Of a stretch of 64,000 nucleotides of DNA, positions 1-64,000 are shown in pieces. Source of the stretch: Microbacterium azadirachtae (GTDB lineage: Bacteria > Actinomycetota > Actinomycetes > Actinomycetales > Microbacteriaceae); the NCBI RefSeq assembly GCF_000956545.1, contig NZ_JYIT01000079.1, forward strand, positions 1 to 64,000, given 5' to 3'. Made by a program: the position numbers and the translations under genes. The notes beneath the pieces were generated by a model. That model was not told the origin of the DNA. It worked only from the letters and a program-made list of their open reading frames with translations, and searched no databases. The first letter of the stretch is position 1; each line of letters begins with the position of its first letter.

Positions 1-2
1 CC

Positions 3-593
3 GCGCCGTCGCCCGCCGCCCCTCCGCCGGCTCCGCCCCGCAGCCGGCTGCGCACGCTCGGCGTCTGGGCCCTGTCGATCGTCCTCGTCATCGCGGCATG
101 GGGACTCATCCAGCTGCAGCAGCCCGACGACGCCCCCTACGAGAGCTTCGTCAGCCGCACCACCGTCGGCGAGCCCGCCACCACCCGCAACCTGGCGATG
201 ACCGTCACCCGCGTCCGCGCCGCCCATGCGGTCTCGGACGGCCGGCGCTGGCGCGCCGACGGCACGTGGCTCGTCGTCGATTTCGACGCCGCCGCCGTCG
301 TGGACCAGTTCGGAGCCCTGCTGGCCACCTCGAACCTGCACCTCGGCGACCGCACGTACTCCGCCACGGAGCGCGGCGAGAGCGCCCGGAACATGGTGCT
401 GGTCACGGGCGTCCCGCGACACGGGAGCATCGCCTTCGAGGTGCCGCCTGGATCGCTGGAGGGCACCGCGACCCTCGAGTTCGCGGTGGACTACGACACG
501 GACGCCGACGGCGTGATCGAGGTCGTGGTCGATCTCGATCAGGTCGCGATGCAGAACGAGATCACCCTCGATCCGGAGGGGTGGGCACGATGA
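3..593 (+). CDS. membrane-anchored extracytoplasmic protein, 5' end outside window
   Basis: The reading frame is open from the window edge, so the start lies upstream; 196 residues are visible. The visible part begins with a Pro/Ala-rich cytoplasmic-looking stretch, then one hydrophobic segment at about visible residues 19-38. About 150 residues of beta-rich, Asp/Val-rich sequence follow, which would sit outside the cell. The architecture resembles DUF4352-type extracytoplasmic domains, but I see no diagnostic motif and do not assign a function. The stop codon overlaps the next gene (ATGA), so the two are probably translated together. Both have a single N-terminal membrane helix and an exported domain, which suggests a shared surface role. 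The missing upstream genes would be needed to go further. Confidence 0.75.
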   Translation, partial: APSPAAPPPAPPRSRLRTLGVWALSIVLVIAAWGLIQLQQPDDAPYESFVSRTTVGEPATTRNLAMTVTRVRAAHAVSDGRRWRADGTWLVVDFDAAAVVDQFGALLATSNLHLGDRTYSATERGESARNMVLVTGVPRHGSIAFEVPPGSLEGTATLEFAVDYDTDADGVIEVVVDLDQVAMQNEITLDPEGWAR

Positions 594-1156
594 CGGACGA
601 CGCGACCCCCATCCGGCGGGGTTGGTGGCGCAGCAACCTCCTCAGCCTCGGCGTGCTGGCGGTGCTGCTGCCGGCGACGGTACTCGGCATCGGCTGGTGG
701 AAGTGGGATCACGCGTTCCCCGGCTCGGGCCAGCCGGTCTGGGCCGTGGAGCCCGGGAAGTCGGGCACCGTGGAGCTGCAGGGCGCGACCTGGGGCCCGG
801 TGCGCTCCAAGGAGGTCGCCGACACCTCCGGACTCGACATGCCCCCGAACGCGAAGCTCATCCTCGTCGGCGTTCCGGTGGATCCGACGGGCGACAAGGG
901 TCCGGGGTGCTGGTCGCCCAAGCTGGTCCAGAAGAGCACGGGGCGGGTCTGGCTGTCGGCGCGCACCGAGCTGGGTCTGCTGTGGAACGACGACGAGCCC
1001 GAGGACTGCGTGCCGACGTTCGAGGGCGAGAAGGCCGAGCGCTACGAGCTGGTCCTCCCCTACGTCGTCCCGGACGATGTGGAGGGCCCGTTCTGGGTCG
1101 ATCTGGAGCCGCTCTCCGCGAAGTCGAAGTACGTACGCTTCAGCATCGATCCCTGA
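590..1156 (+). CDS. single-pass membrane protein, unknown function
   Basis: 188 residues. The N-terminus has a short basic stretch (RRGWWRSN) and one hydrophobic helix at about residues 16-36, followed by an exported domain of about 150 residues. Two cysteines in the exported domain, in GPGCWSPK and EPEDCVPTF, could form a disulfide. The start is chosen because its ATG overlaps the TGA of the preceding gene by four bases, a common translational-coupling arrangement. It is not recognisable as an enzyme. It probably works with its coupled partner at the cell surface, perhaps as an accessory to a transporter encoded upstream of the window; that is an inference from layout only. Confidence 0.72.
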   Translation: MTDDATPIRRGWWRSNLLSLGVLAVLLPATVLGIGWWKWDHAFPGSGQPVWAVEPGKSGTVELQGATWGPVRSKEVADTSGLDMPPNAKLILVGVPVDPTGDKGPGCWSPKLVQKSTGRVWLSARTELGLLWNDDEPEDCVPTFEGEKAERYELVLPYVVPDDVEGPFWVDLEPLSAKSKYVRFSIDP

Positions 1157-1171
1157 GTCCGGCGACCCCGG

Positions 1172-2554
1172 TCAGGCCGGCGGCACGGCCGGCGGCACCG
1201 GCGCGCCGGGCGGCAGTTTGGTGGTCCGTGACGACGCAGGCTCGCGCAGGGCAGCGCTGGGCAGCGCCCCCGCGGCTGCGGTGATCGCCGCGGCGTCGAC
1301 CTCGTCCTCTGTCGCGGGCGCGGCCGCATCGCTGCGCGCCTGCTGCGCGCGGCGCAGCATCCCGAACGTGGTGTCGTAGGCGCCGGCCACCACGGCGAGG
1401 CGGATCGGCTCCATGATCAGCGGCGGGATCAGGAAGATCACCGGCCAGTACACGTTCCAGAAGAGATCGAGGTCGTGCGGTCCGATCCAACGGCTCACGC
1501 CGTAACGCAGCCAGGACTGCGCCACGACGACGACCGTGTAGAGCAGCGCGTACGACGCGATGATGAGCGGCCCGGCGCGCCACATCAGCAGGATCGCGCG
1601 CCAGATCGGGAGGAAGCGCGATCCGAGTTCGGCGCCGAGGTCGCGCAGCCGTCGCATCACGGGGTTGGGCACCCGCGCGACCCGCTCGTGCATCTGCACG
1701 ATGAGCCGGTGCTGGATCTGCAGCTTCTCCGCCACGATCGCCTGCCCGTAGACGACTCCGGCAACCGTGAGCCAAGCCAGCGGCGCGAGGAGCACCGGCC
1801 CCGCCTGGCCGAGCAGCCAGCCGATGCCGTCGCCGAGCCAGACGAGGGGAGGCAGCCAGCCCGCGAGCGTCGCGCGGACCTCTCCGAGCCACGCCACGGC
1901 CGCCCGCGTGTCGATCCAGGCGGTCACGGCTTGCGTGACGTCCTTCAGCAGCAGCACCGAGAAGAAGACCCAGATCACTTCGCAGTAGACCGCGGCGAGC
2001 GCCATCGCACGCGGCAGCCGGTTCGACCAGCGTCCCCATGCCCAGCGGGCGGCGAACGCGCCGACGATGATCAGCACCGTCCACACGTTGAACGACAGCT
2101 CGAGCACGTTGTCGCCCGGGTCGAAGGTGCGGTCGGTGCCGAGGGTGGCCCTGATCTCCTCGGTGTTCTTCGCGAGCGCGCGCAGCCCGTAGGCCTGGAT
2201 GTCCTCGCGGAGCAGGCCCTGCGCGGCGTACACCGCGAAGAAGGGCAGGATGCTCGCCAGCAGAGCCGTGAGGAAACTGCGTCGCCGTTCCGCGGCCGCC
2301 TCGGGCACCGGCGCGACGCTCTGCAGCGCACGCAGGCCGTCGCGCATGACGAGCAGCATCCCGACCAGGCTGATGAGGCGCGCGAGCACGGCGATCGGGA
2401 GGATCAGCAGCCCGCCGACCGACGTGTACGCGCCCACGACGCCGGCGACCTCGTTCACCACGTAGTGCACGAGGATTCCCGCGAGATACCAGGCCAGCAG
2501 CGCAGGCCACCGCATCCACAGCACCCGGCCGGTCGTCCGCAGTATCGCCCCCAC
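1172..2554 (-). CDS. multi-pass integral membrane protein, unknown function
   Basis: 460 residues with several long hydrophobic segments: near residues 14-34, 45-70, 95-115, a cluster around 160-240, and more towards 330-400. The C-terminal 60 residues are Ala/Pro/Asp-rich and look cytoplasmic. A GTG start is chosen because a TAATCT box (2561-2566, read on the minus strand) lies six bases before it, matching the leaderless pattern of other genes here; there is no Shine-Dalgarno sequence. Nothing in the sequence identifies a transporter or enzyme family. It is convergent with the 590-1156 gene, with only 15 bases between their stops. Confidence 0.75.
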   Translation of the reverse strand: MGAILRTTGRVLWMRWPALLAWYLAGILVHYVVNEVAGVVGAYTSVGGLLILPIAVLARLISLVGMLLVMRDGLRALQSVAPVPEAAAERRRSFLTALLASILPFFAVYAAQGLLREDIQAYGLRALAKNTEEIRATLGTDRTFDPGDNVLELSFNVWTVLIIVGAFAARWAWGRWSNRLPRAMALAAVYCEVIWVFFSVLLLKDVTQAVTAWIDTRAAVAWLGEVRATLAGWLPPLVWLGDGIGWLLGQAGPVLLAPLAWLTVAGVVYGQAIVAEKLQIQHRLIVQMHERVARVPNPVMRRLRDLGAELGSRFLPIWRAILLMWRAGPLIIASYALLYTVVVVAQSWLRYGVSRWIGPHDLDLFWNVYWPVIFLIPPLIMEPIRLAVVAGAYDTTFGMLRRAQQARSDAAAPATEDEVDAAAITAAAGALPSAALREPASSRTTKLPPGAPVPPAVPPA

Positions 2555-2625
2555 GCGCTCAGATTAGCGCGCCCGCCGCGCTTCCCGGGGCCGCGGTGCG
2601 ATTGCTTCCCGAGCGCCGCGGCCGG

Positions 2626-3186
2626 TCAGTCCCAGATGCTCGGGGCCGGCGCCTTCGTGGGCGGCAGCGCCGAGGCGGCGGCCCAGTCGTGGATCCAGTC
2701 CTCGACGCCCGGCACGTCCTCCGGACGACCCAGCGCCCCGAAGAACTCCTCGTGCGAGACGGTGCCTCCGGTGCGGCGCAGCATGCGCGCGCGCACGATG
2801 ACCTTGGCGTACACCTCGCCGGCGACCACGGCCCTGTGTTCCATGAACAGCGCCTTGTCGTCGTGGCCGATGAACCGCGACTCGATGTCGAAGCGCTGCC
2901 ACAGCTCGAGCGACTTGCGGAACGTGATCGTCTCGCTCGAGACCACGGCGTACCACCCGCGCTCCTTCATGGCGTCGAAAAGCCCGGTGCGGATCAGCAG
3001 ATCCCATCGGCCGAGGTCGAACAGCGACAGGTACCGGCCGTTGTTCATGTGCCGGAGGATGTCGATGTCCGTCGGCAGCGTGGTGAGGCGGATGCGGCCG
3101 ACGGCCGTCGGGGCGAGGCTCTGGCCGCGGCGGGCACGACGGCGGGCGGACAGGATGACGAGCATGGTGCGCCAGATCACGTTCAC
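2626..3186 (-). CDS. acyl-CoA thioesterase-like hotdog protein
   Basis: 186 residues. It has the hotdog-fold thioesterase signature: a D-x-D-I-L-R-HMNNGRYL segment at about residues 40-52 (the HMNNGRYL loop is typical of 4HBT/THEM6-like proteins), then a central helix and beta strands ending near residue 140. The family hydrolyses acyl-CoA or related thioesters in the cytoplasm; the substrate cannot be read from sequence. The N-terminal 30 residues are basic and hydrophobic and may be membrane-associated. A GTG start is used because a TACGCT box lies six bases upstream (3193-3198, minus strand), again a leaderless arrangement. It is monocistronic and divergent from the acetyltransferase gene. 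Confidence 0.8.
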   Translation of the reverse strand: MNVIWRTMLVILSARRRARRGQSLAPTAVGRIRLTTLPTDIDILRHMNNGRYLSLFDLGRWDLLIRTGLFDAMKERGWYAVVSSETITFRKSLELWQRFDIESRFIGHDDKALFMEHRAVVAGEVYAKVIVRARMLRRTGGTVSHEEFFGALGRPEDVPGVEDWIHDWAAASALPPTKAPAPSIWD

Positions 3187-3327
3187 AGCAGGAGCGTAGT
3201 GAATCCGGCACGGATCACGAGGATCGCTTGTCGGATCTCCACAGAGCGTTCGAGGCGCGAAACGCGACTGAAATGCATGTCGCCGCTCGATTTCGCGTCA
3301 GCGCACGGCACGCGTAGAGTCGCGAAC

Positions 3328-3834
3328 ATGAGCGCCGAAGCCCTTCCCACCGTCACCGTCCGGCCCGTTCGCGATGTGGATGCCGAAGCGCTCGGCCGCG
3401 TGCACGCGAAGTGCTGGCACGAGACCTACGACCACCTGATCAGCACCGCCACGCTCGAGGCCGTGTCGCCCAAGCGCCTGGCGGAGCTGTGGACGCACTG
3501 GGCGTCCCAGGGCGAGGAGTACCGCATGAGCGCGGCGCTCGTCGACGGCGAGATCGTCGGGTTCGTGGGCTCGGGTCCCGCCCGCGACGACAACCCGCCG
3601 GCCGAGCGCGAGCTCTACTTCATCTACCTCCTCGATGCCTGGCACGGCACCGGCATCGGCCAGCGGCTCTTCGAGGCCGCCGTCGCCGCCGGCGAGCGCT
3701 GCTACCTGTGGGTCGCCGAGGACAACCCCCGCGCACACCGCTTCTACGCGCGCAACGGGTTCACCCTCGACGGCGCGTCGCAGCAGGAGCCGTTCCTGGG
3801 CGAGACGATCAAGGAAGTCCGCTTCGTCCGCTGA
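3328..3834 (+). CDS. GNAT family N-acetyltransferase
   Basis: 168 residues. The first 60 residues ([24 protein letters not shown]) match the opening strand and helix of GNAT enzymes of the RimI type. The acetyl-CoA binding region is the [19 protein letters not shown] segment, a Q/RxxGxG/A-type loop in HGTGIGQRL. The [16 protein letters not shown] stretch is the usual C-terminal motif. The acceptor, a protein N-terminus or a small amine, is not determined. ATG 3328 has a TAGAGT box (3315-3320) seven bases upstream and no Shine-Dalgarno sequence, so the mRNA is probably leaderless. The gene converges on the cytochrome-b gene across a strong stem-loop. Confidence 0.88.
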
Positions 3835-3848
3835 GCCGCCCTCCTCGG

Positions 3849-3928
3849 CCGAAACCCCCGCACACCGTCGAAACCCCCTCCGAGCTCCGTCGCTCGGAGG
3901 GGGTATCGGCGTGTGGTGGGGGTTTCGG
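3849..3928. terminator. nested bidirectional stem-loop between convergent genes
   Basis: Outer arms of 11 bp (3849-3859 with 3918-3928) enclose an inner 11-bp perfect stem (3874-3884 with 3893-3903, 8-base loop). It sits between the stops of the acetyltransferase and the cytochrome-b gene, so it can serve both strands. There is no U-run, as is usual in high-GC actinobacteria. It shares two exact words of 13 and 12 bases with the structure between xylA and xylB. Confidence 0.75.
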
Positions 3929-3971
3929 GATCGGATCCGGTCCCGCGAGGGCGGGGGCGGATCCGGCGCGG

Positions 3972-5687
3972 TCAGCGGCCGGAGACCTGGCCGAACAGCT
4001 TCGCGATGGGGGCGAGCACGAGCGGCCGCGCGGCGATCCAGCCGCCGGCGATCACGGCGAGCGACAGCAGGAACACCCAGAACCCGGTCCAGGTCACCGC
4101 GTCCTGGGCGGCGAACATGTGGTTCAGGTTGCGGAGCATCCCGGTCAGCAGCACCAGTGCGACGTGCACCACGATGAACGCTACGAAGAAGAGCATCGTC
4201 GGGAAGTGCAGCGCGCGGGCGACCTCGATCGGGTAGGCCTTCGAGAGGCCCTCGGCCTTCTTGGGCCACAGCCCCGACATGCGGAATCCCGTGGCGATCG
4301 CGACGGGCGCGGCCAGGAACACCACCGTGAAGTAGGCGAGCTGCTGCAGGCTGTTGTAGTTCACCCAGCCGTTCTCGGTCGGCCAGTCGAACGAGACGTA
4401 CTGCAGCGCCGCCGACAGCGCGTTCGGGAAGACCTCCCAGCTGGTCGGCACGAGCCGCATCCACTGCCCCGTGACGAACAGCAGCACGATGAACACCACG
4501 CCGTTGAGGATCCAGAGCAGATCCAGCCCCTGATGGAACCACAGCGTGAGGCTGATCTTGCCCTTCGGGTTGCCGCGCGGCGTCCAGAAGGCGGTCGGCC
4601 TCTTCTCGCTGCGCACCCGGAGGCCGGAGCGGATGATCAGCGTCATCAGGAACACGTTGAAGAAATGCTGCCAGCCGATCCACGCGGGAAGGCCGACGGG
4701 GGCGCCGGCGGGCAGGTGGTACTCGCCTGGGTACGTGGTGAGGAAGTCCTGCATGAACGGGAGGCTGAGGAACGCCCGCACGATCGCGATCCCCGCGCCG
4801 GCCAGCACCGCGAGGCCCGCGGCGGCGAACAGCCCTCCGATCGCCTGCGGCCAGGTGGGGCTGAGCTTCGAGGGAGCAGGCTCGGCGGACACGCGGCGCG
4901 GAGCGGAGCCGTTCCACACGGTGCGGGTGAAGGGCAGAGGGGCGGACACGTCGGGACGACGCGCCACCGCGCTCGCCGCCGCGGAAGTCGCCGCCGCCGT
5001 GGTCGCCGGCTCCGCGGTCGCGGGTTCAGCGCTCGGCAAGGCCGCAGCAGCCTGTTCGAGGACCTCGGACACCGCGGCGGGCGCCGCCGACGCACGCACG
5101 GACCCCGCGGGCGGCCACGGATCGCCGCCTGCCACGCGCGGCAGACCGCGGCGCAGAGAGGTTCCGGGAGCCGTGGCACGCTCAGCCGAGGGGAGATCGG
5201 GAGCGGAGGCGGCGGGCGCAGCGGGGGTCGCGGCCGGAGCGCTGGACGAGGCCTGCGGAGCCTCCGCAGTGCGCGCGGCGTCGGTCTGCACCACCGGCGC
5301 GGGGACGCTCGCAGCGCCTCCCGGCACCGCGACACCGGCCGGGGGCCACGGCTCGCCTCCGCTCACCCGCGGCAGTCCCCGGCGGAGGGGGGATCCGCCC
5401 GCTGCCGCGCCGGATCCCTCGCGAAGCCGATCCGCCGACGCCGAGACCGTCGTCGCCTGTTCCGCGGCTTTCGGCGCGACGTCCTCCCCCACCGATGTCA
5501 CCACCGACGCAGCAGAGAGGGAACCCCCCGCTGCGGGGGCGCTCGGAGCAGCGGAATCCACCGCGACGGATCGCTCATCGCCGGATGCGGCGTCGGCGGA
5601 CGCGAGCGCATCGGACGCGACCACGCCGGCGGGCGGCCAGGCGTCCCCGCCCGGGGTGCGCGGCAGTCCCCTCCGCAGAGTGGCCAT
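3972..5687 (-). CDS. cytochrome b/b561-type membrane protein with repeated N-terminal motif
   Basis: 571 residues in two parts. Residues 1-280 are Ala/Pro/Ser-rich, probably disordered and cytoplasmic. They carry three copies of LRRGLPRxxGGxxWPPAG at 4-21, 101-118 and 178-195. Residues 281-571 form a membrane domain with about five helices. Histidines H341 (WQHFF), H385 (WFHQG), H494 (ALHFP) and H508 (VVHVA) lie in helices and could ligate two b-type haems, as in cytochrome b561/b6-type domains. The gene follows etfA with two bases between stop and start, so it is very likely cotranscribed with etfB-etfA. That placement suggests it passes electrons between ETF and the membrane quinone pool; this is inference. 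No iron-sulfur or flavin motif is visible. Confidence 0.82.
5103..5678 (-). repeat. three protein-level repeats LRRGLPRxxGGxxWPPAG
   Basis: Three 54-base units encode near-identical 18-residue motifs at 5625-5678, 5334-5387 and 5103-5156. They are separated by unrelated Ala/Pro-rich linkers of 79 and 59 residues. Varying positions are mostly Thr/Val, Pro/Ser/Ala and Asp/Glu, while LRRGLPR, GG and WPPAG are fixed. This points to conserved function, such as a docking peptide, rather than recent duplication. Confidence 0.85.
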
Positions 5688-5689
5688 GG

Positions 5690-6670
5690 TTACTTCTTCC
5701 GCGCGCGCAGCTGCTCGATCACCTGCGGCACGACGGTGAACAGGTCGCCCACGATGCCGAAGTCCGCGACGTCGAAGATCGGCGACTCGGGATCCTTGTT
5801 GATCGCGACGATCGTCTTGGCGGTCTGCATGCCCGCGCGGTGCTGGATGGCACCCGAGATGCCCAGCGCGACGTAGAGCTGCGGCGACACCGAGACGCCG
5901 GTCTGACCCACCTGGTGCGCGTACGGGATGTAGCCGGCGTCGACGGCGGCACGGGAGGCGCCGATCGCGCCGCCCAGCTCGTCGGCCAGCTCTTCGACAA
6001 GAGCGAAGTTCTCCTTGGATCCGAGCCCGCGGCCGCCCGAGACGACGACCTTGGCACCGCGGAGCTCGGGGCGCGACGAGGTCGCCTCGACGGCCTCGAT
6101 CGCGGATCCCGTCGCCGCTGCGGCCCCGGACGGCTCGACGGCGAGCGCCTCGACGCGGGCGTCGGTGACGGCCTCGGCGCGGGCGTCGATCGCACCCTGG
6201 CGCACCGTGATGATCGGGGCGTCGAACGTGGGCGCCGAATCGGTGAGGAACGCGCCGCCGTAGACCGAATGGTGCGCGACCACGCCCTCCTCGTCACGGG
6301 AGACGCCGATCGCGTCGACCGACAGCGCCAGGTGCTCGCGCACGGCCAGGCGTCCGGCGACGTCCCGCCCGGCGATCGAGTTCGAGACGAGCACCGCATC
6401 CGGCCGCACGGCACGGTACGCGGCCTGCAGCGCGTCGACGACGGGCACGGTGACCCCGGCCGCGTCGATGTCGGCGGTGAGCACGACCTGCGCGCCCGCG
6501 GAGACGGCGGCGTCGACCGCCGCCTGGGCGGTGCCCGCCGGGGCGGCGACGAGGGCGATCGGAGCGCCCAGCTGCGCGGCGGCGCCGAGAAGGCCCGCGG
6601 TCGACGGCGACGCGGCTCCCGCGGGGGTCACGTCGACGAGCACGAGGATCGCGTTGTCCGGGTACGCCAT
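5690..6670 (-). CDS. etfA: electron transfer flavoprotein alpha subunit
   Basis: 326 residues. The N-terminal alpha/beta domain (about 1-190) is followed by the FAD-binding domain with the ETF-alpha signature: [12 protein letters not shown] near 210-220, then [32 protein letters not shown], and [22 protein letters not shown] near the C-terminus. With EtfB it forms a soluble heterodimer that takes electrons from acyl-CoA dehydrogenases and passes them to a membrane acceptor. ATG 6670 is two codons inside the end of the etfB transcript, with the etfB stop three bases away. Length is normal. The isobutyryl-CoA dehydrogenase at 12368-13555 is a plausible electron donor. Confidence 0.96.
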
Positions 6671-6672
6671 GA

Positions 6673-7449
6673 TCACACCAGCCTGTTCTGCACGAGGAAC
6701 TCGACGAGCTGCGCCGCGGCGTCGCCCTCGTCCGTGATCTTCACGCCCGCCGCGCGCGGCGGCTTCTCGGCCGCGGCCGTGAGGATGGTCTGCGGCGCCT
6801 CCGCCGGGTCGGCGCTGACGCCGAGGTCGGCGAGGGTGAGCACCTCGAGCGGCTTCTTCTTCGCCGCCATGATGCCCTTGAAGTTCGGGAACCGCGCGTC
6901 GGGCAGGGCCTCGGTGATGGAGATCACGGCGGGGAGCGGCACGGTCACCTGCTGGGAGCCGAAGTCGGTCGCGCGCGTTCCGGTCACGGCGTCGGCACCG
7001 ATCTCGACCGCGCTCAGGGCGGTGGCCTGGGCGAACCCGAGGTGCTCCGCGAGCATCGCCGGGATCACGCCCGCCGAGCCGTCGGTGGAGAGGTTCCCGG
7101 TGATGACCAGGTCGGGCTCGCCGCGGCGGATCGCCGCCGCCAGCACCGCGGCCGTGACGCCCAGGTCCGCGCCCTGCAGTGCCTCGTCGACCACGTGGAC
7201 GGCTGATCCTGCGCCGATGGCGAGCGCGCGGCGGATCGACGCCGTCGCCGACTCCGGCGCCATCGACAGCGCGACGACCTCGGTGCCGGGGTTCGCATCG
7301 GCGTGGCTCAGGGCCACCTCGAGGGCCCGCTCGGTGATCTCGTCGAGCACCACCTCTCCGGCGCCGCGGTCGGCCAGACCCGTCTCCAGGTCGAGCTTGC
7401 GGTCCCCGTAGGTGTCGGGCACCTCTTTCACCAGGACGAAGATCTTCAT
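6673..7449 (-). CDS. etfB: electron transfer flavoprotein beta subunit
   Basis: 258 residues, normal for EtfB. It starts MKIFVLVKEVPDT, the classic beginning of the family, and carries the conserved AMP-binding fold with ALSMAPESATASIRRALAIGAGSAVHV. The middle section DLVITGNLSTDGSAGVIPAMLAEHLG is the usual ETF-beta region, and residues VTGTRATDFGSQQVTVPLPAVISITE precede the helical arm. A good Shine-Dalgarno sequence (GGAGG, read on the minus strand at about 7454-7459) lies before the ATG. It is the first gene of an etfB-etfA-cytochrome b operon. Confidence 0.96.
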   Translation of the reverse strand: MKIFVLVKEVPDTYGDRKLDLETGLADRGAGEVVLDEITERALEVALSHADANPGTEVVALSMAPESATASIRRALAIGAGSAVHVVDEALQGADLGVTAAVLAAAIRRGEPDLVITGNLSTDGSAGVIPAMLAEHLGFAQATALSAVEIGADAVTGTRATDFGSQQVTVPLPAVISITEALPDARFPNFKGIMAAKKKPLEVLTLADLGVSADPAEAPQTILTAAAEKPPRAAGVKITDEGDAAAQLVEFLVQNRLV

Positions 7450-7707
7450 CGAGCCTCCTCACGCGAGCTTGGCCGGCCACCCGGCCGCAGGCGGGATCGC
7501 CCCGGTTACCGGGCGATAACGTGGTGCCAGCGTACCTCAGCGGCGGGGTCGGATCCGACTCCCTCCAGGGCTCCCGGACGCCCTCTGGCGCAACCCTCCA
7601 AGCCGCGCGCCGCCTCGCCGGGGACGGTTTGGCGGAGCACCACGAACGGTGTCCGCGACGGCCGCGGGAAGCCCGGGATCCGGTGACCGCCCCGGTAACG
7701 TAGGGAC
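7450..7707. promoter_or_regulatory. divergent promoter region between etfB and a MarR gene
   Basis: 258 bases without a gene. On the etfB side there is an odd palindrome CCGGTTACCGG at 7502-7512. On the MarR side CCCGGTAACG recurs at 7691-7700, inside the putative -10 (TAACGT, 7696-7701) of the MarR gene. The related CGGTTACC and CGGTAAC words on both sides make a shared regulator, possibly the MarR protein itself, plausible. Confidence 0.45.
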
Positions 7708-8244
7708 ATGGCCCGCCCGCATCCGCTGCCCATCGATCCCCTCGCCGAGGCGAAGCGGCAGTGGCTCGCGCACGGCTGGACCGATGCCGCCGACGGCATG
7801 TCGCTCGTGACCTCGGTGATGCGCGCGCAGCAGCTCCTGCTCGCCCGCGTGGACGCGGCTCTGCGCCCGTTCACCCTCTCCTTCGCCCGGTACGAGGTGC
7901 TGCGCCTGCTCGCGTTCAGCCGCACCGGGACGCTTCCGCTCTCCAGCGTCGTCGCACGCCTGCAGGTGCATGCGACGAGCGTGTCCAGCACCGCGGACCG
8001 CCTCGTGCGCGACGGGCTCATCGCTCGCCATCGCGACCCTCACGACGGACGCGCCGCGCTGCTCGAGCTCACCGAGACCGGTCGCGAACTCGTCGAGCGC
8101 GCCACCACGGCGCTCAACGACGAGGTGTTCGCCGATCCCGGGATCTCCGCAGAGGACGCCGCCGACCTCGTCGCGATCGTGGCGCGCATGCGCAAGGCCG
8201 CCGGGGACTTCGCCGACCCGCGCCCGCAGCCGGATCCGCTCTGA
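7708..8244 (+). CDS. MarR family transcriptional regulator
   Basis: 178 residues. The winged helix-turn-helix spans about residues 60-125: SLSFARYEVLRLLAF, then LSSVVARLQVHATSVSSTADRLVRDGLIARHRDPHDGRAALLELTETG, the MarR DNA-recognition helix and wing. Flanking helices would dimerise. MarR proteins usually repress a neighbouring gene or themselves and respond to small aromatic or acidic ligands; the ligand is unknown here. Expression looks leaderless (TAACGT six bases before ATG). It is divergent from etfB, so control of the ETF operon is possible. It has no redox cysteine like the OhrR downstream. Confidence 0.9.
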   Translation: MARPHPLPIDPLAEAKRQWLAHGWTDAADGMSLVTSVMRAQQLLLARVDAALRPFTLSFARYEVLRLLAFSRTGTLPLSSVVARLQVHATSVSSTADRLVRDGLIARHRDPHDGRAALLELTETGRELVERATTALNDEVFADPGISAEDAADLVAIVARMRKAAGDFADPRPQPDPL

Positions 8245-8283
8245 TGGGATCCTTCGTCCTCGAGCGGACCTAGGCTGACGGTC

Positions 8284-8724
8284 ATGAGCGAACTCAGGAT
8301 CCGCACCACCCTCGAGCCCATGGGACCGGCAGGGGCGATCGTGCTCAGCGATGCGCAGGTCGCCGAGCTGAGCACCGCCAAGGCCTTCCCCGTCGTGGTC
8401 ACGGTCGGCGAGAAGACCGCGCGACTGCGCCTGGCCAGGATGGGCGGCAAGAACCTCATCGGCTTCAGCAAGGCGAACCGCGCCGCGATCGGCGTCGAGC
8501 TCGGCGACGAGTTCGACGCGGTGATCGCGGCCGACACCGCCGAGCGCACGGCCGAGGTGCCCGAGGCGCTCGCCGCGGCCCTCGCCGAGGCGGGGCTGAC
8601 CGGCGCCTTCGAAGCGCTCAGCTTCACGCGTCGCAAGGAGCTCGCCGGGTCGGTCGCCGACGCCAAGCAGGAGGCGACCCGCGAGCGCCGCATCGCAAAG
8701 GCGCTCGACGAACTCCGCGCCTGA
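8284..8724 (+). CDS. DUF1905/YdeI-like protein
   Basis: 146 residues. The N-terminal 75 residues form a small beta-barrel-like DUF1905 domain (RIRTTLEPMGPAGAIVLSD...ARLRLARMGGKNLIGFSKANR). The C-terminal LTGAFEALSFTRRKELAGSVADAKQEATRERRIAKAL matches the YdeI/OmpD-associated helical motif, where S-x-x-x-R-K-E and R-x-R-R positions are conserved. The family is widespread and its biochemical role is not established. A TAGGCT box sits seven bases before ATG, so it appears to have its own leaderless promoter despite following the MarR gene by 39 bases. Confidence 0.82.
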   Translation: MSELRIRTTLEPMGPAGAIVLSDAQVAELSTAKAFPVVVTVGEKTARLRLARMGGKNLIGFSKANRAAIGVELGDEFDAVIAADTAERTAEVPEALAAALAEAGLTGAFEALSFTRRKELAGSVADAKQEATRERRIAKALDELRA

Positions 8725-8752
8725 CCGGCCGCTCCCCCGGATCCCGCTCGCC

Positions 8753-8841
8753 GGTCGCGGATTGCACTGACCGGGCCGCCGGGATCCGTTCACTGGTCGC
8801 AGATTGCGGGATTCCAGTGCTCAAAGCCACAATCCGCGACC
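8753..8841. repeat. intergenic inverted/direct repeat element
   Basis: GGTCGCGGATTG (8753-8764) pairs perfectly with CAATCCGCGACC (8830-8841). Inside lies a second near-copy, GGTCGCAGATTGCGG, framed by ACTGG and CCAGT. So one word occurs twice directly and once inverted in 90 bases. It may act as a terminator for the YdeI-like gene, but the internal repetition resembles REP-type elements. Confidence 0.6.
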
Positions 8842-8881
8842 AGCGAGCCGACCGCCGAGACGGCGAACCATGTCCCCACTA

Positions 8882-8895
8882 AGTTGTGCACAACT
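8882..8895. promoter_or_regulatory. OhrR operator candidate
   Basis: AGTTGTGCACAACT is a perfect 14-bp palindrome ending 23 bases before the ohrR start, in the promoter position. OhrR proteins bind palindromes of this kind and repress ohr and themselves until oxidised by organic peroxides. A weaker half-site (AATTGT) follows at 8898-8903. Confidence 0.7.
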
Positions 8896-8918
8896 GAATT
8901 GTCTGCAATGCTTCTGTC

Positions 8919-9365
8919 ATGGCCGCAACAGACGAGATGGTGTGCTTCGCGCTCTACGCCGCGACGCGGGCGACGACCCAGGCCTATCGGGCGCTCCTCG
9001 CGCCCTGGGGCCTCACCTACCCGCAGTACCTCGTGATGGTGACGCTGTGGCTGGATGGCGAGCAGACCGTGTCGTCGCTCGGCGACCGCCTGCAGCTCGA
9101 CTCCGGCACGCTCTCGCCGCTGCTGCGGCGGATGGAGCAGAGCGACCTGATCGTGCGCGAGCGGCGCTCCCCCGATGAGCGCGTCGTCTCGATCGCCGTC
9201 ACCGATCGCGGCCGCCGTCTGCGCGGTGAGCTCAGCGACATCCCCCGCCAGATCGCCGAGGGCTTCGCCCTCCCCGACCGCACCAGCGCCGAGGACCTCA
9301 TCCGCCGGCTGCACGAGATCTCGTCCTCGATGCACGCCGTGGCCACCGACGCGGCCCGACCCTGA
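8919..9365 (+). CDS. ohrR: organic hydroperoxide sensor OhrR (MarR family)
   Basis: 148 residues. The N-terminal DEMVCFALYAATRATTQAYR carries the peroxide-sensing cysteine (C9), and LTYPQYLVMVTLW is the typical OhrR ligand/sensor helix. The winged helix is at about 50-100 (VSSLGDRLQLDSGTLSPLLRRMEQSDLIVRERR). C9 is the only cysteine, so this is the one-cysteine type that is oxidised with a small thiol rather than a second protein cysteine. It lies 40 bases upstream of ohr on the same strand and is probably autoregulated through the palindrome at 8882-8895. Confidence 0.93.
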   Translation: MAATDEMVCFALYAATRATTQAYRALLAPWGLTYPQYLVMVTLWLDGEQTVSSLGDRLQLDSGTLSPLLRRMEQSDLIVRERRSPDERVVSIAVTDRGRRLRGELSDIPRQIAEGFALPDRTSAEDLIRRLHEISSSMHAVATDAARP

Positions 9366-9405
9366 ACCCGCCCACCTCGACCAGAAGACCAGAAGGAGAT
9401 CACCC

Positions 9406-9828
9406 ATGGACGTCCTCTACACCGCCGAAGCCATCGCGACCGGAGCAGGCCGCAACGGCCGCGTCGTCACCACCGACCGCCGCGTCGACCTCGACCTCGC
9501 CATCCCGCGCGAGATGGGCGGATCCGGCGACGGAGCGAACCCCGAGCAGCTCTTCGCGGCCGGGTACAGCGCCTGCTTCCACTCCGCGCTGCAGGCCGTC
9601 GCCCGCACCCAGAAGGTCGCGATCGCCGACTCCTCGGTCGCCGGCCGCGTGCAGATCGGCCCGAACGGCCAGGGCGGCTACCAGCTGGCCGTGCGCCTGG
9701 ACGTCGTGCTCCCCGGCCTCGAGCTCGCGCAGGCCCAGGCGCTCGCCGACGCCGCGCACCAGGTCTGCCCCTACTCGAACGCGACCCGCGGCAACATCGA
9801 GGTGACGGTCGTCGTCTCCGAGGACTGA
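9406..9828 (+). CDS. ohr: organic hydroperoxide resistance protein Ohr
   Basis: 140 residues, the usual Ohr length. Catalytic cysteines are visible as C57 in the YSACFHSAL motif and C121 in VCPYSNATRGN, with the conserved NPEQLFAAGYSACF lead-in. Ohr is a thiol peroxidase of the OsmC superfamily that reduces organic and lipid hydroperoxides; the R and E residues that orient the cysteine are expected near R19 and E47. The start is set by AGAAGGAGAT five bases upstream. It is cotranscribed with ohrR. Confidence 0.96.
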   Translation: MDVLYTAEAIATGAGRNGRVVTTDRRVDLDLAIPREMGGSGDGANPEQLFAAGYSACFHSALQAVARTQKVAIADSSVAGRVQIGPNGQGGYQLAVRLDVVLPGLELAQAQALADAAHQVCPYSNATRGNIEVTVVVSED

Positions 9829-9888
9829 TCCCGTGCCGCGTCGGGTTCCCGCCCACTCCCGGCGCGGCGCACGTCCGGCGGATGCGGC

Positions 9889-10437
9889 TCAGTCGCCCTC
9901 GTACACGTAGGCGTCGAACCGGGCGGGGATGTTCATCCGCTGCCAGGCGAGCTCCTCGTCGCGGCGAGAGCGGTCGCCCGGAAACGCACGGGCGGTGTGC
10001 CGCGGCACCTGCCGGCTGTGCCCGGCGAGATGCGCGACCGCCACCGCCTGGCCGCACACGCGTGCGGCCGCGACGGCACTCGGATCCTGCGCCTCGCGCG
10101 CCGCCTCGTGACACGCGAACGCCTTCTCCCGCACGGCGTCGATGTCGAGCTCGCCGCGCAGGAACGCCTCGGCCGCGGCCAGCGCCTCTCGGGGCCGGTC
10201 GTCGTCCGGACGCTCGGCCTGGAACAGCGGCAGGAGACGCTCGGCGCACGCGATGGTCCATCCGACCAGCTCGCGACGGTCGTCCTCGCTCAGGCGCAGG
10301 TCCTCGGGGTCGGGCAGCGCACCATCGGCGAACAGCGGCACCACGTTGGACACGTCGCCGGCGGGGTCGGCGGACGCGGTCCGGCGACGGGGATCCGAAG
10401 CGGATCCGAGAGGGCGGATGTCGGCCACGTCGGTCAC
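9889..10437 (-). CDS. Imm5-like domain protein (putative immunity type)
   Basis: 182 residues from a GTG start that overlaps the stop of the enoyl-CoA hydratase gene (GTGA), which decides the start. An acidic linker of about 45 residues is followed by an all-helical domain: [16 protein letters not shown], then [39 protein letters not shown]. The AAR.CGQA.AVAHLA.H pattern resembles the Imm5-like family often annotated as putative immunity proteins. No toxin gene is nearby, so an immunity role is doubtful; the coupling to a fatty-acyl enzyme argues for a metabolic or housekeeping role. Function unassigned. Confidence 0.72.
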
Positions 10438-11210
10438 CGGTTCACGAACTGCGGAGGACGCTTCTCGCGGAAGGCCGCCATGCCCTCCTTCTGGTCGACG
10501 GTGTCGAACAGCGACGCGAAGGCCTCGCGCTCGATGTCCAGCCCGACCGCGAGCGTCGTCTCCATGGCGGCGTCGAGCGCGGCCTTGGCGGCGATGATCG
10601 AGGGCAGCGACTTGGCCGCGATCGACGCCGCCAGGGTCGACGCCTCCGCGAGCAGATCCGCGGCCGGCACGACGCGCGACACCAGGCCGGCGCGCTCCGC
10701 CTCCTCCGCGCCCATGATGCGCCCGGACAACACCAGCTCGGCCGCCTTGTAGTAGCCGACGGCGCGGATCAGGCGCTGTGTGCCGCCCATGCCCGGGATC
10801 ACGCCCAGGTTCACCTCGGGCTGGCCGAACTTCGCCGTGTCCGCCGCCAGGATGATGTCGCACATCATCGCGAGCTCGCATCCGCCGCCCAGGGCGAATC
10901 CGGACACGGCGGCGATCACCGGAGTCCGCACCGCGGCGAAGTCGCGCCACACGCCGAAGTGGTCGGTCGCGATCATCTCGGCCGCCGACATCGACTCCAT
11001 CTCCTTGATGTCGGCCCCGGCGGCGAACGCCTTCTCCGAGCCGGTGACCACGATCGCCCCGATGCCCTCGTCCGCGTCGAACGCGGTGGCGGCGGCGGTG
11101 ACCTCCGCGGCGACCTGCGAGTTCAGCGCATTCAACGCCTGCGGACGGTTGAGGGTGATCCAGCCGACCCGCCCGCGCTGCTCCGTGAGGATCGTCTCGT
11201 ACTCGGCCAT
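10434..11210 (-). CDS. enoyl-CoA hydratase
   Basis: 258 residues, typical of the short crotonase-type hydratases. Catalytic glutamates E112 ([11 protein letters not shown]) and E132 ([15 protein letters not shown]) are both present, and the oxyanion-hole region AAGADIKEM is intact. It hydrates trans-2-enoyl-CoA in beta-oxidation and could also hydrate methacrylyl-CoA in valine breakdown, whose other genes follow at 11.5-15.1 kb on the same strand. It is separated from mmsB by a 276-base gap with a repeat structure, so it is probably a separate transcript. The downstream Imm5-like gene overlaps its stop. Confidence 0.93.
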
Positions 11211-11352
11211 GTCCCGTCCTTTCGCCGCACCGTCGTGGCGCTTCCAGTATCCCCGATGTCGGTGAACGGACGGTGTCCGCACCCTCTCCGGCCGCAGCCC
11301 GGCCCCCGTTCCGCTCCCGCCTGGCCTGCCCCGCGCGGGTCCCTGCTGCACC

Positions 11353-11430
11353 GTTTCCCTCCCTCTAGCGCCTTTCCCTCCCCTGGGCACCGCATGTCCG
11401 GGGAGGGGAACAGGCCCCGGGGAGGGAAAC
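11353..11430. repeat. pyrimidine/purine inverted repeat, possible terminator
   Basis: GTTTCCCTCC (11353-11362) pairs with GGAGGGAAAC (11421-11430). A nested pairing of a second TTCCCTCCCC copy with GGGGAGGGGAA lies inside. It occupies the 276-base gap between mmsB (ending 11487) and echA (starting 11210). As mmsB is transcribed toward it, it may terminate the valine operon. The rest of the gap holds no gene I can support. Confidence 0.55.
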
Positions 11431-11486
11431 ACATGCCCTAAGAACTCCCGCGCCGCGACAGGATCGGGATTCCCGCTGCGGATCCG

Positions 11487-12371
11487 TCAGGAGGCGTCGC
11501 GGATGTCGGTGATGATCCCGGAGAAGTCACGCCCGGCACCCGCGCCCGCGGCGAACTCCGCGTAGATCTCCTGTGCGAGCCGGCCCATGCGCGCCTCCGT
11601 GCCCGTCCCCTCGATCGCCTGCAGCGCGAGCCCGAGGTCCTTCGCCATGAGGGCGCCGGCGAACCCCGGCCGGTAGTCGCGGTTGGCGGGGCTCGTCGGC
11701 ACCGGCCCCGGCACCGGGCAGTTCGTCGTGATCGCCCAGCACTGCCCCGACGCCTGCGACACCACGTCGAACAGTGCCTGATGCTCCAGGCCCAGCCGCT
11801 CACCGAGCACGAACGCCTCGGCGACGGCGATCTGGGAGACCCCCAGGATCATGTTGTTGCACACCTTGGCGGCCTGCCCGAGCCCGGGTCCTCCGCAGTG
11901 CACGATGCGCTTGCCCATGACCTCCAGCAGGGGAAGGGCGGTGGCGAAGTCCTCGTCCGATCCACCCACCATGAAGGCGAGCGTGCCGTTCTCGGCGCCC
12001 ACCACGCCGCCCGACACCGGGGCGTCGACGTTGCGGTGCCCTGCCTCGACCGCGAGGGCGTGCGCCGTCCGCGCCTCATCGACCGCGATCGTCGAGCACT
12101 CGATGAACAGCGTGCCGGGATCCGCAGCGCCCAGCAGCTCGTCCTGGTAGGCCGAGATCACATGCCTGCCGGCGGGGAACATCGTGATGACGACCTCCGC
12201 GCCGGCCACCGCGTCGACTCCGAACTGAGCGATCGGCACGCCCGCCGCCGATGCCGCATCGACCGCTGCGGGCATGACGTCGAAGCCGCGGACCTCGTGG
12301 CCGGCCTTGATCAGGTTGAGCGCCATCGGCAGGCCCATGTGGCCGAGACCGAGGAACGCCACGCGCGTCAT
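11487..12371 (-). CDS. mmsB: 3-hydroxyisobutyrate dehydrogenase
   Basis: 294 residues. The N-terminal NAD-binding GLGHMGLPMA motif (residues 8-17), the substrate motif DAPVSGGVVGAENGTLAFMVGG (116-137) and the catalytic lysine K169 in GLGQAAKVCNNM are all present. The enzyme oxidises 3-hydroxyisobutyrate to methylmalonate semialdehyde with NAD+. It overlaps the acyl-CoA dehydrogenase gene by four bases (ATGA), so it is the last gene of the mmsA-acd-mmsB operon. The C-terminal helical domain is full length. Confidence 0.95.
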   Translation of the reverse strand: MTRVAFLGLGHMGLPMALNLIKAGHEVRGFDVMPAAVDAASAAGVPIAQFGVDAVAGAEVVITMFPAGRHVISAYQDELLGAADPGTLFIECSTIAVDEARTAHALAVEAGHRNVDAPVSGGVVGAENGTLAFMVGGSDEDFATALPLLEVMGKRIVHCGGPGLGQAAKVCNNMILGVSQIAVAEAFVLGERLGLEHQALFDVVSQASGQCWAITTNCPVPGPVPTSPANRDYRPGFAGALMAKDLGLALQAIEGTGTEARMGRLAQEIYAEFAAGAGAGRDFSGIITDIRDAS

Positions 12372-13555
12372 GATGCGCTCCGCATCTGCTGGGATCCGGC
12401 AGGGCGCAGCATCTCGCGTCCGACGATGAGTCGCATGATCTCGTTCGTCCCTTCCAGGATCTGATGCACCCGCAGATCACGGACGACCCTCTCGATCCCG
12501 TAGTCCTGAAGGTACCCGTAGCCGCCGTGCAGCTGAAGGGCGCGGTTGGCGACGTCGAAACCGGCGTCGGTCGCGAAGCGCTTGGCCATCGCGCAGCGCA
12601 TCGTGGCGTCCGGCGCCTTCTGGTCCACGGCCTGCGCGCCGTCGCGCACCATGAGCCGCGCGGCCTGCAGATCCGTGCGCATGTCGGCGACGGCGAACAG
12701 GATCGACTGCTTCTCGGCGAGCGGCTCGCCGAACGCCTCCCGCTCGTGCACGTACTGCACCGCGCGGTCGAGGGCCCACTGCGCGCCGCCGATCGAGCAG
12801 GCGGCGATATTGAGCCGCCCGCCGTTGAGCGCGCTCATCGCGATCGCGAAGCCCTGCCCCTCGGATCCGAGCATGTTCGACGCGGGCACCCGCACACCGT
12901 CCAGGACGACCTGGCGGGTCGGCTGCGCGTGCCAGCCCATCTTCTTCTCCGGGGCCCCGAAGCTCAGGCCGGCCGTGTCCCCGGGGACGAGGAACGCAGA
13001 GATGCCGCGCGCGCCCGGCGCGCCCGTGCGCGCCATCACGATGTAGACCGCGGCCTCGCCGGCGCCCGAGATGAACTGCTTCACGCCGGTCAGCACGTAG
13101 TCGTCGCCGTCGCGGGTCGCGCTCGTGGCGAGGGCCGCGGCGTCGGAGCCCGCGCCCGGCTCGGTGAGGCAGTAGCTGCCGAGACCTTCCATGGAGACGA
13201 GCTCGGGCATCCAGCGATCGAGCTGCGCCTCGCTGCCGTAGCTGTCGATCATCCAGACGACCATGTTGTGGATCGAGATGTACGCCGCGATCGTGGGGTC
13301 GCCCTTCGCGAGCTCCTCGAAGATCGCGACCGTGTCGACGCGCTCGAGGCCGGTGCCGCCGGACTGCTCGCGCGCATAGATGCCGCCGAGGCCCAGCTCC
13401 CCGGCACGGCGCAGGGTGTCGCGGGGGAACAGGTGCTTCTCGTCGCGCTCGGCGGCGAAAGGGGCGAGCTCGGTCTCGGCGAACTCGCGCACGGCGCCGA
13501 GGATGGCGGCGCGCTCTTCCGCGGTCATCGCGACCGGGGTGGTGACGGTGGTCAT
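12368..13555 (-). CDS. acyl-CoA dehydrogenase, probably isobutyryl-CoA dehydrogenase
   Basis: 395 residues with the full acyl-CoA dehydrogenase fold: an N-terminal helical part, the FAD-contacting segment LTEPGAGSDAAAL and VTGVKQFISGAG in the beta domain, and the C-terminal ALQLHGGYGYLQDYGIERVVRDLRVHQILEGTNEIMR. E368 in LEGTNE is the catalytic base, at the position used by isobutyryl- and short-chain dehydrogenases. Its context between mmsA and mmsB supports isobutyryl-CoA to methacrylyl-CoA conversion in valine breakdown, with electrons going to EtfAB. GAGGAG lies six bases before the ATG. Confidence 0.93.
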   Translation of the reverse strand: MTTVTTPVAMTAEERAAILGAVREFAETELAPFAAERDEKHLFPRDTLRRAGELGLGGIYAREQSGGTGLERVDTVAIFEELAKGDPTIAAYISIHNMVVWMIDSYGSEAQLDRWMPELVSMEGLGSYCLTEPGAGSDAAALATSATRDGDDYVLTGVKQFISGAGEAAVYIVMARTGAPGARGISAFLVPGDTAGLSFGAPEKKMGWHAQPTRQVVLDGVRVPASNMLGSEGQGFAIAMSALNGGRLNIAACSIGGAQWALDRAVQYVHEREAFGEPLAEKQSILFAVADMRTDLQAARLMVRDGAQAVDQKAPDATMRCAMAKRFATDAGFDVANRALQLHGGYGYLQDYGIERVVRDLRVHQILEGTNEIMRLIVGREMLRPAGSQQMRSAS

Positions 13556-13598
13556 GGTGTGCTCCTCGTGGGTCGCAGCTGTCGTGAGCGGGGACGGA

Positions 13599-15113
13599 TC
13601 AGTGCATCGTCGGGATGACGAAGCTGGCGCCCTCGCGCACCCCGGCGGCGGGCCAGCGGCTGGTCACGGTCTTGGTCTTCGTGTAGAAGCGGAAGGCGTC
13701 GGCGCCGTGCTGGTTCAGATCACCGAACCCGCTGCGCTTCCAGCCGCCGAAGGTGAAGTACGCGATCGGCACCGGGATCGGGACGTTCACCCCGACCATC
13801 CCCACGTTCACCCGGGCCACGAAGTCGCGGGCGGCGTCGCCGTCGCGCGTGAAGATGCCCACGCCGTTGCCGAACTCGTGCTCCGACGCCATGCGCAGCG
13901 CCTCCTCGTAGTCGGCCGCGCGGGCCACCACGAGCACCGGGCCGAAGATCTCCTCCCGGTAGATCGACATGTCCGTCGTCACCCGGTCGAACAGGGTCGG
14001 GCCGAGATAGAACCCCTGCTCGTGGCCCGGCACGGAGAACCCGCGACCGTCCACGACGAGGTCGGCGCCCGCATCGATCCCCTGCTGGATGTAGCCGGTC
14101 ACGCGATCGACCGCGGCGGCGTTCACGAGCGGGCCGTAGTCCACGCCCGGCGCGTCGGACGGACCGACCTTCAGCTTCTCGATCCGCTCCACGAGCTTCG
14201 CCGTGAGCGCGTCGGCGGTGTCGTCGCCGACCGGGACGGCCACCGAGATCGCCATGCAGCGCTCCCCCGCCGAGCCGTAGCCCGCGCCGATGAGCGCGTC
14301 GGCCGCCTGGTCCAGATCGGCGTCCGGCATGACCACCAGGTGGTTCTTCGCGCCGCCGAAGCACTGGGCGCGCTTGCCGTGCGCGTTCGCCGTCGAGTAG
14401 ATGTACTCGGCGATCGGCGTGGATCCGACGAAGCCGATCGCGCGCACCCGCTCGTCGGTGAGCAGCACGTCGACGGCCTCCTTGTCGCCGTGCACGACGT
14501 TGAGGATGCCCGCCGGGAGCCCGGCCTCCAGGAACAGCTCGGCGATCCGCACGGGCACCGAGGGGTCGCGCTCGCTGGGCTTGAGGATGAACGCGTTGCC
14601 GGCGGCGATGGCCGGACCCATCTGCCAGAGCGGGATCATCGCGGGGAAGTTGAACGGCGTGATGCCCGCCACCACGCCGAGCGGCTGGCGCATCGAGTAG
14701 ACGTCGATGCCGGCGCCCACGCCCGTGGAGTACTCGCCCTTGAGCAGGTGCGGGGCGCCGATGCAGAACTCGATCACCTCGACGCCGCGCTGGATGTCGC
14801 CCCGAGCATCGTCGACGGTCTTGCCGTGCTCGCTGGACAGCAGCGCGGCCAGCTCATCGGTCTCGTCGCGGAGGAGCTCGAGGAAGCGCATGAGCACCCG
14901 CGCGCGCTTCTGCGGGTTCGTCGCCGCCCAGCCCGGCTGCGCCGCCTCCGCGTCGGCGATCGCCGCGCGCACCTCATGCGCGCTCGCGAGCGGCACGCGC
15001 GCCTGCACGGCGCCGGTCGAGGGGTCGAAGACCTCGCCCCAGCGCCCTCCGTTCGCCTCCGGGCTGCCGGGGATCCCGGATCCTCCGATGAAGTGGGTGA
15101 TGTCGCGGACCAT
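13599..15113 (-). CDS. mmsA: methylmalonate-semialdehyde dehydrogenase (CoA-acylating)
   Basis: 504 residues, the normal MmsA length. It has the aldehyde-dehydrogenase core: ITPFNFPAMIPLW (151-163), the FVGSTPIAEYIY nucleotide-binding turn near 228-239, and the nucleophile C286 in GYGSAGERCMAIS. HGKTVDDARGDIQRGVEV is typical of MmsA rather than other ALDHs. It converts methylmalonate semialdehyde to propionyl-CoA with CoA and NAD+. AGGAG lies six bases before the ATG. It is the first gene of the valine operon, and a palindrome upstream probably controls it. Confidence 0.95.
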   Translation of the reverse strand: MVRDITHFIGGSGIPGSPEANGGRWGEVFDPSTGAVQARVPLASAHEVRAAIADAEAAQPGWAATNPQKRARVLMRFLELLRDETDELAALLSSEHGKTVDDARGDIQRGVEVIEFCIGAPHLLKGEYSTGVGAGIDVYSMRQPLGVVAGITPFNFPAMIPLWQMGPAIAAGNAFILKPSERDPSVPVRIAELFLEAGLPAGILNVVHGDKEAVDVLLTDERVRAIGFVGSTPIAEYIYSTANAHGKRAQCFGGAKNHLVVMPDADLDQAADALIGAGYGSAGERCMAISVAVPVGDDTADALTAKLVERIEKLKVGPSDAPGVDYGPLVNAAAVDRVTGYIQQGIDAGADLVVDGRGFSVPGHEQGFYLGPTLFDRVTTDMSIYREEIFGPVLVVARAADYEEALRMASEHEFGNGVGIFTRDGDAARDFVARVNVGMVGVNVPIPVPIAYFTFGGWKRSGFGDLNQHGADAFRFYTKTKTVTSRWPAAGVREGASFVIPTMH

Positions 15114-15157
15114 CGTGTGCTCCTGGTTCTGCGTCGTCGTCGACGCGGACTCCAGAT

Positions 15158-15196
15158 TACATGGCCGTCCATGTAGTTACGAGGGCTTCCATGTAA
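15158..15196. promoter_or_regulatory. operator candidate upstream of the valine operon
   Basis: TACATGG-CCGT-CCATGTA (15158-15175) is a perfect 7-bp-arm inverted repeat. A further half-site CCATGTAA follows at 15189-15196. It lies 45 bases before the mmsA start. The shape suits a TetR-type dimer, but no such regulator gene is adjacent. Confidence 0.6.
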
Positions 15197-15357
15197 TTCA
15201 TCGACACCTGGCGGCCAGTTCACCTCCCCGTCACCTTGAGCACGTACAACAGATCTCGCGCGGGCCGCAGACGCTGACCGGATCGGGTGCTCGTCTTCCC
15301 CGCGCTTCAGGGATCCGCCCGGCTTTCTCGCACGGGCGTCCAGCGGTCACGAACCGC

Positions 15358-15391
15358 AGGACCCCCGCCGAATCGGGTCGGCGGGGGTCCT
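15358..15391 (-). terminator. 14-bp stem terminator
   Basis: AGGACCCCCGCCGA (15358-15371) pairs perfectly with TCGGCGGGGGTCCT (15378-15391) across a 6-base loop. It lies 23 bases past the stop of the minus-strand gene ending at 15414, with no U-run. Confidence 0.82.
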
Positions 15392-15413
15392 CTCGTTCGC
15401 GGGGCTCAGCGGC

Positions 15414-17027
15414 TCACTGCTCCCAGGTGACCTGGGGGCTCGGCTTGCCGAAGTCCACCGTGGGGGTCTCCAGATAGCCGCCGAAGGTGACCGTGTAGGT
15501 CTGGCCGTCGCTGCCCTGCAGACTCATGTCGACGGGGATCGAGTCGTACGCGGAGACCACCGTGGGCGAGGATCCGTTGCTCTCAGGCTGCAGCGCGTCG
15601 AGGGCGGCGCTGCCGTCCGCCGTGAGCGTGCGCGTGACGGTTCCCTCCACCGGGCTCGCACCGGAGAGGTCGATCGCGGTGATGTCCATGCCGCAGGGCG
15701 TGGCCAGGGTCTTCATGGCCACGCACGCCTCGACCGCCGAGCGCACGAGCGAGCGGAACTGGGAGACCCCCGCATCGTTGAGCTTGGTGCGGACGTCGTA
15801 GAGGGCCGACGCGTCGTCGTAGGACGCGATCGCGAAGGTCGAGTCGCCGTCGATCGAGAAGTACTTGGAGTCCAGCGCGATCTGGTAGGTGCCGGGGAAC
15901 ACGTACGCATCCGTGATGTCGGCGGTCGGCACGCCGTTGAACGTCGCGTCGAGCCCGCGCAGGCTGTCCAGCGAGATCGGCGTCACGCCGTTCGTGATCT
16001 TCCAGGCGTCCTTGACCTTGTACACCTCGTACGTGGTCGACACGGTGCGGCCGCCGACCTCGAAGCTCGCCGCGACGGCGCCGGAGTACTTGCCCTCGCC
16101 GCCCTTCTTCACCGTGATGTGGCTGACCCCGCCGAGCTTGTCGGAGGCCTTCAGCACGGAGTCGGTGAGCAGCTTCTTGTCCGGGACGCTCTCGAGGTAG
16201 CCGAGGGCCGTCTTCGCGTCGCCCTTCGAGACGGCGGTCAGGTAGGCCTTCACCGTGTCGGCGGCCGTGACGGACGAGCGGGTCAGGGCGGGCACCACGA
16301 GCAGCGCCACGACGAGGATCGCGACGATCACCAGGGCCGCGCCGCCGCCGATCAGGCCCCAGAGCAGACCCTTCGAGGTCTTCTTCGGAGGCTGCCCGCC
16401 GGGGGCCTGGCCCGGCTGCGCGCCGTAGGGCTGCCCCGGGTACGGCTGCGCGACCGGTGCGCCGTAGGGCTGCCCCGGATACGAGGGCGCCGGCTGCGCG
16501 CCGTAAGCCTGCCCGGGCTGCGCGCCGTAGGGCTGCCCCGGCTGACCGGGATAGGCCTGCGTCGACTGTCCCGACTGTGCGCCGTAAGGCTGACCCGGCT
16601 GGCCGGGGTAGGCCTGCGCCTGCGTGGCCGGGTACTCCTGCGCCGGCTGGCCAGGGTACGACTGCGCAGCGCCGGAGGACGGGGCGGCGGAAGGCTGGCC
16701 CGGCGCCGCGGCTCCGGGAACCACGGGTGCGGGATAGGACCCCGGGGGCGGGAACGCCTCGGTGGGGAAGGCCTCGGTCGGCTGTTCGGGTGCGGCGGGC
16801 GCGGCCTCGGGCGCGGGCGCCGTCTCGGGCGCGGCCTCGGCCGGCTGCGCGGGCACGGCAGGAGCGGCCTCGGGAGGACCTGCCTCGATCGGCGCTGCAT
16901 CGGCCGGGGCGCCGTCGGCCGGGGCCGGGGCGGGTGCGTCCGCGGGCGGTGGCGGCGTCGGCTGCTGCGCCGTGGATCCGAAATCGAGCTCGTGGCCGCC
17001 CTGCAGCGGCTCCCCCTCAGTTGGCAT
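15414..17027 (-). CDS. proline-rich membrane-anchored exported protein
   Basis: 537 residues. Residues 1-110 are Pro/Ala/Glu-rich. Residues about 122-210 are built from imperfect YPGQP and PYGAQPGQ units. A KK motif precedes one transmembrane helix at about 221-248. The remaining 290 residues are exported. They begin with TAADTVKAYLTAVSKGDAKTALGYL, a DUF4878/NTF2-like opening found in many actinobacterial surface proteins, and continue as beta-rich sequence with a possible disulfide pair (EACVAM, TPCGMD). The start is the ATG at 17027, because a TATCGT box lies seven bases before it and the acidic N-terminus suits the family. Precise function unknown. Confidence 0.82.
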   Translation of the reverse strand: MPTEGEPLQGGHELDFGSTAQQPTPPPPADAPAPAPADGAPADAAPIEAGPPEAAPAVPAQPAEAAPETAPAPEAAPAAPEQPTEAFPTEAFPPPGSYPAPVVPGAAAPGQPSAAPSSGAAQSYPGQPAQEYPATQAQAYPGQPGQPYGAQSGQSTQAYPGQPGQPYGAQPGQAYGAQPAPSYPGQPYGAPVAQPYPGQPYGAQPGQAPGGQPPKKTSKGLLWGLIGGGAALVIVAILVVALLVVPALTRSSVTAADTVKAYLTAVSKGDAKTALGYLESVPDKKLLTDSVLKASDKLGGVSHITVKKGGEGKYSGAVAASFEVGGRTVSTTYEVYKVKDAWKITNGVTPISLDSLRGLDATFNGVPTADITDAYVFPGTYQIALDSKYFSIDGDSTFAIASYDDASALYDVRTKLNDAGVSQFRSLVRSAVEACVAMKTLATPCGMDITAIDLSGASPVEGTVTRTLTADGSAALDALQPESNGSSPTVVSAYDSIPVDMSLQGSDGQTYTVTFGGYLETPTVDFGKPSPQVTWEQ

Positions 17028-17082
17028 GGACAACACGATACTCAGCGCGGGGCCCCTGCTCGATGGGCAGAACTCCCCGGCC

Positions 17083-17153
17083 GTTCCGTCTATTTGCGTC
17101 AAACCGTGGCTTTTGACCCTCGGAACCCACGGTTTGACGCAAATAGACGGAAC
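17083..17153. repeat. 27-bp perfect inverted repeat
   Basis: Arms 17083-17109 and 17127-17153 are perfectly complementary across a 17-base loop. The arms contain CTATTTGCGTCAAACC and are richer in A and T than the surroundings. The element lies between the aldose-epimerase stop (17176) and the promoter of the 15414-17027 gene. It could terminate the ara operon, but its length, perfection and composition set it apart from the GC-rich terminators in this window. Confidence 0.85.
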
Positions 17154-17175
17154 CGACGGAACGGGTCCCCCAGGC

Positions 17176-18120
17176 TCAGAGGGCCTGGATGCGCCAGGAG
17201 GCGACGTGCTCGCCGCGTGGGGGGAGCACCGTGAGTCCCGCGCCCGAGTTGTAGGCGTCGGGGGCGCACGTCATCGGCTCGACCGCGAGACCGATCCGGT
17301 GCGTCGCGGGATCCGCGGGCGTGTCGGCCGTGTGGATCTGCATCCACCGGCACGCCTCGTCCGCGTGCAGCGCGACCCCGCGGCCGTCGCGGGCACGCAC
17401 CTCGACGGAGGCGATCCCGTCCGTGGCCGCCAGCTCCGTGAACGCATGGTCGATGAAGGTCGCGCCGATCCGGCGAGCCGCGCGGAAGTCCCACTGCGGA
17501 TGCGCGTCGACGGGCTCGAGCGCGACCGGGCTCAACCGGTCGGGCGTGACCGTCAGGACGGCCGACGCGGGGAGGAGGAGAGTCCACCCGTCCACGGGAG
17601 GCGCCTCGTCCTCGGCGTCGCCCGCCACGAGATACGGGTGCGGCCCGGTGCCCCAGGGCGCTGGATCCGTTCCGGTGTTGCGCCCGGTCACCGTCTGGGT
17701 GAGCCCGTCCGCGCCCAGGCGGTACTCCACCACGACCTCGACGCGGAACGGATACCCGGCCTGCGGTTCGATGGTCGTGGCGAGCACCACGCGGTCCGGC
17801 TCCACCACGCGCGCGACGAACGCGCTCCACGCGACGAGGCCATGCAGCGCGTGCCCGCGCTCCGGTTCGGTCAGCGGCAGCCGATGCTCCGCCCCGCCGA
17901 AGGCGTAGCGCCCGTCGACGACCCGATTGGGCCAGGGCGCGAGCGTGGCCCCGCGGTAGTTCGGACGCACCTGGTCGGCCGCGAACGGCACCACGAGGTC
18001 CCGTCCTTCGAACCGCAGCGCGCGCAGCGTGGCGCCCACCGAGGCGATGTCGGCCTCATAGCCCTCCGCGGCGAGCGCGAACTGCCGCCCGGAGCGCGGC
18101 AGCGGTTCCTCGTCCGCCAT
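17176..18120 (-). CDS. aldose 1-epimerase family protein
   Basis: 314 residues from the ATG overlapping the araA stop (TGATG), which decides the start. Family landmarks are present: APWPNRVVDGRYAFGG near residues 57-72, the catalytic-histidine motif RGHALHGLVAW near 80-90, the substrate motif GTGPHPYLVAGD near 155-166, and a late EPMTCAPDAYNSG. The family interconverts alpha and beta anomers of aldoses. As the last gene of araD-araB-araA it probably speeds L-arabinose mutarotation before isomerisation. It is cytoplasmic, with no signal peptide. Confidence 0.9.
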   Translation of the reverse strand: MADEEPLPRSGRQFALAAEGYEADIASVGATLRALRFEGRDLVVPFAADQVRPNYRGATLAPWPNRVVDGRYAFGGAEHRLPLTEPERGHALHGLVAWSAFVARVVEPDRVVLATTIEPQAGYPFRVEVVVEYRLGADGLTQTVTGRNTGTDPAPWGTGPHPYLVAGDAEDEAPPVDGWTLLLPASAVLTVTPDRLSPVALEPVDAHPQWDFRAARRIGATFIDHAFTELAATDGIASVEVRARDGRGVALHADEACRWMQIHTADTPADPATHRIGLAVEPMTCAPDAYNSGAGLTVLPPRGEHVASWRIQAL

Positions 18121-19637
18121 CACAGTCCCTGCGCGAGGCGGTAGTACGCCTGGTTCCACCGCACCCGCTGCTGGAACTCCGGCAGGGTGGTGCTCTCGTC
18201 GATCACGAGCAGCTCCACCTCGGCCATCTCGGCGAAGTCTCGGAACGCCTCGATCCCGACGGCGGTCGACATCACCGTGTGGTGCGCGGCCCCGGCGGTC
18301 AGCCAGGCCGCCGCGGACGTCGTGAAGTCGGGCTGCGGCTTCCAGACGGCACGGCCGACCGGAAGGTTCGGCAGAGCCGCGCGCGGGGCGACGTTCTCGA
18401 CGACGTTGGCGGTCAGGCGGAATCGATCGCGCATGTCGCTCAGCGCGACGACGATCGCGGATCCCGGATCCGCCGTGAACACCAGCCGCACCGGGTCGTC
18501 CTTGCCGCCGATGCCCAGCGGATGGATCTCGAGCGTGGGCTTCTGCGTGGTCAGCGACGGCGAGACCTCGAGCATGTGCGCGCCCAGGATGAGCTCGTCA
18601 CCGGGCGTCAGGTCGTAGGTGTAGTCCTCCATGAGGCTCGCACCTCCGGGAAGGCCGGCGCCCATGACGTTCGCGATGCGCACGAGCACCGCCGTCTTCC
18701 AGTCGCCTTCGGCGCCGAAGCCGTAGCCCTCGGCCATGAGCCGCTGGACGGCGAGGCCCGGGAGCTGCTTCAGCGCGCCGAGATCCTCGAACGAGGTCGT
18801 GAACGCCGCGAACCCGCCCTCCTCGAGGAACGAGCGCAGCCCGAGCTCGATCGCCGCGCCGTCGCGCAGGGACGAATGCCGCTCCCCGCCCTTGCGCAGC
18901 TCGGGCACCACCGCGTATCGCTCCTCGTACTCCGCCACGAGCGCGTCGATGTCGGACTCCGCCGCCGCGGCGACCGCCTCGGCGAGCTCGTTGACGCCCC
19001 ACGTGTTGACCTGCACGCCGAAGCGCAGCTCGGCCTCCGTCTTGTCCCCCTCGGTCACGGCGACGTAGCGCATGTTGTCGCCGAAGCGCGCGAGCTTCAT
19101 CGAGCGGCTCGCGGCCAGGCCGGCCGCGGCCCGCTGCCAGATGCCCAGCTCCCGCTGCACGCGGGGGTCGGACGCGTGTCCGACGATCGTCTTGCGGGGC
19201 ACCCCGAGGCGCGTCTGGATGTAGCCGAACTCGCGGTCGCCGTGGGCGGCCTGGTTCAGGTTCATGAAGTCGAAGTCGATGTCGGCCCAGGGCAGCTCCA
19301 CGTTGGCCTGGGTGTGCAGGTGCGCGAGCGGCTTCTGCAGGGCGTCGAGGCCGGCGATCCACATCTTCGCCGGGCTGAACGTGTGCATCCAGGCGATCAG
19401 GCCGATCACCCGGTCGTCGGCGTTCGCCTCGAGGGCGGTGCGCCGGATCGCCGCGGAGTCGGTGAGCACCGGCTTCCACACGATGCGCACCGGCACGTCG
19501 CCGGCCTCGTCGAGGATCCGCGCGATCTGCTGCGACTGGTCTGCGACCTGCGCGAGCGTCTGCGGACCGTACAGGTGCTGGCTGCCCGTGAGGAACCAGA
19601 CCTCGTAGCCGTCGAGGGAGGTGGTCAGTGTCGGCAT
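18120..19637 (-). CDS. araA: L-arabinose isomerase
   Basis: 505 residues. [17 protein letters not shown] at the N-terminus is diagnostic for AraA. The metal and catalytic region is visible in [16 protein letters not shown] and EDYTYDL (glutamates), the metal-binding histidine in [11 protein letters not shown], and a C-terminal GAAHHTVMS. It converts L-arabinose to L-ribulose. AGAAAGG sits six bases before ATG 19637, which favours this start over the ATG one codon earlier. It follows araB after a 58-base gap containing a stem-loop and overlaps the downstream epimerase gene. Confidence 0.97.
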
Positions 19638-19655
19638 CATCGGCCTTTCTGTGTG

Positions 19656-19706
19656 CCGGTCGTCGAGCGAGGAGCGCAGCCGGGCGACGCGTCGCTCAAC
19701 GACCGG
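19656..19706 (-). other. stem-loop between araB and araA
   Basis: A 15-bp stem (19656-19670 with 19692-19706, one G-U-type mismatch, 21-base loop) covers the araB stop codon and the intercistronic gap. It belongs to the GTCGAGCGA/TCGCTCAACGAC type of hairpin, also seen in the terminator at 30780. Within an operon it may stabilise araA mRNA or reduce read-through. Confidence 0.65.
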
Positions 19707-21291
19707 AGGGAAGGGAGGCCACCGCGGCGGCCTCGATGGCGAGTCCCGCACGGTAGCGGTCGAGGTAGGCGGCGAAGCCGGCGGCGTCGGCGGGATCCGG
19801 GTCCGCGACGACGAGCGCGGCCGAGGCGAACACCCGCCGGTCGAGGTATGCACCGAGGTCGAGCTCCCCGGCGTGCGCGAGATAGGACGCGAGCACGGCG
19901 ATCCCCCACGCCCCGCCCTCGGAGGCCGCCTCACCGATCGCGACGGGGGCGCCCAGCGCCGCAGCGAGGAAGCGCTGCGCGACGCCGGCCGTGCGGAACA
20001 TGCCCCCGTGGGCGAACATGCGGTCGAGCCGCACGCCCTCGGCGGCGAGGGTCTGCATGCCCAGTGCGAGCGTCCCGAATACGCCGTAGAGCTGCGCGCG
20101 CATGACGTTCGCCAGGGTGAAGGCGCTGCCGGGGGTGCGCACCAGCAGGGGCCGCCCCTCCGTCAGCCCCGCGATCGGCTCCCCCGCGAGGTGGTTGTAG
20201 GCGAGCACTCCCCCGGCGTCGGCGTCGCCGTCGAGCGCCTCGCGGAAGAGCGCCTCGAAGGCGGTGTCGTCGCTCACCGGCGCCCCGGCCGCGGTGGCGA
20301 ACCGCGTGAACAGCCCCGCCCAGGCGGCGAGCTCGCTCGCGCCGTTGTTGCAGTGCACCATCGCGACCGCGTCGCCCGCCGGCGTCGTGACGAGGTCGAT
20401 CTCCTGGTGCACGCCGTCGAGCGGACGCTCGAGCACGACCATCGCGAAGATGCTCGTGCCGGCGCTCACGTTCCCCGTGCGCGGGGCGACGGCGTTGGTG
20501 GCGACCATCCCGGTGCCGGCGTCGCCCTCGGGCGGGCACAGCGGGATGCCGGGCGCGAGCGTTCCGGAGGGATCCAGCAGCAGCGCCCCGTCGGCGGTGA
20601 GCGCCCCCGCGTCCGCGCCCGCGGGCAGCACCGCCGGAAGCAGGTCCGTCAGGGGCGCGGGCAGCCGCCCGGCGGCGAGGGCGTCGTACGCGCGCGCCTT
20701 GGCGGCGTCGTAGGCTCCCGTCGCGGCGTCGATCGGGAACATCCCCGAGGCGTCGCCGACACCCAGGACCCGCCGCCCCGTGAGCCGCTCGTGCACGTAT
20801 CCGGCGAGGGTGTTCACGCTCGCGATGCGCGGCAGGTGGACCTCCCCGTCGACGACCGCCTGGTGCAGATGCGCGATCGACCAGCGCAGCGGGATGTTCA
20901 CCCCGAGCAGCTCGGTGAGCTCGGCGGCCGCGACGGCGGTGTTGGTGTTGCGCCAGGTGCGGAAGGGCACCAGCAGTTCGCCCGCGGCGTCGAACGCCAG
21001 GTATCCGTGCATCATGGCCGAGATCCCGAGGGCTCCGAACGTCGTCGGCCGCACGCCGTACCGGTCGTGCACGTCCGCGACCAGCGCGGCATAGGCCGCC
21101 TGGAGGCCGGCCCAGACCTCGTCCAGGCCGTAGGTCCACAGGCCGTCTTCGAGCCGGTTCTCCCAGGCGGCGGACCCGGAGGCGAGCACGACGGACGGAT
21201 CGGATCCGATCAGGCACGCCTTGATGCGGGTGGATCCGAGCTCGATCCCCAGGCTCGTCCGGCCGGAGAGGATGTCGTCGCGCGCGCTCAT
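19696..21291 (-). CDS. araB: L-ribulokinase-type FGGY carbohydrate kinase
   Basis: 531 residues. The N-terminal [17 protein letters not shown] is the FGGY phosphate-1 motif. [15 protein letters not shown] is the glycine-rich phosphate region, and [42 protein letters not shown] is the FGGY signature with the adenosine loop. It phosphorylates L-ribulose to L-ribulose 5-phosphate. This actinobacterial type is unlike E. coli AraB in sequence, but its place between araD and araA supports the assignment. Its start overlaps the araD stop by four bases. Confidence 0.92.
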
Positions 21292-22010
21292 CGGCGGGCG
21301 TCCGCGCTCTGGCCGTACACGTTCTGGTAGCGGTCGAAGAGGCGGTCGATCGCCTCCTGCGGGAGCGGGATGAGCGGCCCGGCCTCTCGCGCGTGGTGCA
21401 CGGTGCGCGCCACGTCCTCGACCATGACGGCGGCCTTGACCGCGTCCGCCGCATTCACGCCGATCGTGAACGGTCCGTGGTTCTGCATGAGCACCGCACG
21501 GCTGCGGTGCCCACGCAGAGTCTCGACGATCCCCCGGCCGATCGAGTCGTCGCCGATGATCGCGAACGGCCCGACGGGGATCGGACCGCCGAACTCGTCC
21601 GCCATGGCGGTGATGACGCAGGGGATCTCCTCACCGCGCGCCGCCCAGGCCACGGCGTACGTGGAATGCGTGTGCACCACCCCGCCGACCTCGGGCATGT
21701 GCCGGTAGACGTACGCGTGGGCGGCGGTGTCGCTGGACGGGGCGCGGTCGCTGCCGGCGGTGCCCGGCACCACCGCGCCGTCGAGATCGCAGAGGATCAT
21801 GTTCTCGGGCGCCAGGTCGTCGTAGCTCACGCCGGAGGGCTTGATGACGAAGAGGTCGCCGCTGCCGTCGTCGGAGAGGCGGACCCGGCCCGACACGTTG
21901 CCGCCGGTCCAGACCACGAGACCGTAGCGCACGAGCTCGGCGTGCAGCCGGGCGACGTCGGCGCGGACGGCGTCGATCGCCTGCTCGATCTCGGGGGCGG
22001 AACGGGTCAT
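21288..22010 (-). CDS. araD: L-ribulose-5-phosphate 4-epimerase
   Basis: 240 residues. Class II aldolase/AraD features are clear: GLVVWTGGNVSGRV (phosphate loop), FVIKPSGVSYDDL, APSSDTAAHAYVYR, the zinc ligands in VVHTHSTYAVAWA (HxH) and the third histidine in MQNHGPFTIG. It converts L-ribulose 5-phosphate to D-xylulose 5-phosphate, entering the pentose-phosphate pathway. ATG 22010 is chosen because GAGAGG lies six bases upstream; the frame remains open 29 codons further but without family similarity. First gene of the ara operon. Confidence 0.96.
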   Translation of the reverse strand: MTRSAPEIEQAIDAVRADVARLHAELVRYGLVVWTGGNVSGRVRLSDDGSGDLFVIKPSGVSYDDLAPENMILCDLDGAVVPGTAGSDRAPSSDTAAHAYVYRHMPEVGGVVHTHSTYAVAWAARGEEIPCVITAMADEFGGPIPVGPFAIIGDDSIGRGIVETLRGHRSRAVLMQNHGPFTIGVNAADAVKAAVMVEDVARTVHHAREAGPLIPLPQEAIDRLFDRYQNVYGQSADARR

Positions 22011-22051
22011 GCGGATCCTCTCGGTGGCGCCCGAGATGCTCCTGGGCGACT

Positions 22052-22076
22052 GTGACCGGTCACGGACAAGTGTGAC
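22052..22076. promoter_or_regulatory. LacI-family operator upstream of araD
   Basis: GTGACCGGTCAC (22052-22063) is a perfect 12-bp palindrome with the central CG of LacI-type operators, and a half-site TGTGAC follows at 22071-22076. It lies 42 bases before the araD start and just past the lacI-type gene. A one-mismatch copy, GTGACCGGTCTC, is found at 25955-25966 before the arabinoside importer. Confidence 0.75.
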
Positions 22077-22140
22077 ACCCGGGCACCGGGTCGTCAAGAC
22101 CTCGACGCCGCGGCGCTCAGGCGCTCAGCCGCTCAGCCGC

Positions 22141-23184
22141 TCAGGCGGAGGGTGCGACCACCGAGTCGCGGATCACCAGCACCGGCGCGATCGGATCGGC
22201 CGCGTGCCGATCGGCATCCGCCGCGGCGTCCGCACCAGTCCGACCGCCGGCACCGGATCCGCTGCGGGCGATGACGCGCGCCACGGCGCGTCGTGCGAGC
22301 TCCTCGAAGTCCTGGCGCACGGTGGTCAGCGGCGGCCAGGCGTACGCCGCCTCCGGCACGTCGTCGAAGCCGACGATGCTGATCCGCTGCGGCACCGAGA
22401 TCCCCGCCGCGCGCAGGCCCCCGAGGAGACCGAGCGCCATCTGGTCGTTGGCGGCGAACACCGCCGTCGCGCCCGACGCGATCACGTCCGCGGCGGCCTC
22501 GTGACCCGAGCGCGGGCTCCAGTCGCCGGCGAACACCGGCCCCTGCGGCAGCCCCCGCGCGGCGAGCTCCTCGGCGAAGCCCGCGGTGCGCGCCTCCGCC
22601 TCGAGCCAGTCGCGAGGGCCGGCGAGATGCGCGATCCGCTCGTGCCCGGCGTCGGCGAGCGTCGCCACGGCGAGGCGGGCGCCGGCCCGCTGGTCGACCG
22701 AGAAGTCCGCGCGCTCCGCCGCGTGCAGGATCACGGTCGGGATCCCGGTGCCGAGAGCGTCGAGCACGTCGAGCGTGCGGGCGTGCGGGGCGAACACGAT
22801 GAGGCCGTCCACGGCCTGACCCCGCAGGTGCTCGATCGCCGCGGTCACCGAGGCGCCGTCGCCGGAGTCGGCGAAGGCCGCCGTGAGCCAGTAGCCGGCC
22901 TCGCGCGCCGAGGCCTCGATCGCCGCCATGCTGCGCGAAGGGCCGTACTGCAGCGCATCCGAGGCGAGCACCCCGATCGTGCGGGTGCGGTGCGTGCCCA
23001 GCGCCCTGGCGGCGTTGTTCATGCGATAGCCGAGCTCCTCCATCGCCGCCACCACTCGGGCGTGCGTATCGGGCGCGACATCCGGATGGTCGTTGAGCAC
23101 GCGCGACACGGTCTGCCGGGAGACACCCGCGAGCGCGGCCACGTCCCGCACCCCGACGGCGCGCTGCGGCTTCGAGTCACTCAC
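22141..23184 (-). CDS. LacI family regulator of the ara operon
   Basis: 347 residues. The helix-turn-helix is VRDVAALAGVSRQTVSRVLNDHPDVAPDTHARVVAAMEELGY (about 12-53), with the hinge NNAARALGTHRTRTIGVLAS. The periplasmic-binding-like ligand domain follows, ending with VGFDDVPEAAYAWPPLTTVRQDFEELARRAV. An acidic, Asp/Ala-rich insertion near 310-335 is unusual. It probably represses araDBA in the absence of L-arabinose or a derivative, through GTGACCGGTCAC downstream. A GTG start is used, with TACACT seven bases before it. Confidence 0.9.
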   Translation of the reverse strand: MSDSKPQRAVGVRDVAALAGVSRQTVSRVLNDHPDVAPDTHARVVAAMEELGYRMNNAARALGTHRTRTIGVLASDALQYGPSRSMAAIEASAREAGYWLTAAFADSGDGASVTAAIEHLRGQAVDGLIVFAPHARTLDVLDALGTGIPTVILHAAERADFSVDQRAGARLAVATLADAGHERIAHLAGPRDWLEAEARTAGFAEELAARGLPQGPVFAGDWSPRSGHEAAADVIASGATAVFAANDQMALGLLGGLRAAGISVPQRISIVGFDDVPEAAYAWPPLTTVRQDFEELARRAVARVIARSGSGAGGRTGADAAADADRHAADPIAPVLVIRDSVVAPSA

Positions 23185-23231
23185 GCCTGCGAGTGTACGG
23201 GGCGCGGGCCCCTGCACTCCGGCAGGCCGGG

Positions 23232-24485
23232 TCAGCGGGCCAGGCCGAGCCGCTCGAGGGAGGCGTTGCGGAAGCGCCCGGACGGATCCATGCGGTCCGC
23301 GAGCGTGACGAAGTCGCCCCAGCGCGGCGTGCGCCGGCGGATCTCCGCGGGAGCGAGCGTCGCGAGCTTGCCCCAGTGCGGGCGTGCCGTGTCCGGCAGG
23401 GCCTCCTCGATCACCGGGAGCAGCGCCTCGACGGCCGGCTGATCCCGACGCCACGTGAAGTGCACGCCGACGGCCGGCTCCCCGTAGGACGAGCTCAGCC
23501 AGAGGTCGTCGGCCGCGACCGTGCGGATCTCGTTCACGAGCAGCAGCGGGGCGATCCGGTCGGCGAGGGCGCGGACCGCCTCGATCGCGCGCACCGCGTC
23601 GCGCCGCGGCACGAGGTACTCGCTCTGCAGCTCCTCCCCCGCCGACGGCGTGAACGCGAGCCGGAAGTGCGGCAGCCGCTCGTGCCACGGGCCGGCCTCG
23701 CCGAGCTGGGGCGTGCACGCCTCCGCCGAGACGCCGAGGATCGGATGCCTCGGCACCGTCGCCGCCGTGGCGCCGAGCCGCGCGAGCAGATCCCGGTCGG
23801 GACCCGGCTCGCCCACGCGGTTCTTCACCCACAGCTGGTCGGCACGGTCGCGGTCCGTCCATCGGCTGAAGATGCTGACGCTGGTGCCGAGCGCAGTGAC
23901 CCGATCGAACTCGGCGAGCACCGCGTCCCACGCAGGACCCTCGTGCACGGTCTGCGCCACGTCGTAGGCGGGTTCGACGTCGAGCTCGAGCTCCACGATC
24001 ACGCCGAGCGCTCCGAGGGAGACGATCGCTCCGGGGAAATCCGGGTCGCCGCGCCGCAGGACGCGCTCCCCCTCGGGCCCCGCGAGCGTGATCGCCCGCA
24101 CGGCCGTGGCGAGGGATCCGATGGCGTCGCCGGATCCGTGCGTGCCCGTCGACACCGCCCCCGCGACGGAGATGTGGGGCAGCGACGCGAGGTTCGCGAG
24201 GGCCAGACCGCGCCGCTGCAGCTCCGCCCCGAGCTCGCCGTACCGGAGGCCCGCCGAGACGCGCACCGCGCCGGGAGAGACCTGATCGATCACGACGGGC
24301 ATCTCCGCGAGGTCGATGAGGGTGCCGTCGGTGTCGGCGATGGCGCTGAAGCTGTGCCGGGATCCGAGCGGACGCAGGGGGCCCGGTGTCGCAAGCGCGC
24401 TCACCAGCTCGTCGCGGCTGCGCGGGCGGGCGACCGCCCGCGCGCTGTACGACACGTTGCCGGCCCAGTTCGTCCCGATGCTCAT
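23232..24485 (-). CDS. aldO: alditol oxidase (AldO-like flavoprotein)
   Basis: 417 residues. TNWAGNVSYSA at the start, LRPLGSRHSFSAIADTDG (H44 is the expected covalent FAD histidine), LPHISVAGAVSTGTHGSG and SLGALGVIVELELDVEPAY match the FAD domain of alditol oxidases. The substrate domain has GPWHERLPHFRLAFTPSAGEELQSEYLVPR, NEIRTVAADDLWLS and RPHWGKLATL, all typical of Streptomyces-type AldO. The enzyme oxidises xylitol, sorbitol or arabitol to the aldose with O2, making H2O2. ATG 24485 has TATGAT six bases upstream. Placement between two arabinose regulators suggests a pentitol substrate. Confidence 0.87.
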   Translation of the reverse strand: MSIGTNWAGNVSYSARAVARPRSRDELVSALATPGPLRPLGSRHSFSAIADTDGTLIDLAEMPVVIDQVSPGAVRVSAGLRYGELGAELQRRGLALANLASLPHISVAGAVSTGTHGSGDAIGSLATAVRAITLAGPEGERVLRRGDPDFPGAIVSLGALGVIVELELDVEPAYDVAQTVHEGPAWDAVLAEFDRVTALGTSVSIFSRWTDRDRADQLWVKNRVGEPGPDRDLLARLGATAATVPRHPILGVSAEACTPQLGEAGPWHERLPHFRLAFTPSAGEELQSEYLVPRRDAVRAIEAVRALADRIAPLLLVNEIRTVAADDLWLSSSYGEPAVGVHFTWRRDQPAVEALLPVIEEALPDTARPHWGKLATLAPAEIRRRTPRWGDFVTLADRMDPSGRFRNASLERLGLAR

Positions 24486-24527
24486 CGCCACATCATAGAG
24501 GCGCGACAGTGCCACCCGCCGCGGCTG

Positions 24528-24541
24528 TTACATCGATAGAA
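24528..24541. promoter_or_regulatory. LacI-type operator, autoregulatory candidate
   Basis: TTACATCGATAGAA lies between the alditol oxidase and the LacI gene starting at 24586. It shares TTACATCGAT with the reverse complement of the site at 25988-26001, before the importer that the same regulator probably controls. A -10 box TAGGCT (24574-24579) is 32 bases further on. Confidence 0.6.
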
Positions 24542-24585
24542 CGGCGTCGGCGCCCGAGCCGACGTCCCGGGCATAGGCTGATCGC

Positions 24586-25632
24586 ATGGCCGGAAGCACG
24601 CGCGCGACGATGCGCGACGTCGCGTCGCTGGCCGGGGTGTCGGCGAAGACCGTGTCGAACGTCGTCACGGGGTCCGTGTTCGTGCGGGACGACACCCGCG
24701 AACGCGTCGAAGAGGCGATGCGCAAGCTCGACTTCGTGCCCAACCTCAGTGCCCGGAGCCTGCGCAACGGCCGCTCCGGGGTCATCGCGCTCGCCCTCCC
24801 CTACCTGGCCACGTCGTTCTCCGCGGAGCTGCTCGACCACATCGTGCAGGCGGCCCGCTCCCGGGGGCTCGCGGTGCAGGTCGAGCAGACCGGATCCGAG
24901 CCGCGCCGCGAGCGCGAACTGCTCTCGCGCGCCCGCGCGCACCTCGTCGACGGGCTGATCCTGAATCCGATCCGGCTCGAGGACAGCGCGCTCACCGACG
25001 CCGACCGCCAGCTGCCGGTGGTGCTCATCGGCGAAGTCGAGCACCAGCTCGCCGATCATGTCGGGATCGACAGCGTCGCCGGGGCGGCCGAGCTGACCCG
25101 GCACGTGATCGCCCGCGGCGCCCGCCGGATCGCCGTCGTCGGCGGCGACGACCAGCACGCGATCGCGACCGCCACCAGCCGGCTCCGCCTGCAGGGGGTG
25201 CGCCAGGCACTCGCCGAGGCCGGCCTGCCCGCGGATCCGCGCCTGACCGCGAACCACGCCGACTGGACGATGAGCGGGGGCGCGGCCGCGATGACCGAGC
25301 TGCTCACCCGCGGCGTGCCCTTCGACGCCGTCCTCGCCTTCACCGACTCCCTCGCCGCCGGTGCCCTGCACGTGCTGCACGAGCGCGGCATCAGGGTGCC
25401 GGAGGACGTGCTCGTCACCGGCTTCGACGACGTGGAGCTCGCCCGCTTCACCGATCCCGCCCTGTCCACGGTGCAGATCGACCGGGCCGCCTTCGCCGCC
25501 GCCGCGGTCGACCTGCTCGCGGAGCGGATCGCCGATCCGACCGGCACCCCGCGCACGATCACGGTGCCGCACCGGCTCATCGTGCGCGACAGCACCGCCG
25601 CCGCCCCCCGAGGCTGGACGCCCGCGCGCTGA
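24586..25632 (+). CDS. LacI family regulator of the arabinoside importer operon
   Basis: 348 residues. The DNA-binding domain is MRDVASLAGVSAKTVSNVVTGSVFVRDDTRERVEEAMRKLDFVPN (about 7-51). The ligand domain runs to VTGFDDVELARFTDPALSTVQIDRAAFAAAAVDLL. SLRNGRSGVIALALPYLA is the hinge/first strand. It lies directly upstream of an ABC importer and GH51 gene on the same strand, so it is the likely regulator of arabinofuranoside use. Leaderless start: TAGGCT six bases before ATG. Confidence 0.9.
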   Translation: MAGSTRATMRDVASLAGVSAKTVSNVVTGSVFVRDDTRERVEEAMRKLDFVPNLSARSLRNGRSGVIALALPYLATSFSAELLDHIVQAARSRGLAVQVEQTGSEPRRERELLSRARAHLVDGLILNPIRLEDSALTDADRQLPVVLIGEVEHQLADHVGIDSVAGAAELTRHVIARGARRIAVVGGDDQHAIATATSRLRLQGVRQALAEAGLPADPRLTANHADWTMSGGAAAMTELLTRGVPFDAVLAFTDSLAAGALHVLHERGIRVPEDVLVTGFDDVELARFTDPALSTVQIDRAAFAAAAVDLLAERIADPTGTPRTITVPHRLIVRDSTAAAPRGWTPAR

Positions 25633-26040
25633 CGGCTCGGCGCGATGAGCGCGCGAGCGCCGCGTGCGGCACGATGCGCGGCCGCCGCTGCAGCGCGCGA
25701 ACGCCCCACCCGGGCACGCTGTGCCGCCGCCGCAGCGAGACCCCGGTCTTCCAAGATGGAAAACGCGCCCCCACCGGAGCTCCGGGCAGCGTTTTCCATC
25801 TCGCCGCCACGCGCGCCACGTCCCGAAGAGGGAGAACACACCGCGGACCGGCGCCCCGGCGACGTCATCCATCTCCCGGACGCGCGAACGCGCCACCCGG
25901 GCACAGTGCGCAGCCCCCCGCAGCGAGACGAACCCCGTCCTGTCACGCGGATCCGTGACCGGTCTCAGTTACCTCTTGCGCGGCATATTTCATCGATGTA
26001 ATGATGTCGGAGTTCCCCGATCGTCCACGAAGGAGTGACG
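25633..26040. other. 408-base intergenic region with repeats, a cruciform and promoter operators
   Basis: No gene is supported here. An imperfect direct repeat of about 46 bases occurs at 25695-25740 and 25882-25928 (shared GCGCGAACG, CCACCCGGGCAC, CAGCGAGA). Between them is a 13-bp perfect inverted repeat, AGATGGAAAACGC (25754-25766) with 25789-25801, whose loop holds the palindrome CCGGAGCTCCGG (25774-25785). The last 90 bases are the importer promoter. Confidence 0.7.
25955..26001 (+). promoter_or_regulatory. two operator sites before the arabinoside importer
   Basis: GTGACCGGTCTC (25955-25966) is one base from the araD operator. TTTCATCGATGTAA (25988-26001) is a near-palindrome centred on CG that matches the site before the LacI gene at 24586. 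TTGCGC near 25976 could be a -35 hexamer. Control by both LacI proteins is possible. Confidence 0.6.
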
Positions 26041-27372
26041 ATGACACCACCTCTCGATCTGAACCGGCGGCAGTTCCTCGGCGCCGCGGGTCTCGCCGCC
26101 GGCACGGCCCTGCTCGCCGGCTGCGCCCCGTCCGCCAGCGCCGCCGGCACGCGCACGCTGCAGTTCTGGCACCTCCTCTCCGGCGGCGACGGCGTCACGA
26201 TGTCGGGCCTGCTCGACGCCGTGAACACCGCCCAGGCCGACTACCGGATCCGTCCGACCGTGCTCGCCTGGGGCACGCCCTACTACACGAAACTCGCGAT
26301 GGCCGCGGCCGGCGGGCGTGCCCCCGACGTCGCGATCATGCACGCCACCCGCGTGCTGGGCTGGGCTCCCGGCGGCCTCCTGGACGCCTGGGACACCGGA
26401 CGACTCGCAGACCTCGGCGTGGATGCGTCGACCTTCCCGGATCCGATCTGGAAGAAGGGGGAGGTCGACGGCAAGCGCCTCAGCATCGCGCTCGACGCGC
26501 ACCCCTTCGTGCTCATGTACAACACCGATGTCTGCCGCAAGGCGGGTGTGCTCGGCGCCGACGGGCGACTGAAGGAGGCGAAGAGCCCGGACGAGTTCCT
26601 CGCCATGGTCGACGCGATCGCCGGGGTCACCGGCGGGCACGGCCTCTCCTACGGCTATCTCGGCGACGGCTCTCAGATGTGGCGGCTCTTCTACACGCTC
26701 TACACCCAGCACGGCATCGAGATGGAGATGCCGCAGGGCGGATCCGCCGTGATCGACAAGGACGCGGCCGTCGCCTCGCTCGAGTTCATGCAGAAGCTGC
26801 TCGACGGGAAACGGGCGGCGAAGCAGGCCGACTACGGCACCGCGGTCGCCGAGTTCGCCACCGGCAAGAGCGGCATGTTCCTCAGCGGCGTCTGGGAGCT
26901 GCGCACCATGCAGGCGGCCAAGATCCCCTTCGACATCGCGATGATCCCGCCGCTGTTCGGCACGCGCACCGCCTACGCCGACTCGCACTCCTTCGTCCTG
27001 CCGCACCAGTCGCATCCCGACCCGGCGAGCCGCGATCTCGTCTACCGGTTCGTGGCCGACATGCTCAAGGGCTCCTTCGGCTGGGCGGAGGCGGGGCACA
27101 TCCCCGCCTACCTCCCCGTCACGGAGTCCCCCGAGTACGCCGACCTGCTGCCCCAGGCGCACTATGCCGAGGCAGCCGGGTACGTGCGCTACGACCCGCC
27201 CGCGTGGTTCACCGGCTCCGGCTCCAACTTCCAGGGGCAGTTCGGCGCTGCGGCGCAGCCCGCCCTGCTCGGCGGGGGCAGCCCCGCCGACGCCATCGCC
27301 CGCTTCGAGGAGGCGGTCACGCGCTTCCTCGCCCAACCCAATCCGGCCGACCCGGAAGGAGCACGGAGATGA
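26041..27372 (+). CDS. ABC sugar-binding lipoprotein (arabinoside importer)
   Basis: 443 residues. The N-terminus NRRQFLGAAGLAAGTALLAGC has a twin-arginine motif and a lipobox ending at the modified cysteine, so it is a Tat-exported lipoprotein. LQFWHLLSGGDGVTMSGLLDAVN and later PDVAIMHATRVLGWAPGGLLD are typical of CUT1 solute-binding proteins. It should bind arabino-oligosaccharides, given the GH51 gene three genes downstream. The start is the ATG with AAGGAG six bases before it, rather than the GTG inside that ribosome site. Its stop overlaps the permease start. Confidence 0.92.
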   Translation: MTPPLDLNRRQFLGAAGLAAGTALLAGCAPSASAAGTRTLQFWHLLSGGDGVTMSGLLDAVNTAQADYRIRPTVLAWGTPYYTKLAMAAAGGRAPDVAIMHATRVLGWAPGGLLDAWDTGRLADLGVDASTFPDPIWKKGEVDGKRLSIALDAHPFVLMYNTDVCRKAGVLGADGRLKEAKSPDEFLAMVDAIAGVTGGHGLSYGYLGDGSQMWRLFYTLYTQHGIEMEMPQGGSAVIDKDAAVASLEFMQKLLDGKRAAKQADYGTAVAEFATGKSGMFLSGVWELRTMQAAKIPFDIAMIPPLFGTRTAYADSHSFVLPHQSHPDPASRDLVYRFVADMLKGSFGWAEAGHIPAYLPVTESPEYADLLPQAHYAEAAGYVRYDPPAWFTGSGSNFQGQFGAAAQPALLGGGSPADAIARFEEAVTRFLAQPNPADPEGARR

Positions 27373-28319
27373 CCGCGACGGCCACCACCACGACCATCGT
27401 CACCGGCCGGGCCGCGACCCGCGCCGCACGCCGGCACGCCGGCGGATCCCGCGGCGGGGAGCAGCTGATCGGCTGGGTGTTCCTGGCCCCGTTCCTCGTC
27501 GCGTTCGCGCTGTTCCTCGCCTGGCCGATCCTGCACGGGCTCTACCTGAGCTTCACCGACCAGTCGCTCACCGGATCCGGCGGAGGCTTCGTCGGCGTCG
27601 CGAACTACGTCGAGGCCCTCGGCGACCCGGTCATGTGGGGCGCCTTCGGCAACACCGTGTGGTTCACGGTGCTGTCCACCATCCCCCTTGTCGTCATCGC
27701 CCTCCTCATGGCGGTGCTCGTCGACCGCGGACTGCCGGGCCAGTGGCTCTGGCGGCTCTCGTTCTTCATGCCGTACCTGCTCGCCTCCACGGTGATCTCG
27801 CAGATCTGGATCTGGATCTTCAATCCCCAGATCGGCGCGGCGAACAACGTGCTGAAGGCGTTCGGCCTCGAGCCCATCGCCTGGCTGCAGGATCCGGCCG
27901 TGAACATGCTCGCGATCGTCATCGCGACCGTGTGGTGGACGATCGGCTTCAACTTCCTGCTCTACCTCGCGGCCCTGCAGAACATCCCGCAGCAGCAGTA
28001 CGAGGCGGCGGCGCTCGACGGCGCCGGCGGCTGGCGGCAGTTCTGGTCGATCACGCTCCCCCAGCTGGGACCTGCGACCACCCTCATCGGCCTCCTGCAG
28101 ATCCTGGCGTCGCTCAAGCTGTTCGACCAGGCGTACCAGATGCTCGGCGGCCTCTCCAGCGACACCACGCGCTCGATCGTGCAGTACATCTACGAGACCG
28201 GCTTCGTCGGCTACCGCTTCGGCTACTCGGCGGCGATCTCCTACGTGTTCTTCGCGATCATCATCATCCTCGGCGTCGCGCAGGCGCTGATCACCCGTCG
28301 GCGGAAGGACGTCCGATGA
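27369..28319 (+). CDS. ABC sugar permease (MalF/UgpA type)
   Basis: 316 residues, six predicted membrane helices after a 35-residue Thr/Ala/Arg-rich cytoplasmic tail. WVFLAPFLVAFALFLAWPILHGLYLSF is helix 1 of CUT1 permeases. The EAA loop that contacts the ATPase is QYEAAALDGAGGWRQFWSITLPQLGP. It forms the channel for arabinosides together with the next permease. ATGA overlaps join it to the genes on both sides. No ATPase gene is adjacent. Confidence 0.93.
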   Translation: MTATATTTTIVTGRAATRAARRHAGGSRGGEQLIGWVFLAPFLVAFALFLAWPILHGLYLSFTDQSLTGSGGGFVGVANYVEALGDPVMWGAFGNTVWFTVLSTIPLVVIALLMAVLVDRGLPGQWLWRLSFFMPYLLASTVISQIWIWIFNPQIGAANNVLKAFGLEPIAWLQDPAVNMLAIVIATVWWTIGFNFLLYLAALQNIPQQQYEAAALDGAGGWRQFWSITLPQLGPATTLIGLLQILASLKLFDQAYQMLGGLSSDTTRSIVQYIYETGFVGYRFGYSAAISYVFFAIIIILGVAQALITRRRKDVR

Positions 28320-29212
28320 CCACCGCGACCCGCACCCTCGTCGCTCCCGGCGCCGCGCGCGCCCGCACCCGCCGGCCGATCGGCCGCCGGTTCACCGTCC
28401 TGACCGTCGTCGCGTTCGCGGTGCTGCTGGTCCTCGCGATCGGCTGGCTGCTGCCGTTCCTGTGGGCGGTGGCCACGGCGTTCAAGACCGAGACCGACGC
28501 CGCCTCCGGCGACCCCGGCTGGATCGGGGCGAGCGGTCCGACCGTCCAGGCGTTCTCCGCGATCCTCGGGCAGGGCAACGTCTACCTCTGGGCCTGGAAC
28601 AGCCTGTGGACCGCGACCGCCGTCACCGTGCTCACGGTGACGATCTCGGCCCTCGCGGCGTACGCCTTCTCGCGGCTCGACTTCCGCGGACGCAAGTGGC
28701 TGTTCGTCGTCATCGTGGCCGCCATCGTCGTGCCGCCGCAGGTGCTGATCATCCCGCTGTTCTACGAGATGCTGGCCTTCAACCTGGTCGACACGCACTG
28801 GGGCCTGATCCTGCCGCAGGTCGTGGCTCCGGCGATGGTTTTCATCCTGAAGCGGTTCTTCGACGCGGTCCCGATCGAGCTCGAGGACGCCGCACGCGTC
28901 GACGGCGCGAGCAGGTTCCGGGTGTTCTGGTCGATCGTGCTGCCGCTGAGCCGCCCGATCCTCGCCTCCGTCGCGATCTTCGTGTTCATCGGCGCGTGGA
29001 ACAACTTCCTCTGGCCGTTCCTCGTGATCAACGACACCGGGCTCATGACGCTGCCGGTCGGCCTGCAGACCGTCATCAGCGCCTACGGGGTGCAGTACGC
29101 GCAGGTCATGGCCCAGGCCGTGCTCGCCGCCCTCCCCCTCATCGTCGTGTTCCTCATCTTCCAGAAGCAGATCGTCAAGGGAGTCGCCACCAGCGGCTTC
29201 GGCGGTCAGTGA
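28316..29212 (+). CDS. ABC sugar permease (MalG/UgpE type)
   Basis: 298 residues with six helices. The EAA loop reads ELEDAARVDGASRFRVFWSIVLPLSRP, and the C-terminal IFQKQIVKGVATSGFGGQ is the usual MalG-type ending. It pairs with the preceding permease. Its stop is 20 bases before the arabinofuranosidase start, which has its own GAAAGGA ribosome site, so all four genes are probably one transcript. Confidence 0.93.
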   Translation: MTTATRTLVAPGAARARTRRPIGRRFTVLTVVAFAVLLVLAIGWLLPFLWAVATAFKTETDAASGDPGWIGASGPTVQAFSAILGQGNVYLWAWNSLWTATAVTVLTVTISALAAYAFSRLDFRGRKWLFVVIVAAIVVPPQVLIIPLFYEMLAFNLVDTHWGLILPQVVAPAMVFILKRFFDAVPIELEDAARVDGASRFRVFWSIVLPLSRPILASVAIFVFIGAWNNFLWPFLVINDTGLMTLPVGLQTVISAYGVQYAQVMAQAVLAALPLIVVFLIFQKQIVKGVATSGFGGQ

Positions 29213-29232
29213 CCCGACCCGAAAGGATCCTC

Positions 29233-30768
29233 ATGACCCACGCCCGCATCACCGTCGACCGCGACTTCACGATCGCCGAGGTGCCGCGCCGCCTGTTCGG
29301 CCAGTTCGTCGAGCACATGGGCCGCTGCGTCTACACCGGCATCTACGAGCCCGGCCACCCGGCGGCGGACGCCCGCGGATTCCGCACCGACGTGCTCGAG
29401 CTCGTGCGCGAGCTCGGCCCGACGGTCGTGCGCTACCCCGGCGGCAATTTCGTCTCCGGCTACCGCTGGGAGGACGGGGTCGGCCCCGTCGCCGATCGCC
29501 CGGTGCGCATGGACGGCGCCTGGCACACGATCGAGACGAACGCGTTCGGCCTGCACGAGTTCATGGACTGGTCGCGCGAGGCCGAGGTCGAGGTCATGGA
29601 GGCCATCAACCTCGGCACCCGCGGCGTCGAGGAGGCCAGGGCGCTCGTCGAGTACGCCAACCACCCCGGCGGCACGTACTGGTCGGACCTGCGCCGCCGC
29701 AACGGCGCGGAGGATCCGTTCGGGATCAAGCTGTGGTGCCTCGGCAACGAGCTGGACGGCCCCTGGCAGATCGGGCACAAGACCGCGCACGAGTACGGAC
29801 GCCTCGCCCAGGAGACGGCCAAGGCGATGAAGCTCGTGGACCCTGAGATCGAGCTCGTCGCGGTCGGATCGTCGAACCGGCAGATGCCCACCTTCGGCAC
29901 CTGGGAGCACACCGTGCTCACGCACGCGTACGAGGAGGTCGACTACATCTCCATGCACGCGTACTACCGCGAGCAGGACGGCGACGCGGCCTCGTTCCTC
30001 GCCGAGGGCGTGGAGATGGACACGTTCATCGACGGCGTCATCTCGACGATCGACGCCGTCAAGGCCGCCGGCAAGCACAGCAAGCAGGTGAACATCTCGT
30101 TCGACGAGTGGAACGTCTGGGACTTCGACCGGTTCAACGACGTCGAGGAGGGCGAGGTGGCTGCGGCCGGCTGGCGCGAGCACCCGCGGCTCATCGAGGA
30201 CACCTACACCGTGACCGACGCGGTCGTCGTCGGCACCTTCCTGCACAGCCTGCTGCGCCACGGCGACCGCGTGAAGATCGCCAACCAGGCGCAGCTCGTC
30301 AACGTGATCGCCCCCATCCGCTCCGAGGAGGGCGGCCCCGCCTGGCGGCAGACCATCTTCTGGCCGTTCGCGCGGATGGCGCGGATGGCGAAGGGCCGGA
30401 TCCTGCGGCTCGCGATCTCGTCGACCAAGGGCGAGACGGCCCGGTTCGGCGATGTGGACGAGGTCGACGCCGTGGCGACGTGGGACGAGTCGTCGGGACG
30501 GCTCGCGCTGTTCGTCGCGAACCGCTCGCTCGCGTCGGAGGCCACGGTCGACCTCGACCTGCACGGCCTGCGGGCGACCGCGGTGCGCTCGGCCGAGGTG
30601 CTCACGGTGCCCGACGACGGAGACCGCCTCACGGCGAACGTCGAGCACGCGCCGGATGCGGTCGGGCTGCGGCCGCTCGACGGCGTCGCGATCGACGACG
30701 GCGCGGTCCGCCTCACGCTGCCGGCCCTGTCGTGGTCGGCGGTGGAGTTCGAGGTCGCCCGCGGCTGA
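29233..30768 (+). CDS. abfA: alpha-L-arabinofuranosidase, GH51
   Basis: 511 residues, the normal intracellular GH51 length. VRYPGGNFVSGYRWEDGVGP is the family hallmark. The general acid/base is E173 in CLGNELDGPW and the nucleophile is E292 in SFDEWNVW. A C-terminal beta-sandwich (about 390-511) completes the fold. No signal peptide is present, so it acts on imported arabino-oligosaccharides and releases L-arabinose for araA/araB/araD. It is last in the importer operon and ends before a large bidirectional hairpin. Confidence 0.97.
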   Translation: MTHARITVDRDFTIAEVPRRLFGQFVEHMGRCVYTGIYEPGHPAADARGFRTDVLELVRELGPTVVRYPGGNFVSGYRWEDGVGPVADRPVRMDGAWHTIETNAFGLHEFMDWSREAEVEVMEAINLGTRGVEEARALVEYANHPGGTYWSDLRRRNGAEDPFGIKLWCLGNELDGPWQIGHKTAHEYGRLAQETAKAMKLVDPEIELVAVGSSNRQMPTFGTWEHTVLTHAYEEVDYISMHAYYREQDGDAASFLAEGVEMDTFIDGVISTIDAVKAAGKHSKQVNISFDEWNVWDFDRFNDVEEGEVAAAGWREHPRLIEDTYTVTDAVVVGTFLHSLLRHGDRVKIANQAQLVNVIAPIRSEEGGPAWRQTIFWPFARMARMAKGRILRLAISSTKGETARFGDVDEVDAVATWDESSGRLALFVANRSLASEATVDLDLHGLRATAVRSAEVLTVPDDGDRLTANVEHAPDAVGLRPLDGVAIDDGAVRLTLPALSWSAVEFEVARG

Positions 30769-30779
30769 CCCTCTGGGTC

Positions 30780-30867
30780 GTCGAGCGCCCCGGAGGCGAG
30801 ACGAGACGCGGTGCTCCTGCGAGGGCACCGCGTCTCGTCTCGGTCGCCTCCGGCGGCGTCGCTCGAC
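30780..30867. terminator. long bidirectional hairpin between convergent genes
   Basis: GTCGAGCG (30780-30787) pairs with CGCTCGAC (30860-30867). Inside, CCGGAGGCGA pairs with TCGCCTCCGG, and a 17-bp perfect stem GAGACGAGACGCGGTGC pairs with its complement across a short loop. It lies 12 bases past abfA and 16 bases past the ROK gene, so it can terminate both. Confidence 0.85.
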
Positions 30868-30882
30868 ACCCCGAGGAGGGAC

Positions 30883-32043
30883 TCAGCCCAGGGGGTCGGC
30901 CAGCAGGCGCGCGAAGGCGGCGTCGGCGGCGCCGATCAGCAGCCGGTCGGCGCCGAGCGCGGCCGCGGAGATCGCCAGCCCCTCGGCCGACGCGGCGAGC
31001 GCACGCCGGCGCACGTCCTCGTCGAAGGCGTCCGGATCCAGATCCCGCAGGATCGCCAGGAAGCCGCCCAGCACGATCATCGCCGGGTTGAGCACGTTGA
31101 CGGCGTTGCCGAGGGTCGCCGCGAGGATCCGGCGCTGCCGCGCGGTCTCGTCCATCGCGGCGCGGTCGGTCGACGCGGTCAGCGCCGCGCGCAACTCCGC
31201 GTCGTCGGGTGCCGTGAGCCCCGCGGCCTGCACCAGGCGCGCCCGGTTGACCTCGTCCTCCAGCACCCCGCCGTCGACGCGGCGGTCTGCGACGTCGGCC
31301 ACGCTGGCCGCCGTCTGCCCCCACTCGCCCGCATAGCCGCCGACGCCGCCGATGAGCCGCCCGTGCAGGATGAGCCCGCCGCCGATGCCGCTCGCACCGC
31401 CGTTGAGGTAGACGACATCCTCATGCTCCCTGGCTGCACCGAAGAGCCGCTCGGCCCGCGCGCCGAGAGACGCGTCGTTGCCCACCACGACGTCGACGCC
31501 GAGGGCCGCCGCGAGCGGGCCGGCGATGTCGGCGTCGCGCCAGTCCAGGTGCGGGGCGAACCGGACGAGGCCGTCCGAAGCCCGCACCAGGCCGGGCACC
31601 GCAAGACCGACGCCCTCGATGCGCACGCCGTGCAGCGCGCCGTCGCGCCAGCCGTCCACGACGCGGGCGACGATCTCGACGACGTCGGCGACGCCGGGCT
31701 GCTCGACGGGGATCCGCTCCCGCTCGCGCACCGCGCCGCCCAGCGCGACGGCCCCGAGCTCGACGGCGTCGATCTCGGGGTTGACGCCGATGGCGACCAC
31801 GCCGGGGCTGGCTGCGACCATCGGCGAGGGGCGGCCCACGCGGCGCGTGGGATCCGGCTCGTGCTCCTCCACCAGCCCGGCCTCGACCAGTCGCCCGACC
31901 AGGTCCGAGACGGTGGAGCGGTTCAGGCCCGTCTCCGCCGTGATGACGGCGCGGGACCGCGGGCCGGAGTGGTGCACGAGGCGGAGGACCTCGGCGAGGT
32001 TGGTGCGCCGCACCCCCTCGACGGTCGTCGCGCGTTCGTTCAT
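30883..32043 (-). CDS. ROK family transcriptional regulator (XylR-like)
   Basis: 386 residues. The N-terminal winged helix is RTNLAEVLRLVHHSGPRSRAVITAETGLNRSTVSDLVGRLVEAGLVEE (about 14-62). A ROK sugar-kinase fold follows, with GVGLAVPGLV and LNGGASGIGGGLILHG. The ATP motif DxGxT is degenerate (GVNPEIDAVE) and the zinc-binding CxCGxxGC motif is missing, so it is a regulator, not a kinase. Xylose or a xyloside is the likely ligand, since it follows the GH43/GH3 operon on the same strand and xylA-xylB lie 8 kb away. Confidence 0.88.
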   Translation of the reverse strand: MNERATTVEGVRRTNLAEVLRLVHHSGPRSRAVITAETGLNRSTVSDLVGRLVEAGLVEEHEPDPTRRVGRPSPMVAASPGVVAIGVNPEIDAVELGAVALGGAVRERERIPVEQPGVADVVEIVARVVDGWRDGALHGVRIEGVGLAVPGLVRASDGLVRFAPHLDWRDADIAGPLAAALGVDVVVGNDASLGARAERLFGAAREHEDVVYLNGGASGIGGGLILHGRLIGGVGGYAGEWGQTAASVADVADRRVDGGVLEDEVNRARLVQAAGLTAPDDAELRAALTASTDRAAMDETARQRRILAATLGNAVNVLNPAMIVLGGFLAILRDLDPDAFDEDVRRRALAASAEGLAISAAALGADRLLIGAADAAFARLLADPLG

Positions 32044-32080
32044 CCGGCGTCTCGCTTCCTGCACGCGGTGGGACTCCAGG

Positions 32081-33649
32081 CTACCGATCGCCGTGGTCCG
32101 CCTGCGCAGGCGCGTATGCGAAACGCGTGATGCGCACTTCGCCGCTCGGTTCGGCGCCCGCGCTCGTGGCGTACGCCCCGATCCAGAGCCCGAGGAAGCC
32201 ACCGGTGGCCGAGGCGTCCAGGTCGCGCCCGTCCGCCGACTCCAGGTCCCGCCCTGCATGCCGGAACGCGTAGTCGTATCCGCGCCCGCTGACGACGAGC
32301 TCCACCTCCGGCGCCTCCGCCGGCGCCCCGTGATCGCGCCGCAGCACCTCGCCGCCGAGGCAGCGCTCGGACGTAAGCCGGAGCCCGTCCGGGGTGCGGG
32401 TGACGGCGACCGCGACGTGGTCCCGCTCGGACTGCCGCAGCACGACCCCCGCGCTCTCGCCCTCGGCGAGCCCGCGCACGTCCAGTGTGCAGCGCACGTC
32501 GACGTCGGCGTGCTGCTGCCTCACGCCCAGGAACGCGGGCGCCGACGGATCGTGCAGCGACGCGGCGCGCACCGGAAGCCGCCAGACGTCGCCCTCCGCG
32601 ATCGCGACCTCGGCCGGCAGGGCGCGCAGCGCCGTCCACCGGGGGTCGGCGGGGGCGACGACGCCGGCGACGCGGTCGTCCGGCTGCCATGAGCCGGCAC
32701 GCGGCGCTTCGGTCGCCCAGGGGATCGCGACCGCGCTCGGCAGCCGCCCCTCTCCGGGGGCGAAGACCGGCCAGCCGTCCTCCCACACGACAGGGCAGAG
32801 GAAGGTCTCCCGGCCGAGCGGGTAGTGCCGTCCGTCGTCGGCGCGCATCGCGAGCATCACGGCGAACCAGGATCCGTCCGCCGCCTGCACGAGATCCGCG
32901 TGTCCGGCGCCGATCACCGGGCTGGTCCGTCCCAGCTGCCGATGCGTGAACACCGGGTTCGCCCGGTCGCCGGCATAGGGTCCGGCGATCTCGTCCGCAC
33001 GCGCCGCACTGACCGCGTGGTGGAACTCGGTGCCGCCCTCGGCCGCGATCAGCAGCCAGCGCCCGTCGACGCGGTACAGATGCGGCCCTTCGGCCCACAC
33101 GGCACCGCGCACCGCGCCCCGCCAGATCACGTGCTCCGCACCCACGAGGCGGCGCTCGGCGGGGGCGTACTCGCGCACCCAGACCTCGGTCTGATCGTGC
33201 CATTCCGGGGCGGTCGCCAGTCGGGTGCCGTGCAGCCACACGCGTCCCTCGTCGTCGAAGGCGATCGACGGATCGATCCCCGCGGCGTCGAGCATCACCG
33301 GGTCGCTCCAGGGGCCCGCCGGGTCGCTCGCCGTCACCAGGAAGTTCCCGCCCCGGGACCCGTCGTCCCGGTCGACGAGCGTGCACACGACCCAGAACAG
33401 CCCGAGACCGTGGCGGATGGTCGGCGCGTACAGCCCTCCGGAGGATCCGATCCCGTCGAAGTCGAGCATGCCCGGCCGATCGATCACGTGCGCGACCGTC
33501 TCCCAGCGGATCAGGTCGCGGGAGCGCAGCACCGGAAGGCCTGGCAGGTACTCGAACGTGGAGGTGACGAGGTAGTACCACTCGCCCACCCGGCAGATCG
33601 ACGGATCCGGATGGCACCCGGGAAGGATCGGGTTCGCCGCCGCGATCAC
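32081..33649 (-). CDS. GH43 beta-xylosidase / arabinofuranosidase
   Basis: 522 residues. The five-bladed propeller residues of GH43 are visible: base D15 in CHPDPSI, D126 in GIDPSIAFDD and general acid E187 in WAEGPHLY. The second half (about 320-522) is a beta-sandwich with FLGVRQQHADVDVRC and ESAGVVLRQSERDHVAV, as in xylosidases of the GH43_11/12 kind. No signal peptide, so it cleaves imported xylo- or arabinoxylo-oligosaccharides. Its ATG overlaps the GH3 stop, and it is the last gene of the importer/GH3/GH43 operon. Confidence 0.93.
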   Translation of the reverse strand: MIAAANPILPGCHPDPSICRVGEWYYLVTSTFEYLPGLPVLRSRDLIRWETVAHVIDRPGMLDFDGIGSSGGLYAPTIRHGLGLFWVVCTLVDRDDGSRGGNFLVTASDPAGPWSDPVMLDAAGIDPSIAFDDEGRVWLHGTRLATAPEWHDQTEVWVREYAPAERRLVGAEHVIWRGAVRGAVWAEGPHLYRVDGRWLLIAAEGGTEFHHAVSAARADEIAGPYAGDRANPVFTHRQLGRTSPVIGAGHADLVQAADGSWFAVMLAMRADDGRHYPLGRETFLCPVVWEDGWPVFAPGEGRLPSAVAIPWATEAPRAGSWQPDDRVAGVVAPADPRWTALRALPAEVAIAEGDVWRLPVRAASLHDPSAPAFLGVRQQHADVDVRCTLDVRGLAEGESAGVVLRQSERDHVAVAVTRTPDGLRLTSERCLGGEVLRRDHGAPAEAPEVELVVSGRGYDYAFRHAGRDLESADGRDLDASATGGFLGLWIGAYATSAGAEPSGEVRITRFAYAPAQADHGDR

Positions 33650-36072
33650 GCGACCGACACCGTCACCAGGCGGGCGTCGGCGGCGCCGACCGCGTGCACC
33701 TCGCCCGTCAGCACCACCGGGAGCGCCGCCGTGGCCGCTCCGGGAAGCGTCCGGCGCGCACGAGCGCGCTCATTCGAGATGGCCCCGCCGGTCACCCCGC
33801 CGAGCTCCGGCGCCGGGGCGGAGGCCTCGGCGTGGGCCGCGGCCCAGACGCGCACCTCCCCCGGCTCGACCACCCGGGTGAGCGTGCGATCGGAGAAGGC
33901 GAAGCGGGCGGCGGGCACGGTGAAGCGCAGCGTGCGGCGCTCCCCGGGATCGAGCTCGACGCGCGTATATCCGAGCAGCTGCGCCACCGGACGCGTGACG
34001 CTCGCCACGACGTCCCGCCCGTACAGCTGCACGACCTCGGCACCACGGGAGGCGCCGGTGTTCGCCACCGTCACGGTCGCGACGAGGTCGCCGTCGGTGC
34101 GGGCCTCGGCGGAGACGGCGAACCCCTCGTAGGCGAACGTCGTGTACGAGAGCCCGAAGCCGAACGGACGCAGCGGCGTCGGATCCGTCGACGTGACGTC
34201 CGAGGGGCCGCCGAGGATCGGGTGCAGGTAGCTGTACGGCTGCGCGCCCGCGGATCGCGGCAGGCTCACCGGCAGCCGCCCCGAGGGCGAGACGGCTCCG
34301 GTGAGCACGTCCGCGATCGCCGTGCCGCCCTCCTCGCCGGGGAAGAAGGCCTGCAGCACCGCACCGGGGCGGCCCTGGGCGCCGTCGAGCGCCCAGTCGA
34401 TCGCGTAGGGGCGGCCGGAGAGCACGACCATGACGACGGGGGTGCCGGTGGCCACGACCCGCTCGACGAGCTCGCGCTGGACGCCCGGGAGATCCAGCGA
34501 CTCCACGTCGTTGCCCTCGCCGACGGTCCCCCGCCCGAAGAGCCCCGCCTGGTCCCCGACGACGACGATCGCCACATCGGCGTCCGCGGCGGCGCGCTCG
34601 GCGTCGGCGAATCCGGCGCGGTCGTCGCCGTCGACCTCGGATCCGCGCACGTGCACGACCTCTGCCCCCGGGAGAGCGGCGGCCAGCGCCTCGCGCACGG
34701 TGGGCATCTCGATCCCCAGCTCGTGATCGGGGTGGTGCGCGAGCACGTGGTTCGCGAACGAGTAGCAGCCCTGCAGCGCCTCCGTGCGGTCGGCGTTGGG
34801 GCCGATGAGCGCGATGCGCCCCGCTGTCGCGGCCAGCGGCAGGACGCCGTCGTTCGACAGCAGCACGAGGGATTCCGCGGCCAGCCGCCGCGCGACGGAG
34901 CGGTGCCGCGGGGTGTCGAGGTCGACCGCGACCGGGGCGTCGTCCTCGAAGACGCCGGGCTCGAGGAGTCCGAGCTGCTCCTTCTGGGCGAGCACCCGGA
35001 TGACGGCGCGGTCGAGGTACGCCTCGTCGAGCGCACCGCTGCGCACCCGGCCCACCAGCGGCTCCAGATACGCGTCGCCGGAGGGCAGCTCCACGTCGAT
35101 CCCGGCCCGCAGCGCGAGCTCGGCGGCCGCGCCCCGGTCGGCGGCGATCGCGTGCATGACCTCCAGGAACGCGATGGCGAAGTAGTCGGCCACCACGACG
35201 CCGTCGAAGCCCAGACGCTGCCGGAGGAGCCCCGTCAGCAGGGCCGGATCCGACGCGACCGGCACACCGTCGATCTCGGCGTAGCTGTTCATGACGCTGC
35301 GGACGCCGCCGTCCCGGATCGCCATCTCGAACGGCGGCAGGAAGACGTCGGCCACCTCGCGCGGCCCCGCCGACACCGGGGCGTGGTTGCGCCCGGCGCG
35401 GGAGCCCGAGTACCCGAGGAAGTGCTTGAGCGTGGCGTGCACCCCGGCGGACTGCAGGCCCTGGACGTACGCCGTCCCCACCGTGCCCACGAGGTAGGGG
35501 TCCTCGCCGATGCACTCGTCCACGCGCCCCCAGCGGGGGTCGCGCACCACGTCGAGCACCGGGGCGAGCCCCTGGTGGATGCCGAGCGTGCGCATCGACT
35601 CCCCGATGAGCGCACCCATCTCGGCGACGAGCTCCGGGTCGAACGAGGCGCCCCACGCCAGCGGCGTCGGGAAGGTCGCGGCCTTCCATGCGGCGAGCCC
35701 GGTCAGGCACTCCTCGTGCACGAGAGCCGGGATCCCGAGTCGCGTCTCGCGCTTCAGCCGGCGCTGCTCCTCCCAGAGCCACGCGGCGCGCTGCGCAGGC
35801 TCGACGGGCCGGGTGCCGTAGACGCGCGTGAAGTGGCCGATGCCCTCGCGGGTGATCTCGGCGAGCGTGTCGTGGCGTCCCGCGGCCGCCATCTCGTGCT
35901 GCAGGGGCGCCACGACCTCTCCGCCCTGATCGAGCCAGTATCCGACGAGCTGCGCGGCCTTCTCCTCGAGCGTCATCTCTGCGAGCAGCTCCCCCACTCG
36001 GGGGGAGGCGATCGGGAAGGCCGGGATCTCCTCCGTCGCGGCGACGGTCTCCAGGGACGTGTCCGAAGTCAT
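33646..36072 (-). CDS. GH3 beta-xylosidase/beta-glucosidase
   Basis: 808 residues with three domains. The (beta/alpha)8 domain has AWGASFDPELVAEMG, VRDPRWGRVDECIGEDPYLVG and KHFLGYSGSRAGRNH (K216, H217), with the nucleophile D296 in FDGVVVADYFAIAF. Next come the alpha/beta sandwich (RIALIGPNADRTEALQGCYSF and EGNDVESLDLPGVQ) and a fibronectin-type C-terminal domain (PFGFGLSYTTFAYEG). The usual SDW after the nucleophile strand is ADY here, as in several xylosidase-type GH3s. It is cytoplasmic, without a signal peptide. Gene context with GH43 and xylose genes favours xylosidase activity. Confidence 0.94.
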   Translation of the reverse strand: MTSDTSLETVAATEEIPAFPIASPRVGELLAEMTLEEKAAQLVGYWLDQGGEVVAPLQHEMAAAGRHDTLAEITREGIGHFTRVYGTRPVEPAQRAAWLWEEQRRLKRETRLGIPALVHEECLTGLAAWKAATFPTPLAWGASFDPELVAEMGALIGESMRTLGIHQGLAPVLDVVRDPRWGRVDECIGEDPYLVGTVGTAYVQGLQSAGVHATLKHFLGYSGSRAGRNHAPVSAGPREVADVFLPPFEMAIRDGGVRSVMNSYAEIDGVPVASDPALLTGLLRQRLGFDGVVVADYFAIAFLEVMHAIAADRGAAAELALRAGIDVELPSGDAYLEPLVGRVRSGALDEAYLDRAVIRVLAQKEQLGLLEPGVFEDDAPVAVDLDTPRHRSVARRLAAESLVLLSNDGVLPLAATAGRIALIGPNADRTEALQGCYSFANHVLAHHPDHELGIEMPTVREALAAALPGAEVVHVRGSEVDGDDRAGFADAERAAADADVAIVVVGDQAGLFGRGTVGEGNDVESLDLPGVQRELVERVVATGTPVVMVVLSGRPYAIDWALDGAQGRPGAVLQAFFPGEEGGTAIADVLTGAVSPSGRLPVSLPRSAGAQPYSYLHPILGGPSDVTSTDPTPLRPFGFGLSYTTFAYEGFAVSAEARTDGDLVATVTVANTGASRGAEVVQLYGRDVVASVTRPVAQLLGYTRVELDPGERRTLRFTVPAARFAFSDRTLTRVVEPGEVRVWAAAHAEASAPAPELGGVTGGAISNERARARRTLPGAATAALPVVLTGEVHAVGAADARLVTVSVA

Positions 36073-36074
36073 GC

Positions 36075-36965
36075 TCAGCCCTTCACCGCGCCGGTCAGGC
36101 CGCCCACGATGCGGCGTTCGAAGAGGCTGAAGAAGATGAGCGCGGGCAGCATCGACAGCGAGGTGTAGGCGAGCACCCGGGCGGTGTCGACCGAGTACTG
36201 CGAGGAGAAGTTCTGCACGCCCAGCGGCAGGGTGAACAGGTTCGGATCGTTGAGGATGAACAGCGGCAGCATGTAGCCGTTCCAGGATCCGACGAACGCG
36301 AGGATGCCGACCGTCACGACGCCGGGCAGGCTGAGCGGGATCACCATCCGCCAGAAGAAGCCGAGACGGGAGGCCCCGTCGATCGCCGCCGCCTCCTCGA
36401 GCTCCTTCGGGATCGCCTTCAGGAACGGCACGAGGATGATGATCGTGCCGGGCAGCGCGAACGCGATCTGGGGCACGATGATCCCGGCCAGGCTGTTCAC
36501 CAGTCCGAGGTTGCGGATCAGCAGGTACAGCGGCGTGATCGCGACGGTGACGGGGAACATCAGCCCCGCGGCGAACAGCGAGTACATCACCGGCTTGGCG
36601 GCGTACTCGTACCGCGCGAGCACGTACGCCGCCATCACGCCGAGCAGCACCGCGCCGAGGGTCGTGCCGATCGCCACGATCGTCGAGTTGAGCAGGGCGG
36701 TCCAGAACTCGGATCCCGCGAGCACGTCGGAGTAGTTGGCGAACTGCCAGGGCGCCGGGAAGCCGGACGGGTCCTTCGTGATCTGCGAGTTCGTGCGGAA
36801 CCCGCCGATGATGATGTAGAGCACCGGCGTGATGCAGATCGTCACGAGCACGATCGCGATCAGGTACAGCCCGGGGCTCCCCCACGGGGCCTTCTCGGAA
36901 CGGCGTTCGCCGCGGCGGCCGCGCGGCTGCACGATCGCCGTGGTGCGGAGGGTGTCGGTGGTCAT
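36075..36965 (-). CDS. ABC sugar permease (MalG type), xyloside importer
   Basis: 296 residues, six helices. The EAA loop is ELEEAAAIDGASRLGFFWRMVIPLSLPG and the C-terminus FERRIVGGLTGAVKG is typical of MalG-type subunits. LYIIIGGFRTNSQITKDPSGFPAPWQFANY is the conserved first periplasmic region. It starts inside the stop of the partner permease gene and ends two bases before the GH3 start. It should carry xylo-oligosaccharides, judged from the two downstream xylosidase-type genes. Confidence 0.93.
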   Translation of the reverse strand: MTTDTLRTTAIVQPRGRRGERRSEKAPWGSPGLYLIAIVLVTICITPVLYIIIGGFRTNSQITKDPSGFPAPWQFANYSDVLAGSEFWTALLNSTIVAIGTTLGAVLLGVMAAYVLARYEYAAKPVMYSLFAAGLMFPVTVAITPLYLLIRNLGLVNSLAGIIVPQIAFALPGTIIILVPFLKAIPKELEEAAAIDGASRLGFFWRMVIPLSLPGVVTVGILAFVGSWNGYMLPLFILNDPNLFTLPLGVQNFSSQYSVDTARVLAYTSLSMLPALIFFSLFERRIVGGLTGAVKG

Positions 36966-37969
36966 CGTCGGGCCTTTCCGCTGTCGCCGGTCAGGGCGCC
37001 GTCGGTGTCGCGCCGCAGCACGAAGCGCTGGTAGATCAGGGCGACGACGAGCGTGATAAGGAAGAGCATCACGGCCACCGCGTTGCCGAAGCCGTAGCTG
37101 CCGGCCAGATGCCCGTTCTGGTACATGTAGGTCGCCATCGTCGAGGTGCCGGCCGTGGCGGAGATGTACTGACCCCAGATGATGTTGACGAGGTCGAACA
37201 GCTGCAGGGCGCCGATGATCGACAGGAATGCCCAGATCCGGATCGTCGGCCCCAGCAGCGGCACCGTGATGTTCCACTGGATCTTCCAGAACCCGGCGCC
37301 GTCGATCGCCGCCGCCTCGAAGAGCTCCTCCGGGATGGACTGCATCCCCGCGAGCATGAGGATGACCGCGAAGCCGATGTACTTCCACGTGATGATGATC
37401 ATCAGCGTCCACAGCGCGAGCTTCGGATCCGCGAGCCACGAGTGCTGCAGGAAGCCGAGCCCGAGCTTGCCGAGCAGCGAGTTGAGCGCTCCCGTGTCCT
37501 GCATCATCAGGTTCCAGCCCGTGCCGACGATGACCTCGGAGATCACGTACGGCACGAAGATCAGCACGCGGATCAGCGACCGCCCGCGGAACTTCTGGTT
37601 CAGCAGCAGGGCGAACAGGATCGCGATCGGCCCCTGCAGCACGAGCGAGAGCACGACGATCGCGAAATTGTGCACGACTGCATCGCGGAACGTGTGGTCC
37701 TGCCACATGTGGACGTAGTTGTCGAGGCCGACGAACTGCGTCGGCCAGCCGAAACCGTTCCACTTGAAGAAGCCGTAGACGGACGCCATCCCCACGGGGA
37801 GGATGACGAATCCGACGAACATCAGCAGGGCGGGTCCCGAGAGCAGCGCGATCTCACCGCGCTTGCGCCAGTCGGCGCGTGCTCGCCGCACCGGGGCCGG
37901 GGAGGCCCCGGTCCCGGTGCGGCGGCTGCTCTCAGGCACGGCCCCGGCCATCACCTGGGTGCCGGTCAT
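36962..37969 (-). CDS. ABC sugar permease (MalF type), xyloside importer
   Basis: 335 residues. A 35-residue Ala/Arg-rich cytoplasmic leader precedes six helices starting at LLSGPALLMFVGFVILPVGMASVYGFFKW. The EAA loop is EELFEAAAIDGAGFWKIQWNITVPLLGP. It follows the binding-protein gene by nine bases and overlaps its partner permease. There is no ATPase in the operon. Confidence 0.93.
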   Translation of the reverse strand: MTGTQVMAGAVPESSRRTGTGASPAPVRRARADWRKRGEIALLSGPALLMFVGFVILPVGMASVYGFFKWNGFGWPTQFVGLDNYVHMWQDHTFRDAVVHNFAIVVLSLVLQGPIAILFALLLNQKFRGRSLIRVLIFVPYVISEVIVGTGWNLMMQDTGALNSLLGKLGLGFLQHSWLADPKLALWTLMIIITWKYIGFAVILMLAGMQSIPEELFEAAAIDGAGFWKIQWNITVPLLGPTIRIWAFLSIIGALQLFDLVNIIWGQYISATAGTSTMATYMYQNGHLAGSYGFGNAVAVMLFLITLVVALIYQRFVLRRDTDGALTGDSGKARR

Positions 37970-37978
37970 CGCTCTCGC

Positions 37979-39271
37979 TCAGCCCCTCGCCGCAGCGTCG
38001 GTGATCTTCTGGATGAGCGTCTTCGGGTCGCCCTGGCCGGCGAGCATCTCGACGACGCCCGTGTTCAGCGCGTTGCCCACGTTCTGCCCGAGCGCCGTGT
38101 CGAGCCAGAGCGCCACGTAGGGCGCGTTGGCGTAGGCCTCCATCAGGGGCTTCAGCGAGGCGTTGTCGACGGCGCCCTTGGCGTCCTGGTTGGCCGGGAT
38201 GGTCTGGAACGCGTGGGCGTAATTCTCCTGCTGCGCCTTCGACGCGACGAAGTCGAGGAACTTCTCGCAGGACGACGGAGACTTGTCGGAGCAGGAGTAC
38301 CCGTCGACGCCGCCCATCATCGCGCCGGGCTCGCCCTTGCCCCCGGAGACCTCGGGGAACGGGAACCAGTCGAGGTCGGCCAGCGGCTTCTGATCCGGGG
38401 TCAGGCTCGCGATCACACCCGGATCCCAGGCGCCCATGAGCTCCATCGCCGCTTTGTGGTTGGCGACCAGACCGGCGGAGGAGTTCGCGCCCTGCTGGGC
38501 CGAGGTGGTGAGGAATCCCTCGTTGAACGGCTCGACCTGCGCGAACTTCTGCAGGTTGTCCGCCGCGGTCAGCCAGCAGCCGTCCTTGAAGTCCTTCTTG
38601 GTGGCGAGGTTCGTGATGAGGTCCTTGCCGCAGGCGCGCACCGCGAAGAAGTAGTACCAGTGCGCGGCCGGCCAGGCGTCCTTCGCCCCCAGCGCGATCG
38701 GGGCGATGCCGGCGGCCTTGAGCTTGACGATGGCCGCCTCGAGGTCGTCCATGGTCTTCGGCGTCTCGGTGATCCCCGCCTTGGCGAAGAGATCCTTGCT
38801 GTAGAAGAGGCCTCCCGGCAGCACCGCCATGGGCACGCCGTACAGCTTGCCGTCGACGGTGAACGCGCTCAGCGCCGCGTCTCCGATCGCCTTCTTGACG
38901 TCGGGATCGATCTTGTCGCTCAGGTCCTTGACCTTGCCCGCCGCCACGACGTCGGCGAGCTTGCTGCCGCCGCGCGCCATGAACACGTCGGGCATGTCGC
39001 CCGAGTTGACGGCGGTCTGCAGCTTGCCGTCCATGTCCTCGTTCTGGATCGAGGTGACCTTCACGGTGACGTCGGGGTTGGCCTTCTGGAACGCGGCGGC
39101 CGCGTCCGTCCAGAACTTCTTGCCGTCGCCGGTGGTCGAGTTCTGCCACACCGTCAGCGTCTGCTTGCCGCCGCCGTCGCCGCTGCCGGAACCTCCGGAG
39201 CAGCCGGTGAGGGCGATCGCCCCCACGGCTGCGAGCGCCACGGCGGCGGTCAGCACCTTGCGGATCTTCAT
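37979..39271 (-). CDS. ABC sugar-binding lipoprotein (xyloside importer)
   Basis: 430 residues. The signal peptide and lipobox are VLTAAVALAAVGAIALTGC, with Ser/Gly-rich residues after the cysteine. LTVWQNSTTGDGKKFWTDAAAAFQKANPDVTVKVTSIQNEDMDGKLQTAVNSGDMPDVF is the standard N-lobe of CUT1 binding proteins. Four cysteines (RACGKD, DGCWL, YSCSDK, SSCEKF) may form disulfides. GAGGAG lies nine bases before the ATG. It is the first gene of the importer/GH3/GH43 operon and is divergent from the LacI gene. Confidence 0.93.
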   Translation of the reverse strand: MKIRKVLTAAVALAAVGAIALTGCSGGSGSGDGGGKQTLTVWQNSTTGDGKKFWTDAAAAFQKANPDVTVKVTSIQNEDMDGKLQTAVNSGDMPDVFMARGGSKLADVVAAGKVKDLSDKIDPDVKKAIGDAALSAFTVDGKLYGVPMAVLPGGLFYSKDLFAKAGITETPKTMDDLEAAIVKLKAAGIAPIALGAKDAWPAAHWYYFFAVRACGKDLITNLATKKDFKDGCWLTAADNLQKFAQVEPFNEGFLTTSAQQGANSSAGLVANHKAAMELMGAWDPGVIASLTPDQKPLADLDWFPFPEVSGGKGEPGAMMGGVDGYSCSDKSPSSCEKFLDFVASKAQQENYAHAFQTIPANQDAKGAVDNASLKPLMEAYANAPYVALWLDTALGQNVGNALNTGVVEMLAGQGDPKTLIQKITDAAARG

Positions 39272-39418
39272 GCTGTGTTTCTCCTCATCGTCGAGTTCCA
39301 GCACCGCGTCGACAATTTGTTGCCGACTACAGCGAATGTGCCGTCGGCCTACTCTGACACTCGGATCCTGCGCATGTCAAACGATATCGATAACGTTTTC
39401 GCTCGGTATGTTGGAGCC
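39272..39418. promoter_or_regulatory. divergent promoter with LacI operator
   Basis: CGATAACGTTTTCG (39388-39401) is a LacI-type palindrome with one mismatched pair and central CG. It lies just before TATGTT (39407-39412), the -10 of the leaderless LacI gene, so autorepression is likely. On the other side, TTTGTTGCCGACTACAGCGAATG (39316-39338) shares TTCGCTG and CAACA with a site before xylA. Confidence 0.65.
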
Positions 39419-40414
39419 ATGAGCCGCCGCATCACGATTCACGACGTCGCCCACGCGGCGGGCGTCTCCGTCGCGACCGTCTCGAAGGCGATCAACGGTC
39501 GCGACGGCGTCTCGCCCACGACGCTCGAGCACGTGCAAGAGGTCGTGGCACGACTCGGATACGAGAGCTCCCTCGTCGCCACCTCCATGCGCCGGCGCAG
39601 GACCGACGTGATCGGCGTGCTCGTGGCCGAGTTCGAGCCCTTCGCCGTGCAGCTGCTGCAGGGGGTGTCGGCCGCGCTGCAGGGCACCCGGTTCGACGTG
39701 CTCGCCTATGCCGGGAGCGTGTCGGCGGGCGAGCACCTCGGCTGGGAGCGGCGGTCGCTGTCGCGCCTCGGCGGGACGCTCATCGACGGCGCCATCGTGG
39801 TCACCCCGACGACCATGCCCTCCGACGCGACCGTACCGCTCGTCGCGATCGACCCGCAGGCGGAGCCGGACGGCACGGCCTCGGTGAGCGTGCACAACGC
39901 CGAGGGCGCCTACGCCGCCACCACGCACCTGATCTCCCTGGGGCACCGCCGCATCGCGCATCTGCGCGGCCGCACCGATCTGGAGTCGGCCCACCAGCGC
40001 GAGGACGGCTACCGGCGCGCGCTCGACACCGCGGGGATCCCCTTCGACCCGGCGCTCGTCGTCGACGGCGGGTACCGCACCGCGAGCACGACCGGGGGCG
40101 CGCACGCCCTGCTGGATCTGGCCGCGCCGCCGACCGCGGTGTTCGCCGCGAACGACCAGTCCGCGATCGAGATGATCCGCGTCGCAGCCGCACGGGGCCT
40201 GAGCGTCCCCCAGGATCTGTCCGTGGTGGGCTTCGACGATGTGCCCGAGGCCGCGGCGCACATCCCGCAGCTGACGACCGTGCGCCAACCCCTCACCGAG
40301 ATGGGCGCCGAGGCCGTGCGCCTGCTGCTGGCGATGCTCGACGGCGCCCCGCGCGAGCACGTGCGGCTGCCGGCCGAGCTGATCGTGCGCGCCTCCACGG
40401 CCACCCCGCGCTGA
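39419..40414 (+). CDS. LacI family regulator of the xyloside operon
   Basis: 331 residues. The helix-turn-helix is ITIHDVAHAAGVSVATVSKAINGRDGVSPTTLEHVQEVVARLGYES (about 5-50). The ligand domain ends with VVGFDDVPEAAAHIPQLTTVRQPLTEMGAEAVRLLLAML. The TATGTT box six bases before ATG indicates a leaderless mRNA. It is divergent from the xyloside importer operon and 117 bases upstream of xylA, so it could control both; the ligand is probably xylose or a xylo-oligosaccharide. Confidence 0.9.
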   Translation: MSRRITIHDVAHAAGVSVATVSKAINGRDGVSPTTLEHVQEVVARLGYESSLVATSMRRRRTDVIGVLVAEFEPFAVQLLQGVSAALQGTRFDVLAYAGSVSAGEHLGWERRSLSRLGGTLIDGAIVVTPTTMPSDATVPLVAIDPQAEPDGTASVSVHNAEGAYAATTHLISLGHRRIAHLRGRTDLESAHQREDGYRRALDTAGIPFDPALVVDGGYRTASTTGGAHALLDLAAPPTAVFAANDQSAIEMIRVAAARGLSVPQDLSVVGFDDVPEAAAHIPQLTTVRQPLTEMGAEAVRLLLAMLDGAPREHVRLPAELIVRASTATPR

Positions 40415-40483
40415 CCCTCCTGCACCCCAGGAGCGCGCCGCGACCCCGCGCACGGGACGTTGCGCCGACCTGACCTCGCTGAT

Positions 40484-40502
40484 ATGTTCGCTGCTACAAC
40501 AT
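40484..40502. promoter_or_regulatory. putative sugar-regulator site before xylA
   Basis: ATGTTCGCTGCTACAACAT has 5-bp inverted arms (ATGTT 40484-40488, AACAT 40498-40502). It shares TTCGCTG and CAACA with a site before the xyloside importer. The ROK regulator is a candidate binder. The xylA start is 29 bases further on. Confidence 0.45.
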
Positions 40503-40531
40503 TTCACCGACGTCGCTGAAGGCGGTTCACC

Positions 40532-41722
40532 ATGTCACTCACCCCCACCCGCGAGGACAAGTTCTCGTTCGGTCTCTGGACCGTCGGATACAACGGCGCC
40601 GACCCGTTCGGCGGCCCGACCCGCCCGGCTCTGGACGTGGTCCACGTCGTCGAGAAGCTCGCGGAGCTCGGCGCCTACGGCCTGACGTTCCACGACGACG
40701 ACCTGTTCGCGTTCGGATCCACCGAGGCGGAGCGCCAGACGCAGATCGACCGTCTGAAGGGCGCGCTGGCCGACACCGGCCTCGTGGTGCCGATGGTGAC
40801 CACCAACCTGTTCAGCGCACCGGTCTTCAAGGACGGCGGCTTCACCTCGAACGACCGCGCCGTGCGCCGCTTCGCGCTGCGCAAGGTGCTGCGTCAGCTC
40901 GACCTCGGTGCCGAGCTGGGCGCCCAGACGTTCGTCATGTGGGGCGGCCGCGAGGGCGCGGAGTACGACTCCGCCAAGGACATCCGCGCCGCGCTGGAGC
41001 GCTACCGCGAGGCCGTGAACCTCCTCGGCGACTACGTGACCGACAAGGGCTACGACATCCGCTTCGCGATCGAGCCGAAGCCGAACGAGCCCCGCGGCGA
41101 CATCCTGCTCCCCACCCTCGGCCACGCCCTCGCGTTCATCGACTCGCTCGAGCGCCCCGAGCTCGTGGGCCTCAACCCCGAGGTCGGCCACGAGCAGATG
41201 GCGGGGCTCAACTTCGCCGCCGGCATCGCACAGGCGCTGTACCACGGCAAGCTCTTCCACATCGACCTGAACGGCCAGCGCGGGATCAAGTACGACCAGG
41301 ATCTCGTCTTCGGGCACGGCGATCTGCACAACGCCTTCGCGCTCGTGGACCTGCTCGAGAACGGCGGCCCCGGCGGGGTCCCCGCCTACGACGGCCCGAG
41401 GCACTTCGACTACAAGCCCTCCCGCACCGAGGACGAGACGGGCGTCTGGGACTCGGCGAGCGCGAACATGCGCACCTACCTGCTGCTGAAGGAGCGCGCC
41501 GCGGCCTTCCGCGCCGACCCGGAGGTGCAGGAGGCGCTCGCCGCCGCCCGCGTCGACGAGCTCTCCACGCCGACGCTGGCCGAGGGCGAGGGCTATACCG
41601 GGCTGCTGTCGGACGCGTCCGCCTACGAGGACTTCGACGCGAACGCCTACTTCGGCGCCCAGGGCTTCGGCTTCGTGCGCCTGCAGCAGCTCGCGACCGA
41701 GCACCTCCTCGGGGCCCGCTGA
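40532..41722 (+). CDS. xylA: xylose isomerase
   Basis: 396 residues, the class I actinobacterial size. [15 protein letters not shown] at the start and the active-site H54 in LTFHDDDLF match Streptomyces enzymes. The metal site is in [20 protein letters not shown] and [17 protein letters not shown], and [14 protein letters not shown] is the substrate-region motif. It converts D-xylose to D-xylulose in the cytoplasm. A weak GGCGG lies nine bases before the ATG. Followed by xylB after a 129-base gap with a strong stem-loop. Confidence 0.97.
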
Positions 41723-41734
41723 CACCCGCGCTCC

Positions 41735-41811
41735 CCCGGGCACCGAGACCCCCTCCGAGCGCCGAAACCCCCGCGCAGATGCGCTGCGCAGAGGGGGTCT
41801 CGGCGCCCGGG
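41735..41811 (+). other. strong stem-loop between xylA and xylB
   Basis: A 21-bp stem (41735-41755 with 41791-41811, one G-U pair) has a loop that itself folds (GCGCAG with CTGCGC). It could terminate or attenuate after xylA, so xylB may have lower or separate expression. It shares CCGAAACCCCCGC and CCCCCTCCGAGC exactly with the structure at 3849-3928. Confidence 0.75.
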
Positions 41812-41851
41812 AGGGGTCTCGACCCCTCGAACTCCACGGAAGGAAGCTGAC

Positions 41852-43159
41852 ATGACGCTGGTGATGGGCGTGGACTCGTCCACGCAGTCGTGCAAGGTCG
41901 TGGTGGTCGACACCGCGTCCGGATCCGTCGTGCGCACCGGGCGCGCAGCGCATCCGGACGGCACGGCGGTCGACCCCGAGGTGTGGTGGCGCGCGCTGAA
42001 CGCCGCGATCGCCGACGCGGGCGGCATGGACGACGTCGACGCCTGGTCGGTCGGCGGCCAGCAGCACGGGATGGTCGTGCTCGACGACTCCGGATCCGTG
42101 ATCCGCGACGCCCTGCTGTGGAACGACACCCGCTCGGCCGGCGCCGCGGAGGAGCTCATCGCGGAGTTCGGCGCCACCGCGCTCGCCGCGCGCACGGGTC
42201 TCGTGCCGGTCGCGTCGTTCACCATCACCAAGCTGCGCTGGCTGCGCGACGCGGAGCCGCAGAACGCGGCACGCGTGGCCGCCGTCGCGCTGCCGCACGA
42301 CTGGCTGACCTGGCGCCTGCGCGGCTACGGACCGGCCGGGGGCTCCGCGCGCGGACCGGTGCTGGACGAGCTCGTCACCGACCGCTCCGACGCCAGCGGC
42401 ACCGGCTACTGGAATCCGGCCGACGGCGGCTACGACCGCGAGCTGCTCACGGCGGCGCTCGGCCGCGACGCGGTCCTGCCGCGGGTGCTGGGTCCGGCCG
42501 AATCGGTCGCGGACGCGGCCAGCCGGCGCGTCGCCCCGGGCGCCGGGGACAACGCCGCGGCGGCGCTCGGCCTCGGCGCGGAGCCGGGCGACGTCGTCGT
42601 GTCGATCGGTACGTCGGGCACCGTGTGCGCGATCAGCCGCGCGCCCATCGCCGACCCGTCCGGCACCGTCGCGGGGTTCGCCGACGCGACCGGGCACTTC
42701 CTGCCGCTCGTCGCGACGTTGAACGCCGCGCGGGTGCTCGACGTCACCGCCGCCCTGCTGGGCGTCGGGCACGACGAGCTCAGCGACCTCGCACTGCACG
42801 CGCCGGCGGGCGCCGGCGGCCTCACCCTGCTGCCGTACTTCGAGGGCGAGCGCACCCCGAACCTCCCCGACGCGACCGCATCGCTGACCGGCATGACTCT
42901 GGCCTCGACCACGCGCGCCAACCTCGCGCGTGCCGCCGTGGAGGGGATGCTGCGCGGCCTCGGCGCCGGCCTCGACGCCCTCCGCGACCTCGGCATCCCC
43001 CTCGAGCGCGCCCTGCTCATCGGCGGGGGCGCGCAGTCCGAGGCGGTGCGCCGGATCGCGCCGGAGATCCTCGGCGTGCCGGTCGAGGTGCCGGCTCCGG
43101 GCGAGTACGTCGCCCTGGGGGCCGCCCGCCAGGCGGCGTCGGTCGTCGCGGGCCACTGA
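41852..43159 (+). CDS. xylB: xylulokinase
   Basis: 435 residues. FGGY-kinase motifs: [16 protein letters not shown] (D8, T11 phosphate-1), [11 protein letters not shown] (substrate), the catalytic base D233 in [25 protein letters not shown] and [26 protein letters not shown]. It phosphorylates D-xylulose to D-xylulose 5-phosphate, which meets the araD product in the pentose-phosphate pathway. GGAAGGAAG before the ATG is a good ribosome site. Shorter than E. coli XylB (484) but typical of actinobacterial forms. Confidence 0.95.
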
Positions 43160-43290
43160 CCGCGGACACTGCTGGCGGTGTCCCGGCGTCGCCTCCGGAG
43201 GCGCCGCCGGGGCATCCGCAACATCCGGGAAACACGGGATGCGTACACTCGGGGACGCCACAAGCACGCACTCCCCCGAAGGACCCACCC

Positions 43291-43887
43291 ATGTCCGGTA
43301 CGCCGTCATCCGCGCCCATCACCGTGTCGATCCGCCGCGAGGTCGATCCCACCCGCATCGCCGAGGCCACCGCCTGGGTGCAGACCGGGGTGAACCTCGC
43401 CAGCGCCCACCCGGGCTTCCTCGGATCCGGCTGGGTGCGCGACGGCGAGGACTCCCACCACTGGCACATGCTGTACCGCTTCACGGACGAGGCGGCGCTC
43501 GACGCCTGGGAGGCCTCGAGCGAGCGGGCGTGGTGGCTGTCGATGGGCGAGGGCTTCGTGCGCAGCGAGCGCACGAAGCGGCGCACCGGCATCGAGGGCT
43601 GGTTCGACGAGCCGTCCACCGAGACGATCTCGGTGCCCACCTCGACGGGCGCGACCACCGTGATGGTGGCCCCGTCGCCGCCGCGCTGGAAGCAGGCCGT
43701 GTCGATCTGGCTGGGCTTCTTCCCGGTGAACCTCGTCTTCACGTACCTGATGAGCCCGGTGCCCGGCTGGAACGGACTGCCGATCTGGCTGCGCGTGCTC
43801 ACGACGACGGTCGTCCTCACGCCGATCATGACCTACTGGGTGCTGCCCTGGGTCACCCGCACGCTGCGGCACTGGCTGAACCGCTGA
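43291..43887 (+). CDS. antibiotic biosynthesis monooxygenase-domain membrane protein
   Basis: 198 residues. Residues 10-105 form a dimeric ferredoxin-like ABM domain (ITVSIRREVDPTRIAEATAWVQTG, HPGFLGSGWVRDG, WHMLYRFTDEAALDAWEAS). Two membrane helices follow at about 132-152 and 160-182. This two-part form corresponds to the COG3224-type proteins, whose substrate is unknown. It sits 131 bases after xylB with no clear metabolic link and converges on the EamA gene. Confidence 0.83.
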   Translation: MSGTPSSAPITVSIRREVDPTRIAEATAWVQTGVNLASAHPGFLGSGWVRDGEDSHHWHMLYRFTDEAALDAWEASSERAWWLSMGEGFVRSERTKRRTGIEGWFDEPSTETISVPTSTGATTVMVAPSPPRWKQAVSIWLGFFPVNLVFTYLMSPVPGWNGLPIWLRVLTTTVVLTPIMTYWVLPWVTRTLRHWLNR

Positions 43888-43909
43888 CCGCCGCGGCGGG
43901 CGCGGTGCG

Positions 43910-44890
43910 TCAGCGCAGCGCCTCCTCCGGCTCCGGCACCGCTTCCGGATCCACGTCGTCCGCCACGGGCTCGCCGAGCTTCACGAGCACCACTCCGACC
44001 AGCACGAGCGCGCCGCCGAAGGCCTGCAGCAGCCCCGGCAGCTGGCCCAGGAACAGCCAGCCGAACAGCAGCGCCGCGATCACCTCGGAGAGGGCGACGA
44101 ACGAGGCGACACGAGACCCCAGCCGGCGCGTCGACACGATGCCGAGCACGTAGGCCAGCGCCGTGGCGACGACGCCGACGGCGAGCACGGGGACGAACCA
44201 CGGCAGGGTGCCGAAGCGATAGGCGACGTCCTGGGTCGTCCACGTCATCGGCAGGATCCCGGCGACACCGGCGACGCTCAGCCCGAGCGCCCCGATCAGC
44301 AGCCCGAGCCCCGCCAGGGCGATGGGCGGGAGCCCGGTGTCGCCGCGTCCGGACAGCAGGAAGTAGGTGGCCGCGCCGACCATCGCACCGAGCGCCCACA
44401 GGATCCCCACGGGATCGATGCGGGAGCCGGTGAAGATCTCCAGCATGAGGATCAGCCCCACGAACGCGACCAGCGCGCCGATGATGCCGCGCACGCCTGG
44501 GCGTTCGCCGCGCCGCAGCCAGAGCCAGAGTACGACCGCGATCGGCGCCGTGTACTCGATGAGCAGGGCGATCCCGACGTCCATGACGGCGACGGCCTGG
44601 AAGAAGCACAGCTGCGCCGCGGTGACGGCGAGCAGCCCGTAGCCGACGATCATGCCGGCATTCCTGCGCACCGCGCCCCATCGCCCGCGGAGGGCGAGCA
44701 GGGTCGGCACGAGGAGGACGAGCGCGGCGACCCACATGCGGGCCGTCACGGCGGCCCCGGGGCTCCAGCCGGCGTCCATGAGCCCGCGCGCCCAAGCCCC
44801 GCTCATCCCGAAGGAGAGCGCCGCACCGAAGGCGAACACGAGCCCGGAGCGCACGCCCGTCGTCCGCATGTCATTCACCACCGTGCTCAT
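43910..44890 (-). CDS. EamA/DMT family transporter
   Basis: 326 residues with about ten hydrophobic helices in two EamA repeats. The first runs from GLVFAFGAALSFGMSGAWARGL to LMLEIF; the second starts at GILWALGAMVGAATYFLLSG and ends in ALVLVGVVLVKLGE. The family exports or imports small metabolites; the substrate is unknown. It is divergent from a CGNR-type regulator with 39 bases between starts, so that regulator probably controls it. A second possible start, MRTTG, lies seven codons in. Confidence 0.88.
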   Translation of the reverse strand: MSTVVNDMRTTGVRSGLVFAFGAALSFGMSGAWARGLMDAGWSPGAAVTARMWVAALVLLVPTLLALRGRWGAVRRNAGMIVGYGLLAVTAAQLCFFQAVAVMDVGIALLIEYTAPIAVVLWLWLRRGERPGVRGIIGALVAFVGLILMLEIFTGSRIDPVGILWALGAMVGAATYFLLSGRGDTGLPPIALAGLGLLIGALGLSVAGVAGILPMTWTTQDVAYRFGTLPWFVPVLAVGVVATALAYVLGIVSTRRLGSRVASFVALSEVIAALLFGWLFLGQLPGLLQAFGGALVLVGVVLVKLGEPVADDVDPEAVPEPEEALR

Positions 44891-44894
44891 GACA

Positions 44895-44923
44895 TGTGAC
44901 GTTACTCGGGGCGGATGTAAGAT
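44895..44923 (+). promoter_or_regulatory. promoter for the CGNR gene, leaderless
   Basis: TGTGAC (44895-44900), a 17-base spacer and TAAGAT (44918-44923) form a promoter ending six bases before ATG 44930. TGACAT (44890-44895) and ATGTCA (44922-44927) are inverted halves flanking it. They may be the regulator's own site, controlling both directions. Confidence 0.55.
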
Positions 44924-44929
44924 GTCAAC

Positions 44930-45466
44930 ATGATCTTCACCGATGACACCGAGGAGACGCTGCGGGCCGCGGTCTGGCTTGTCAACTCGGCTGAGGAACC
45001 GGACACCCTCCTGTCGCCGAGCGACGAGGCGGACTTCCTCAGCGGATACGGGTACACCGGCCGGATCGACCGCGATCAGCCCGAGGTGGACGCGCTGCGG
45101 GCACTGCGCCCCCAGCTGCGGACGATTCTGCTCGCGCCGCGCGACGAGATGGCCGTCGCCGTGAACGAGGCGCTCGCGGGGGTCTCCCTGGCCCTGCGCC
45201 TCACCCGGCACGGAGCCATGGACTGGCACCTGCACGCGGTGGCCGACGACCGCCCCCTCGCCGAGCGCGTGCTCGTGGAGACGGCGATGGCACTCATCGA
45301 CGTGATCCGCGCGGAGGAGGGATCCCGCATCTCGGTGTGCGCGGACGAGACCTGCGACGCGATCGCCCTCGACCTGTCGCGCAACCGCTCGAAGCGCTAC
45401 TGCTCGACGACCTGCGCCAACCGCAACGCCGTCGCCGCCTATCGCGCCCGTCGCGCCGAGGCCTGA
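44930..45466 (+). CDS. CGNR zinc-finger regulator
   Basis: 178 residues. The N-terminal 120 residues are the ABATE-type stress domain (AVWLVNSAEEPDTLLSPSDEADFL). The C-terminal finger is SVCADETCDAIALDLSRNRSKRYCSTTCANRNAVAAYRARR, with four cysteines for zinc. The usual CGNR reads CANR here, one Gly-to-Ala change. Proteins of this kind are small DNA-binding regulators. Divergence from the EamA transporter suggests it controls that gene. Confidence 0.87.
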   Translation: MIFTDDTEETLRAAVWLVNSAEEPDTLLSPSDEADFLSGYGYTGRIDRDQPEVDALRALRPQLRTILLAPRDEMAVAVNEALAGVSLALRLTRHGAMDWHLHAVADDRPLAERVLVETAMALIDVIRAEEGSRISVCADETCDAIALDLSRNRSKRYCSTTCANRNAVAAYRARRAEA

Positions 45467-45585
45467 TCCGGAGCATCCGCGGCACGACGCCCGGCGGCGG
45501 GACGGCCGAGGCGTGCGCCGGCCACCACACGGCTTCCGTGCCGCTGCTTCGTCGACCCCGCGGGAAAACGCTTACTGAATGTGCG

Positions 45586-45618
45586 TTGATCGCTTCACAA
45601 ACGATTATCGATTAGTGT
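45586..45618 (+). promoter_or_regulatory. promoter and operator of the unknown-glycan importer operon
   Basis: In an AT-richer island, CGATTATCGATT (45602-45613) overlaps a -10-like TAGTGT (45613-45618), with TTGATC (45586-45591) as a distant -35 candidate. The same 12-base word occurs, in the same orientation relative to transcription, before the beta-helix gene, and a variant occurs before the GntR gene. Confidence 0.65.
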
Positions 45619-45660
45619 ATCGTCGCGGATGCCCCCCACCCGCATCAGGAAGGATCAACG

Positions 45661-46938
45661 ATGATCAAGGGCCGCCTCATCCCCGCCGCAGGCCTCGCCG
45701 CGCTCGCCGCCGTCGCCCTCGCCGGCTGCAGCACCGCCGCCGCGCCCTCGGGCTCCGACGCCACCGGCTCCTCGAAGGTGACGCTGCACGTGCTCGTCAA
45801 CGTCACGCCCAACCTCACCGAGGAGTACTGGAACTCCCTCGTCACGCCGTTCGAGAAGAAGAACCCGGACATCGACGTCGTCATCCAGAACCCCGGCGCC
45901 GAGGGCGTCGCGGCTGCGGTCCCGCGCCTGCTCGCCTCGGGCGACGCTCCCGACGTCGTGCAGTCGCTGGCCCCCACGGCCGAGCTCGCCCCCGAGCTCG
46001 TGGACCTGTCGAAGTACGCCTGGGCCAAGAAGGGCCCGCTCGCCGACCAGTACTCGATCGACGGGAAGAACTACATGGCGGGAATCGGCGTGCAGCTGCA
46101 GAGCCTCGTCTTCTACAACAAGAAGGCGTTCAGCGACGCGGGCATCGCCGCCCCTCCGAAGACGGTCGACGAGCTCACCGAGGACCTCGGCAAGATCAAG
46201 GCCGCCGGCTGGCAGGTGCCCGTGCAGACCGGCGGCGACTGGATGACCAGCCACACGCTCCAGGTACTCGGGCTGCCCACGATCGTGTCGCAGGATCCGA
46301 AGTTCTACCAGGACATCTCCGCGGGCAAGACCACGTTCAGCAAGGCATACGGACCGGCGGTCGAAACCTATGCGGAGTGGGTGTCGAAGGGGTACATCCC
46401 CAAGGAGGCCCTGGGCATCAAGTACCCCGACGCCGAACAGGCGTTCCTCAGCGGCAAGAGCGCGATCTACCCCATGGGCAGCTGGTTCGTCGGGTCCCAG
46501 GCCAAGGCGGCCGACTCCGCCGACATCGGCGTGTTCCGCGCCCCGGCCGAGAAGGCCTCGGAGGCCCCGGCGATGGGCGCGAACATCGCGAGCCCCTACT
46601 CGATCCTGAACACGAGCAAGAACCAGGAGGCCGCGGCCAAGCTCATCGAGTACCTCACGACCGACAAGGCCGCCGTCGCGTCGCAGCTCAAGGTCGATGG
46701 CAACTACCGGGACGGCTACACGTACGAGATGAGCCCCCTCGGCGAGGAGCTCCAGAAGATCGTGTCCGACACCAAGGCGTCCTCGTACACCCCGACCGGC
46801 GGCGGCTACGGCGAGCGCACCATGCCGACCGGGTACTCCGGCGAGATCAACACCCAGACCCAGGCGCTGCTGGGCGGCGCCCCGGCGGCCGACGTGCTCA
46901 AGAGCATGGACGACTGGTTCGCCGCGAACGCGGGCTGA
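45661..46938 (+). CDS. ABC sugar-binding lipoprotein, unknown glycan
   Basis: 425 residues. The signal and lipobox are IPAAGLAALAAVALAGC. LHVLVNVTPNLTEEYWNSLVTPFEKKNPDIDVVIQNPGAEGVAAAVPRLLASGDAPDVV is the N-lobe of a CUT1 binding protein, and IYPMGSWFVGSQ the hinge region. AGGAAGGA lies before the ATG. It heads a seven-gene operon with two permeases and four enzymes. The ligand is probably an oligosaccharide released by the secreted proteins of this locus. Confidence 0.92.
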   Translation: MIKGRLIPAAGLAALAAVALAGCSTAAAPSGSDATGSSKVTLHVLVNVTPNLTEEYWNSLVTPFEKKNPDIDVVIQNPGAEGVAAAVPRLLASGDAPDVVQSLAPTAELAPELVDLSKYAWAKKGPLADQYSIDGKNYMAGIGVQLQSLVFYNKKAFSDAGIAAPPKTVDELTEDLGKIKAAGWQVPVQTGGDWMTSHTLQVLGLPTIVSQDPKFYQDISAGKTTFSKAYGPAVETYAEWVSKGYIPKEALGIKYPDAEQAFLSGKSAIYPMGSWFVGSQAKAADSADIGVFRAPAEKASEAPAMGANIASPYSILNTSKNQEAAAKLIEYLTTDKAAVASQLKVDGNYRDGYTYEMSPLGEELQKIVSDTKASSYTPTGGGYGERTMPTGYSGEINTQTQALLGGAPAADVLKSMDDWFAANAG

Positions 46939-46957
46939 CGCCGGGGGCGATGAGATC

Positions 46958-47974
46958 GTGACGATCACGCGTTCCTCCGGGGGCGGGACGGCTGCGGCCG
47001 CCCGTCCCCGGGACCCCGCGGCCGAGGAGGAGAGCAGGAGCAGCGCCGCCCGCGCCGGGACGACCACCCGGGGCCCCCGCAGAGTGAGCACGGCGCGCCG
47101 CCTGCAGCGCGCTCTCCCCGGCTTCCTCATGAGCGCCCCGGCCGTGGCCGTGTTCATCGCGATGTTCGTGATCCCGATGATCCTGGCCTGCGTGCTGAGC
47201 TTCACGAACTGGAACGGCTACAGCCTGCGCTTCACCTTCATCGGCTGGGAGAACTACATCCACGCGTTCCGCAACCCGCGCTCCGCGCAGGCGGCCCTGT
47301 TCACGGGCGTGATCGCGGTCGCCGGCACGATCCTGTGCAACGGGGTCGGTCTGGCGATCGCGGCGCTGATCTCCGGATCCGGTCGCGCGAACGCGCTGCT
47401 GCGCACCGTCTTCTTCTACCCCTATGTGATCAGCGGCCTGATCATCGGGTTCCTCTGGTCGGCGATGCTGGCCCCGCAAGGCGCGGTGAACGGCGTCCTC
47501 GGGGCGATCGGCCTCGGACCTCTGCCGTTCCTCACGGATCCGACGTTCGCCAAGGCGAGCGTGATCCTCACGATCGTGTGGTCGCACTTCGGCTTCAACA
47601 TGATCCTGTTCCTCGCCGGCATCAAGTCCGTGCCCGCGGAGTACTACGAGGCGGCGACGGTGGACGGGGCGAGCCGCGGAGAGCAGTTCCGCAGCATCAC
47701 GTTCCCCCTGATCGCCCCCGTGTTCACCGTGAACCTCGTGCTCACGCTCGTCGGCCTGCTGAAGGCGTACGACGTCGTGCTGGCGCTCACCGACGGCGGG
47801 CCCGCGGGGTCGACGCAGACCATCGTCTACCAGATCCTCAAGGACTCGTTCGCCCGCTCGGCGCTCGGCCTCGGCGCCGCGCAGTCCGTCATCCTGCTCA
47901 TCGTCACGGCGGCGGTCGGGCTGGCCGTGACCCTCATCCGCCGCCGAGCCGAGCAGAAGGTCGTGGACGACTGA
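46958..47974 (+). CDS. ABC sugar permease (MalF type), unknown glycan
   Basis: 338 residues from a GTG start; a second GTG about 42 codons in (VSTARRLQRALPG) is a possible alternative, because the first 40 residues are Ser/Arg-rich and unstructured. Six helices follow, with the EAA loop EYYEAATVDGASRGEQFRSITFPLIAP. It overlaps the next permease by one base (TGATG). Confidence 0.88.
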   Translation: MTITRSSGGGTAAAARPRDPAAEEESRSSAARAGTTTRGPRRVSTARRLQRALPGFLMSAPAVAVFIAMFVIPMILACVLSFTNWNGYSLRFTFIGWENYIHAFRNPRSAQAALFTGVIAVAGTILCNGVGLAIAALISGSGRANALLRTVFFYPYVISGLIIGFLWSAMLAPQGAVNGVLGAIGLGPLPFLTDPTFAKASVILTIVWSHFGFNMILFLAGIKSVPAEYYEAATVDGASRGEQFRSITFPLIAPVFTVNLVLTLVGLLKAYDVVLALTDGGPAGSTQTIVYQILKDSFARSALGLGAAQSVILLIVTAAVGLAVTLIRRRAEQKVVDD

Positions 47975-48891
47975 TGAGCACCGCCACCAGCCTCAACCCG
48001 GCGGTGCGCCCGCCGTCCTCCCGCGGCCGCGTCCGCCGTTCCGCGGGGCGCACGCGGGCGCCGCTCCTGGCCCGTCTCGCGCGCGGGATCGTGCTGACGG
48101 CCGTCGCGGTCGTCATGATCGTGCCGCTGTACACGATGGTGATCAACGCCTTCAAGCCGCAGAAGGAGATCATCGAGAACCCGCTGCTGATCACCCCGCA
48201 GAGCTTCACCCCCGAATTCCTCTGGGCCGCCATCACGAGCAGCAAGTTCAACGTGATCGCCGCGTACGGCGTGACTCTCCTGTTCGTCGTGCTCGTCAAC
48301 GTGTGCTGCATCCTGCTGTCGGCCCCGGTCGCGTACGTGATCGCGCGGGGACGCTCGAAATGGCACATGGGACTGCTGCTGCTGTTCGTGTCCGGCCTGT
48401 TCATCCCGGGTCAGGTCACCCTGATCCCCGTGGTGTTCGTGCTGCGCGTGCTCGGGCTCATCAACACGATCCCCGGATTCATCCTGTTCGAGACGGCGGC
48501 CACCCTCCCGGTGACGATCTTCCTGTTCTCCGCCTACCTGCGGTCGGTGCCGCGGGACATCGACGAGGCCGCGGCGCTCGACGGCGCCGGACGCATCCGC
48601 GCCTTCTGGACGTGCATCTTCCCGATCATGCGCCCGGTCGTCGCGACGATCGTGGTGCTGAACTCGATCGGGGTGTGGAACGACTTCGTGAGCCCGCAGA
48701 TCATCCTCGGCCCGAGCTCGGGGATCTACACCGTGACGACCGGCGTGTACGCCGCGGTCGGGGAGTTCTCCACCGACTACACACAGGTGTTCCCGACCCT
48801 GCTGCTCGCCATCGCCCCCGCGCTGGTCTTCTTCGTCCTCATGCAGAGGCACATCATCGGCGGCCTCGCCGCCGGAGCCACGAAGGGCTGA
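47974..48891 (+). CDS. ABC sugar permease (MalG type), unknown glycan
   Basis: 305 residues, six helices after an Arg-rich tail. The EAA loop is DIDEAAALDGAGRIRAFWTCIFPIMRP and the C-terminus is MQRHIIGGLAAGATKG. It follows its partner directly and ends two bases before the start of the 646-residue protein, so all are one transcript. Like the other importers here it has no ATPase and probably shares an MsiK-type ATPase encoded elsewhere. Confidence 0.92.
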   Translation: MSTATSLNPAVRPPSSRGRVRRSAGRTRAPLLARLARGIVLTAVAVVMIVPLYTMVINAFKPQKEIIENPLLITPQSFTPEFLWAAITSSKFNVIAAYGVTLLFVVLVNVCCILLSAPVAYVIARGRSKWHMGLLLLFVSGLFIPGQVTLIPVVFVLRVLGLINTIPGFILFETAATLPVTIFLFSAYLRSVPRDIDEAAALDGAGRIRAFWTCIFPIMRPVVATIVVLNSIGVWNDFVSPQIILGPSSGIYTVTTGVYAAVGEFSTDYTQVFPTLLLAIAPALVFFVLMQRHIIGGLAAGATKG

Positions 48892-48893
48892 CG

Positions 48894-50834
48894 ATGACCC
48901 ATCTGATCACCTCGCCGCTGCGCGCGATCCCCGCCTGGGCCGTGCTGCAGCGCCGCCTGTTCGACGAGGTCGAGGACGCCAGGCGGCTGTTCGCCGAGCG
49001 GTACACCCTGCCGGACGGACGGCTCCGCGGCGTCGCGGAGTTCGAGGACCGCGACGGCGTGGACGACCTGTACGAGCCGTTCTTCAACTGGCCCGCGTTC
49101 TACCTCCTCGGAGGCGCGGACGCGGCGCTCGCCGACGCCAAGCGCTGCTGGGAGGGCGTGACCGCCCAGCTCGCCGAAGCCGGCATGCTCACCGACGAGT
49201 ACGAGAACGGCTACGACTGGTTCCACCAGGGCGAGTCGGTGCTGCTGTTCGCGGGCATCCGTGCAGCGGACCCCTCCGACGCGGTCTTCGCCGAGCGCGC
49301 GCGCCGCTTCGCCGCGCTCTTCACCGATCCCGCGCGCGGCAACTACGACGCCGAGCACAACATCATCCGCGCCCCGCACAACGGCGCGCTCGGCGCCCGC
49401 GCAGGCCTGGAGGATCCGCAGCCGGAGGGATCCCCGCTCGCCGGGCGGGTGCGCCCCTACTCCGCCGAGCGCGCGGAGATGCGCCCGTACGGGCTGCCGA
49501 TCCAGGGGCTCGACGGGATCGCGGAATGGGACGATCTGGCCGACCCCGGCAACGCGCAGCGCATGGCGGACGAGATGCAGCGCCGCGCCGCCGGCGACGT
49601 CCCCGTGAACCTCGCCGCGACCTCGCTGCCTGTGCTGCGCTGGCTCGACGACGGGGACGAGGGATCCGCGGCCTGGATCCGCCGCTATGTCGAGGGGTGG
49701 GTTGCGCGCGCGGCGGCGAACGACGGCCTCGTGCCCGACAACGTCGGCCCCGACGGGACCGTCGGGGCCCTGCAGGACGGCCGCTGGTGGGGCGGTCACT
49801 ACGGCTGGGCCTGGCCGCACGGCTTCCACTCGGTGGCCATGAGCGCCCTCATCGGCGCGATCAACCACTCCCTCGTGAGCGGCCGGGACGACGCCCTCGA
49901 CCTGGTGCGATCCGCGCTCGACACGGTGCTGGCGCACGCGATCCCCGGATCCGTGGAGGACTCCGTCTACAGTCTGCGCGGCGGCTGGCGCGCCCGCCTG
50001 GGCGATGCCGCGTCGCGCCCCGGCCTGCTCGTGCCCTACCGTCACGGCATCGAGGGCTGGTTCGACTTCGGCCCGCTGCAGCTCGATGTGCCGGTGTGGC
50101 TGTGGTGGTGGAGCCGCACGCCGGCCGATCGCGCGCTGCTCGACCGCGCCCGCGCGGGGCTTCCCGAGGGGACCGACCTCGTGGCGCCGTTCCGCGACAA
50201 GGAGGAGGCGGGGCACGAGGCCGGCTGGATCGCGTTCCTGGACGGAGAGCTGCCCGACTACCCGGAGCGCGCCCTGGAGATGGCGCTGGGCCAGGTGTCG
50301 CGCCGGGTGGCGATGATGCTCGGCGACGACGCCGATCCCGACGCCGCGCACCTGCATTTCTGGCAGCGGGTCAACCCCGTGGTCACGGAGGTGCTCACGC
50401 AGCTCGTCGGCGGCGCTCCGCAGATGCTCTACAACGGCGGCCTCCCCTTCACCGCGCTCCGCTACGAGGACGTCGACCTCGGACGCCCCGGGCTCCCCCG
50501 CGACGTGGCCGCACTGGTGCACCGCATCGACGACGCGGGCGTCGGGCTGCGCCTGGTCAACACGTCCGTGGTGCGGTCCCGCACCGTGCGGGTCCGCGGC
50601 GGTCGCTTCGGCGCCGACCGGATCGTCCGGGTCAGCGCGACCGTCGAGACCCCTGGGTCCTTCCCCGGCGCGTCCGGCTCGTACCGCGCGGCGCAGAAGC
50701 CGATGCGGACCGTCACGTGGGGCTGTGACGACGACCTCGTCGTCACCCTGCCGCCGGCGCACGTCGCCGACCTCGACCTGATCATCGCCCGCGGGGCAGG
50801 AACGCCCCGCCTCGACCCCGGAGGAGACGCATGA
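48894..50834 (+). CDS. 646-residue cytoplasmic protein, unassigned (possible alpha/alpha-toroid glycan enzyme)
   Basis: 646 residues, no signal peptide or membrane segment. Helix-rich stretches with aromatic motifs are suggestive of an (alpha/alpha)6 toroid: YEPFFNWPAFYLLGG, ENGYDWFHQGESVLLFAGI, EHNIIRAPHNGALG, DGRWWGGHYGWAWPHGFHSVAMSALIGA, RHGIEGWFDFGPLQLDVPVWLWWW and FWQRVNPVVTEVLTQL. Many acidic and His residues lie in these motifs. The last 120 residues look beta-rich. Such folds occur in several glycoside hydrolases and polysaccharide lyases, but I do not recognise the family. Located between importer genes and sugar-acid enzymes, it is the best candidate for the intracellular step that opens the imported oligosaccharide. 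Confidence 0.8.
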   Translation: MTHLITSPLRAIPAWAVLQRRLFDEVEDARRLFAERYTLPDGRLRGVAEFEDRDGVDDLYEPFFNWPAFYLLGGADAALADAKRCWEGVTAQLAEAGMLTDEYENGYDWFHQGESVLLFAGIRAADPSDAVFAERARRFAALFTDPARGNYDAEHNIIRAPHNGALGARAGLEDPQPEGSPLAGRVRPYSAERAEMRPYGLPIQGLDGIAEWDDLADPGNAQRMADEMQRRAAGDVPVNLAATSLPVLRWLDDGDEGSAAWIRRYVEGWVARAAANDGLVPDNVGPDGTVGALQDGRWWGGHYGWAWPHGFHSVAMSALIGAINHSLVSGRDDALDLVRSALDTVLAHAIPGSVEDSVYSLRGGWRARLGDAASRPGLLVPYRHGIEGWFDFGPLQLDVPVWLWWWSRTPADRALLDRARAGLPEGTDLVAPFRDKEEAGHEAGWIAFLDGELPDYPERALEMALGQVSRRVAMMLGDDADPDAAHLHFWQRVNPVVTEVLTQLVGGAPQMLYNGGLPFTALRYEDVDLGRPGLPRDVAALVHRIDDAGVGLRLVNTSVVRSRTVRVRGGRFGADRIVRVSATVETPGSFPGASGSYRAAQKPMRTVTWGCDDDLVVTLPPAHVADLDLIIARGAGTPRLDPGGDA

Positions 50835-51613
50835 GCGCCGACCTGATCCGCCCCGACTTCGCCCTGCCCGTGCGCGGCGCGGCCTACGCCCGTCCGCCAC
50901 GGGAGCTCGTGGAGGACTTCGGCGGCCTCTCCTCTGCCACCGCGTGCGCCAAGCTGCACGGTCTCGGGATCCGGCACAGCTACGTCGACGGGCCGGAGCC
51001 CCTCGCCGCCGGCAGCCGTGTGGTCGGATCCGCGCTCACCCTGCAGTTCATGCCGCAGCGCGAGGACATGGCCTCCGGGCAGGGCCAGGAGTACGCCGAG
51101 CGGCACACCGCGCTCTGGCACGTGCTCGAGGCCGTGCAGCCGGGCGACGTGCTCGTGATCCAGGCGTACGGCAGCCGCTTCTCCGGGTGCATCGGCGACA
51201 TCCTCGCGCGCTACTTCGCGCGCAAGGGCGGCGCGGGGATCGTCGTCGACGGACGGATCCGCGACGCCGGCAGGATCCGCGAGCTCGGCATCCCGGTGTG
51301 GTCCACGGGCACGACGCCGCACTACGCGTCGCAGTCCGAGCTGGTGCCCTGGGCGTATGACGTGCCGGTGGCCGTGGGCGGCGCCCTGTGCATGCCGGGC
51401 GACCTCGTCGTCGCCGACGACGACGGCCCGGTGGTCGTGCCGCAGGCGATGGCGCGCCAGGTGATCGACTCGGCCCGCGACCACGAGGAGTGGGAGGTGT
51501 TCAGCCGCGCGCGCCTCGACGACGGCGCCCGCCTGAGCGACTACTACCCCCTCACCCCCGACACCCGCGAGGAGTACGAGGCATGGCGTTCCGTGCAGAG
51601 CTCCGTCCGCTGA
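50831..51613 (+). CDS. RraA-like aldolase (HMG/CHA aldolase family)
   Basis: 260 residues. LSSATACAKLHG near the start and GAGIVVDGRIRDAGRIRELGIPVWSTGTTP (the G-x-x-x-D-x-R-x-R-D core) are the RraA/HMG-aldolase hallmarks, with VMPGDLVVADDDGPVVVP-like sequence following. Members cleave 4-hydroxy-2-oxo acids such as 4-hydroxy-4-methyl-2-oxoglutarate, or lack activity and bind RNase E. Next to a sugar dehydrogenase and a lactonase, an aldolase acting on a 2-keto-3-deoxy sugar acid is the likelier role. Start overlaps the previous stop by four bases. Confidence 0.87.
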   Translation: MSADLIRPDFALPVRGAAYARPPRELVEDFGGLSSATACAKLHGLGIRHSYVDGPEPLAAGSRVVGSALTLQFMPQREDMASGQGQEYAERHTALWHVLEAVQPGDVLVIQAYGSRFSGCIGDILARYFARKGGAGIVVDGRIRDAGRIRELGIPVWSTGTTPHYASQSELVPWAYDVPVAVGGALCMPGDLVVADDDGPVVVPQAMARQVIDSARDHEEWEVFSRARLDDGARLSDYYPLTPDTREEYEAWRSVQSSVR

Positions 51614-52557
51614 GTCCGGGGCCGGTCGGCGACGTCGCCCTGCGCGACGACCTCGGCCTCGGCTGCGCGCCCATCGGCAACCTCTACACGCCGGTCGCCG
51701 ACGACGACGCCGTCGCCACGGTGCGCGCGGCGCTGGACGACGGGGTCCGCTTCTTCGACACGGCCCCGCACTACGGCGCCGGTGAGAGCGAGCGCCGGCT
51801 CGGGCTCGCCCTCCAGGGCGTGCCGCGGGACGACTACGTGATCGCGACCAAGGTGGGACGGCGGATCGTCGACGCCGCCGGGGATCCGGTCGCCGGATCC
51901 GCATCCGGGCACGACACCGTCGCCGACCTCAGCCGCGACGGCGTGCTCCGCAGCCTCGAGGCGAGCCTCGCGCGGCTGCGCACCGACCGGATCGATCTGC
52001 TGCACCTGCACGACCCGCTCGACGTCGACGCGGGCCTGGCCGGAGCCATGACCGCGCTCGTCGAGCTGCGGGACCAGGGCGTGGTGCGCGCGATCGGTGT
52101 GGGCATGGGCAGACTCGCCCCGCTGATCCGGTTCGCCGCCGAGGCCCCGGTCGACGTGATCATGGAGGCCGGGCGGCTCACTCTCCTCGACCGCACCGCC
52201 GAGGACGAGCTCCTGCCCCTCACCGCGTCGCGCGGCATCGGCGTGATCGCGGCCGGCGTCTACAACACCGGGATCCTGGTCGCGCCGCAGACCGCGCCGT
52301 ACTACGAGTACAAGCCCGCACCCCCGGAGCTCGTCGCCCGTGCGCTGGCGCTCCAGGACGCGTGTCGCGCCCACGGCGTCGAGCTCGCGACCGCGGCGGC
52401 GCGCTTCCCGCTGCGGCACGGCGCCGAGGGCGTGGTCATCGGCGCGCGCACCCCCACCGAGGTGGCCGCGTTCGTGCACGGCCACGACGTGCGGATCCCG
52501 GACGCGCTGTGGTCCGAGCTCGATCGCATCGCCGCCCCGGGGACGGCCGTCTCCTGA
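51583..52557 (+). CDS. aldo/keto reductase, L-fucose (D-threo-aldose) dehydrogenase type
   Basis: 324 residues. Catalytic D59, Y64, K90 and H143 are visible in FFDTAPHYGAGESE, IATKVGR and LLHLHDP. LGLGCAPIGNLYTPV at the start and GVIAAGVYNTGILV later match the D-threo-aldose 1-dehydrogenase group, which oxidises L-fucose, L-galactose or D-arabinose to the lactone. The start overlaps the RraA gene by 31 bases; GGAG lies eight bases before the ATG, and the N-terminus needed by the fold begins there. Its stop overlaps the lactonase ATG. Confidence 0.9.
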   Translation: MAFRAELRPLSPGPVGDVALRDDLGLGCAPIGNLYTPVADDDAVATVRAALDDGVRFFDTAPHYGAGESERRLGLALQGVPRDDYVIATKVGRRIVDAAGDPVAGSASGHDTVADLSRDGVLRSLEASLARLRTDRIDLLHLHDPLDVDAGLAGAMTALVELRDQGVVRAIGVGMGRLAPLIRFAAEAPVDVIMEAGRLTLLDRTAEDELLPLTASRGIGVIAAGVYNTGILVAPQTAPYYEYKPAPPELVARALALQDACRAHGVELATAAARFPLRHGAEGVVIGARTPTEVAAFVHGHDVRIPDALWSELDRIAAPGTAVS

Positions 52558-53360
52558 TGCGGATCGTCGACGCGCACGTGCACCTGTGGGACGTCGACGC
52601 CCTGCCGCTCCCGTGGTTCCGCGAGGAGCTGGGGCTCCCCCGCCGCGCCCTGCCCGAGGACCTCGGCGCGCTGCTGCGCGCGACGGGCGCAGGCGCCGCG
52701 ATCGCAGTGCAGGCGGCGGACTCGGTGGCCGAGGCCGAATGGCTCGCCGATGTCGCGGAGCGGGATCCGCTGGTGCGGCGCGCGGTGCTGCAGTACGCCC
52801 CCTCCCCCGGCGCCCCGCTCGGGCGCACCGCGACCGCGTCGGGTCCGTCGACGACGGGGATCCGGGCCGCCGTGCCGCAGTTCGCCCCCGACCTGTCCGA
52901 TGTCGAGGGCCTGGACGGCCTCGCCGCCGCGGCCGGGGAGGCGGGACTCGTCGTGGAGCTGCTGCTGCGCCCCGAGCAACTGTCGGGAGCCGCCGCCCTC
53001 GCCCGCCGCCACCCCGCCACGACGTTCGTCCTGTGCCATCTGGGGCTGGGCGCGTCCGTGCCGGATGCGGGGTGGATCCGCGATCTCGTCACGGCCGCCG
53101 CCGCGCCGAACCTGCACGCGAAGACCTCCGGCGTCGTGCACCCCTCGCGCTCGGCGGCGGAGCTGCGCCGCATCCTCGGCGCGGCGCTCGACGCGTTCGG
53201 CGCCGGTCGCCTGCTGCACGGCAGCGACTGGCCGATCTCGGCGCGGCACACGCCCTACGAGGCGGTCGCGGCACGGATCGCCGATGCGCTCCCCGCACTG
53301 TCCGCCGCAGACGCCGAGGCGCTCTGGGCGGGCACCGCCGAACGGCTCTACCGGCTCTGA
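52557..53360 (+). CDS. amidohydrolase family lactonase (L-fuconolactonase-like)
   Basis: 267 residues. IVDAHVHLWD (H7, H9) and the late LLHGSDWPIS motif place it in the COG3618/amidohydrolase-2 group, which includes L-fuconolactonase and rhamnonolactonase. A central VLCHLGLGASVPD carries another metal or catalytic histidine. It would open the lactone made by the preceding dehydrogenase. It is the last gene of the operon and converges on the GntR gene with 24 bases between stops. Confidence 0.9.
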   Translation: MRIVDAHVHLWDVDALPLPWFREELGLPRRALPEDLGALLRATGAGAAIAVQAADSVAEAEWLADVAERDPLVRRAVLQYAPSPGAPLGRTATASGPSTTGIRAAVPQFAPDLSDVEGLDGLAAAAGEAGLVVELLLRPEQLSGAAALARRHPATTFVLCHLGLGASVPDAGWIRDLVTAAAAPNLHAKTSGVVHPSRSAAELRRILGAALDAFGAGRLLHGSDWPISARHTPYEAVAARIADALPALSAADAEALWAGTAERLYRL

Positions 53361-53384
53361 GCGCCGACCCCGCGGCGCGGAGAC

Positions 53385-54047
53385 TCAGTCGTTGAGCAGC
53401 GTGCCCGCCGCGTGCGCGCGGAAGAGGGCCGAAGCCGCCTCGGCGTCGCCGCCGTCGAGCACGTCCAGCAGCCCCTTGTGCCAGTCGGCGACCTCGTGCC
53501 AGTCGCCGGTGAAGGCCGGATCTCCCAGCACATGCATCACGCGCAGGCTCGGCTCGAGCAGATCCCACATCCGGGGCAGGTACACGTTGCCGCTCGCCTC
53601 GATCACGGCGCGATGGAAGGCGAAGTCGAGCTCGCGGAACCGCGACAGATCGGCGGCCTCCGCGGCCTCGTGCATCTGGGCGATCAGGGTGGAGAGCGCG
53701 CTGCGGCGCTCCTCGTCGAGCGCCCCGCAGGCCAGCCGGCCCGCGAGCGCCTCGAGCTCGACGCGGGCGGTCTTGGCCTGCGCCGCCTCCTCCGGCGAAT
53801 AGCTCGCGACGAAGCTGCCCAGGTGCCGCACCTGCGACACCAGCCCCTCGTGCGTGAGCCGCTTGAGCGCGTCGCGCACGGGCGCCTGGCTCACCTGCAG
53901 CTGGCGCGCCAGCTGCGACTCGACCAGCTGCTCGCCCGGCGCGAGCGAGGAGTCCTTGATCATGCCCTTGATCATCGAGTAGATCTGATCCGACAGCAGC
54001 CCTCGCTGCAGGGTCGTCGAGGCCAGCGCGTCCGTCATAGTGCTCAT
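53385..54047 (-). CDS. GntR family (FCD) regulator
   Basis: 220 residues. The N-terminal winged helix is SDQIYSMIKGMIKDSSLAPGEQLVESQLARQLQVSQAPVRDALKRLTHEGLVSQV. The FCD domain follows with RVELEALAGRLACGAL and the metal/ligand motif ELDFAFHRAVIEASGN. FCD regulators usually bind sugar acids or keto acids, which fits the oxidative pathway next door. An earlier ATG and one three codons later are both possible; I use the first because GATAAT lies nine bases upstream. Its promoter contains the motif seen before two other units of the locus, so it is the probable regulator of the whole locus. Confidence 0.9.
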   Translation of the reverse strand: MSTMTDALASTTLQRGLLSDQIYSMIKGMIKDSSLAPGEQLVESQLARQLQVSQAPVRDALKRLTHEGLVSQVRHLGSFVASYSPEEAAQAKTARVELEALAGRLACGALDEERRSALSTLIAQMHEAAEAADLSRFRELDFAFHRAVIEASGNVYLPRMWDLLEPSLRVMHVLGDPAFTGDWHEVADWHKGLLDVLDGGDAEAASALFRAHAAGTLLND

Positions 54048-54056
54048 TCTAGGTCC

Positions 54057-54070
54057 ATTATCGACTATCG
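54057..54070 (-). promoter_or_regulatory. GntR promoter with operator
   Basis: On the minus strand CGATAGTCGATA (54059-54070) overlaps a -10-like GATAAT (54057-54062), between the SGNH gene stop and the GntR start. The longer frame CATTA-N-CGA-NNN-TCG-N-TAATG is a palindrome. Binding here would block the regulator's own promoter. Confidence 0.65.
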
Positions 54071-54664
54071 CTAATGACGCACCGCGGACGTCCACGCGCC
54101 CGCGATGAGCCGGGATCCGGCGGGTGTCGGGTGCACGCCGTCGGGCGCGAGCCCGGCCGGATCCCGCCCCTCGGCCGCCTGGGCGAGCACGTCGTGCAGC
54201 GGCACCCGCAGCGCGTCGAACTCCGCGGCGAGGCGGGCCACGGCCGCGCGCTTGTCCGCGAGCTCGTCGAGCCAGGCCCGCTGCTCCGGGCGCACCGGGA
54301 GCAGGTACGGCTCCATGAGGACGAGCCTCGGCGCGCAGGTCTGCACCGCGCGTTCCAGCAGCCCTCGGTACGTCTGCTCGAACACCCCTGTGGGCGTCGG
54401 ATCGTCGCTGTCGAACCGCCGCCAGACCTCGTTGATCCCGACGTACACGGTCAGCAGCTCCGGCCTGGTCGGCAGAAGATCGACGCTCCAGCGCGCCTCG
54501 AGGTCCGCCACCCGGTCTCCCGCGACGCCGAGATTGCGCACGATCGCGCCCTCCGCGATCAGGCCCGGCGCCAGCAGCGACACGTAGCCGTCGCCGAAGG
54601 ATCCGGGATCCGCGCGGTCGCGCCCTGCGTCGGTGATCGAGTCTCCGATGAACGTCACCCGCAC
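54071..54664 (-). CDS. SGNH/GDSL esterase
   Basis: 197 residues. All four SGNH blocks are visible: GDSITDAGR (S9), NLGVAGDR (Gly), YVGINEVWRR (Asn) and DGVHPTPAG (D175, H178). It has no signal peptide, so it would act in the cytoplasm on imported material, most likely removing acetyl groups from sugars. Its start overlaps the end of the beta-helix gene by ten bases, so the two are coexpressed although one product is secreted and the other is not. Confidence 0.93.
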   Translation of the reverse strand: MRVTFIGDSITDAGRDRADPGSFGDGYVSLLAPGLIAEGAIVRNLGVAGDRVADLEARWSVDLLPTRPELLTVYVGINEVWRRFDSDDPTPTGVFEQTYRGLLERAVQTCAPRLVLMEPYLLPVRPEQRAWLDELADKRAAVARLAAEFDALRVPLHDVLAQAAEGRDPAGLAPDGVHPTPAGSRLIAGAWTSAVRH

Positions 54665-57600
54665 CGGGGCACCTCCGCTTCGTCTTGCTTGATCTTGGGC
54701 CGCACCGAGACGTCCAGCGTGGTCGACTGCCCCTCGTAGGCGATCGTCAGCACCTGGTGCGGGCGGACCTTGCTGCTGTCGAATCCGCTCACCATATCCT
54801 CCGCGACCTGCGCGGTCGTCAGGGTGCCGTCACTCCAGCGCACGCCCAGCAGCATGCCGGTCACGTCCAGCGCGTCCCCCACCACGTAGCGGGTCTTCGG
54901 ATCCGCGTCGGCCGCCCAGCAGATCCCGGTGATCGTCGCGGGCGGAGGCGTCGGCCGCACGGCGAGGGTGTTGGTCTTGGCGTAGTGGTAGACGTTGAAG
55001 AACCCGTCCGCGCCGATGCGCAGGTTCTGCCGCGCATCGAGCGTGTTCCACACGGTCTTGCCGTCCACCCGCAGCACCACGCGGGTGCCGCCCGTCTCCT
55101 TCACGGCGCCCACCTCGATCCGATGCGTGCTGTTCGGCGCGATGACCGTGTTGGGGATCACGTCGAGCATCGTCTGCCCGGGAGACCAGCTCTGCAGCTC
55201 GAACGTGTCCTGCTTGACGAGGAACAGATAGCCGGTGTTCGAGTTCTGCCACGCCGGGATCCCGGTCTGGTCCGATCGCACCTGGAACCCGTACCAGCCG
55301 CCGTCGAAGGCGCCGAAGTCCGCGTCGAACTGCAGCAGTGCGTCGCCGAAGCGCTCGGCCTTGTAGCCGTGCACGCCCTGGCCGGTGATCGTCACGCCGG
55401 CGTCGCCGACCGAGATCACGTCGGATGCGCTCCAGTTCGCGGCGTCCTTGAGCTGCGCATCGAGCCGCACCGTCGGGTAGGCCGCGTCGGCCACCGTCAC
55501 GGCGACCGCCGCGGTCGCCGCCGGCTCCGCCACGCTCGCGGCCGTGATCGTGGTCGCTCCCGCGCCGACCGCGGCGATGCGGCCGGTCGCGTCGACCGTC
55601 GCGATCGACGGATCGGCGCTCGTCCACGCGACGCGCAGGTCGCTCGCATCCTCCGGCGCGATCTTCGCGGCGACGCTGCGCCGCTCTCCGACGTTCATCG
55701 AGACCGAGGCGGCGTCGACGGTCAGTCCGGTCACCGGCACGGCGGAGATCGAGAACCCGATGTCGTCGACGTCGAGCGAGGGATAGCCCTCGACGTAGAA
55801 GCCGACCCGGCCGGCGGCACCCGGCGCCGGATCCGCGCCGTCCAGCACGAGCGTCCCGCCCACCGAGATCCGGATGCGGCCGTCCTGCACCGCCATCCGC
55901 ACGTGCGAGGTCTTGCCCGCGGGCAGGGCCTGATCGGCCGGGAGCACCTTCTCGGCGACGACCTTCCACGCGTCGTCGAAGATCGTCCAGGTCGGGCCGG
56001 CGGCGGCGTTGCGGTAGCGCACGTACCCGCCGCCCTTGCCGTTGCGGTCGTAGATCACGAACCCGGATCCCGCCGGCGCGGCGCCCGCAGGGGTGGTCAC
56101 GTCGAGGTCGAGGACGAAGGAGGTGAAGTCCCGCGGGAGCACGGCGTTCGCGCCCTTCACGATGCGATAGACGTGATCGCCCGTCCCGTCGTCGACGACC
56201 TTGCGGTTCGGATCGGTCGGCCACCCGTTCGACCCCGACTCGAAGTCGGTGAAGTGCAGCACGCCGTCGCCCTCGTCCACCGTCACGGCGACCGTGGCGG
56301 TGAGCGCCGGGTTCGACGCGGCCGTCGCGGTGACGGTGGTCGTGCCGGGGGCGGCCCCGGAGATCGTGCCGTCGGCCGCCACCGTGGCGATGGCGGGATC
56401 GGCCGAGACGTAGGTCGCCTTCGCGTCGGCCGCGTTCCACGGGAGCGGAACGGCGGCGGCGCGCACGTCGTGGCCGACGTCGACGCGCACGGCGTCGGTC
56501 GGGAACGCGATGCCCTCCAGCGCCACCCGGTCGGGCGACTGGGACTGGCCGACCTTGCCCTGCAGGCCGATCTTGTCGAAGGCGATCGCCTGGAACCCGG
56601 GGATCTGCGCGAACACCGCGGCATCGGGCTTGAGGCGGTAGTCGCCGTGCGCCGCATCCACGAAGCCGGGGTCGGAGGTCGCGACCAGGTTGGTCTCGTA
56701 GTTCAGCAGGTTCTTGCCGTCCTTGGCGCCCTGCGCGTTCAGGCCCGACGGCTTGCGGTTCGGGTTCCACACCACGTTCTGCGCGAAGGTGCTGTGGTCG
56801 GGGAAGTAGTGGTCGTCCTCGAAGAAGTGCGCCAGCTCCGGGTACTTCTCCAGGTAGGGGGTTCCGACGAAGTCGTGGTTGTCGGCGAACACCTGCTTCC
56901 ACGCGGGCATGTAGTCGCGGTCGACCACGTTGCCCTCCTGGTTGCCCATCCACTGCTCGTAGTTGTCGTAGGGCACGAGGTTGTCGATGAAGACGTTGTT
57001 GCGCGCCTCGATGTAGTCGGCGGACCCGCTCTTGATGCCCGAGTTGCCCATGTTCACGAAGACGTTCTTCGTGATCTCCAGATCCCAGGTGAAGTTGTCG
57101 GCGTAGATCCCCTCGACGCCGGCCATCCCCACCCCGATGTCGTGGAAGTAGTTCTCGCGGAACACGTGACCGCGCTGCTGAGGCGTCTTGCCGGAGTTCA
57201 TGTAGATCGCGCCGAGGTCGTGGAACTGCTTGCAGACGTCGTACACCTCGTTGCGCTCGAACAGGTGGTCGTTGCCGTAGACGATGATGCCCGGATGCGG
57301 GGCGTCGTGGATCTTGTTGTTCTTGGCGACGTTGCCGACGCCGTCGAACATCACCCCGGGGTTGTAGGCCTTGTGGTAGTACGCGAAGTCGGCGATCTCG
57401 GAGTTCTCCACGCGGTTGCGGCCGGGAGCGAGCGTGGTCTTGTCGCCGCCCTGCAGCACCACGCCGATGCCGCCGATGTGCGTGAGCCTGCTGTCCGTCA
57501 CGGCGTGATCCGTGCCCCCGCGGTTCACCGGGATGCCGTCGTAGGTGTAGCGGCCCGGCGAGTTGATGAGCACGCCGCCGTCGGAGAAGTTGCGGATGTC

Positions 57601-58728
57601 GCTGTGCGAGACCGTCACGTGCGAGCCGCCGAGGATCACGGCCGCCGTGGCGCGTCCGTACTCGAGGGCGAGGTCGTCGAAGGTCACGTAGGAGGCGCCG
57701 TCCGTGCGCAGCATCGGGTCCTTGAGCGTGGTCACCGTGATGTCGCCGCGACCGGCCGTGAACGCCGCGTTCGGCATCAGGTAGAGGACGCCCTTGTCCC
57801 GGTCGATGTAGTACTCGCCCGGCGTGTCGAGCTCCTCGAGCAGGTTCTGCGCGAAGTGGAAGTCGGGGAACCAGCTCTTCATGATCCCGCTCATCTCGCC
57901 GTAGCGGAGCGTGATCGTCTTCTTCTCCGTGTCGATGGACTGGATCCTGTTGTACGACCACTCCCAGCTGTAGCCGAAGATTCCGTCGAGCCACACGTCG
58001 CCGGCCTGGGTCCAGTACTTCGGCCGGTCGTAGCCGTAGGTGAACGTGCCGCCGCGGTCCTGCAGGTCCGCGTCCTTGCGCGTGGGGCCGGGATCCACGA
58101 TGTCGCCCATCTGCACCGTGGGCTTGGCGGCGTCGGCGTTCGGCCAGCGCGCGAGCGTCATCCCCTGCCCCTCGATGTAGAGCTCCATCGGCGGCGTGGT
58201 GCTGACGTCGTTGGCCTTCCAGTAGCCGTGACGGCTGAGCTGGCCGTAGTCGGTGAGCCCCAGGGCGCGCAGGTCGATCTGCCGCACCTTGTCGCGCGCC
58301 GAGGTCTCGACGATGCGGTCGCGCACCGCCGGGTCGGTCACGCCCGTGAACCCGTCCTTCGGCAGGGTCCGCCCGCCGGAGAGCGTCGCCCGCTCACCCG
58401 GGTAGGAGCGGTACGTGATGGGCGCGTCCGCGGTGCCCGAGTCCTGCGCCCCGAGCTGGAACGATGCGTCCCGCTGATACGTCCCCTGCCGGAGGTAGAC
58501 GGTCGTCCCTCCCGCCGGCAGGGATCCTGACCCCTTGAGCGCGCGGATGCGGTCGCGAGCCCCTTCGAGCGTGGCCAGGGGCGCATCGATCGCGCCCGAG
58601 GCGGCGTCGTCGCCTCCGGGCGCGATGTAGAGGGCGCCGTCCGCGGCGGCCGCTGCGGACGCGGCGCCCGCGGAGAGGGCCGTGCCGAGCAGGGCGGCGA
58701 GGGCGAGTGTCGTCAGTGCACGCTTCAT
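54655..58728 (-). CDS. secreted GH141-type beta-helix protein with Ig-like domains
   Basis: 1357 residues. A Sec signal peptide (about 1-28, ending ASAAAAADG) leads into a right-handed beta-helix of about 700 residues. YIAPGGDDAASGAIDAPLATLEGARDRIRALKG and PITYRSYPGERATLSGGRTL are the typical opening of GH141-like proteins, a family with alpha-L-fucosidase and xylanase members. Next come a Big_2 Ig-like domain (about 755-830), a concanavalin-type domain, a second Big_2 domain (VTGLTVDAASVSMNVGERRSV), another LamG-like domain and a C-terminal Big_3-like domain. No LPxTG or membrane anchor is seen, so it is probably released or held by glycan binding. GGAGA before ATG. Confidence 0.85.
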   Translation of the reverse strand: MKRALTTLALAALLGTALSAGAASAAAAADGALYIAPGGDDAASGAIDAPLATLEGARDRIRALKGSGSLPAGGTTVYLRQGTYQRDASFQLGAQDSGTADAPITYRSYPGERATLSGGRTLPKDGFTGVTDPAVRDRIVETSARDKVRQIDLRALGLTDYGQLSRHGYWKANDVSTTPPMELYIEGQGMTLARWPNADAAKPTVQMGDIVDPGPTRKDADLQDRGGTFTYGYDRPKYWTQAGDVWLDGIFGYSWEWSYNRIQSIDTEKKTITLRYGEMSGIMKSWFPDFHFAQNLLEELDTPGEYYIDRDKGVLYLMPNAAFTAGRGDITVTTLKDPMLRTDGASYVTFDDLALEYGRATAAVILGGSHVTVSHSDIRNFSDGGVLINSPGRYTYDGIPVNRGGTDHAVTDSRLTHIGGIGVVLQGGDKTTLAPGRNRVENSEIADFAYYHKAYNPGVMFDGVGNVAKNNKIHDAPHPGIIVYGNDHLFERNEVYDVCKQFHDLGAIYMNSGKTPQQRGHVFRENYFHDIGVGMAGVEGIYADNFTWDLEITKNVFVNMGNSGIKSGSADYIEARNNVFIDNLVPYDNYEQWMGNQEGNVVDRDYMPAWKQVFADNHDFVGTPYLEKYPELAHFFEDDHYFPDHSTFAQNVVWNPNRKPSGLNAQGAKDGKNLLNYETNLVATSDPGFVDAAHGDYRLKPDAAVFAQIPGFQAIAFDKIGLQGKVGQSQSPDRVALEGIAFPTDAVRVDVGHDVRAAAVPLPWNAADAKATYVSADPAIATVAADGTISGAAPGTTTVTATAASNPALTATVAVTVDEGDGVLHFTDFESGSNGWPTDPNRKVVDDGTGDHVYRIVKGANAVLPRDFTSFVLDLDVTTPAGAAPAGSGFVIYDRNGKGGGYVRYRNAAAGPTWTIFDDAWKVVAEKVLPADQALPAGKTSHVRMAVQDGRIRISVGGTLVLDGADPAPGAAGRVGFYVEGYPSLDVDDIGFSISAVPVTGLTVDAASVSMNVGERRSVAAKIAPEDASDLRVAWTSADPSIATVDATGRIAAVGAGATTITAASVAEPAATAAVAVTVADAAYPTVRLDAQLKDAANWSASDVISVGDAGVTITGQGVHGYKAERFGDALLQFDADFGAFDGGWYGFQVRSDQTGIPAWQNSNTGYLFLVKQDTFELQSWSPGQTMLDVIPNTVIAPNSTHRIEVGAVKETGGTRVVLRVDGKTVWNTLDARQNLRIGADGFFNVYHYAKTNTLAVRPTPPPATITGICWAADADPKTRYVVGDALDVTGMLLGVRWSDGTLTTAQVAEDMVSGFDSSKVRPHQVLTIAYEGQSTTLDVSVRPKIKQDEAEVPRCG

Positions 58729-58784
58729 CGCGTCTCCGATGTCTGAGAGGGGTGCCGCGGGGCGGCGTCTTCACAACCCTTCGG

Positions 58785-58814
58785 ACACTAGCGCAATCGA
58801 TAATCGACTATCAA
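58785..58814 (-). promoter_or_regulatory. beta-helix operon promoter with operator in the spacer
   Basis: Read on the minus strand: TTGATA (58814-58809), an 18-base spacer and TAGTGT (58790-58785). The spacer contains CGATTATCGATT (58806-58795), identical to 12 bases in the importer promoter at 45602-45613. A repressor bound here would block RNA polymerase. Confidence 0.65.
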
Positions 58815-58920
58815 GCATCGATCCATTGAAGAGGAGCCGAGGAAGAGAGGTGAACGAGCGCATGTCACAGATTCTTTCAATTCACATCAACTGCGCTCGT
58901 TACCTGATCGTGATCCGGTC

Positions 58921-58953
58921 GTGTTGACGTGAACACAACCTGCCGGAAATACT
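58921..58953 (+). promoter_or_regulatory. promoter of the second importer operon with a separate palindrome
   Basis: TTGACG (58924-58929), an 18-base spacer and AATACT (58948-58953) form a good promoter. GTGTTGACGTGAACAC (58921-58936) is a near-perfect palindrome over the -35. The GntR-type motif is not seen on this side, so this unit may answer to a different regulator. Confidence 0.55.
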
Positions 58954-59017
58954 GAGGACTCGAGCCGGAAACCCCCGATCCCGCTCTCCCGCTCTTCCCC
59001 GGTCAAGGATGCCCAAG

Positions 59018-59938
59018 ATGACAGAAGCAATCAGCTCTTCACGGAAAACAACAGGCGCGAAGCCTCGTCGCCTCAGTGACGGGATGTTCGCGTTCCTGCT
59101 CACCGTGCCCGGGCTCGCCCTGCTCCTCGCCGTGGTCGTCTATCCGCTGATCACGGCGCTCGTCACGGCGTTCTTCAAACAGAGCCTCGTCACCCCCGGG
59201 CGCGAGTTCGTCGGACTGCAGAACATCATCGACGTGCTGCAGGGCGACTTCTTCCGCCTGCTCGGCCAGACGCTGGTGTTCACGCTCGGGACCACGATCG
59301 CGCCGTTCGTGATCGGCTTCGGCCTCGCGCTGGCGCTCAGCACGAGGATCCGCGGCACCAAGGTGCTCCGCGGCGTCATGCTCATCCCGTGGCTCATCCC
59401 CGGGGTCGTGGTCTCGTTCCTGTGGATGTGGATCTTCAACGCCAACTACGGGGTGATGAACGCCCTGCTCGAGGGCGTCGGACTCATCGACGAGCCCCAG
59501 GCATGGCTCGCGCACCCCGCGACCGCCATGATCGCCGTCATCGTCGCGAAGACGTGGCAGTCGTTCCCCTGGATGATGGTCATGCTCCTCGCCGGCCTGC
59601 AGACCGTGCCCCACGAACTGCACGAGGCGGCCGAGATCGACGGCGCGGGCACCGTGCGCCGGTTCTTCTCCATCACCGTGCCGCAGATGCGCGGCATCAT
59701 CGGACTCGTCCTGCTCCTGGAGTTCATCTGGAACTTCCAGCACTTCGACATCATCTACGTGCTCACCGGCGGCGGTCCCGCCGGCGCCACGCAGACGTTC
59801 GCCACCGCGGTGTACGAAACCGCGTTCACGGGCTTCGACCTCGGCCATGCCGGAGCGATCGGCCTGCTCTGGATGATCCTGCTGCTCGGCCTCGTCGTCG
59901 TCTACGTCCGCTTCTCGGAGAGAGGGGAGAAGCGATGA
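59018..59938 (+). CDS. ABC sugar permease (MalF type), second importer of the locus
   Basis: 306 residues, six helices starting at MFAFLLTVPGLALLLAVVVYPLITALVTAFF. The EAA loop is ELHEAAEIDGAGTVRRFFSITVPQMRG. ATG 59018 is preferred to one three codons earlier because AAGGA lies seven bases before it and inside the other option. It overlaps the next gene by four bases. Confidence 0.9.
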   Translation: MTEAISSSRKTTGAKPRRLSDGMFAFLLTVPGLALLLAVVVYPLITALVTAFFKQSLVTPGREFVGLQNIIDVLQGDFFRLLGQTLVFTLGTTIAPFVIGFGLALALSTRIRGTKVLRGVMLIPWLIPGVVVSFLWMWIFNANYGVMNALLEGVGLIDEPQAWLAHPATAMIAVIVAKTWQSFPWMMVMLLAGLQTVPHELHEAAEIDGAGTVRRFFSITVPQMRGIIGLVLLLEFIWNFQHFDIIYVLTGGGPAGATQTFATAVYETAFTGFDLGHAGAIGLLWMILLLGLVVVYVRFSERGEKR

Positions 59939-60840
59939 CCGCCGTCCTCGAGCAGCACGCTCCTGCCACCACGACCACCACCCCGCCCGCTCCCCGCCGC
60001 CGTCGCCTGCGCAGCGACCGCCGCGCGGTGAAGGTCAGCGCCTGGATCGCGATCGTGATCTTCGGCGGGTTCGCGCTGCTGCCGGTGTACTGGCTGCTGG
60101 CCACCTCGCTGACGCCGCGCACGCAGGTGTTCTCCTATCCGCCGCGCCTTTTCCCGAGCGAGATCACGTTCGACGCGTACGCGGCCCTCGCGGCCAATCC
60201 GGCGCTGTTCGGATACCTCCGCAACAGCATCGTCGTCTCGGTGATCACGGCCGTGCTGTCCGTGATCGTCTCGGCCTACATGGGCTACGCGTTCTCGAAG
60301 TTCCGCTACCGGGGCCGCCGCAGCCTCATGTACTTCGTCCTGGCGTCGCAGATGTTCCCCCAGGCCCTGCTGCTGATCACGCTGTACGCGGTGTTCTCGG
60401 CATACGGCCTGCTGAACACCTACACCGCCCTGGTGCTCTCGTTCACGACCTTCACGCTCCCCCTGTGCGTGTGGATGCTGAAGGGCTTCTTCGACACGAT
60501 CCCGGACGAGCTCATCGAAGCGGCCAGGGTCGACGGCGCCTCCCGCCTCCGGATCATCCACTCGATCGTGATGCCGCTGGCCGCACCCGGCCTCGTCGCT
60601 GCCGGCCTGTTCGCGTTCGTGCGCGGCTGGAACGACTTCATCTTCGCCCTCACCCTCGCCGGCCCCGACAAGCAGACCCTGCCGCCGGGCCTCGTCAACA
60701 CGTTCATCGGAGAGGCCTCGACCGCGTGGCCCGAGCTGATGGCCGCCTCCCTGGTGGTGTCCCTCCCGGTCGCCATCGCCTTCATCGCCCTGCAGCGGTA
60801 CCTCGTCGGCGGACTCACCGCCGGCGCCGTCAAGGGCTGA
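59935..60840 (+). CDS. ABC sugar permease (MalG type), second importer of the locus
   Basis: 301 residues. A Thr/Pro/Arg-rich tail is followed by six helices; the EAA loop is ELIEAARVDGASRLRIIHSIVMPLAAPG and the end is LQRYLVGGLTAGAVKG. The binding-protein gene follows after 29 bases. Gene order permease-permease-binding protein is the reverse of the importer at 45.7 kb, so the two importers are not a simple duplication. Confidence 0.92.
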   Translation: MTAVLEQHAPATTTTTPPAPRRRRLRSDRRAVKVSAWIAIVIFGGFALLPVYWLLATSLTPRTQVFSYPPRLFPSEITFDAYAALAANPALFGYLRNSIVVSVITAVLSVIVSAYMGYAFSKFRYRGRRSLMYFVLASQMFPQALLLITLYAVFSAYGLLNTYTALVLSFTTFTLPLCVWMLKGFFDTIPDELIEAARVDGASRLRIIHSIVMPLAAPGLVAAGLFAFVRGWNDFIFALTLAGPDKQTLPPGLVNTFIGEASTAWPELMAASLVVSLPVAIAFIALQRYLVGGLTAGAVKG

Positions 60841-60869
60841 CCGCACCCCCTCGAAGAAGAGAGAATCGC

Positions 60870-62180
60870 ATGACCTCCACCCCCATCTCCCGCCGCCGGC
60901 TGCTCTCCCTCGCCGGGCTCGGCGCCGCCGGCATCGCGCTCGCCGGCTGCATGCCCAGCGGAGGCGGCGCCGCCCCCAGCGCGACCCCGTCGGGTCTCGC
61001 TGCCGGATCCTTCACGCCCGCCGGCTTCTCCTTCGCGAGCTGGTCGCTCACCGAGGAGGCCGCTGCGCCGGCCATCAAGGCCCTGCTGGACGGCTACAAG
61101 AGCACGCAGAAGGTCGACATCGCCGAGGTCTCGTTCCCGTACAACGAGTACTTCAAGCAGCTCATGCTGCAGGTGCGCGGCGGCCAGTTCACCGGCGCCG
61201 CACACGTCGACGTGGCCTGGCTGGCGTCGCTGGCGGCCCTCGGCAAGCTGCAGGACGTGTCCGGGCTCACGAAGGATCGCGGCTACACGGCCGCGGCGCT
61301 CAAGGCGGCGCAGTTCGACGGCGTGCAGTACGGCTTCCCGTGGACGATCGGCGCGATCGGCCTCGTCACCAACTCGGAGCTGCTGGCGAAGGCCGGCGTC
61401 GACGAGTTCCCCGTGACGGTCGACGACTACGAGAAGGCGCTCAAGAAGCTCAAGGCGCTCGGCAACGGGCTGATCCCCTATGCCGCCTCGACCAAGGCCG
61501 CGCAGCTGAAGGACATCCTCATCTGGATGCAGACCTTCGGCAGCCCGCTGGTGAAGGACGGCAAGGTCGCGATCGGCGACGACGAGAGCGTCGAGGCCGT
61601 CACCTGGTACAAGTCCCTGTACGACCAGGGCCTGATCGCCGCCGACGTCGACCGCTTCGACGCGCGTTCCCTGTTCTCGCAGGGCCGCACGGCGATCTAC
61701 GACGATGCGCCGGTCGGCCGCGGCGCGGTCACCAAGGACTCCCCGGACAAGGATCTCGCGAGCAAGCTGGTCCCGCAGTCGCGCCCGGTGCTGAAGAAGG
61801 GCGACACGCCGCGGGCTCTGGTCTGGGGCGGAGCGATCGTGGTCGTCGGAGACGACAAGGGCACCCGCACCGCCGCCGACTTCGGCCAGTGGTCCACGAG
61901 CGACCTCGACGCCGTGCTCGGCGACTACAAGCTGCGCGGTCTGCCGCCGGTCACCAACGAGGCGCAGTCCTCCTCCGAGGTCGCCGCCGACGCCTTCGGC
62001 AAGCGGTTCGCCGAGCGGATCACCAAGACCGCCACGACCAACCCGTTCTGGGTGTATCCGCAGTACGCGCAGATCGAGACCGTCGTCGCCGAGCGCGTGC
62101 AGGCGGTGCTCGTGGGCCAGCAGAGCCCCCAGGACGCCATGTCGCAGGCCGGCGAGGCCGCTCAGAAGCTGATCGGCTGA
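60870..62180 (+). CDS. ABC sugar-binding lipoprotein, second importer of the locus
   Basis: 436 residues. ISRRRLLSLAGLGAAGIALAGC combines a twin-arginine motif and a lipobox, so it is probably Tat-exported. FSFASWSLTEEAAAPAIKALLDGYKSTQKVDIAEVSFPYNEYFKQLMLQVRGGQ is the N-lobe of a CUT1 binding protein. Its stop is eight bases before the secreted BNR_4 gene, which points to that protein supplying its ligand. Confidence 0.92.
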   Translation: MTSTPISRRRLLSLAGLGAAGIALAGCMPSGGGAAPSATPSGLAAGSFTPAGFSFASWSLTEEAAAPAIKALLDGYKSTQKVDIAEVSFPYNEYFKQLMLQVRGGQFTGAAHVDVAWLASLAALGKLQDVSGLTKDRGYTAAALKAAQFDGVQYGFPWTIGAIGLVTNSELLAKAGVDEFPVTVDDYEKALKKLKALGNGLIPYAASTKAAQLKDILIWMQTFGSPLVKDGKVAIGDDESVEAVTWYKSLYDQGLIAADVDRFDARSLFSQGRTAIYDDAPVGRGAVTKDSPDKDLASKLVPQSRPVLKKGDTPRALVWGGAIVVVGDDKGTRTAADFGQWSTSDLDAVLGDYKLRGLPPVTNEAQSSSEVAADAFGKRFAERITKTATTNPFWVYPQYAQIETVVAERVQAVLVGQQSPQDAMSQAGEAAQKLIG

Positions 62181-62188
62181 GGCCCCCG

Positions 62189-63997
62189 ATGACTCCTCGC
62201 ACCTGGGCGGGCGTCGCGGCCGCAGCCGCTGTGACGCTCTCCGTGCTCGCCGCTCCCGCCGCGGGCGCGGATCCGGCCTCCCCGTCCCTGGAGACCGTGC
62301 CGGTCACCGTCGACGCCTCGAACCAGTCCGGCTGGTGGAACCCGCTTGCCGTGGTCGGCGGCACCACGTACTTCGCGTACAACGTGACCGCCAACACCGG
62401 CCGGCACCAGGTGCACCTGGCGGCGCGCGCCGCCGACGGCGCCTGGACGACCGGATGCCTGCGCACGTCCGCGGGGGCCTGCGCGGACTTCCTCGACGAC
62501 AACGGGCACAACCAGCCCTCGATCGTCGTGGACGGATCCGGTCAGATCCATGCGTTCGTCTCGATGCACCACGAGCCGTGGCACTACTTCCGCTCGACGG
62601 TCGCGGGCGACGTGACCTCGCTCGTCGACGTCAGCGCCGAGATGCCCGACCAGGGCGCCGCGATCTCCTATCCGGTGACCGCGCCCGGCGCGAACGGCGA
62701 CGCCTGGCTCATGGTGCGCGTGGGAGCGGACCCCCAGGGCCGACGAGACGGCGTCCTGTACCACTACACGCCCGCGACCGGCACGTGGACGCGCGAGGCG
62801 GTGATCGCCTCCGCCGTGGGCTATTCGTTCTACGCCGACGACCTCACCGTCGACGACAGCGGACGCGTGCACATCCTCTGGGAGTGGGGGCCGTGGCCCG
62901 CCGGACCCTATCGCCACCTCGGCTCGTACGTCGTCTACGACCCGGCCACCAAGGTCTTCCGCGACGTCGCAGGCACGGCGCTCACGGCGCCCGTCCGGCC
63001 GACGGATCCGGGCGCGACGGTCTGGCGCACCTTCGCCCCCGGGGAGACCGTGAACACCGTCTCCCCGGACGCGCCCGCGGTGCAGACGGCGAAGATGGCG
63101 ATCGCCGGCGGACAACTCGTGGGCGTCTCGTATCGCTACGCGGAGCAGGGCTCCACGGCGTTCGACGTGCACTGGGCGACGTGGAGCGGCACCGGCTGGA
63201 CGGACCAGACGCTGATCGACACCCACGCCCTCGGCGGCGGGATCGACACCATCGCCGCCGTCGACGCCACCCGCTCCGGATCCGAGACCCGCGTCTACGC
63301 CGTGCTGTCGATGCCGGACTGCGGCACGGCGCGCAGCCAGGTCGTGATGCTTTCCTCGACGGGCTCGGCGTGGTCGGCGACGGCGATCGGCGCCCCGGTG
63401 TCCGGGCAGCAGCGCCTGCGCGCCGCCACGGCGGCCGACGGCGGCGACGTGCTGTACCTCTCCGCACCGGAGAAAGGCACGCTGACCTACGGCCGGGTGC
63501 CGCGCACCGGCACGACATCGACCGCGACCGTGGCCGACGTCGTGGCCGGGATCCGCGGCGACTCCGGCGGTCAGAACCTCGCCCGCACGGGAACGGCGAC
63601 CGCCACGTCGCAGCTGCGCGCCGACACCGGTCCGGAGCGCGCGATCGACGGCGTCTGCACCGACGCGAGCCGGTGGATCTCCTCGACGACCGACGCGCAC
63701 CCCGTCTACACGGTGGCCTGGGCCCAGGCGCAGCCGCTCGAGCTCGTCCGGGTGCGCAGCGGCTACTCGGTCGGCGACCCCGCCCTCTCCGTGCTCAGGG
63801 ACTTCCGCGTCGAGGTGCGCACCGCCGCGGGCTGGACCCCGATCGGATCGTTCACGGGGAACACCGCCACCACCGTCACCGCGAACGCCGGCGGGGCGAC
63901 CGCCGACGCGGTGCGCCTGGTGATCCAGACGCCGTCCGCGTCGACCACCAACGTGGCGCGCGTCTACGAGGTCGAGGCGATCGCCGCCACGCCCTGA
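62189..63997 (+). CDS. secreted BNR_4 beta-propeller with C-terminal discoidin-like domain
   Basis: 602 residues, complete just inside the window end. The Sec signal peptide is about residues 1-27 (VTLSVLAAPAAGADP). The DNGHNQPSIVVDGSGQIHAFVSMHHEPWHYFRS segment (H107, H121, H127, H128, H132) is the BNR_4 signature, and propeller blades continue to about 455. Residues about 465-600 (NLARTGTATATSQLRADTGPERAIDG...FRVEVRTAAGWTPIGSF) form an F5/8 type C carbohydrate-binding domain. BNR_4 propellers include polysaccharide lyases acting on ulvan or rhamnosyl-glucuronate linkages, so a secreted lyase is plausible but unproven. Confidence 0.83.
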   Translation: MTPRTWAGVAAAAAVTLSVLAAPAAGADPASPSLETVPVTVDASNQSGWWNPLAVVGGTTYFAYNVTANTGRHQVHLAARAADGAWTTGCLRTSAGACADFLDDNGHNQPSIVVDGSGQIHAFVSMHHEPWHYFRSTVAGDVTSLVDVSAEMPDQGAAISYPVTAPGANGDAWLMVRVGADPQGRRDGVLYHYTPATGTWTREAVIASAVGYSFYADDLTVDDSGRVHILWEWGPWPAGPYRHLGSYVVYDPATKVFRDVAGTALTAPVRPTDPGATVWRTFAPGETVNTVSPDAPAVQTAKMAIAGGQLVGVSYRYAEQGSTAFDVHWATWSGTGWTDQTLIDTHALGGGIDTIAAVDATRSGSETRVYAVLSMPDCGTARSQVVMLSSTGSAWSATAIGAPVSGQQRLRAATAADGGDVLYLSAPEKGTLTYGRVPRTGTTSTATVADVVAGIRGDSGGQNLARTGTATATSQLRADTGPERAIDGVCTDASRWISSTTDAHPVYTVAWAQAQPLELVRVRSGYSVGDPALSVLRDFRVEVRTAAGWTPIGSFTGNTATTVTANAGGATADAVRLVIQTPSASTTNVARVYEVEAIAATP

Positions 63998-64000
63998 TCC

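Follow-up and report, generated by a model that had tools for sequence, protein, structure and literature searches.

Judged by gene order and sequence identity, module A of Microbacterium azadirachtae is the Microbacterium form of the Streptomyces agl3 operon. It is one of two adjoining gene modules, A and B, that occupy region 45586–63997 and extend beyond it; the window analyzed here is a contig stretch of 64,000 nucleotides. Module A spans positions 45604–58810 and contains genes for a secreted GH141-type beta-helix enzyme, an SGNH esterase, and an FCD-type GntR regulator, together with an operon that encodes a solute-binding protein (SBP), two permeases, a 646-residue protein designated X646, an RraA-like protein, an aldo/keto reductase (AKR), and a lactonase. 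Module B, a neighbor that is joined to module A in Microbacterium, carries a separate set of lyase, importer, and regulator genes. Both modules would serve the cutting and eating of a complex, probably plant-derived sugar chain.

The genes and families named in a preliminary description of the region are all in place, including the 646-residue protein, the RraA-like protein, the Amidohydro_2 lactonase, and the 1357-amino acid beta-helix protein. Its account of a GntR-linked locus for glycan uptake and catabolism is borne out by co-conservation of the core genes and by a shared box that precedes SBP1, stands at the GntR start, and recurs, one mismatch apart, upstream of the beta-helix gene. The two complete CUT1 importers that it proposed are complete in part: each SBP is accompanied by two permeases, but a scan for Walker A plus signature motifs revealed no ABC ATPase in the 45–64 kb interval or in locus L001. 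One UgpC-type ATPase above the curated cut-off is encoded on another contig (C76) of the same genome. No sugar-acid dehydratase was found within the locus either, and an L-fuconate-dehydratase-like gene sits on contig C84. Because the dehydratase and the importer ATPase are both absent from the locus, the full route from polymer to central metabolism that had been claimed does not stand.

Kinship of module A with the Streptomyces agl3 locus

The region had been described as matching no named system; its core is syntenic with the Streptomyces agl3 locus. According to the portions of the literature available to us, agl3 of S. coelicolor is a GntR-repressed sugar importer operon, agl3EFGXYZ, in which SCO7165–7167 correspond to Agl3EFG; repression by GntR and GlnR and induction by trehalose and melibiose are reported in these portions for S. 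coelicolor only. They gave only SCO7165–7167 and SCO7163, and X646, RraA, and AKR are equated here with Agl3X, Y, and Z by order. The Streptomyces locus L113 reads GntR, SBP, two permeases, X646, RraA, AKR, SDR, and lactonase, in that order, and the agl3-type arrangement of GntR with SBP-permease-permease-X-RraA-AKR is found in both.

On the forward strand, SBP1 (45661–46938; PF01547/PF13416), a lipoprotein, is the Agl3E counterpart and is 43% identical to the syntenic L113 protein. It is followed by permease 1a (46958–47974; PF00528), the Agl3F counterpart with 54% identity, and permease 1b (47974–48891; PF00528), the Agl3G counterpart with 60% identity over 263 amino acids. Identities to L113 are 51% for X646 (48894–50834), 70% for RraA (50831–51613), 47% for AKR (51583–52557), and 34% for the lactonase (52557–53360). 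The operon is tight, with successive gaps from SBP1 to the lactonase of 19, −1, 2, −4, −31, and −1 bases. The FCD-type GntR gene (53385–54047, reverse strand; PF07729 and PF00392; alternative GTG start at 54095) encodes the Agl3R counterpart and shares 49% identity with its L113 homolog. The genes from GntR to AKR are thus common to agl3R-agl3EFGXYZ and module A at 43–70% identity, whereas the Microbacterium locus adds the long GH141-type beta-helix protein with Ig domains, the SGNH esterase, and module B.

Conservation was followed in 80 loci, which are the best of 281 relatives that exact peptides had identified and are biased to close kin. RraA was present in 57 and GntR in 52 of 63 loci, at identity thresholds that we chose and with presence in the fetched locus, rather than adjacency, being scored. 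AKR at 38% identity or more was not found in 19 of the 63 loci, and the lactonase at 28% or more was not found in 12. Distances among core genes correlate at 0.77 to 0.97, values that are uncorrected for the tree. In locus L003, genes of citrate-synthase, PEP-mutase/ICL, and (by cluster) MmgE/PrpD type lie upstream of module A; we took these for chance neighbors.

The putative GntR box has the pattern ATTATCGAYTA, and its only two exact copies in the genome are both in module A; the reversed control has none. One copy (ATTATCGATTA, 45604–45614, forward strand) lies 46 bp upstream of the SBP1 start and the other (ATTATCGACTA, 54057–54067, forward strand) immediately upstream of the GntR start. 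Two overlapping box-like sites with one mismatch each (58794–58810) precede the beta-helix gene. The loci of the best 80 of 281 relatives contain 62 exact boxes in 1,616,941 bases, compared with 0 for the reversed pattern and 0 for each of eight shuffled patterns. An exact box occurs near SBP1 in 34 of the 67 related loci that have SBP1, 14 of the 62 exact boxes stand near a beta-helix gene, one precedes the dehydratase gene of L034, and another is found in a second Streptomyces, L115. GntR would bind this box, and ATTATCGAYTA is a sharp candidate operator. Neither L113 nor the L-fucose-type locus of the same genome (L088) contains the box at one mismatch or fewer, so the box lends no support to a role of Agl3R or to co-regulation with the fucose genes.

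Enzymes of module A and the candidate substrate

The beta-helix gene (54655–58728, reverse strand) encodes a GH141-type protein that has Big_2/Big_3 domains by profile match and appears by eye to be secreted. A profile of the window protein, its L115 homolog, and 18 others out of 54 listed beta-helix frames matched BT_1002 (8.7e-34) and 9rx2 (7.1e-64), and D504 and D544 are invariant across these 20 sequences. D504 aligns to chain position 528 of BT1002, which is taken as D523 with an inferred tag offset of 5; D544 was matched to D564 by spacing (40 versus 41) and through the 9rx2 alignment, as the BT_1002 alignment stops before D564. The protein therefore shares with GH141 (BT1002 and the Wf141 endo-fucanases) both the profile match and the catalytic aspartates D523/D564. 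It differs from this multifunctional family in its low identity and extra Ig domains. The window protein has no GH141_M match, and two Nonomuraea homologs do match GH141_M. Among the loci of the best 80 of 281 relatives, 18 of 45 beta-helix matches are less than 30% identical. The adjacent SGNH/GDSL esterase gene (54071–54664, reverse strand; PF13472) encodes a protein with no signal peptide discernible by eye, in which S9, N78, D175, and H178, residues whose roles in SGNH esterases we presume, are kept in 27 of 27 sequences.

The AKR (PF00248; a later true start is possible) is likely an aldose 1-dehydrogenase, and the Amidohydro_2 protein (PF04909) is probably a sugar lactonase, although it scores 115.4 bits against the L-fucono-1,5-lactonase equivalog NF052480, whose cut-off is 400 bits. 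Both have paralogs, 42% and 31% identical, respectively, in the oxidative L-fucose pathway locus L088 on contig C84, where the Amidohydro_2 paralog likewise falls below the NF052480 cut-off (143.4 bits). That locus holds a dehydratase (FucD, L-fuconate-dehydratase-like; 626 bits), SDR, FAH, and GH29, which module A lacks. In related genomes, FucD, SDR, or FAH relatives occur near X646 in L015, L021, L055, L070, L077, L113, and L114, and the SDR of L113 shares 66% identity with the SDR encoded in the L114 fucose-type locus. Glucarate-type genes occur near X646 in L034, L046, L051, and L115, and GH95, GH141_M, and GH106 matches in the Nonomuraea loci L063, L048, L045, and L066. The fucose-type and glucarate-type genes each lie near X646 in a few loci only; these neighbors point to a glycan that would contain both L-fucose and uronic acid.

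The explanation that accounts best for the whole, and that we somewhat favor, is that module A, a locus of agl3 type, serves the catabolism of such an L-fucose/uronate glycan. The secreted GH141-type enzyme would cleave an L-fucosyl or related 6-deoxyhexosyl bond in this uronic acid-bearing glycan, and SBP1 with its permeases would import the oligosaccharide, powered by an ATPase encoded elsewhere. As the first cytoplasmic enzyme, X646 would split or rearrange the oligosaccharide in its toroid active site while the SGNH enzyme would strip acyl groups. AKR and the lactonase would oxidize the released aldose to an aldonate, whose breakdown could be completed by the L-fuconate pathway of contig C84. 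The RraA-like protein would act on a keto-deoxy sugar acid, as an aldolase or a dehydratase/decarboxylase and not mainly as an RNase regulator, and GntR would repress its promoters until an intermediate binds. The reported induction of agl3 by trehalose and melibiose, the loci in which AKR or the lactonase was not found at the chosen thresholds, and the low identity of many beta-helix matches count against this scheme.

X646, the Agl3X counterpart by gene order, has no signal peptide discernible by eye and no family: phmmer, Pfam, NCBIfam, and PDB profile searches all returned no credible match. Weak profile rows with E values of 0.03–0.66 were mutually different in kind and were dropped. Its AlphaFold model (mean pLDDT 91.1) is an (alpha/alpha) toroid with a C-terminal beta domain, and toroid glycan enzymes head its structural comparison (Z 12.0 for the whole protein; Z 14.7 for residues 1–520). 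Because many kinds of toroid crowd together there, X646 is assigned to no one family. X646 follows the second permease in 68 of 69 related loci. We regard it as close to an even call, though slightly short of one, that X646/Agl3X constitutes a new family of cytoplasmic carbohydrate enzymes in Actinobacteria, haloarchaea, and some Alphaproteobacteria, whose actinobacterial members pass their product to an RraAS2-type enzyme.

A different chemistry can be written for the same genes, in which X646 replaces GH88/GH105 as a hydrolase that works inside the cell on (un)saturated uronyl residues. AKR would then oxidize the 5-keto-4-deoxyuronate or uronate set free, and RraA, in the manner of FlDet, would yield alpha-ketoglutarate semialdehyde, so that no dehydratase is needed. 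GH88 hydrolases indeed head the aligned structural rows of X646 (1vd5, Z 14.7, rmsd 5.0, 306 aligned; 2fv0, Z 12.0, rmsd 5.0, 307 aligned), and the genome has no GH88 match of its own. X646 relatives adjoin pectate lyases in three of the five haloarchaeal records viewed, a substrate hint that counts for the L-fucose/uronate scheme as well, and kdgD and dgoD in Asticcacaulis. The known chemistry of FlDet, the glucarate-type genes in the four related loci, and the PL42-type lyase in module B fit as well. However, GH76 and GH47 score within 1 Z of GH88, in effect a tie, epimerases score within 2, and helical models can reach such scores without relation. A Pfam scan at E ≤ 1 gave no GH88 match for any of 46 X646 family members (the window protein plus 45 of the 80 loci, after identity and length filters), and hhalign comparisons of X646 with a single GH88 protein and a single DUF2264 protein indicated no relation. 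AKR and the lactonase, moreover, resemble fucose-type enzymes. We therefore consider the uronyl hydrolase scheme unlikely, though it is the strongest competitor of the L-fucose/uronate mechanism.

Module B

The preliminary description ended the locus at position 63997, but the gene set continues past the window. Module B runs from 59009 to about 67.4 kb of the contig and begins, on the forward strand, with permease 2a (59009–59938; PF00528), permease 2b (59935–60840; PF00528), and SBP2 (60870–62180; PF13416; a Tat-type lipoprotein signal by eye), an order kept in seven of seven fetched regions. Next comes a PL42-type propeller (62189–63997, forward strand; PF15892) that appears secreted by eye and has an F5/8 type C-like domain, the PF00754 match being weak and below cut-off (22.3 of 28.2 bits). 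Beyond the window lie genes for an FAD oxidoreductase (contig 64043–66346) and a LacI-like sensor (contig 66418–67368); the LacI-like protein and two relatives, the latter as matched stretches only, have a sensor domain and no HTH match.

Propeller residues H107, H127, Y161, and R177 align to His85, His105, Tyr150, and Arg166 of FoRham1 (chain numbering +2, hand-counted) and are invariant in seven of seven sequences, namely the window protein and six of the seven fetched regions; L122 was excluded, as its match holds a stop. The BNR_4 propeller and four tested lyase residues are thus shared with PL42 (FoRham1) and former GH145 (BT3686), whereas the extra F5/8 type C-like domain and weak overall similarity set the window protein apart. 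Module B perhaps targets Rha-GlcA-type caps. A palindrome at 58921–58936 was considered as a module B operator; it has no other exact match in the genome but is unconserved in seven related promoters and was dropped.

The 18 kb had been presented as a single co-conserved locus, a description that suits module A but fails for module B outside Microbacterium. That the whole is one regulon for one polymer appears improbable to us. Module B does begin beside the beta-helix gene in four fetched Microbacterium regions (L116, L117, L118, and L122), a close permease 2a is present in 12 of the 80 best loci among 281 relatives, and Cellulomonas L021, in a genome with no BNR_4 match, has the FAD oxidoreductase upstream of SBP1. 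A box-like site also falls in the intergenic region common to both modules, but it lies closer to the beta-helix gene. In three Promicromonosporaceae (L119–L121), module B stands apart from X646 and has no box, and two Microbacterium-type genomes (G257 and G779) keep module A without module B.

The RraA-like protein and the meaning of the locus

The RraA-like protein (PF03737; NF006093 above cut-off) had been called an aldolase; the gene is present, but "aldolase" is a fold-family name only. It matches PDB 5x15 (E 2.5e-120) with about 70% identity over 250 residues, and the RraA of L113 is 100% identical to 5x15 over 249 amino acids. We take 5x15, whose PDB row reads "Putative transferase," to be S. 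coelicolor RraAS2. Residues R144 and D145, presumably the Arg-Asp motif of RraA-fold aldolases, are kept in 72 of 72 sequences. RraA lies directly downstream of X646 in 69 of the 71 loci whose RraA reaches at least 50% identity; the gap between the two genes is short in 61 of these and 0 in 8. Matches at E ≤ 1e-60 occur in at least 2 of 396 Actinomycetota genomes and at least 15 of 392 Streptomyces genomes, counts that are lower bounds because at most six candidates were scored per genome. FlDet of Flavobacterium UMI-01, which belongs to the same family, converts the keto-deoxy sugar diacid 2-keto-3-deoxyglucarate; the FlDet paper puts its identity with the S. coelicolor protein at 26%. The Microbacterium protein is likely a keto-deoxy sugar-acid lyase or aldolase.

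In the available portions of the literature, RraAS2 (SCO7163) is reported from experiments to inhibit RNase ES, in contrast to the catabolic role read here for its 70% identical homolog. That the Microbacterium protein is likewise a regulatory RNase E/ES inhibitor, its operon place being incidental or coupling carbon supply to RNA decay, seems very improbable despite the inhibition of RNase E-type enzymes reported in these portions for RraAS2 and other RraA hexamers, given its constant position behind X646, its invariant R144 and D145, and the enzymatic nature of related RraA-fold proteins. Judged by gene order, what has been described in Streptomyces as a protein that inhibits an RNA enzyme may be mainly a sugar-acid enzyme.

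No paper in the literature searched names agl3 and RraA together. The locus ties together three things that were separate in that literature: the agl3 operon for an importer of unsettled cargo, RraAS2 as an RNase inhibitor, and a widespread protein with no family assignment. If our reading of X646 is true, the crystallized RraAS2, described as an "RNase ES inhibitor," would be a sugar-acid lyase of catabolism, and the agl3 operon would define its physiological substrate. With a candidate operator, a short substrate list, and a conserved pair of genes for which one structure is solved, agl3 function and RraAS2 catalysis can be tested directly.

Organization of the locus and its kinship with agl3

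The genes named in the preliminary description are all present in the window (C79:1–64000 of a 4.04-Mb genome). A forward-strand operon (45661–53360) encodes SBP1, permease 1a, permease 1b, the 646-residue protein X646, RraA, AKR, and lactonase, with intergenic gaps of 19, −1, 2, −4, −31, and −1 bases in that order. The reverse strand carries the beta-helix gene (58728–54655), followed by SGNH (54664–54071) and GntR (likely 54047–53385); we designate these ten genes module A. A second forward operon, the start of module B, begins at 59009 with permease 2a, permease 2b, SBP2, and a BNR_4 propeller and continues beyond the window. The propeller gene is followed by an FAD oxidoreductase gene (PF12831; contig 64043–66346), and module B ends with a LacI-like gene (contig 66418–67368; L001:6418–7368). 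Only a sugar-binding sensor domain was matched in the LacI-like protein, with no helix-turn-helix match in it or in the matched stretches of its relatives in L116 and L119. A motif scan revealed no ABC ATPase gene in the locus; one UgpC-type ATPase above its cut-off lies on contig C76. The locus was previously read as one full glycan utilization route. Its conserved core stands, but it comprises two modules, contains neither a dehydratase nor an ATPase, and is cut by the window edge. Pentose-type genes adjoin the locus (19696–43159), encoding an FGGY kinase (19696–21291), a class II aldolase (21288–22097), GH43 (32081–33649), a xylose-isomerase-like barrel (40532–41722), and xylulokinase (41852–43159).

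Scanning one genome per species identified 281 relatives of X646, and the best 80 of the 281 loci were used. For the 63 loci flanked by 9 kb or more on each side, we scored gene presence anywhere in the locus at identity thresholds of our choosing: SBP1 (55/63), permease 1a (56/63), permease 1b (55/63), RraA (57/63), GntR (52/63), lactonase (51/63), AKR (44/63), beta-helix (38/63), and SGNH (21/63). Permease 1b directly precedes X646 in 68 of 69 loci (exception, L070), and X646 directly precedes RraA in 69 of 71 (the gap is short in 61 and 0 in 8; exceptions, L055 and L070). RraA had no match in 9 of the 80 loci, some of which lie on cut contigs. A second X646 subgroup (L078, L080, L081, and L082) sits behind another SBP-permease set and has no RraA match; in L080, a GH29 alpha-L-fucosidase lies nearby. 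In Microbacterium sp. 8M, module A is preceded (L003:581–4180) by citrate synthase, PEP-mutase/ICL, and, by cluster, MmgE/PrpD-type genes, a methylcitrate-cycle-like set.

The window RraA matches PDB 5x15 (E 2.5e-120), which we take to be Streptomyces coelicolor RraAS2; a reference title printed in PMC8563752 and the description of RraAS2 by PMC10126417 agree with this. The genome containing L113 encodes a protein 100% identical to 5x15 over 249 amino acids, and we infer that it is S. coelicolor. Gene order in L113 is GntR, SBP, permease, permease, X646, RraA, AKR, SDR, lactonase. According to the respective papers, RraAS2 is sco7163 (PMC10126417); Agl3EFG (Sco7167–Sco7165) is a sugar porter with a GntR factor, induced by trehalose and melibiose (PMC3924187); and agl3EFGXYZ is repressed by Agl3R and GlnR (PMC10704036). 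Module A is an agl3-type locus, and by this synteny a system that could earlier not be matched to a named one has a named relative. The present result surpasses the preliminary description in one respect: it adds a conserved core, the locus's own candidate operator, and that relative. No paper joining "agl3" and "RraA" was found in the literature searched.

A candidate operator and a separable module B

Upstream sequences share the motif ATTATCGAYTA. Its exact form occurs twice in the whole genome, at 45604 and 54057, both inside this locus (reversed control, 0), and two overlapping one-mismatch copies (58794–58810) lie ahead of the beta-helix gene. The 80 loci (1,616,941 bases) contain 62 exact boxes, whereas neither the reversed pattern nor any of eight shuffled patterns gave a match. 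The boxes lie near the SBP1 start (34, in 34 of 67 SBP1-bearing loci), the beta-helix gene (14), or GntR (8), or elsewhere (6); the last group includes one ahead of a glucarate-dehydratase-like gene in L034 and two in L020 whose neighbors are a DUF2264 protein and a secreted beta-helix protein. Nonomuraea loci carry one-mismatch forms. At up to one mismatch, neither L113 nor this genome's L-fucose-type locus (L088, on contig C84) contains a box, and the same holds for three stand-alone module B regions. We infer that the box is the GntR binding site. Secreted beta-helix-like proteins in L020 (15823–19820) and L021 (2731–6700), 77% alike over 608 amino acids, have boxes nearby and neighbor a DUF2264 protein and a heparinase II/III-like protein, respectively; they are possibly further lyases of the same regulon.

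Relatives of the BNR_4 propeller and the FAD oxidoreductase were found in 15 and 17 of 24 genomes. The order from permease 2a to the LacI-like gene is kept in all seven fetched regions, themselves partial, with DeoR in six and one further conserved gene, without a Pfam match in one relative, in four. Module B is separable from module A. Three Promicromonosporaceae regions (L119, L120, and L121) hold it apart from X646, and G257 and G779 retain module A with no BNR_4 or FAD oxidoreductase match. However, Cellulomonas L021 has the FAD oxidoreductase upstream of SBP1 in a genome without a BNR_4 match, which speaks against a clean split.

Secreted enzymes and the likely substrate

A beta-helix profile built from 20 sequences matched 9rx2 (7.1e-64) and BT_1002 (8.7e-34). 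D504 aligns with the first catalytic aspartate of GH141; for the second, both the spacing and the alignment to 9rx2 point to D544. Because GH141 spans fucosidase, xylanase, and endo-fucanase activities, the match predicts no single specificity; among the 80 loci, 18 of 45 beta-helix matches fall under 30% identity. In the propeller, H107, H127, Y161, and R177 align with His85, His105, Tyr150, and Arg166 of FoRham1 and are invariant among seven orthologues. A PL42-type lyase acting on Rha-GlcA-like linkages is plausible. Its F5/8 type C-like domain seems optional: matches end near residue 462–483, short of this domain, in 5 of 15 matched genomes (G780, G781, G784, G788, and G789). Stops occur inside the BNR_4 matches of G780, G781, and G784 and in one piece in G778.

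Three lines of evidence converge, without proof, on a substrate. The first is L-fucose. The C84 locus encodes a lactonase, SDR, FAH hydrolase, L-fuconate-dehydratase-like enzyme (626 bits against 2hne), AKR, and GH29 alpha-L-fucosidase; the dehydratase, SDR, and FAH of this locus have relatives that adjoin module A in the congener L114, and part of this set does so in L015, L021, L055, L070, L077, and L113. The second is uronates. Near X646 in L034 are a glucarate-dehydratase-like gene (237 bits against an equivalog cut-off of 829; PDB matches titled probable glucarate dehydratase), a KdgD-like gene (382 bits, above the subfamily cut-off of 278; equivalog, 272 of 374), and an epimerase-fold protein taken for a uronate dehydrogenase, with relatives of these genes in L046, L051, and L115. 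Among five viewed of 12 X646 matches on haloarchaeal plasmids, three have pectate lyases nearby, one of them also GH28, and two have mannonate-dehydratase or mandelate-racemase-type genes. The third is the GH95, GH141_M, and GH106 proteins of the Nonomuraea loci, families that Bacteroides uses on rhamnogalacturonan II. We favor a plant glycan containing L-fucose and uronic acid, such as rhamnogalacturonan II side chains or arabinogalactan. Microbacterium arabinogalactanolyticum has the locus (L008); its species name is suggestive only.

X646 and RraA

Searches of Pfam, NCBIfam, and PDB sequences found no match to X646. AlphaFold models were made of the whole protein (mean pLDDT 91.1) and of residues 1–520 (88.0), the latter most closely resembling toroid glycan enzymes: 1vd5 (GH88; Z 14.7, rmsd 5.0, 306 aligned), 6shd (GH76; Z 14.6, rmsd 4.8, 288 aligned), and 1x9d (a class I mannosidase from human; Z 14.6, rmsd 4.3, 375 aligned), although a shared helical arrangement alone can give such Z scores. 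D54, D57, D58, E61, D108, H111, E114, D235, and R272 are invariant among 87 sequences, five of them from haloarchaea and one from Asticcacaulis. This set would suit an acid-catalyzed carbohydrate enzyme.

All 72 RraA sequences compared retain R144 and D145. PMC8563752 describes an RraA-family enzyme, FlDet, that converts 2-keto-3-deoxyglucarate to alpha-ketoglutarate semialdehyde. In Asticcacaulis, kdgD lies near X646 in the place that RraA holds in Actinobacteria, consistent with RraA filling the role of KdgD. Against an enzymatic role stands the inhibition of RNase ES by RraAS2 reported from in vivo and in vitro experiments (PMC10126417 and PMC5738090); the two activities could coexist.
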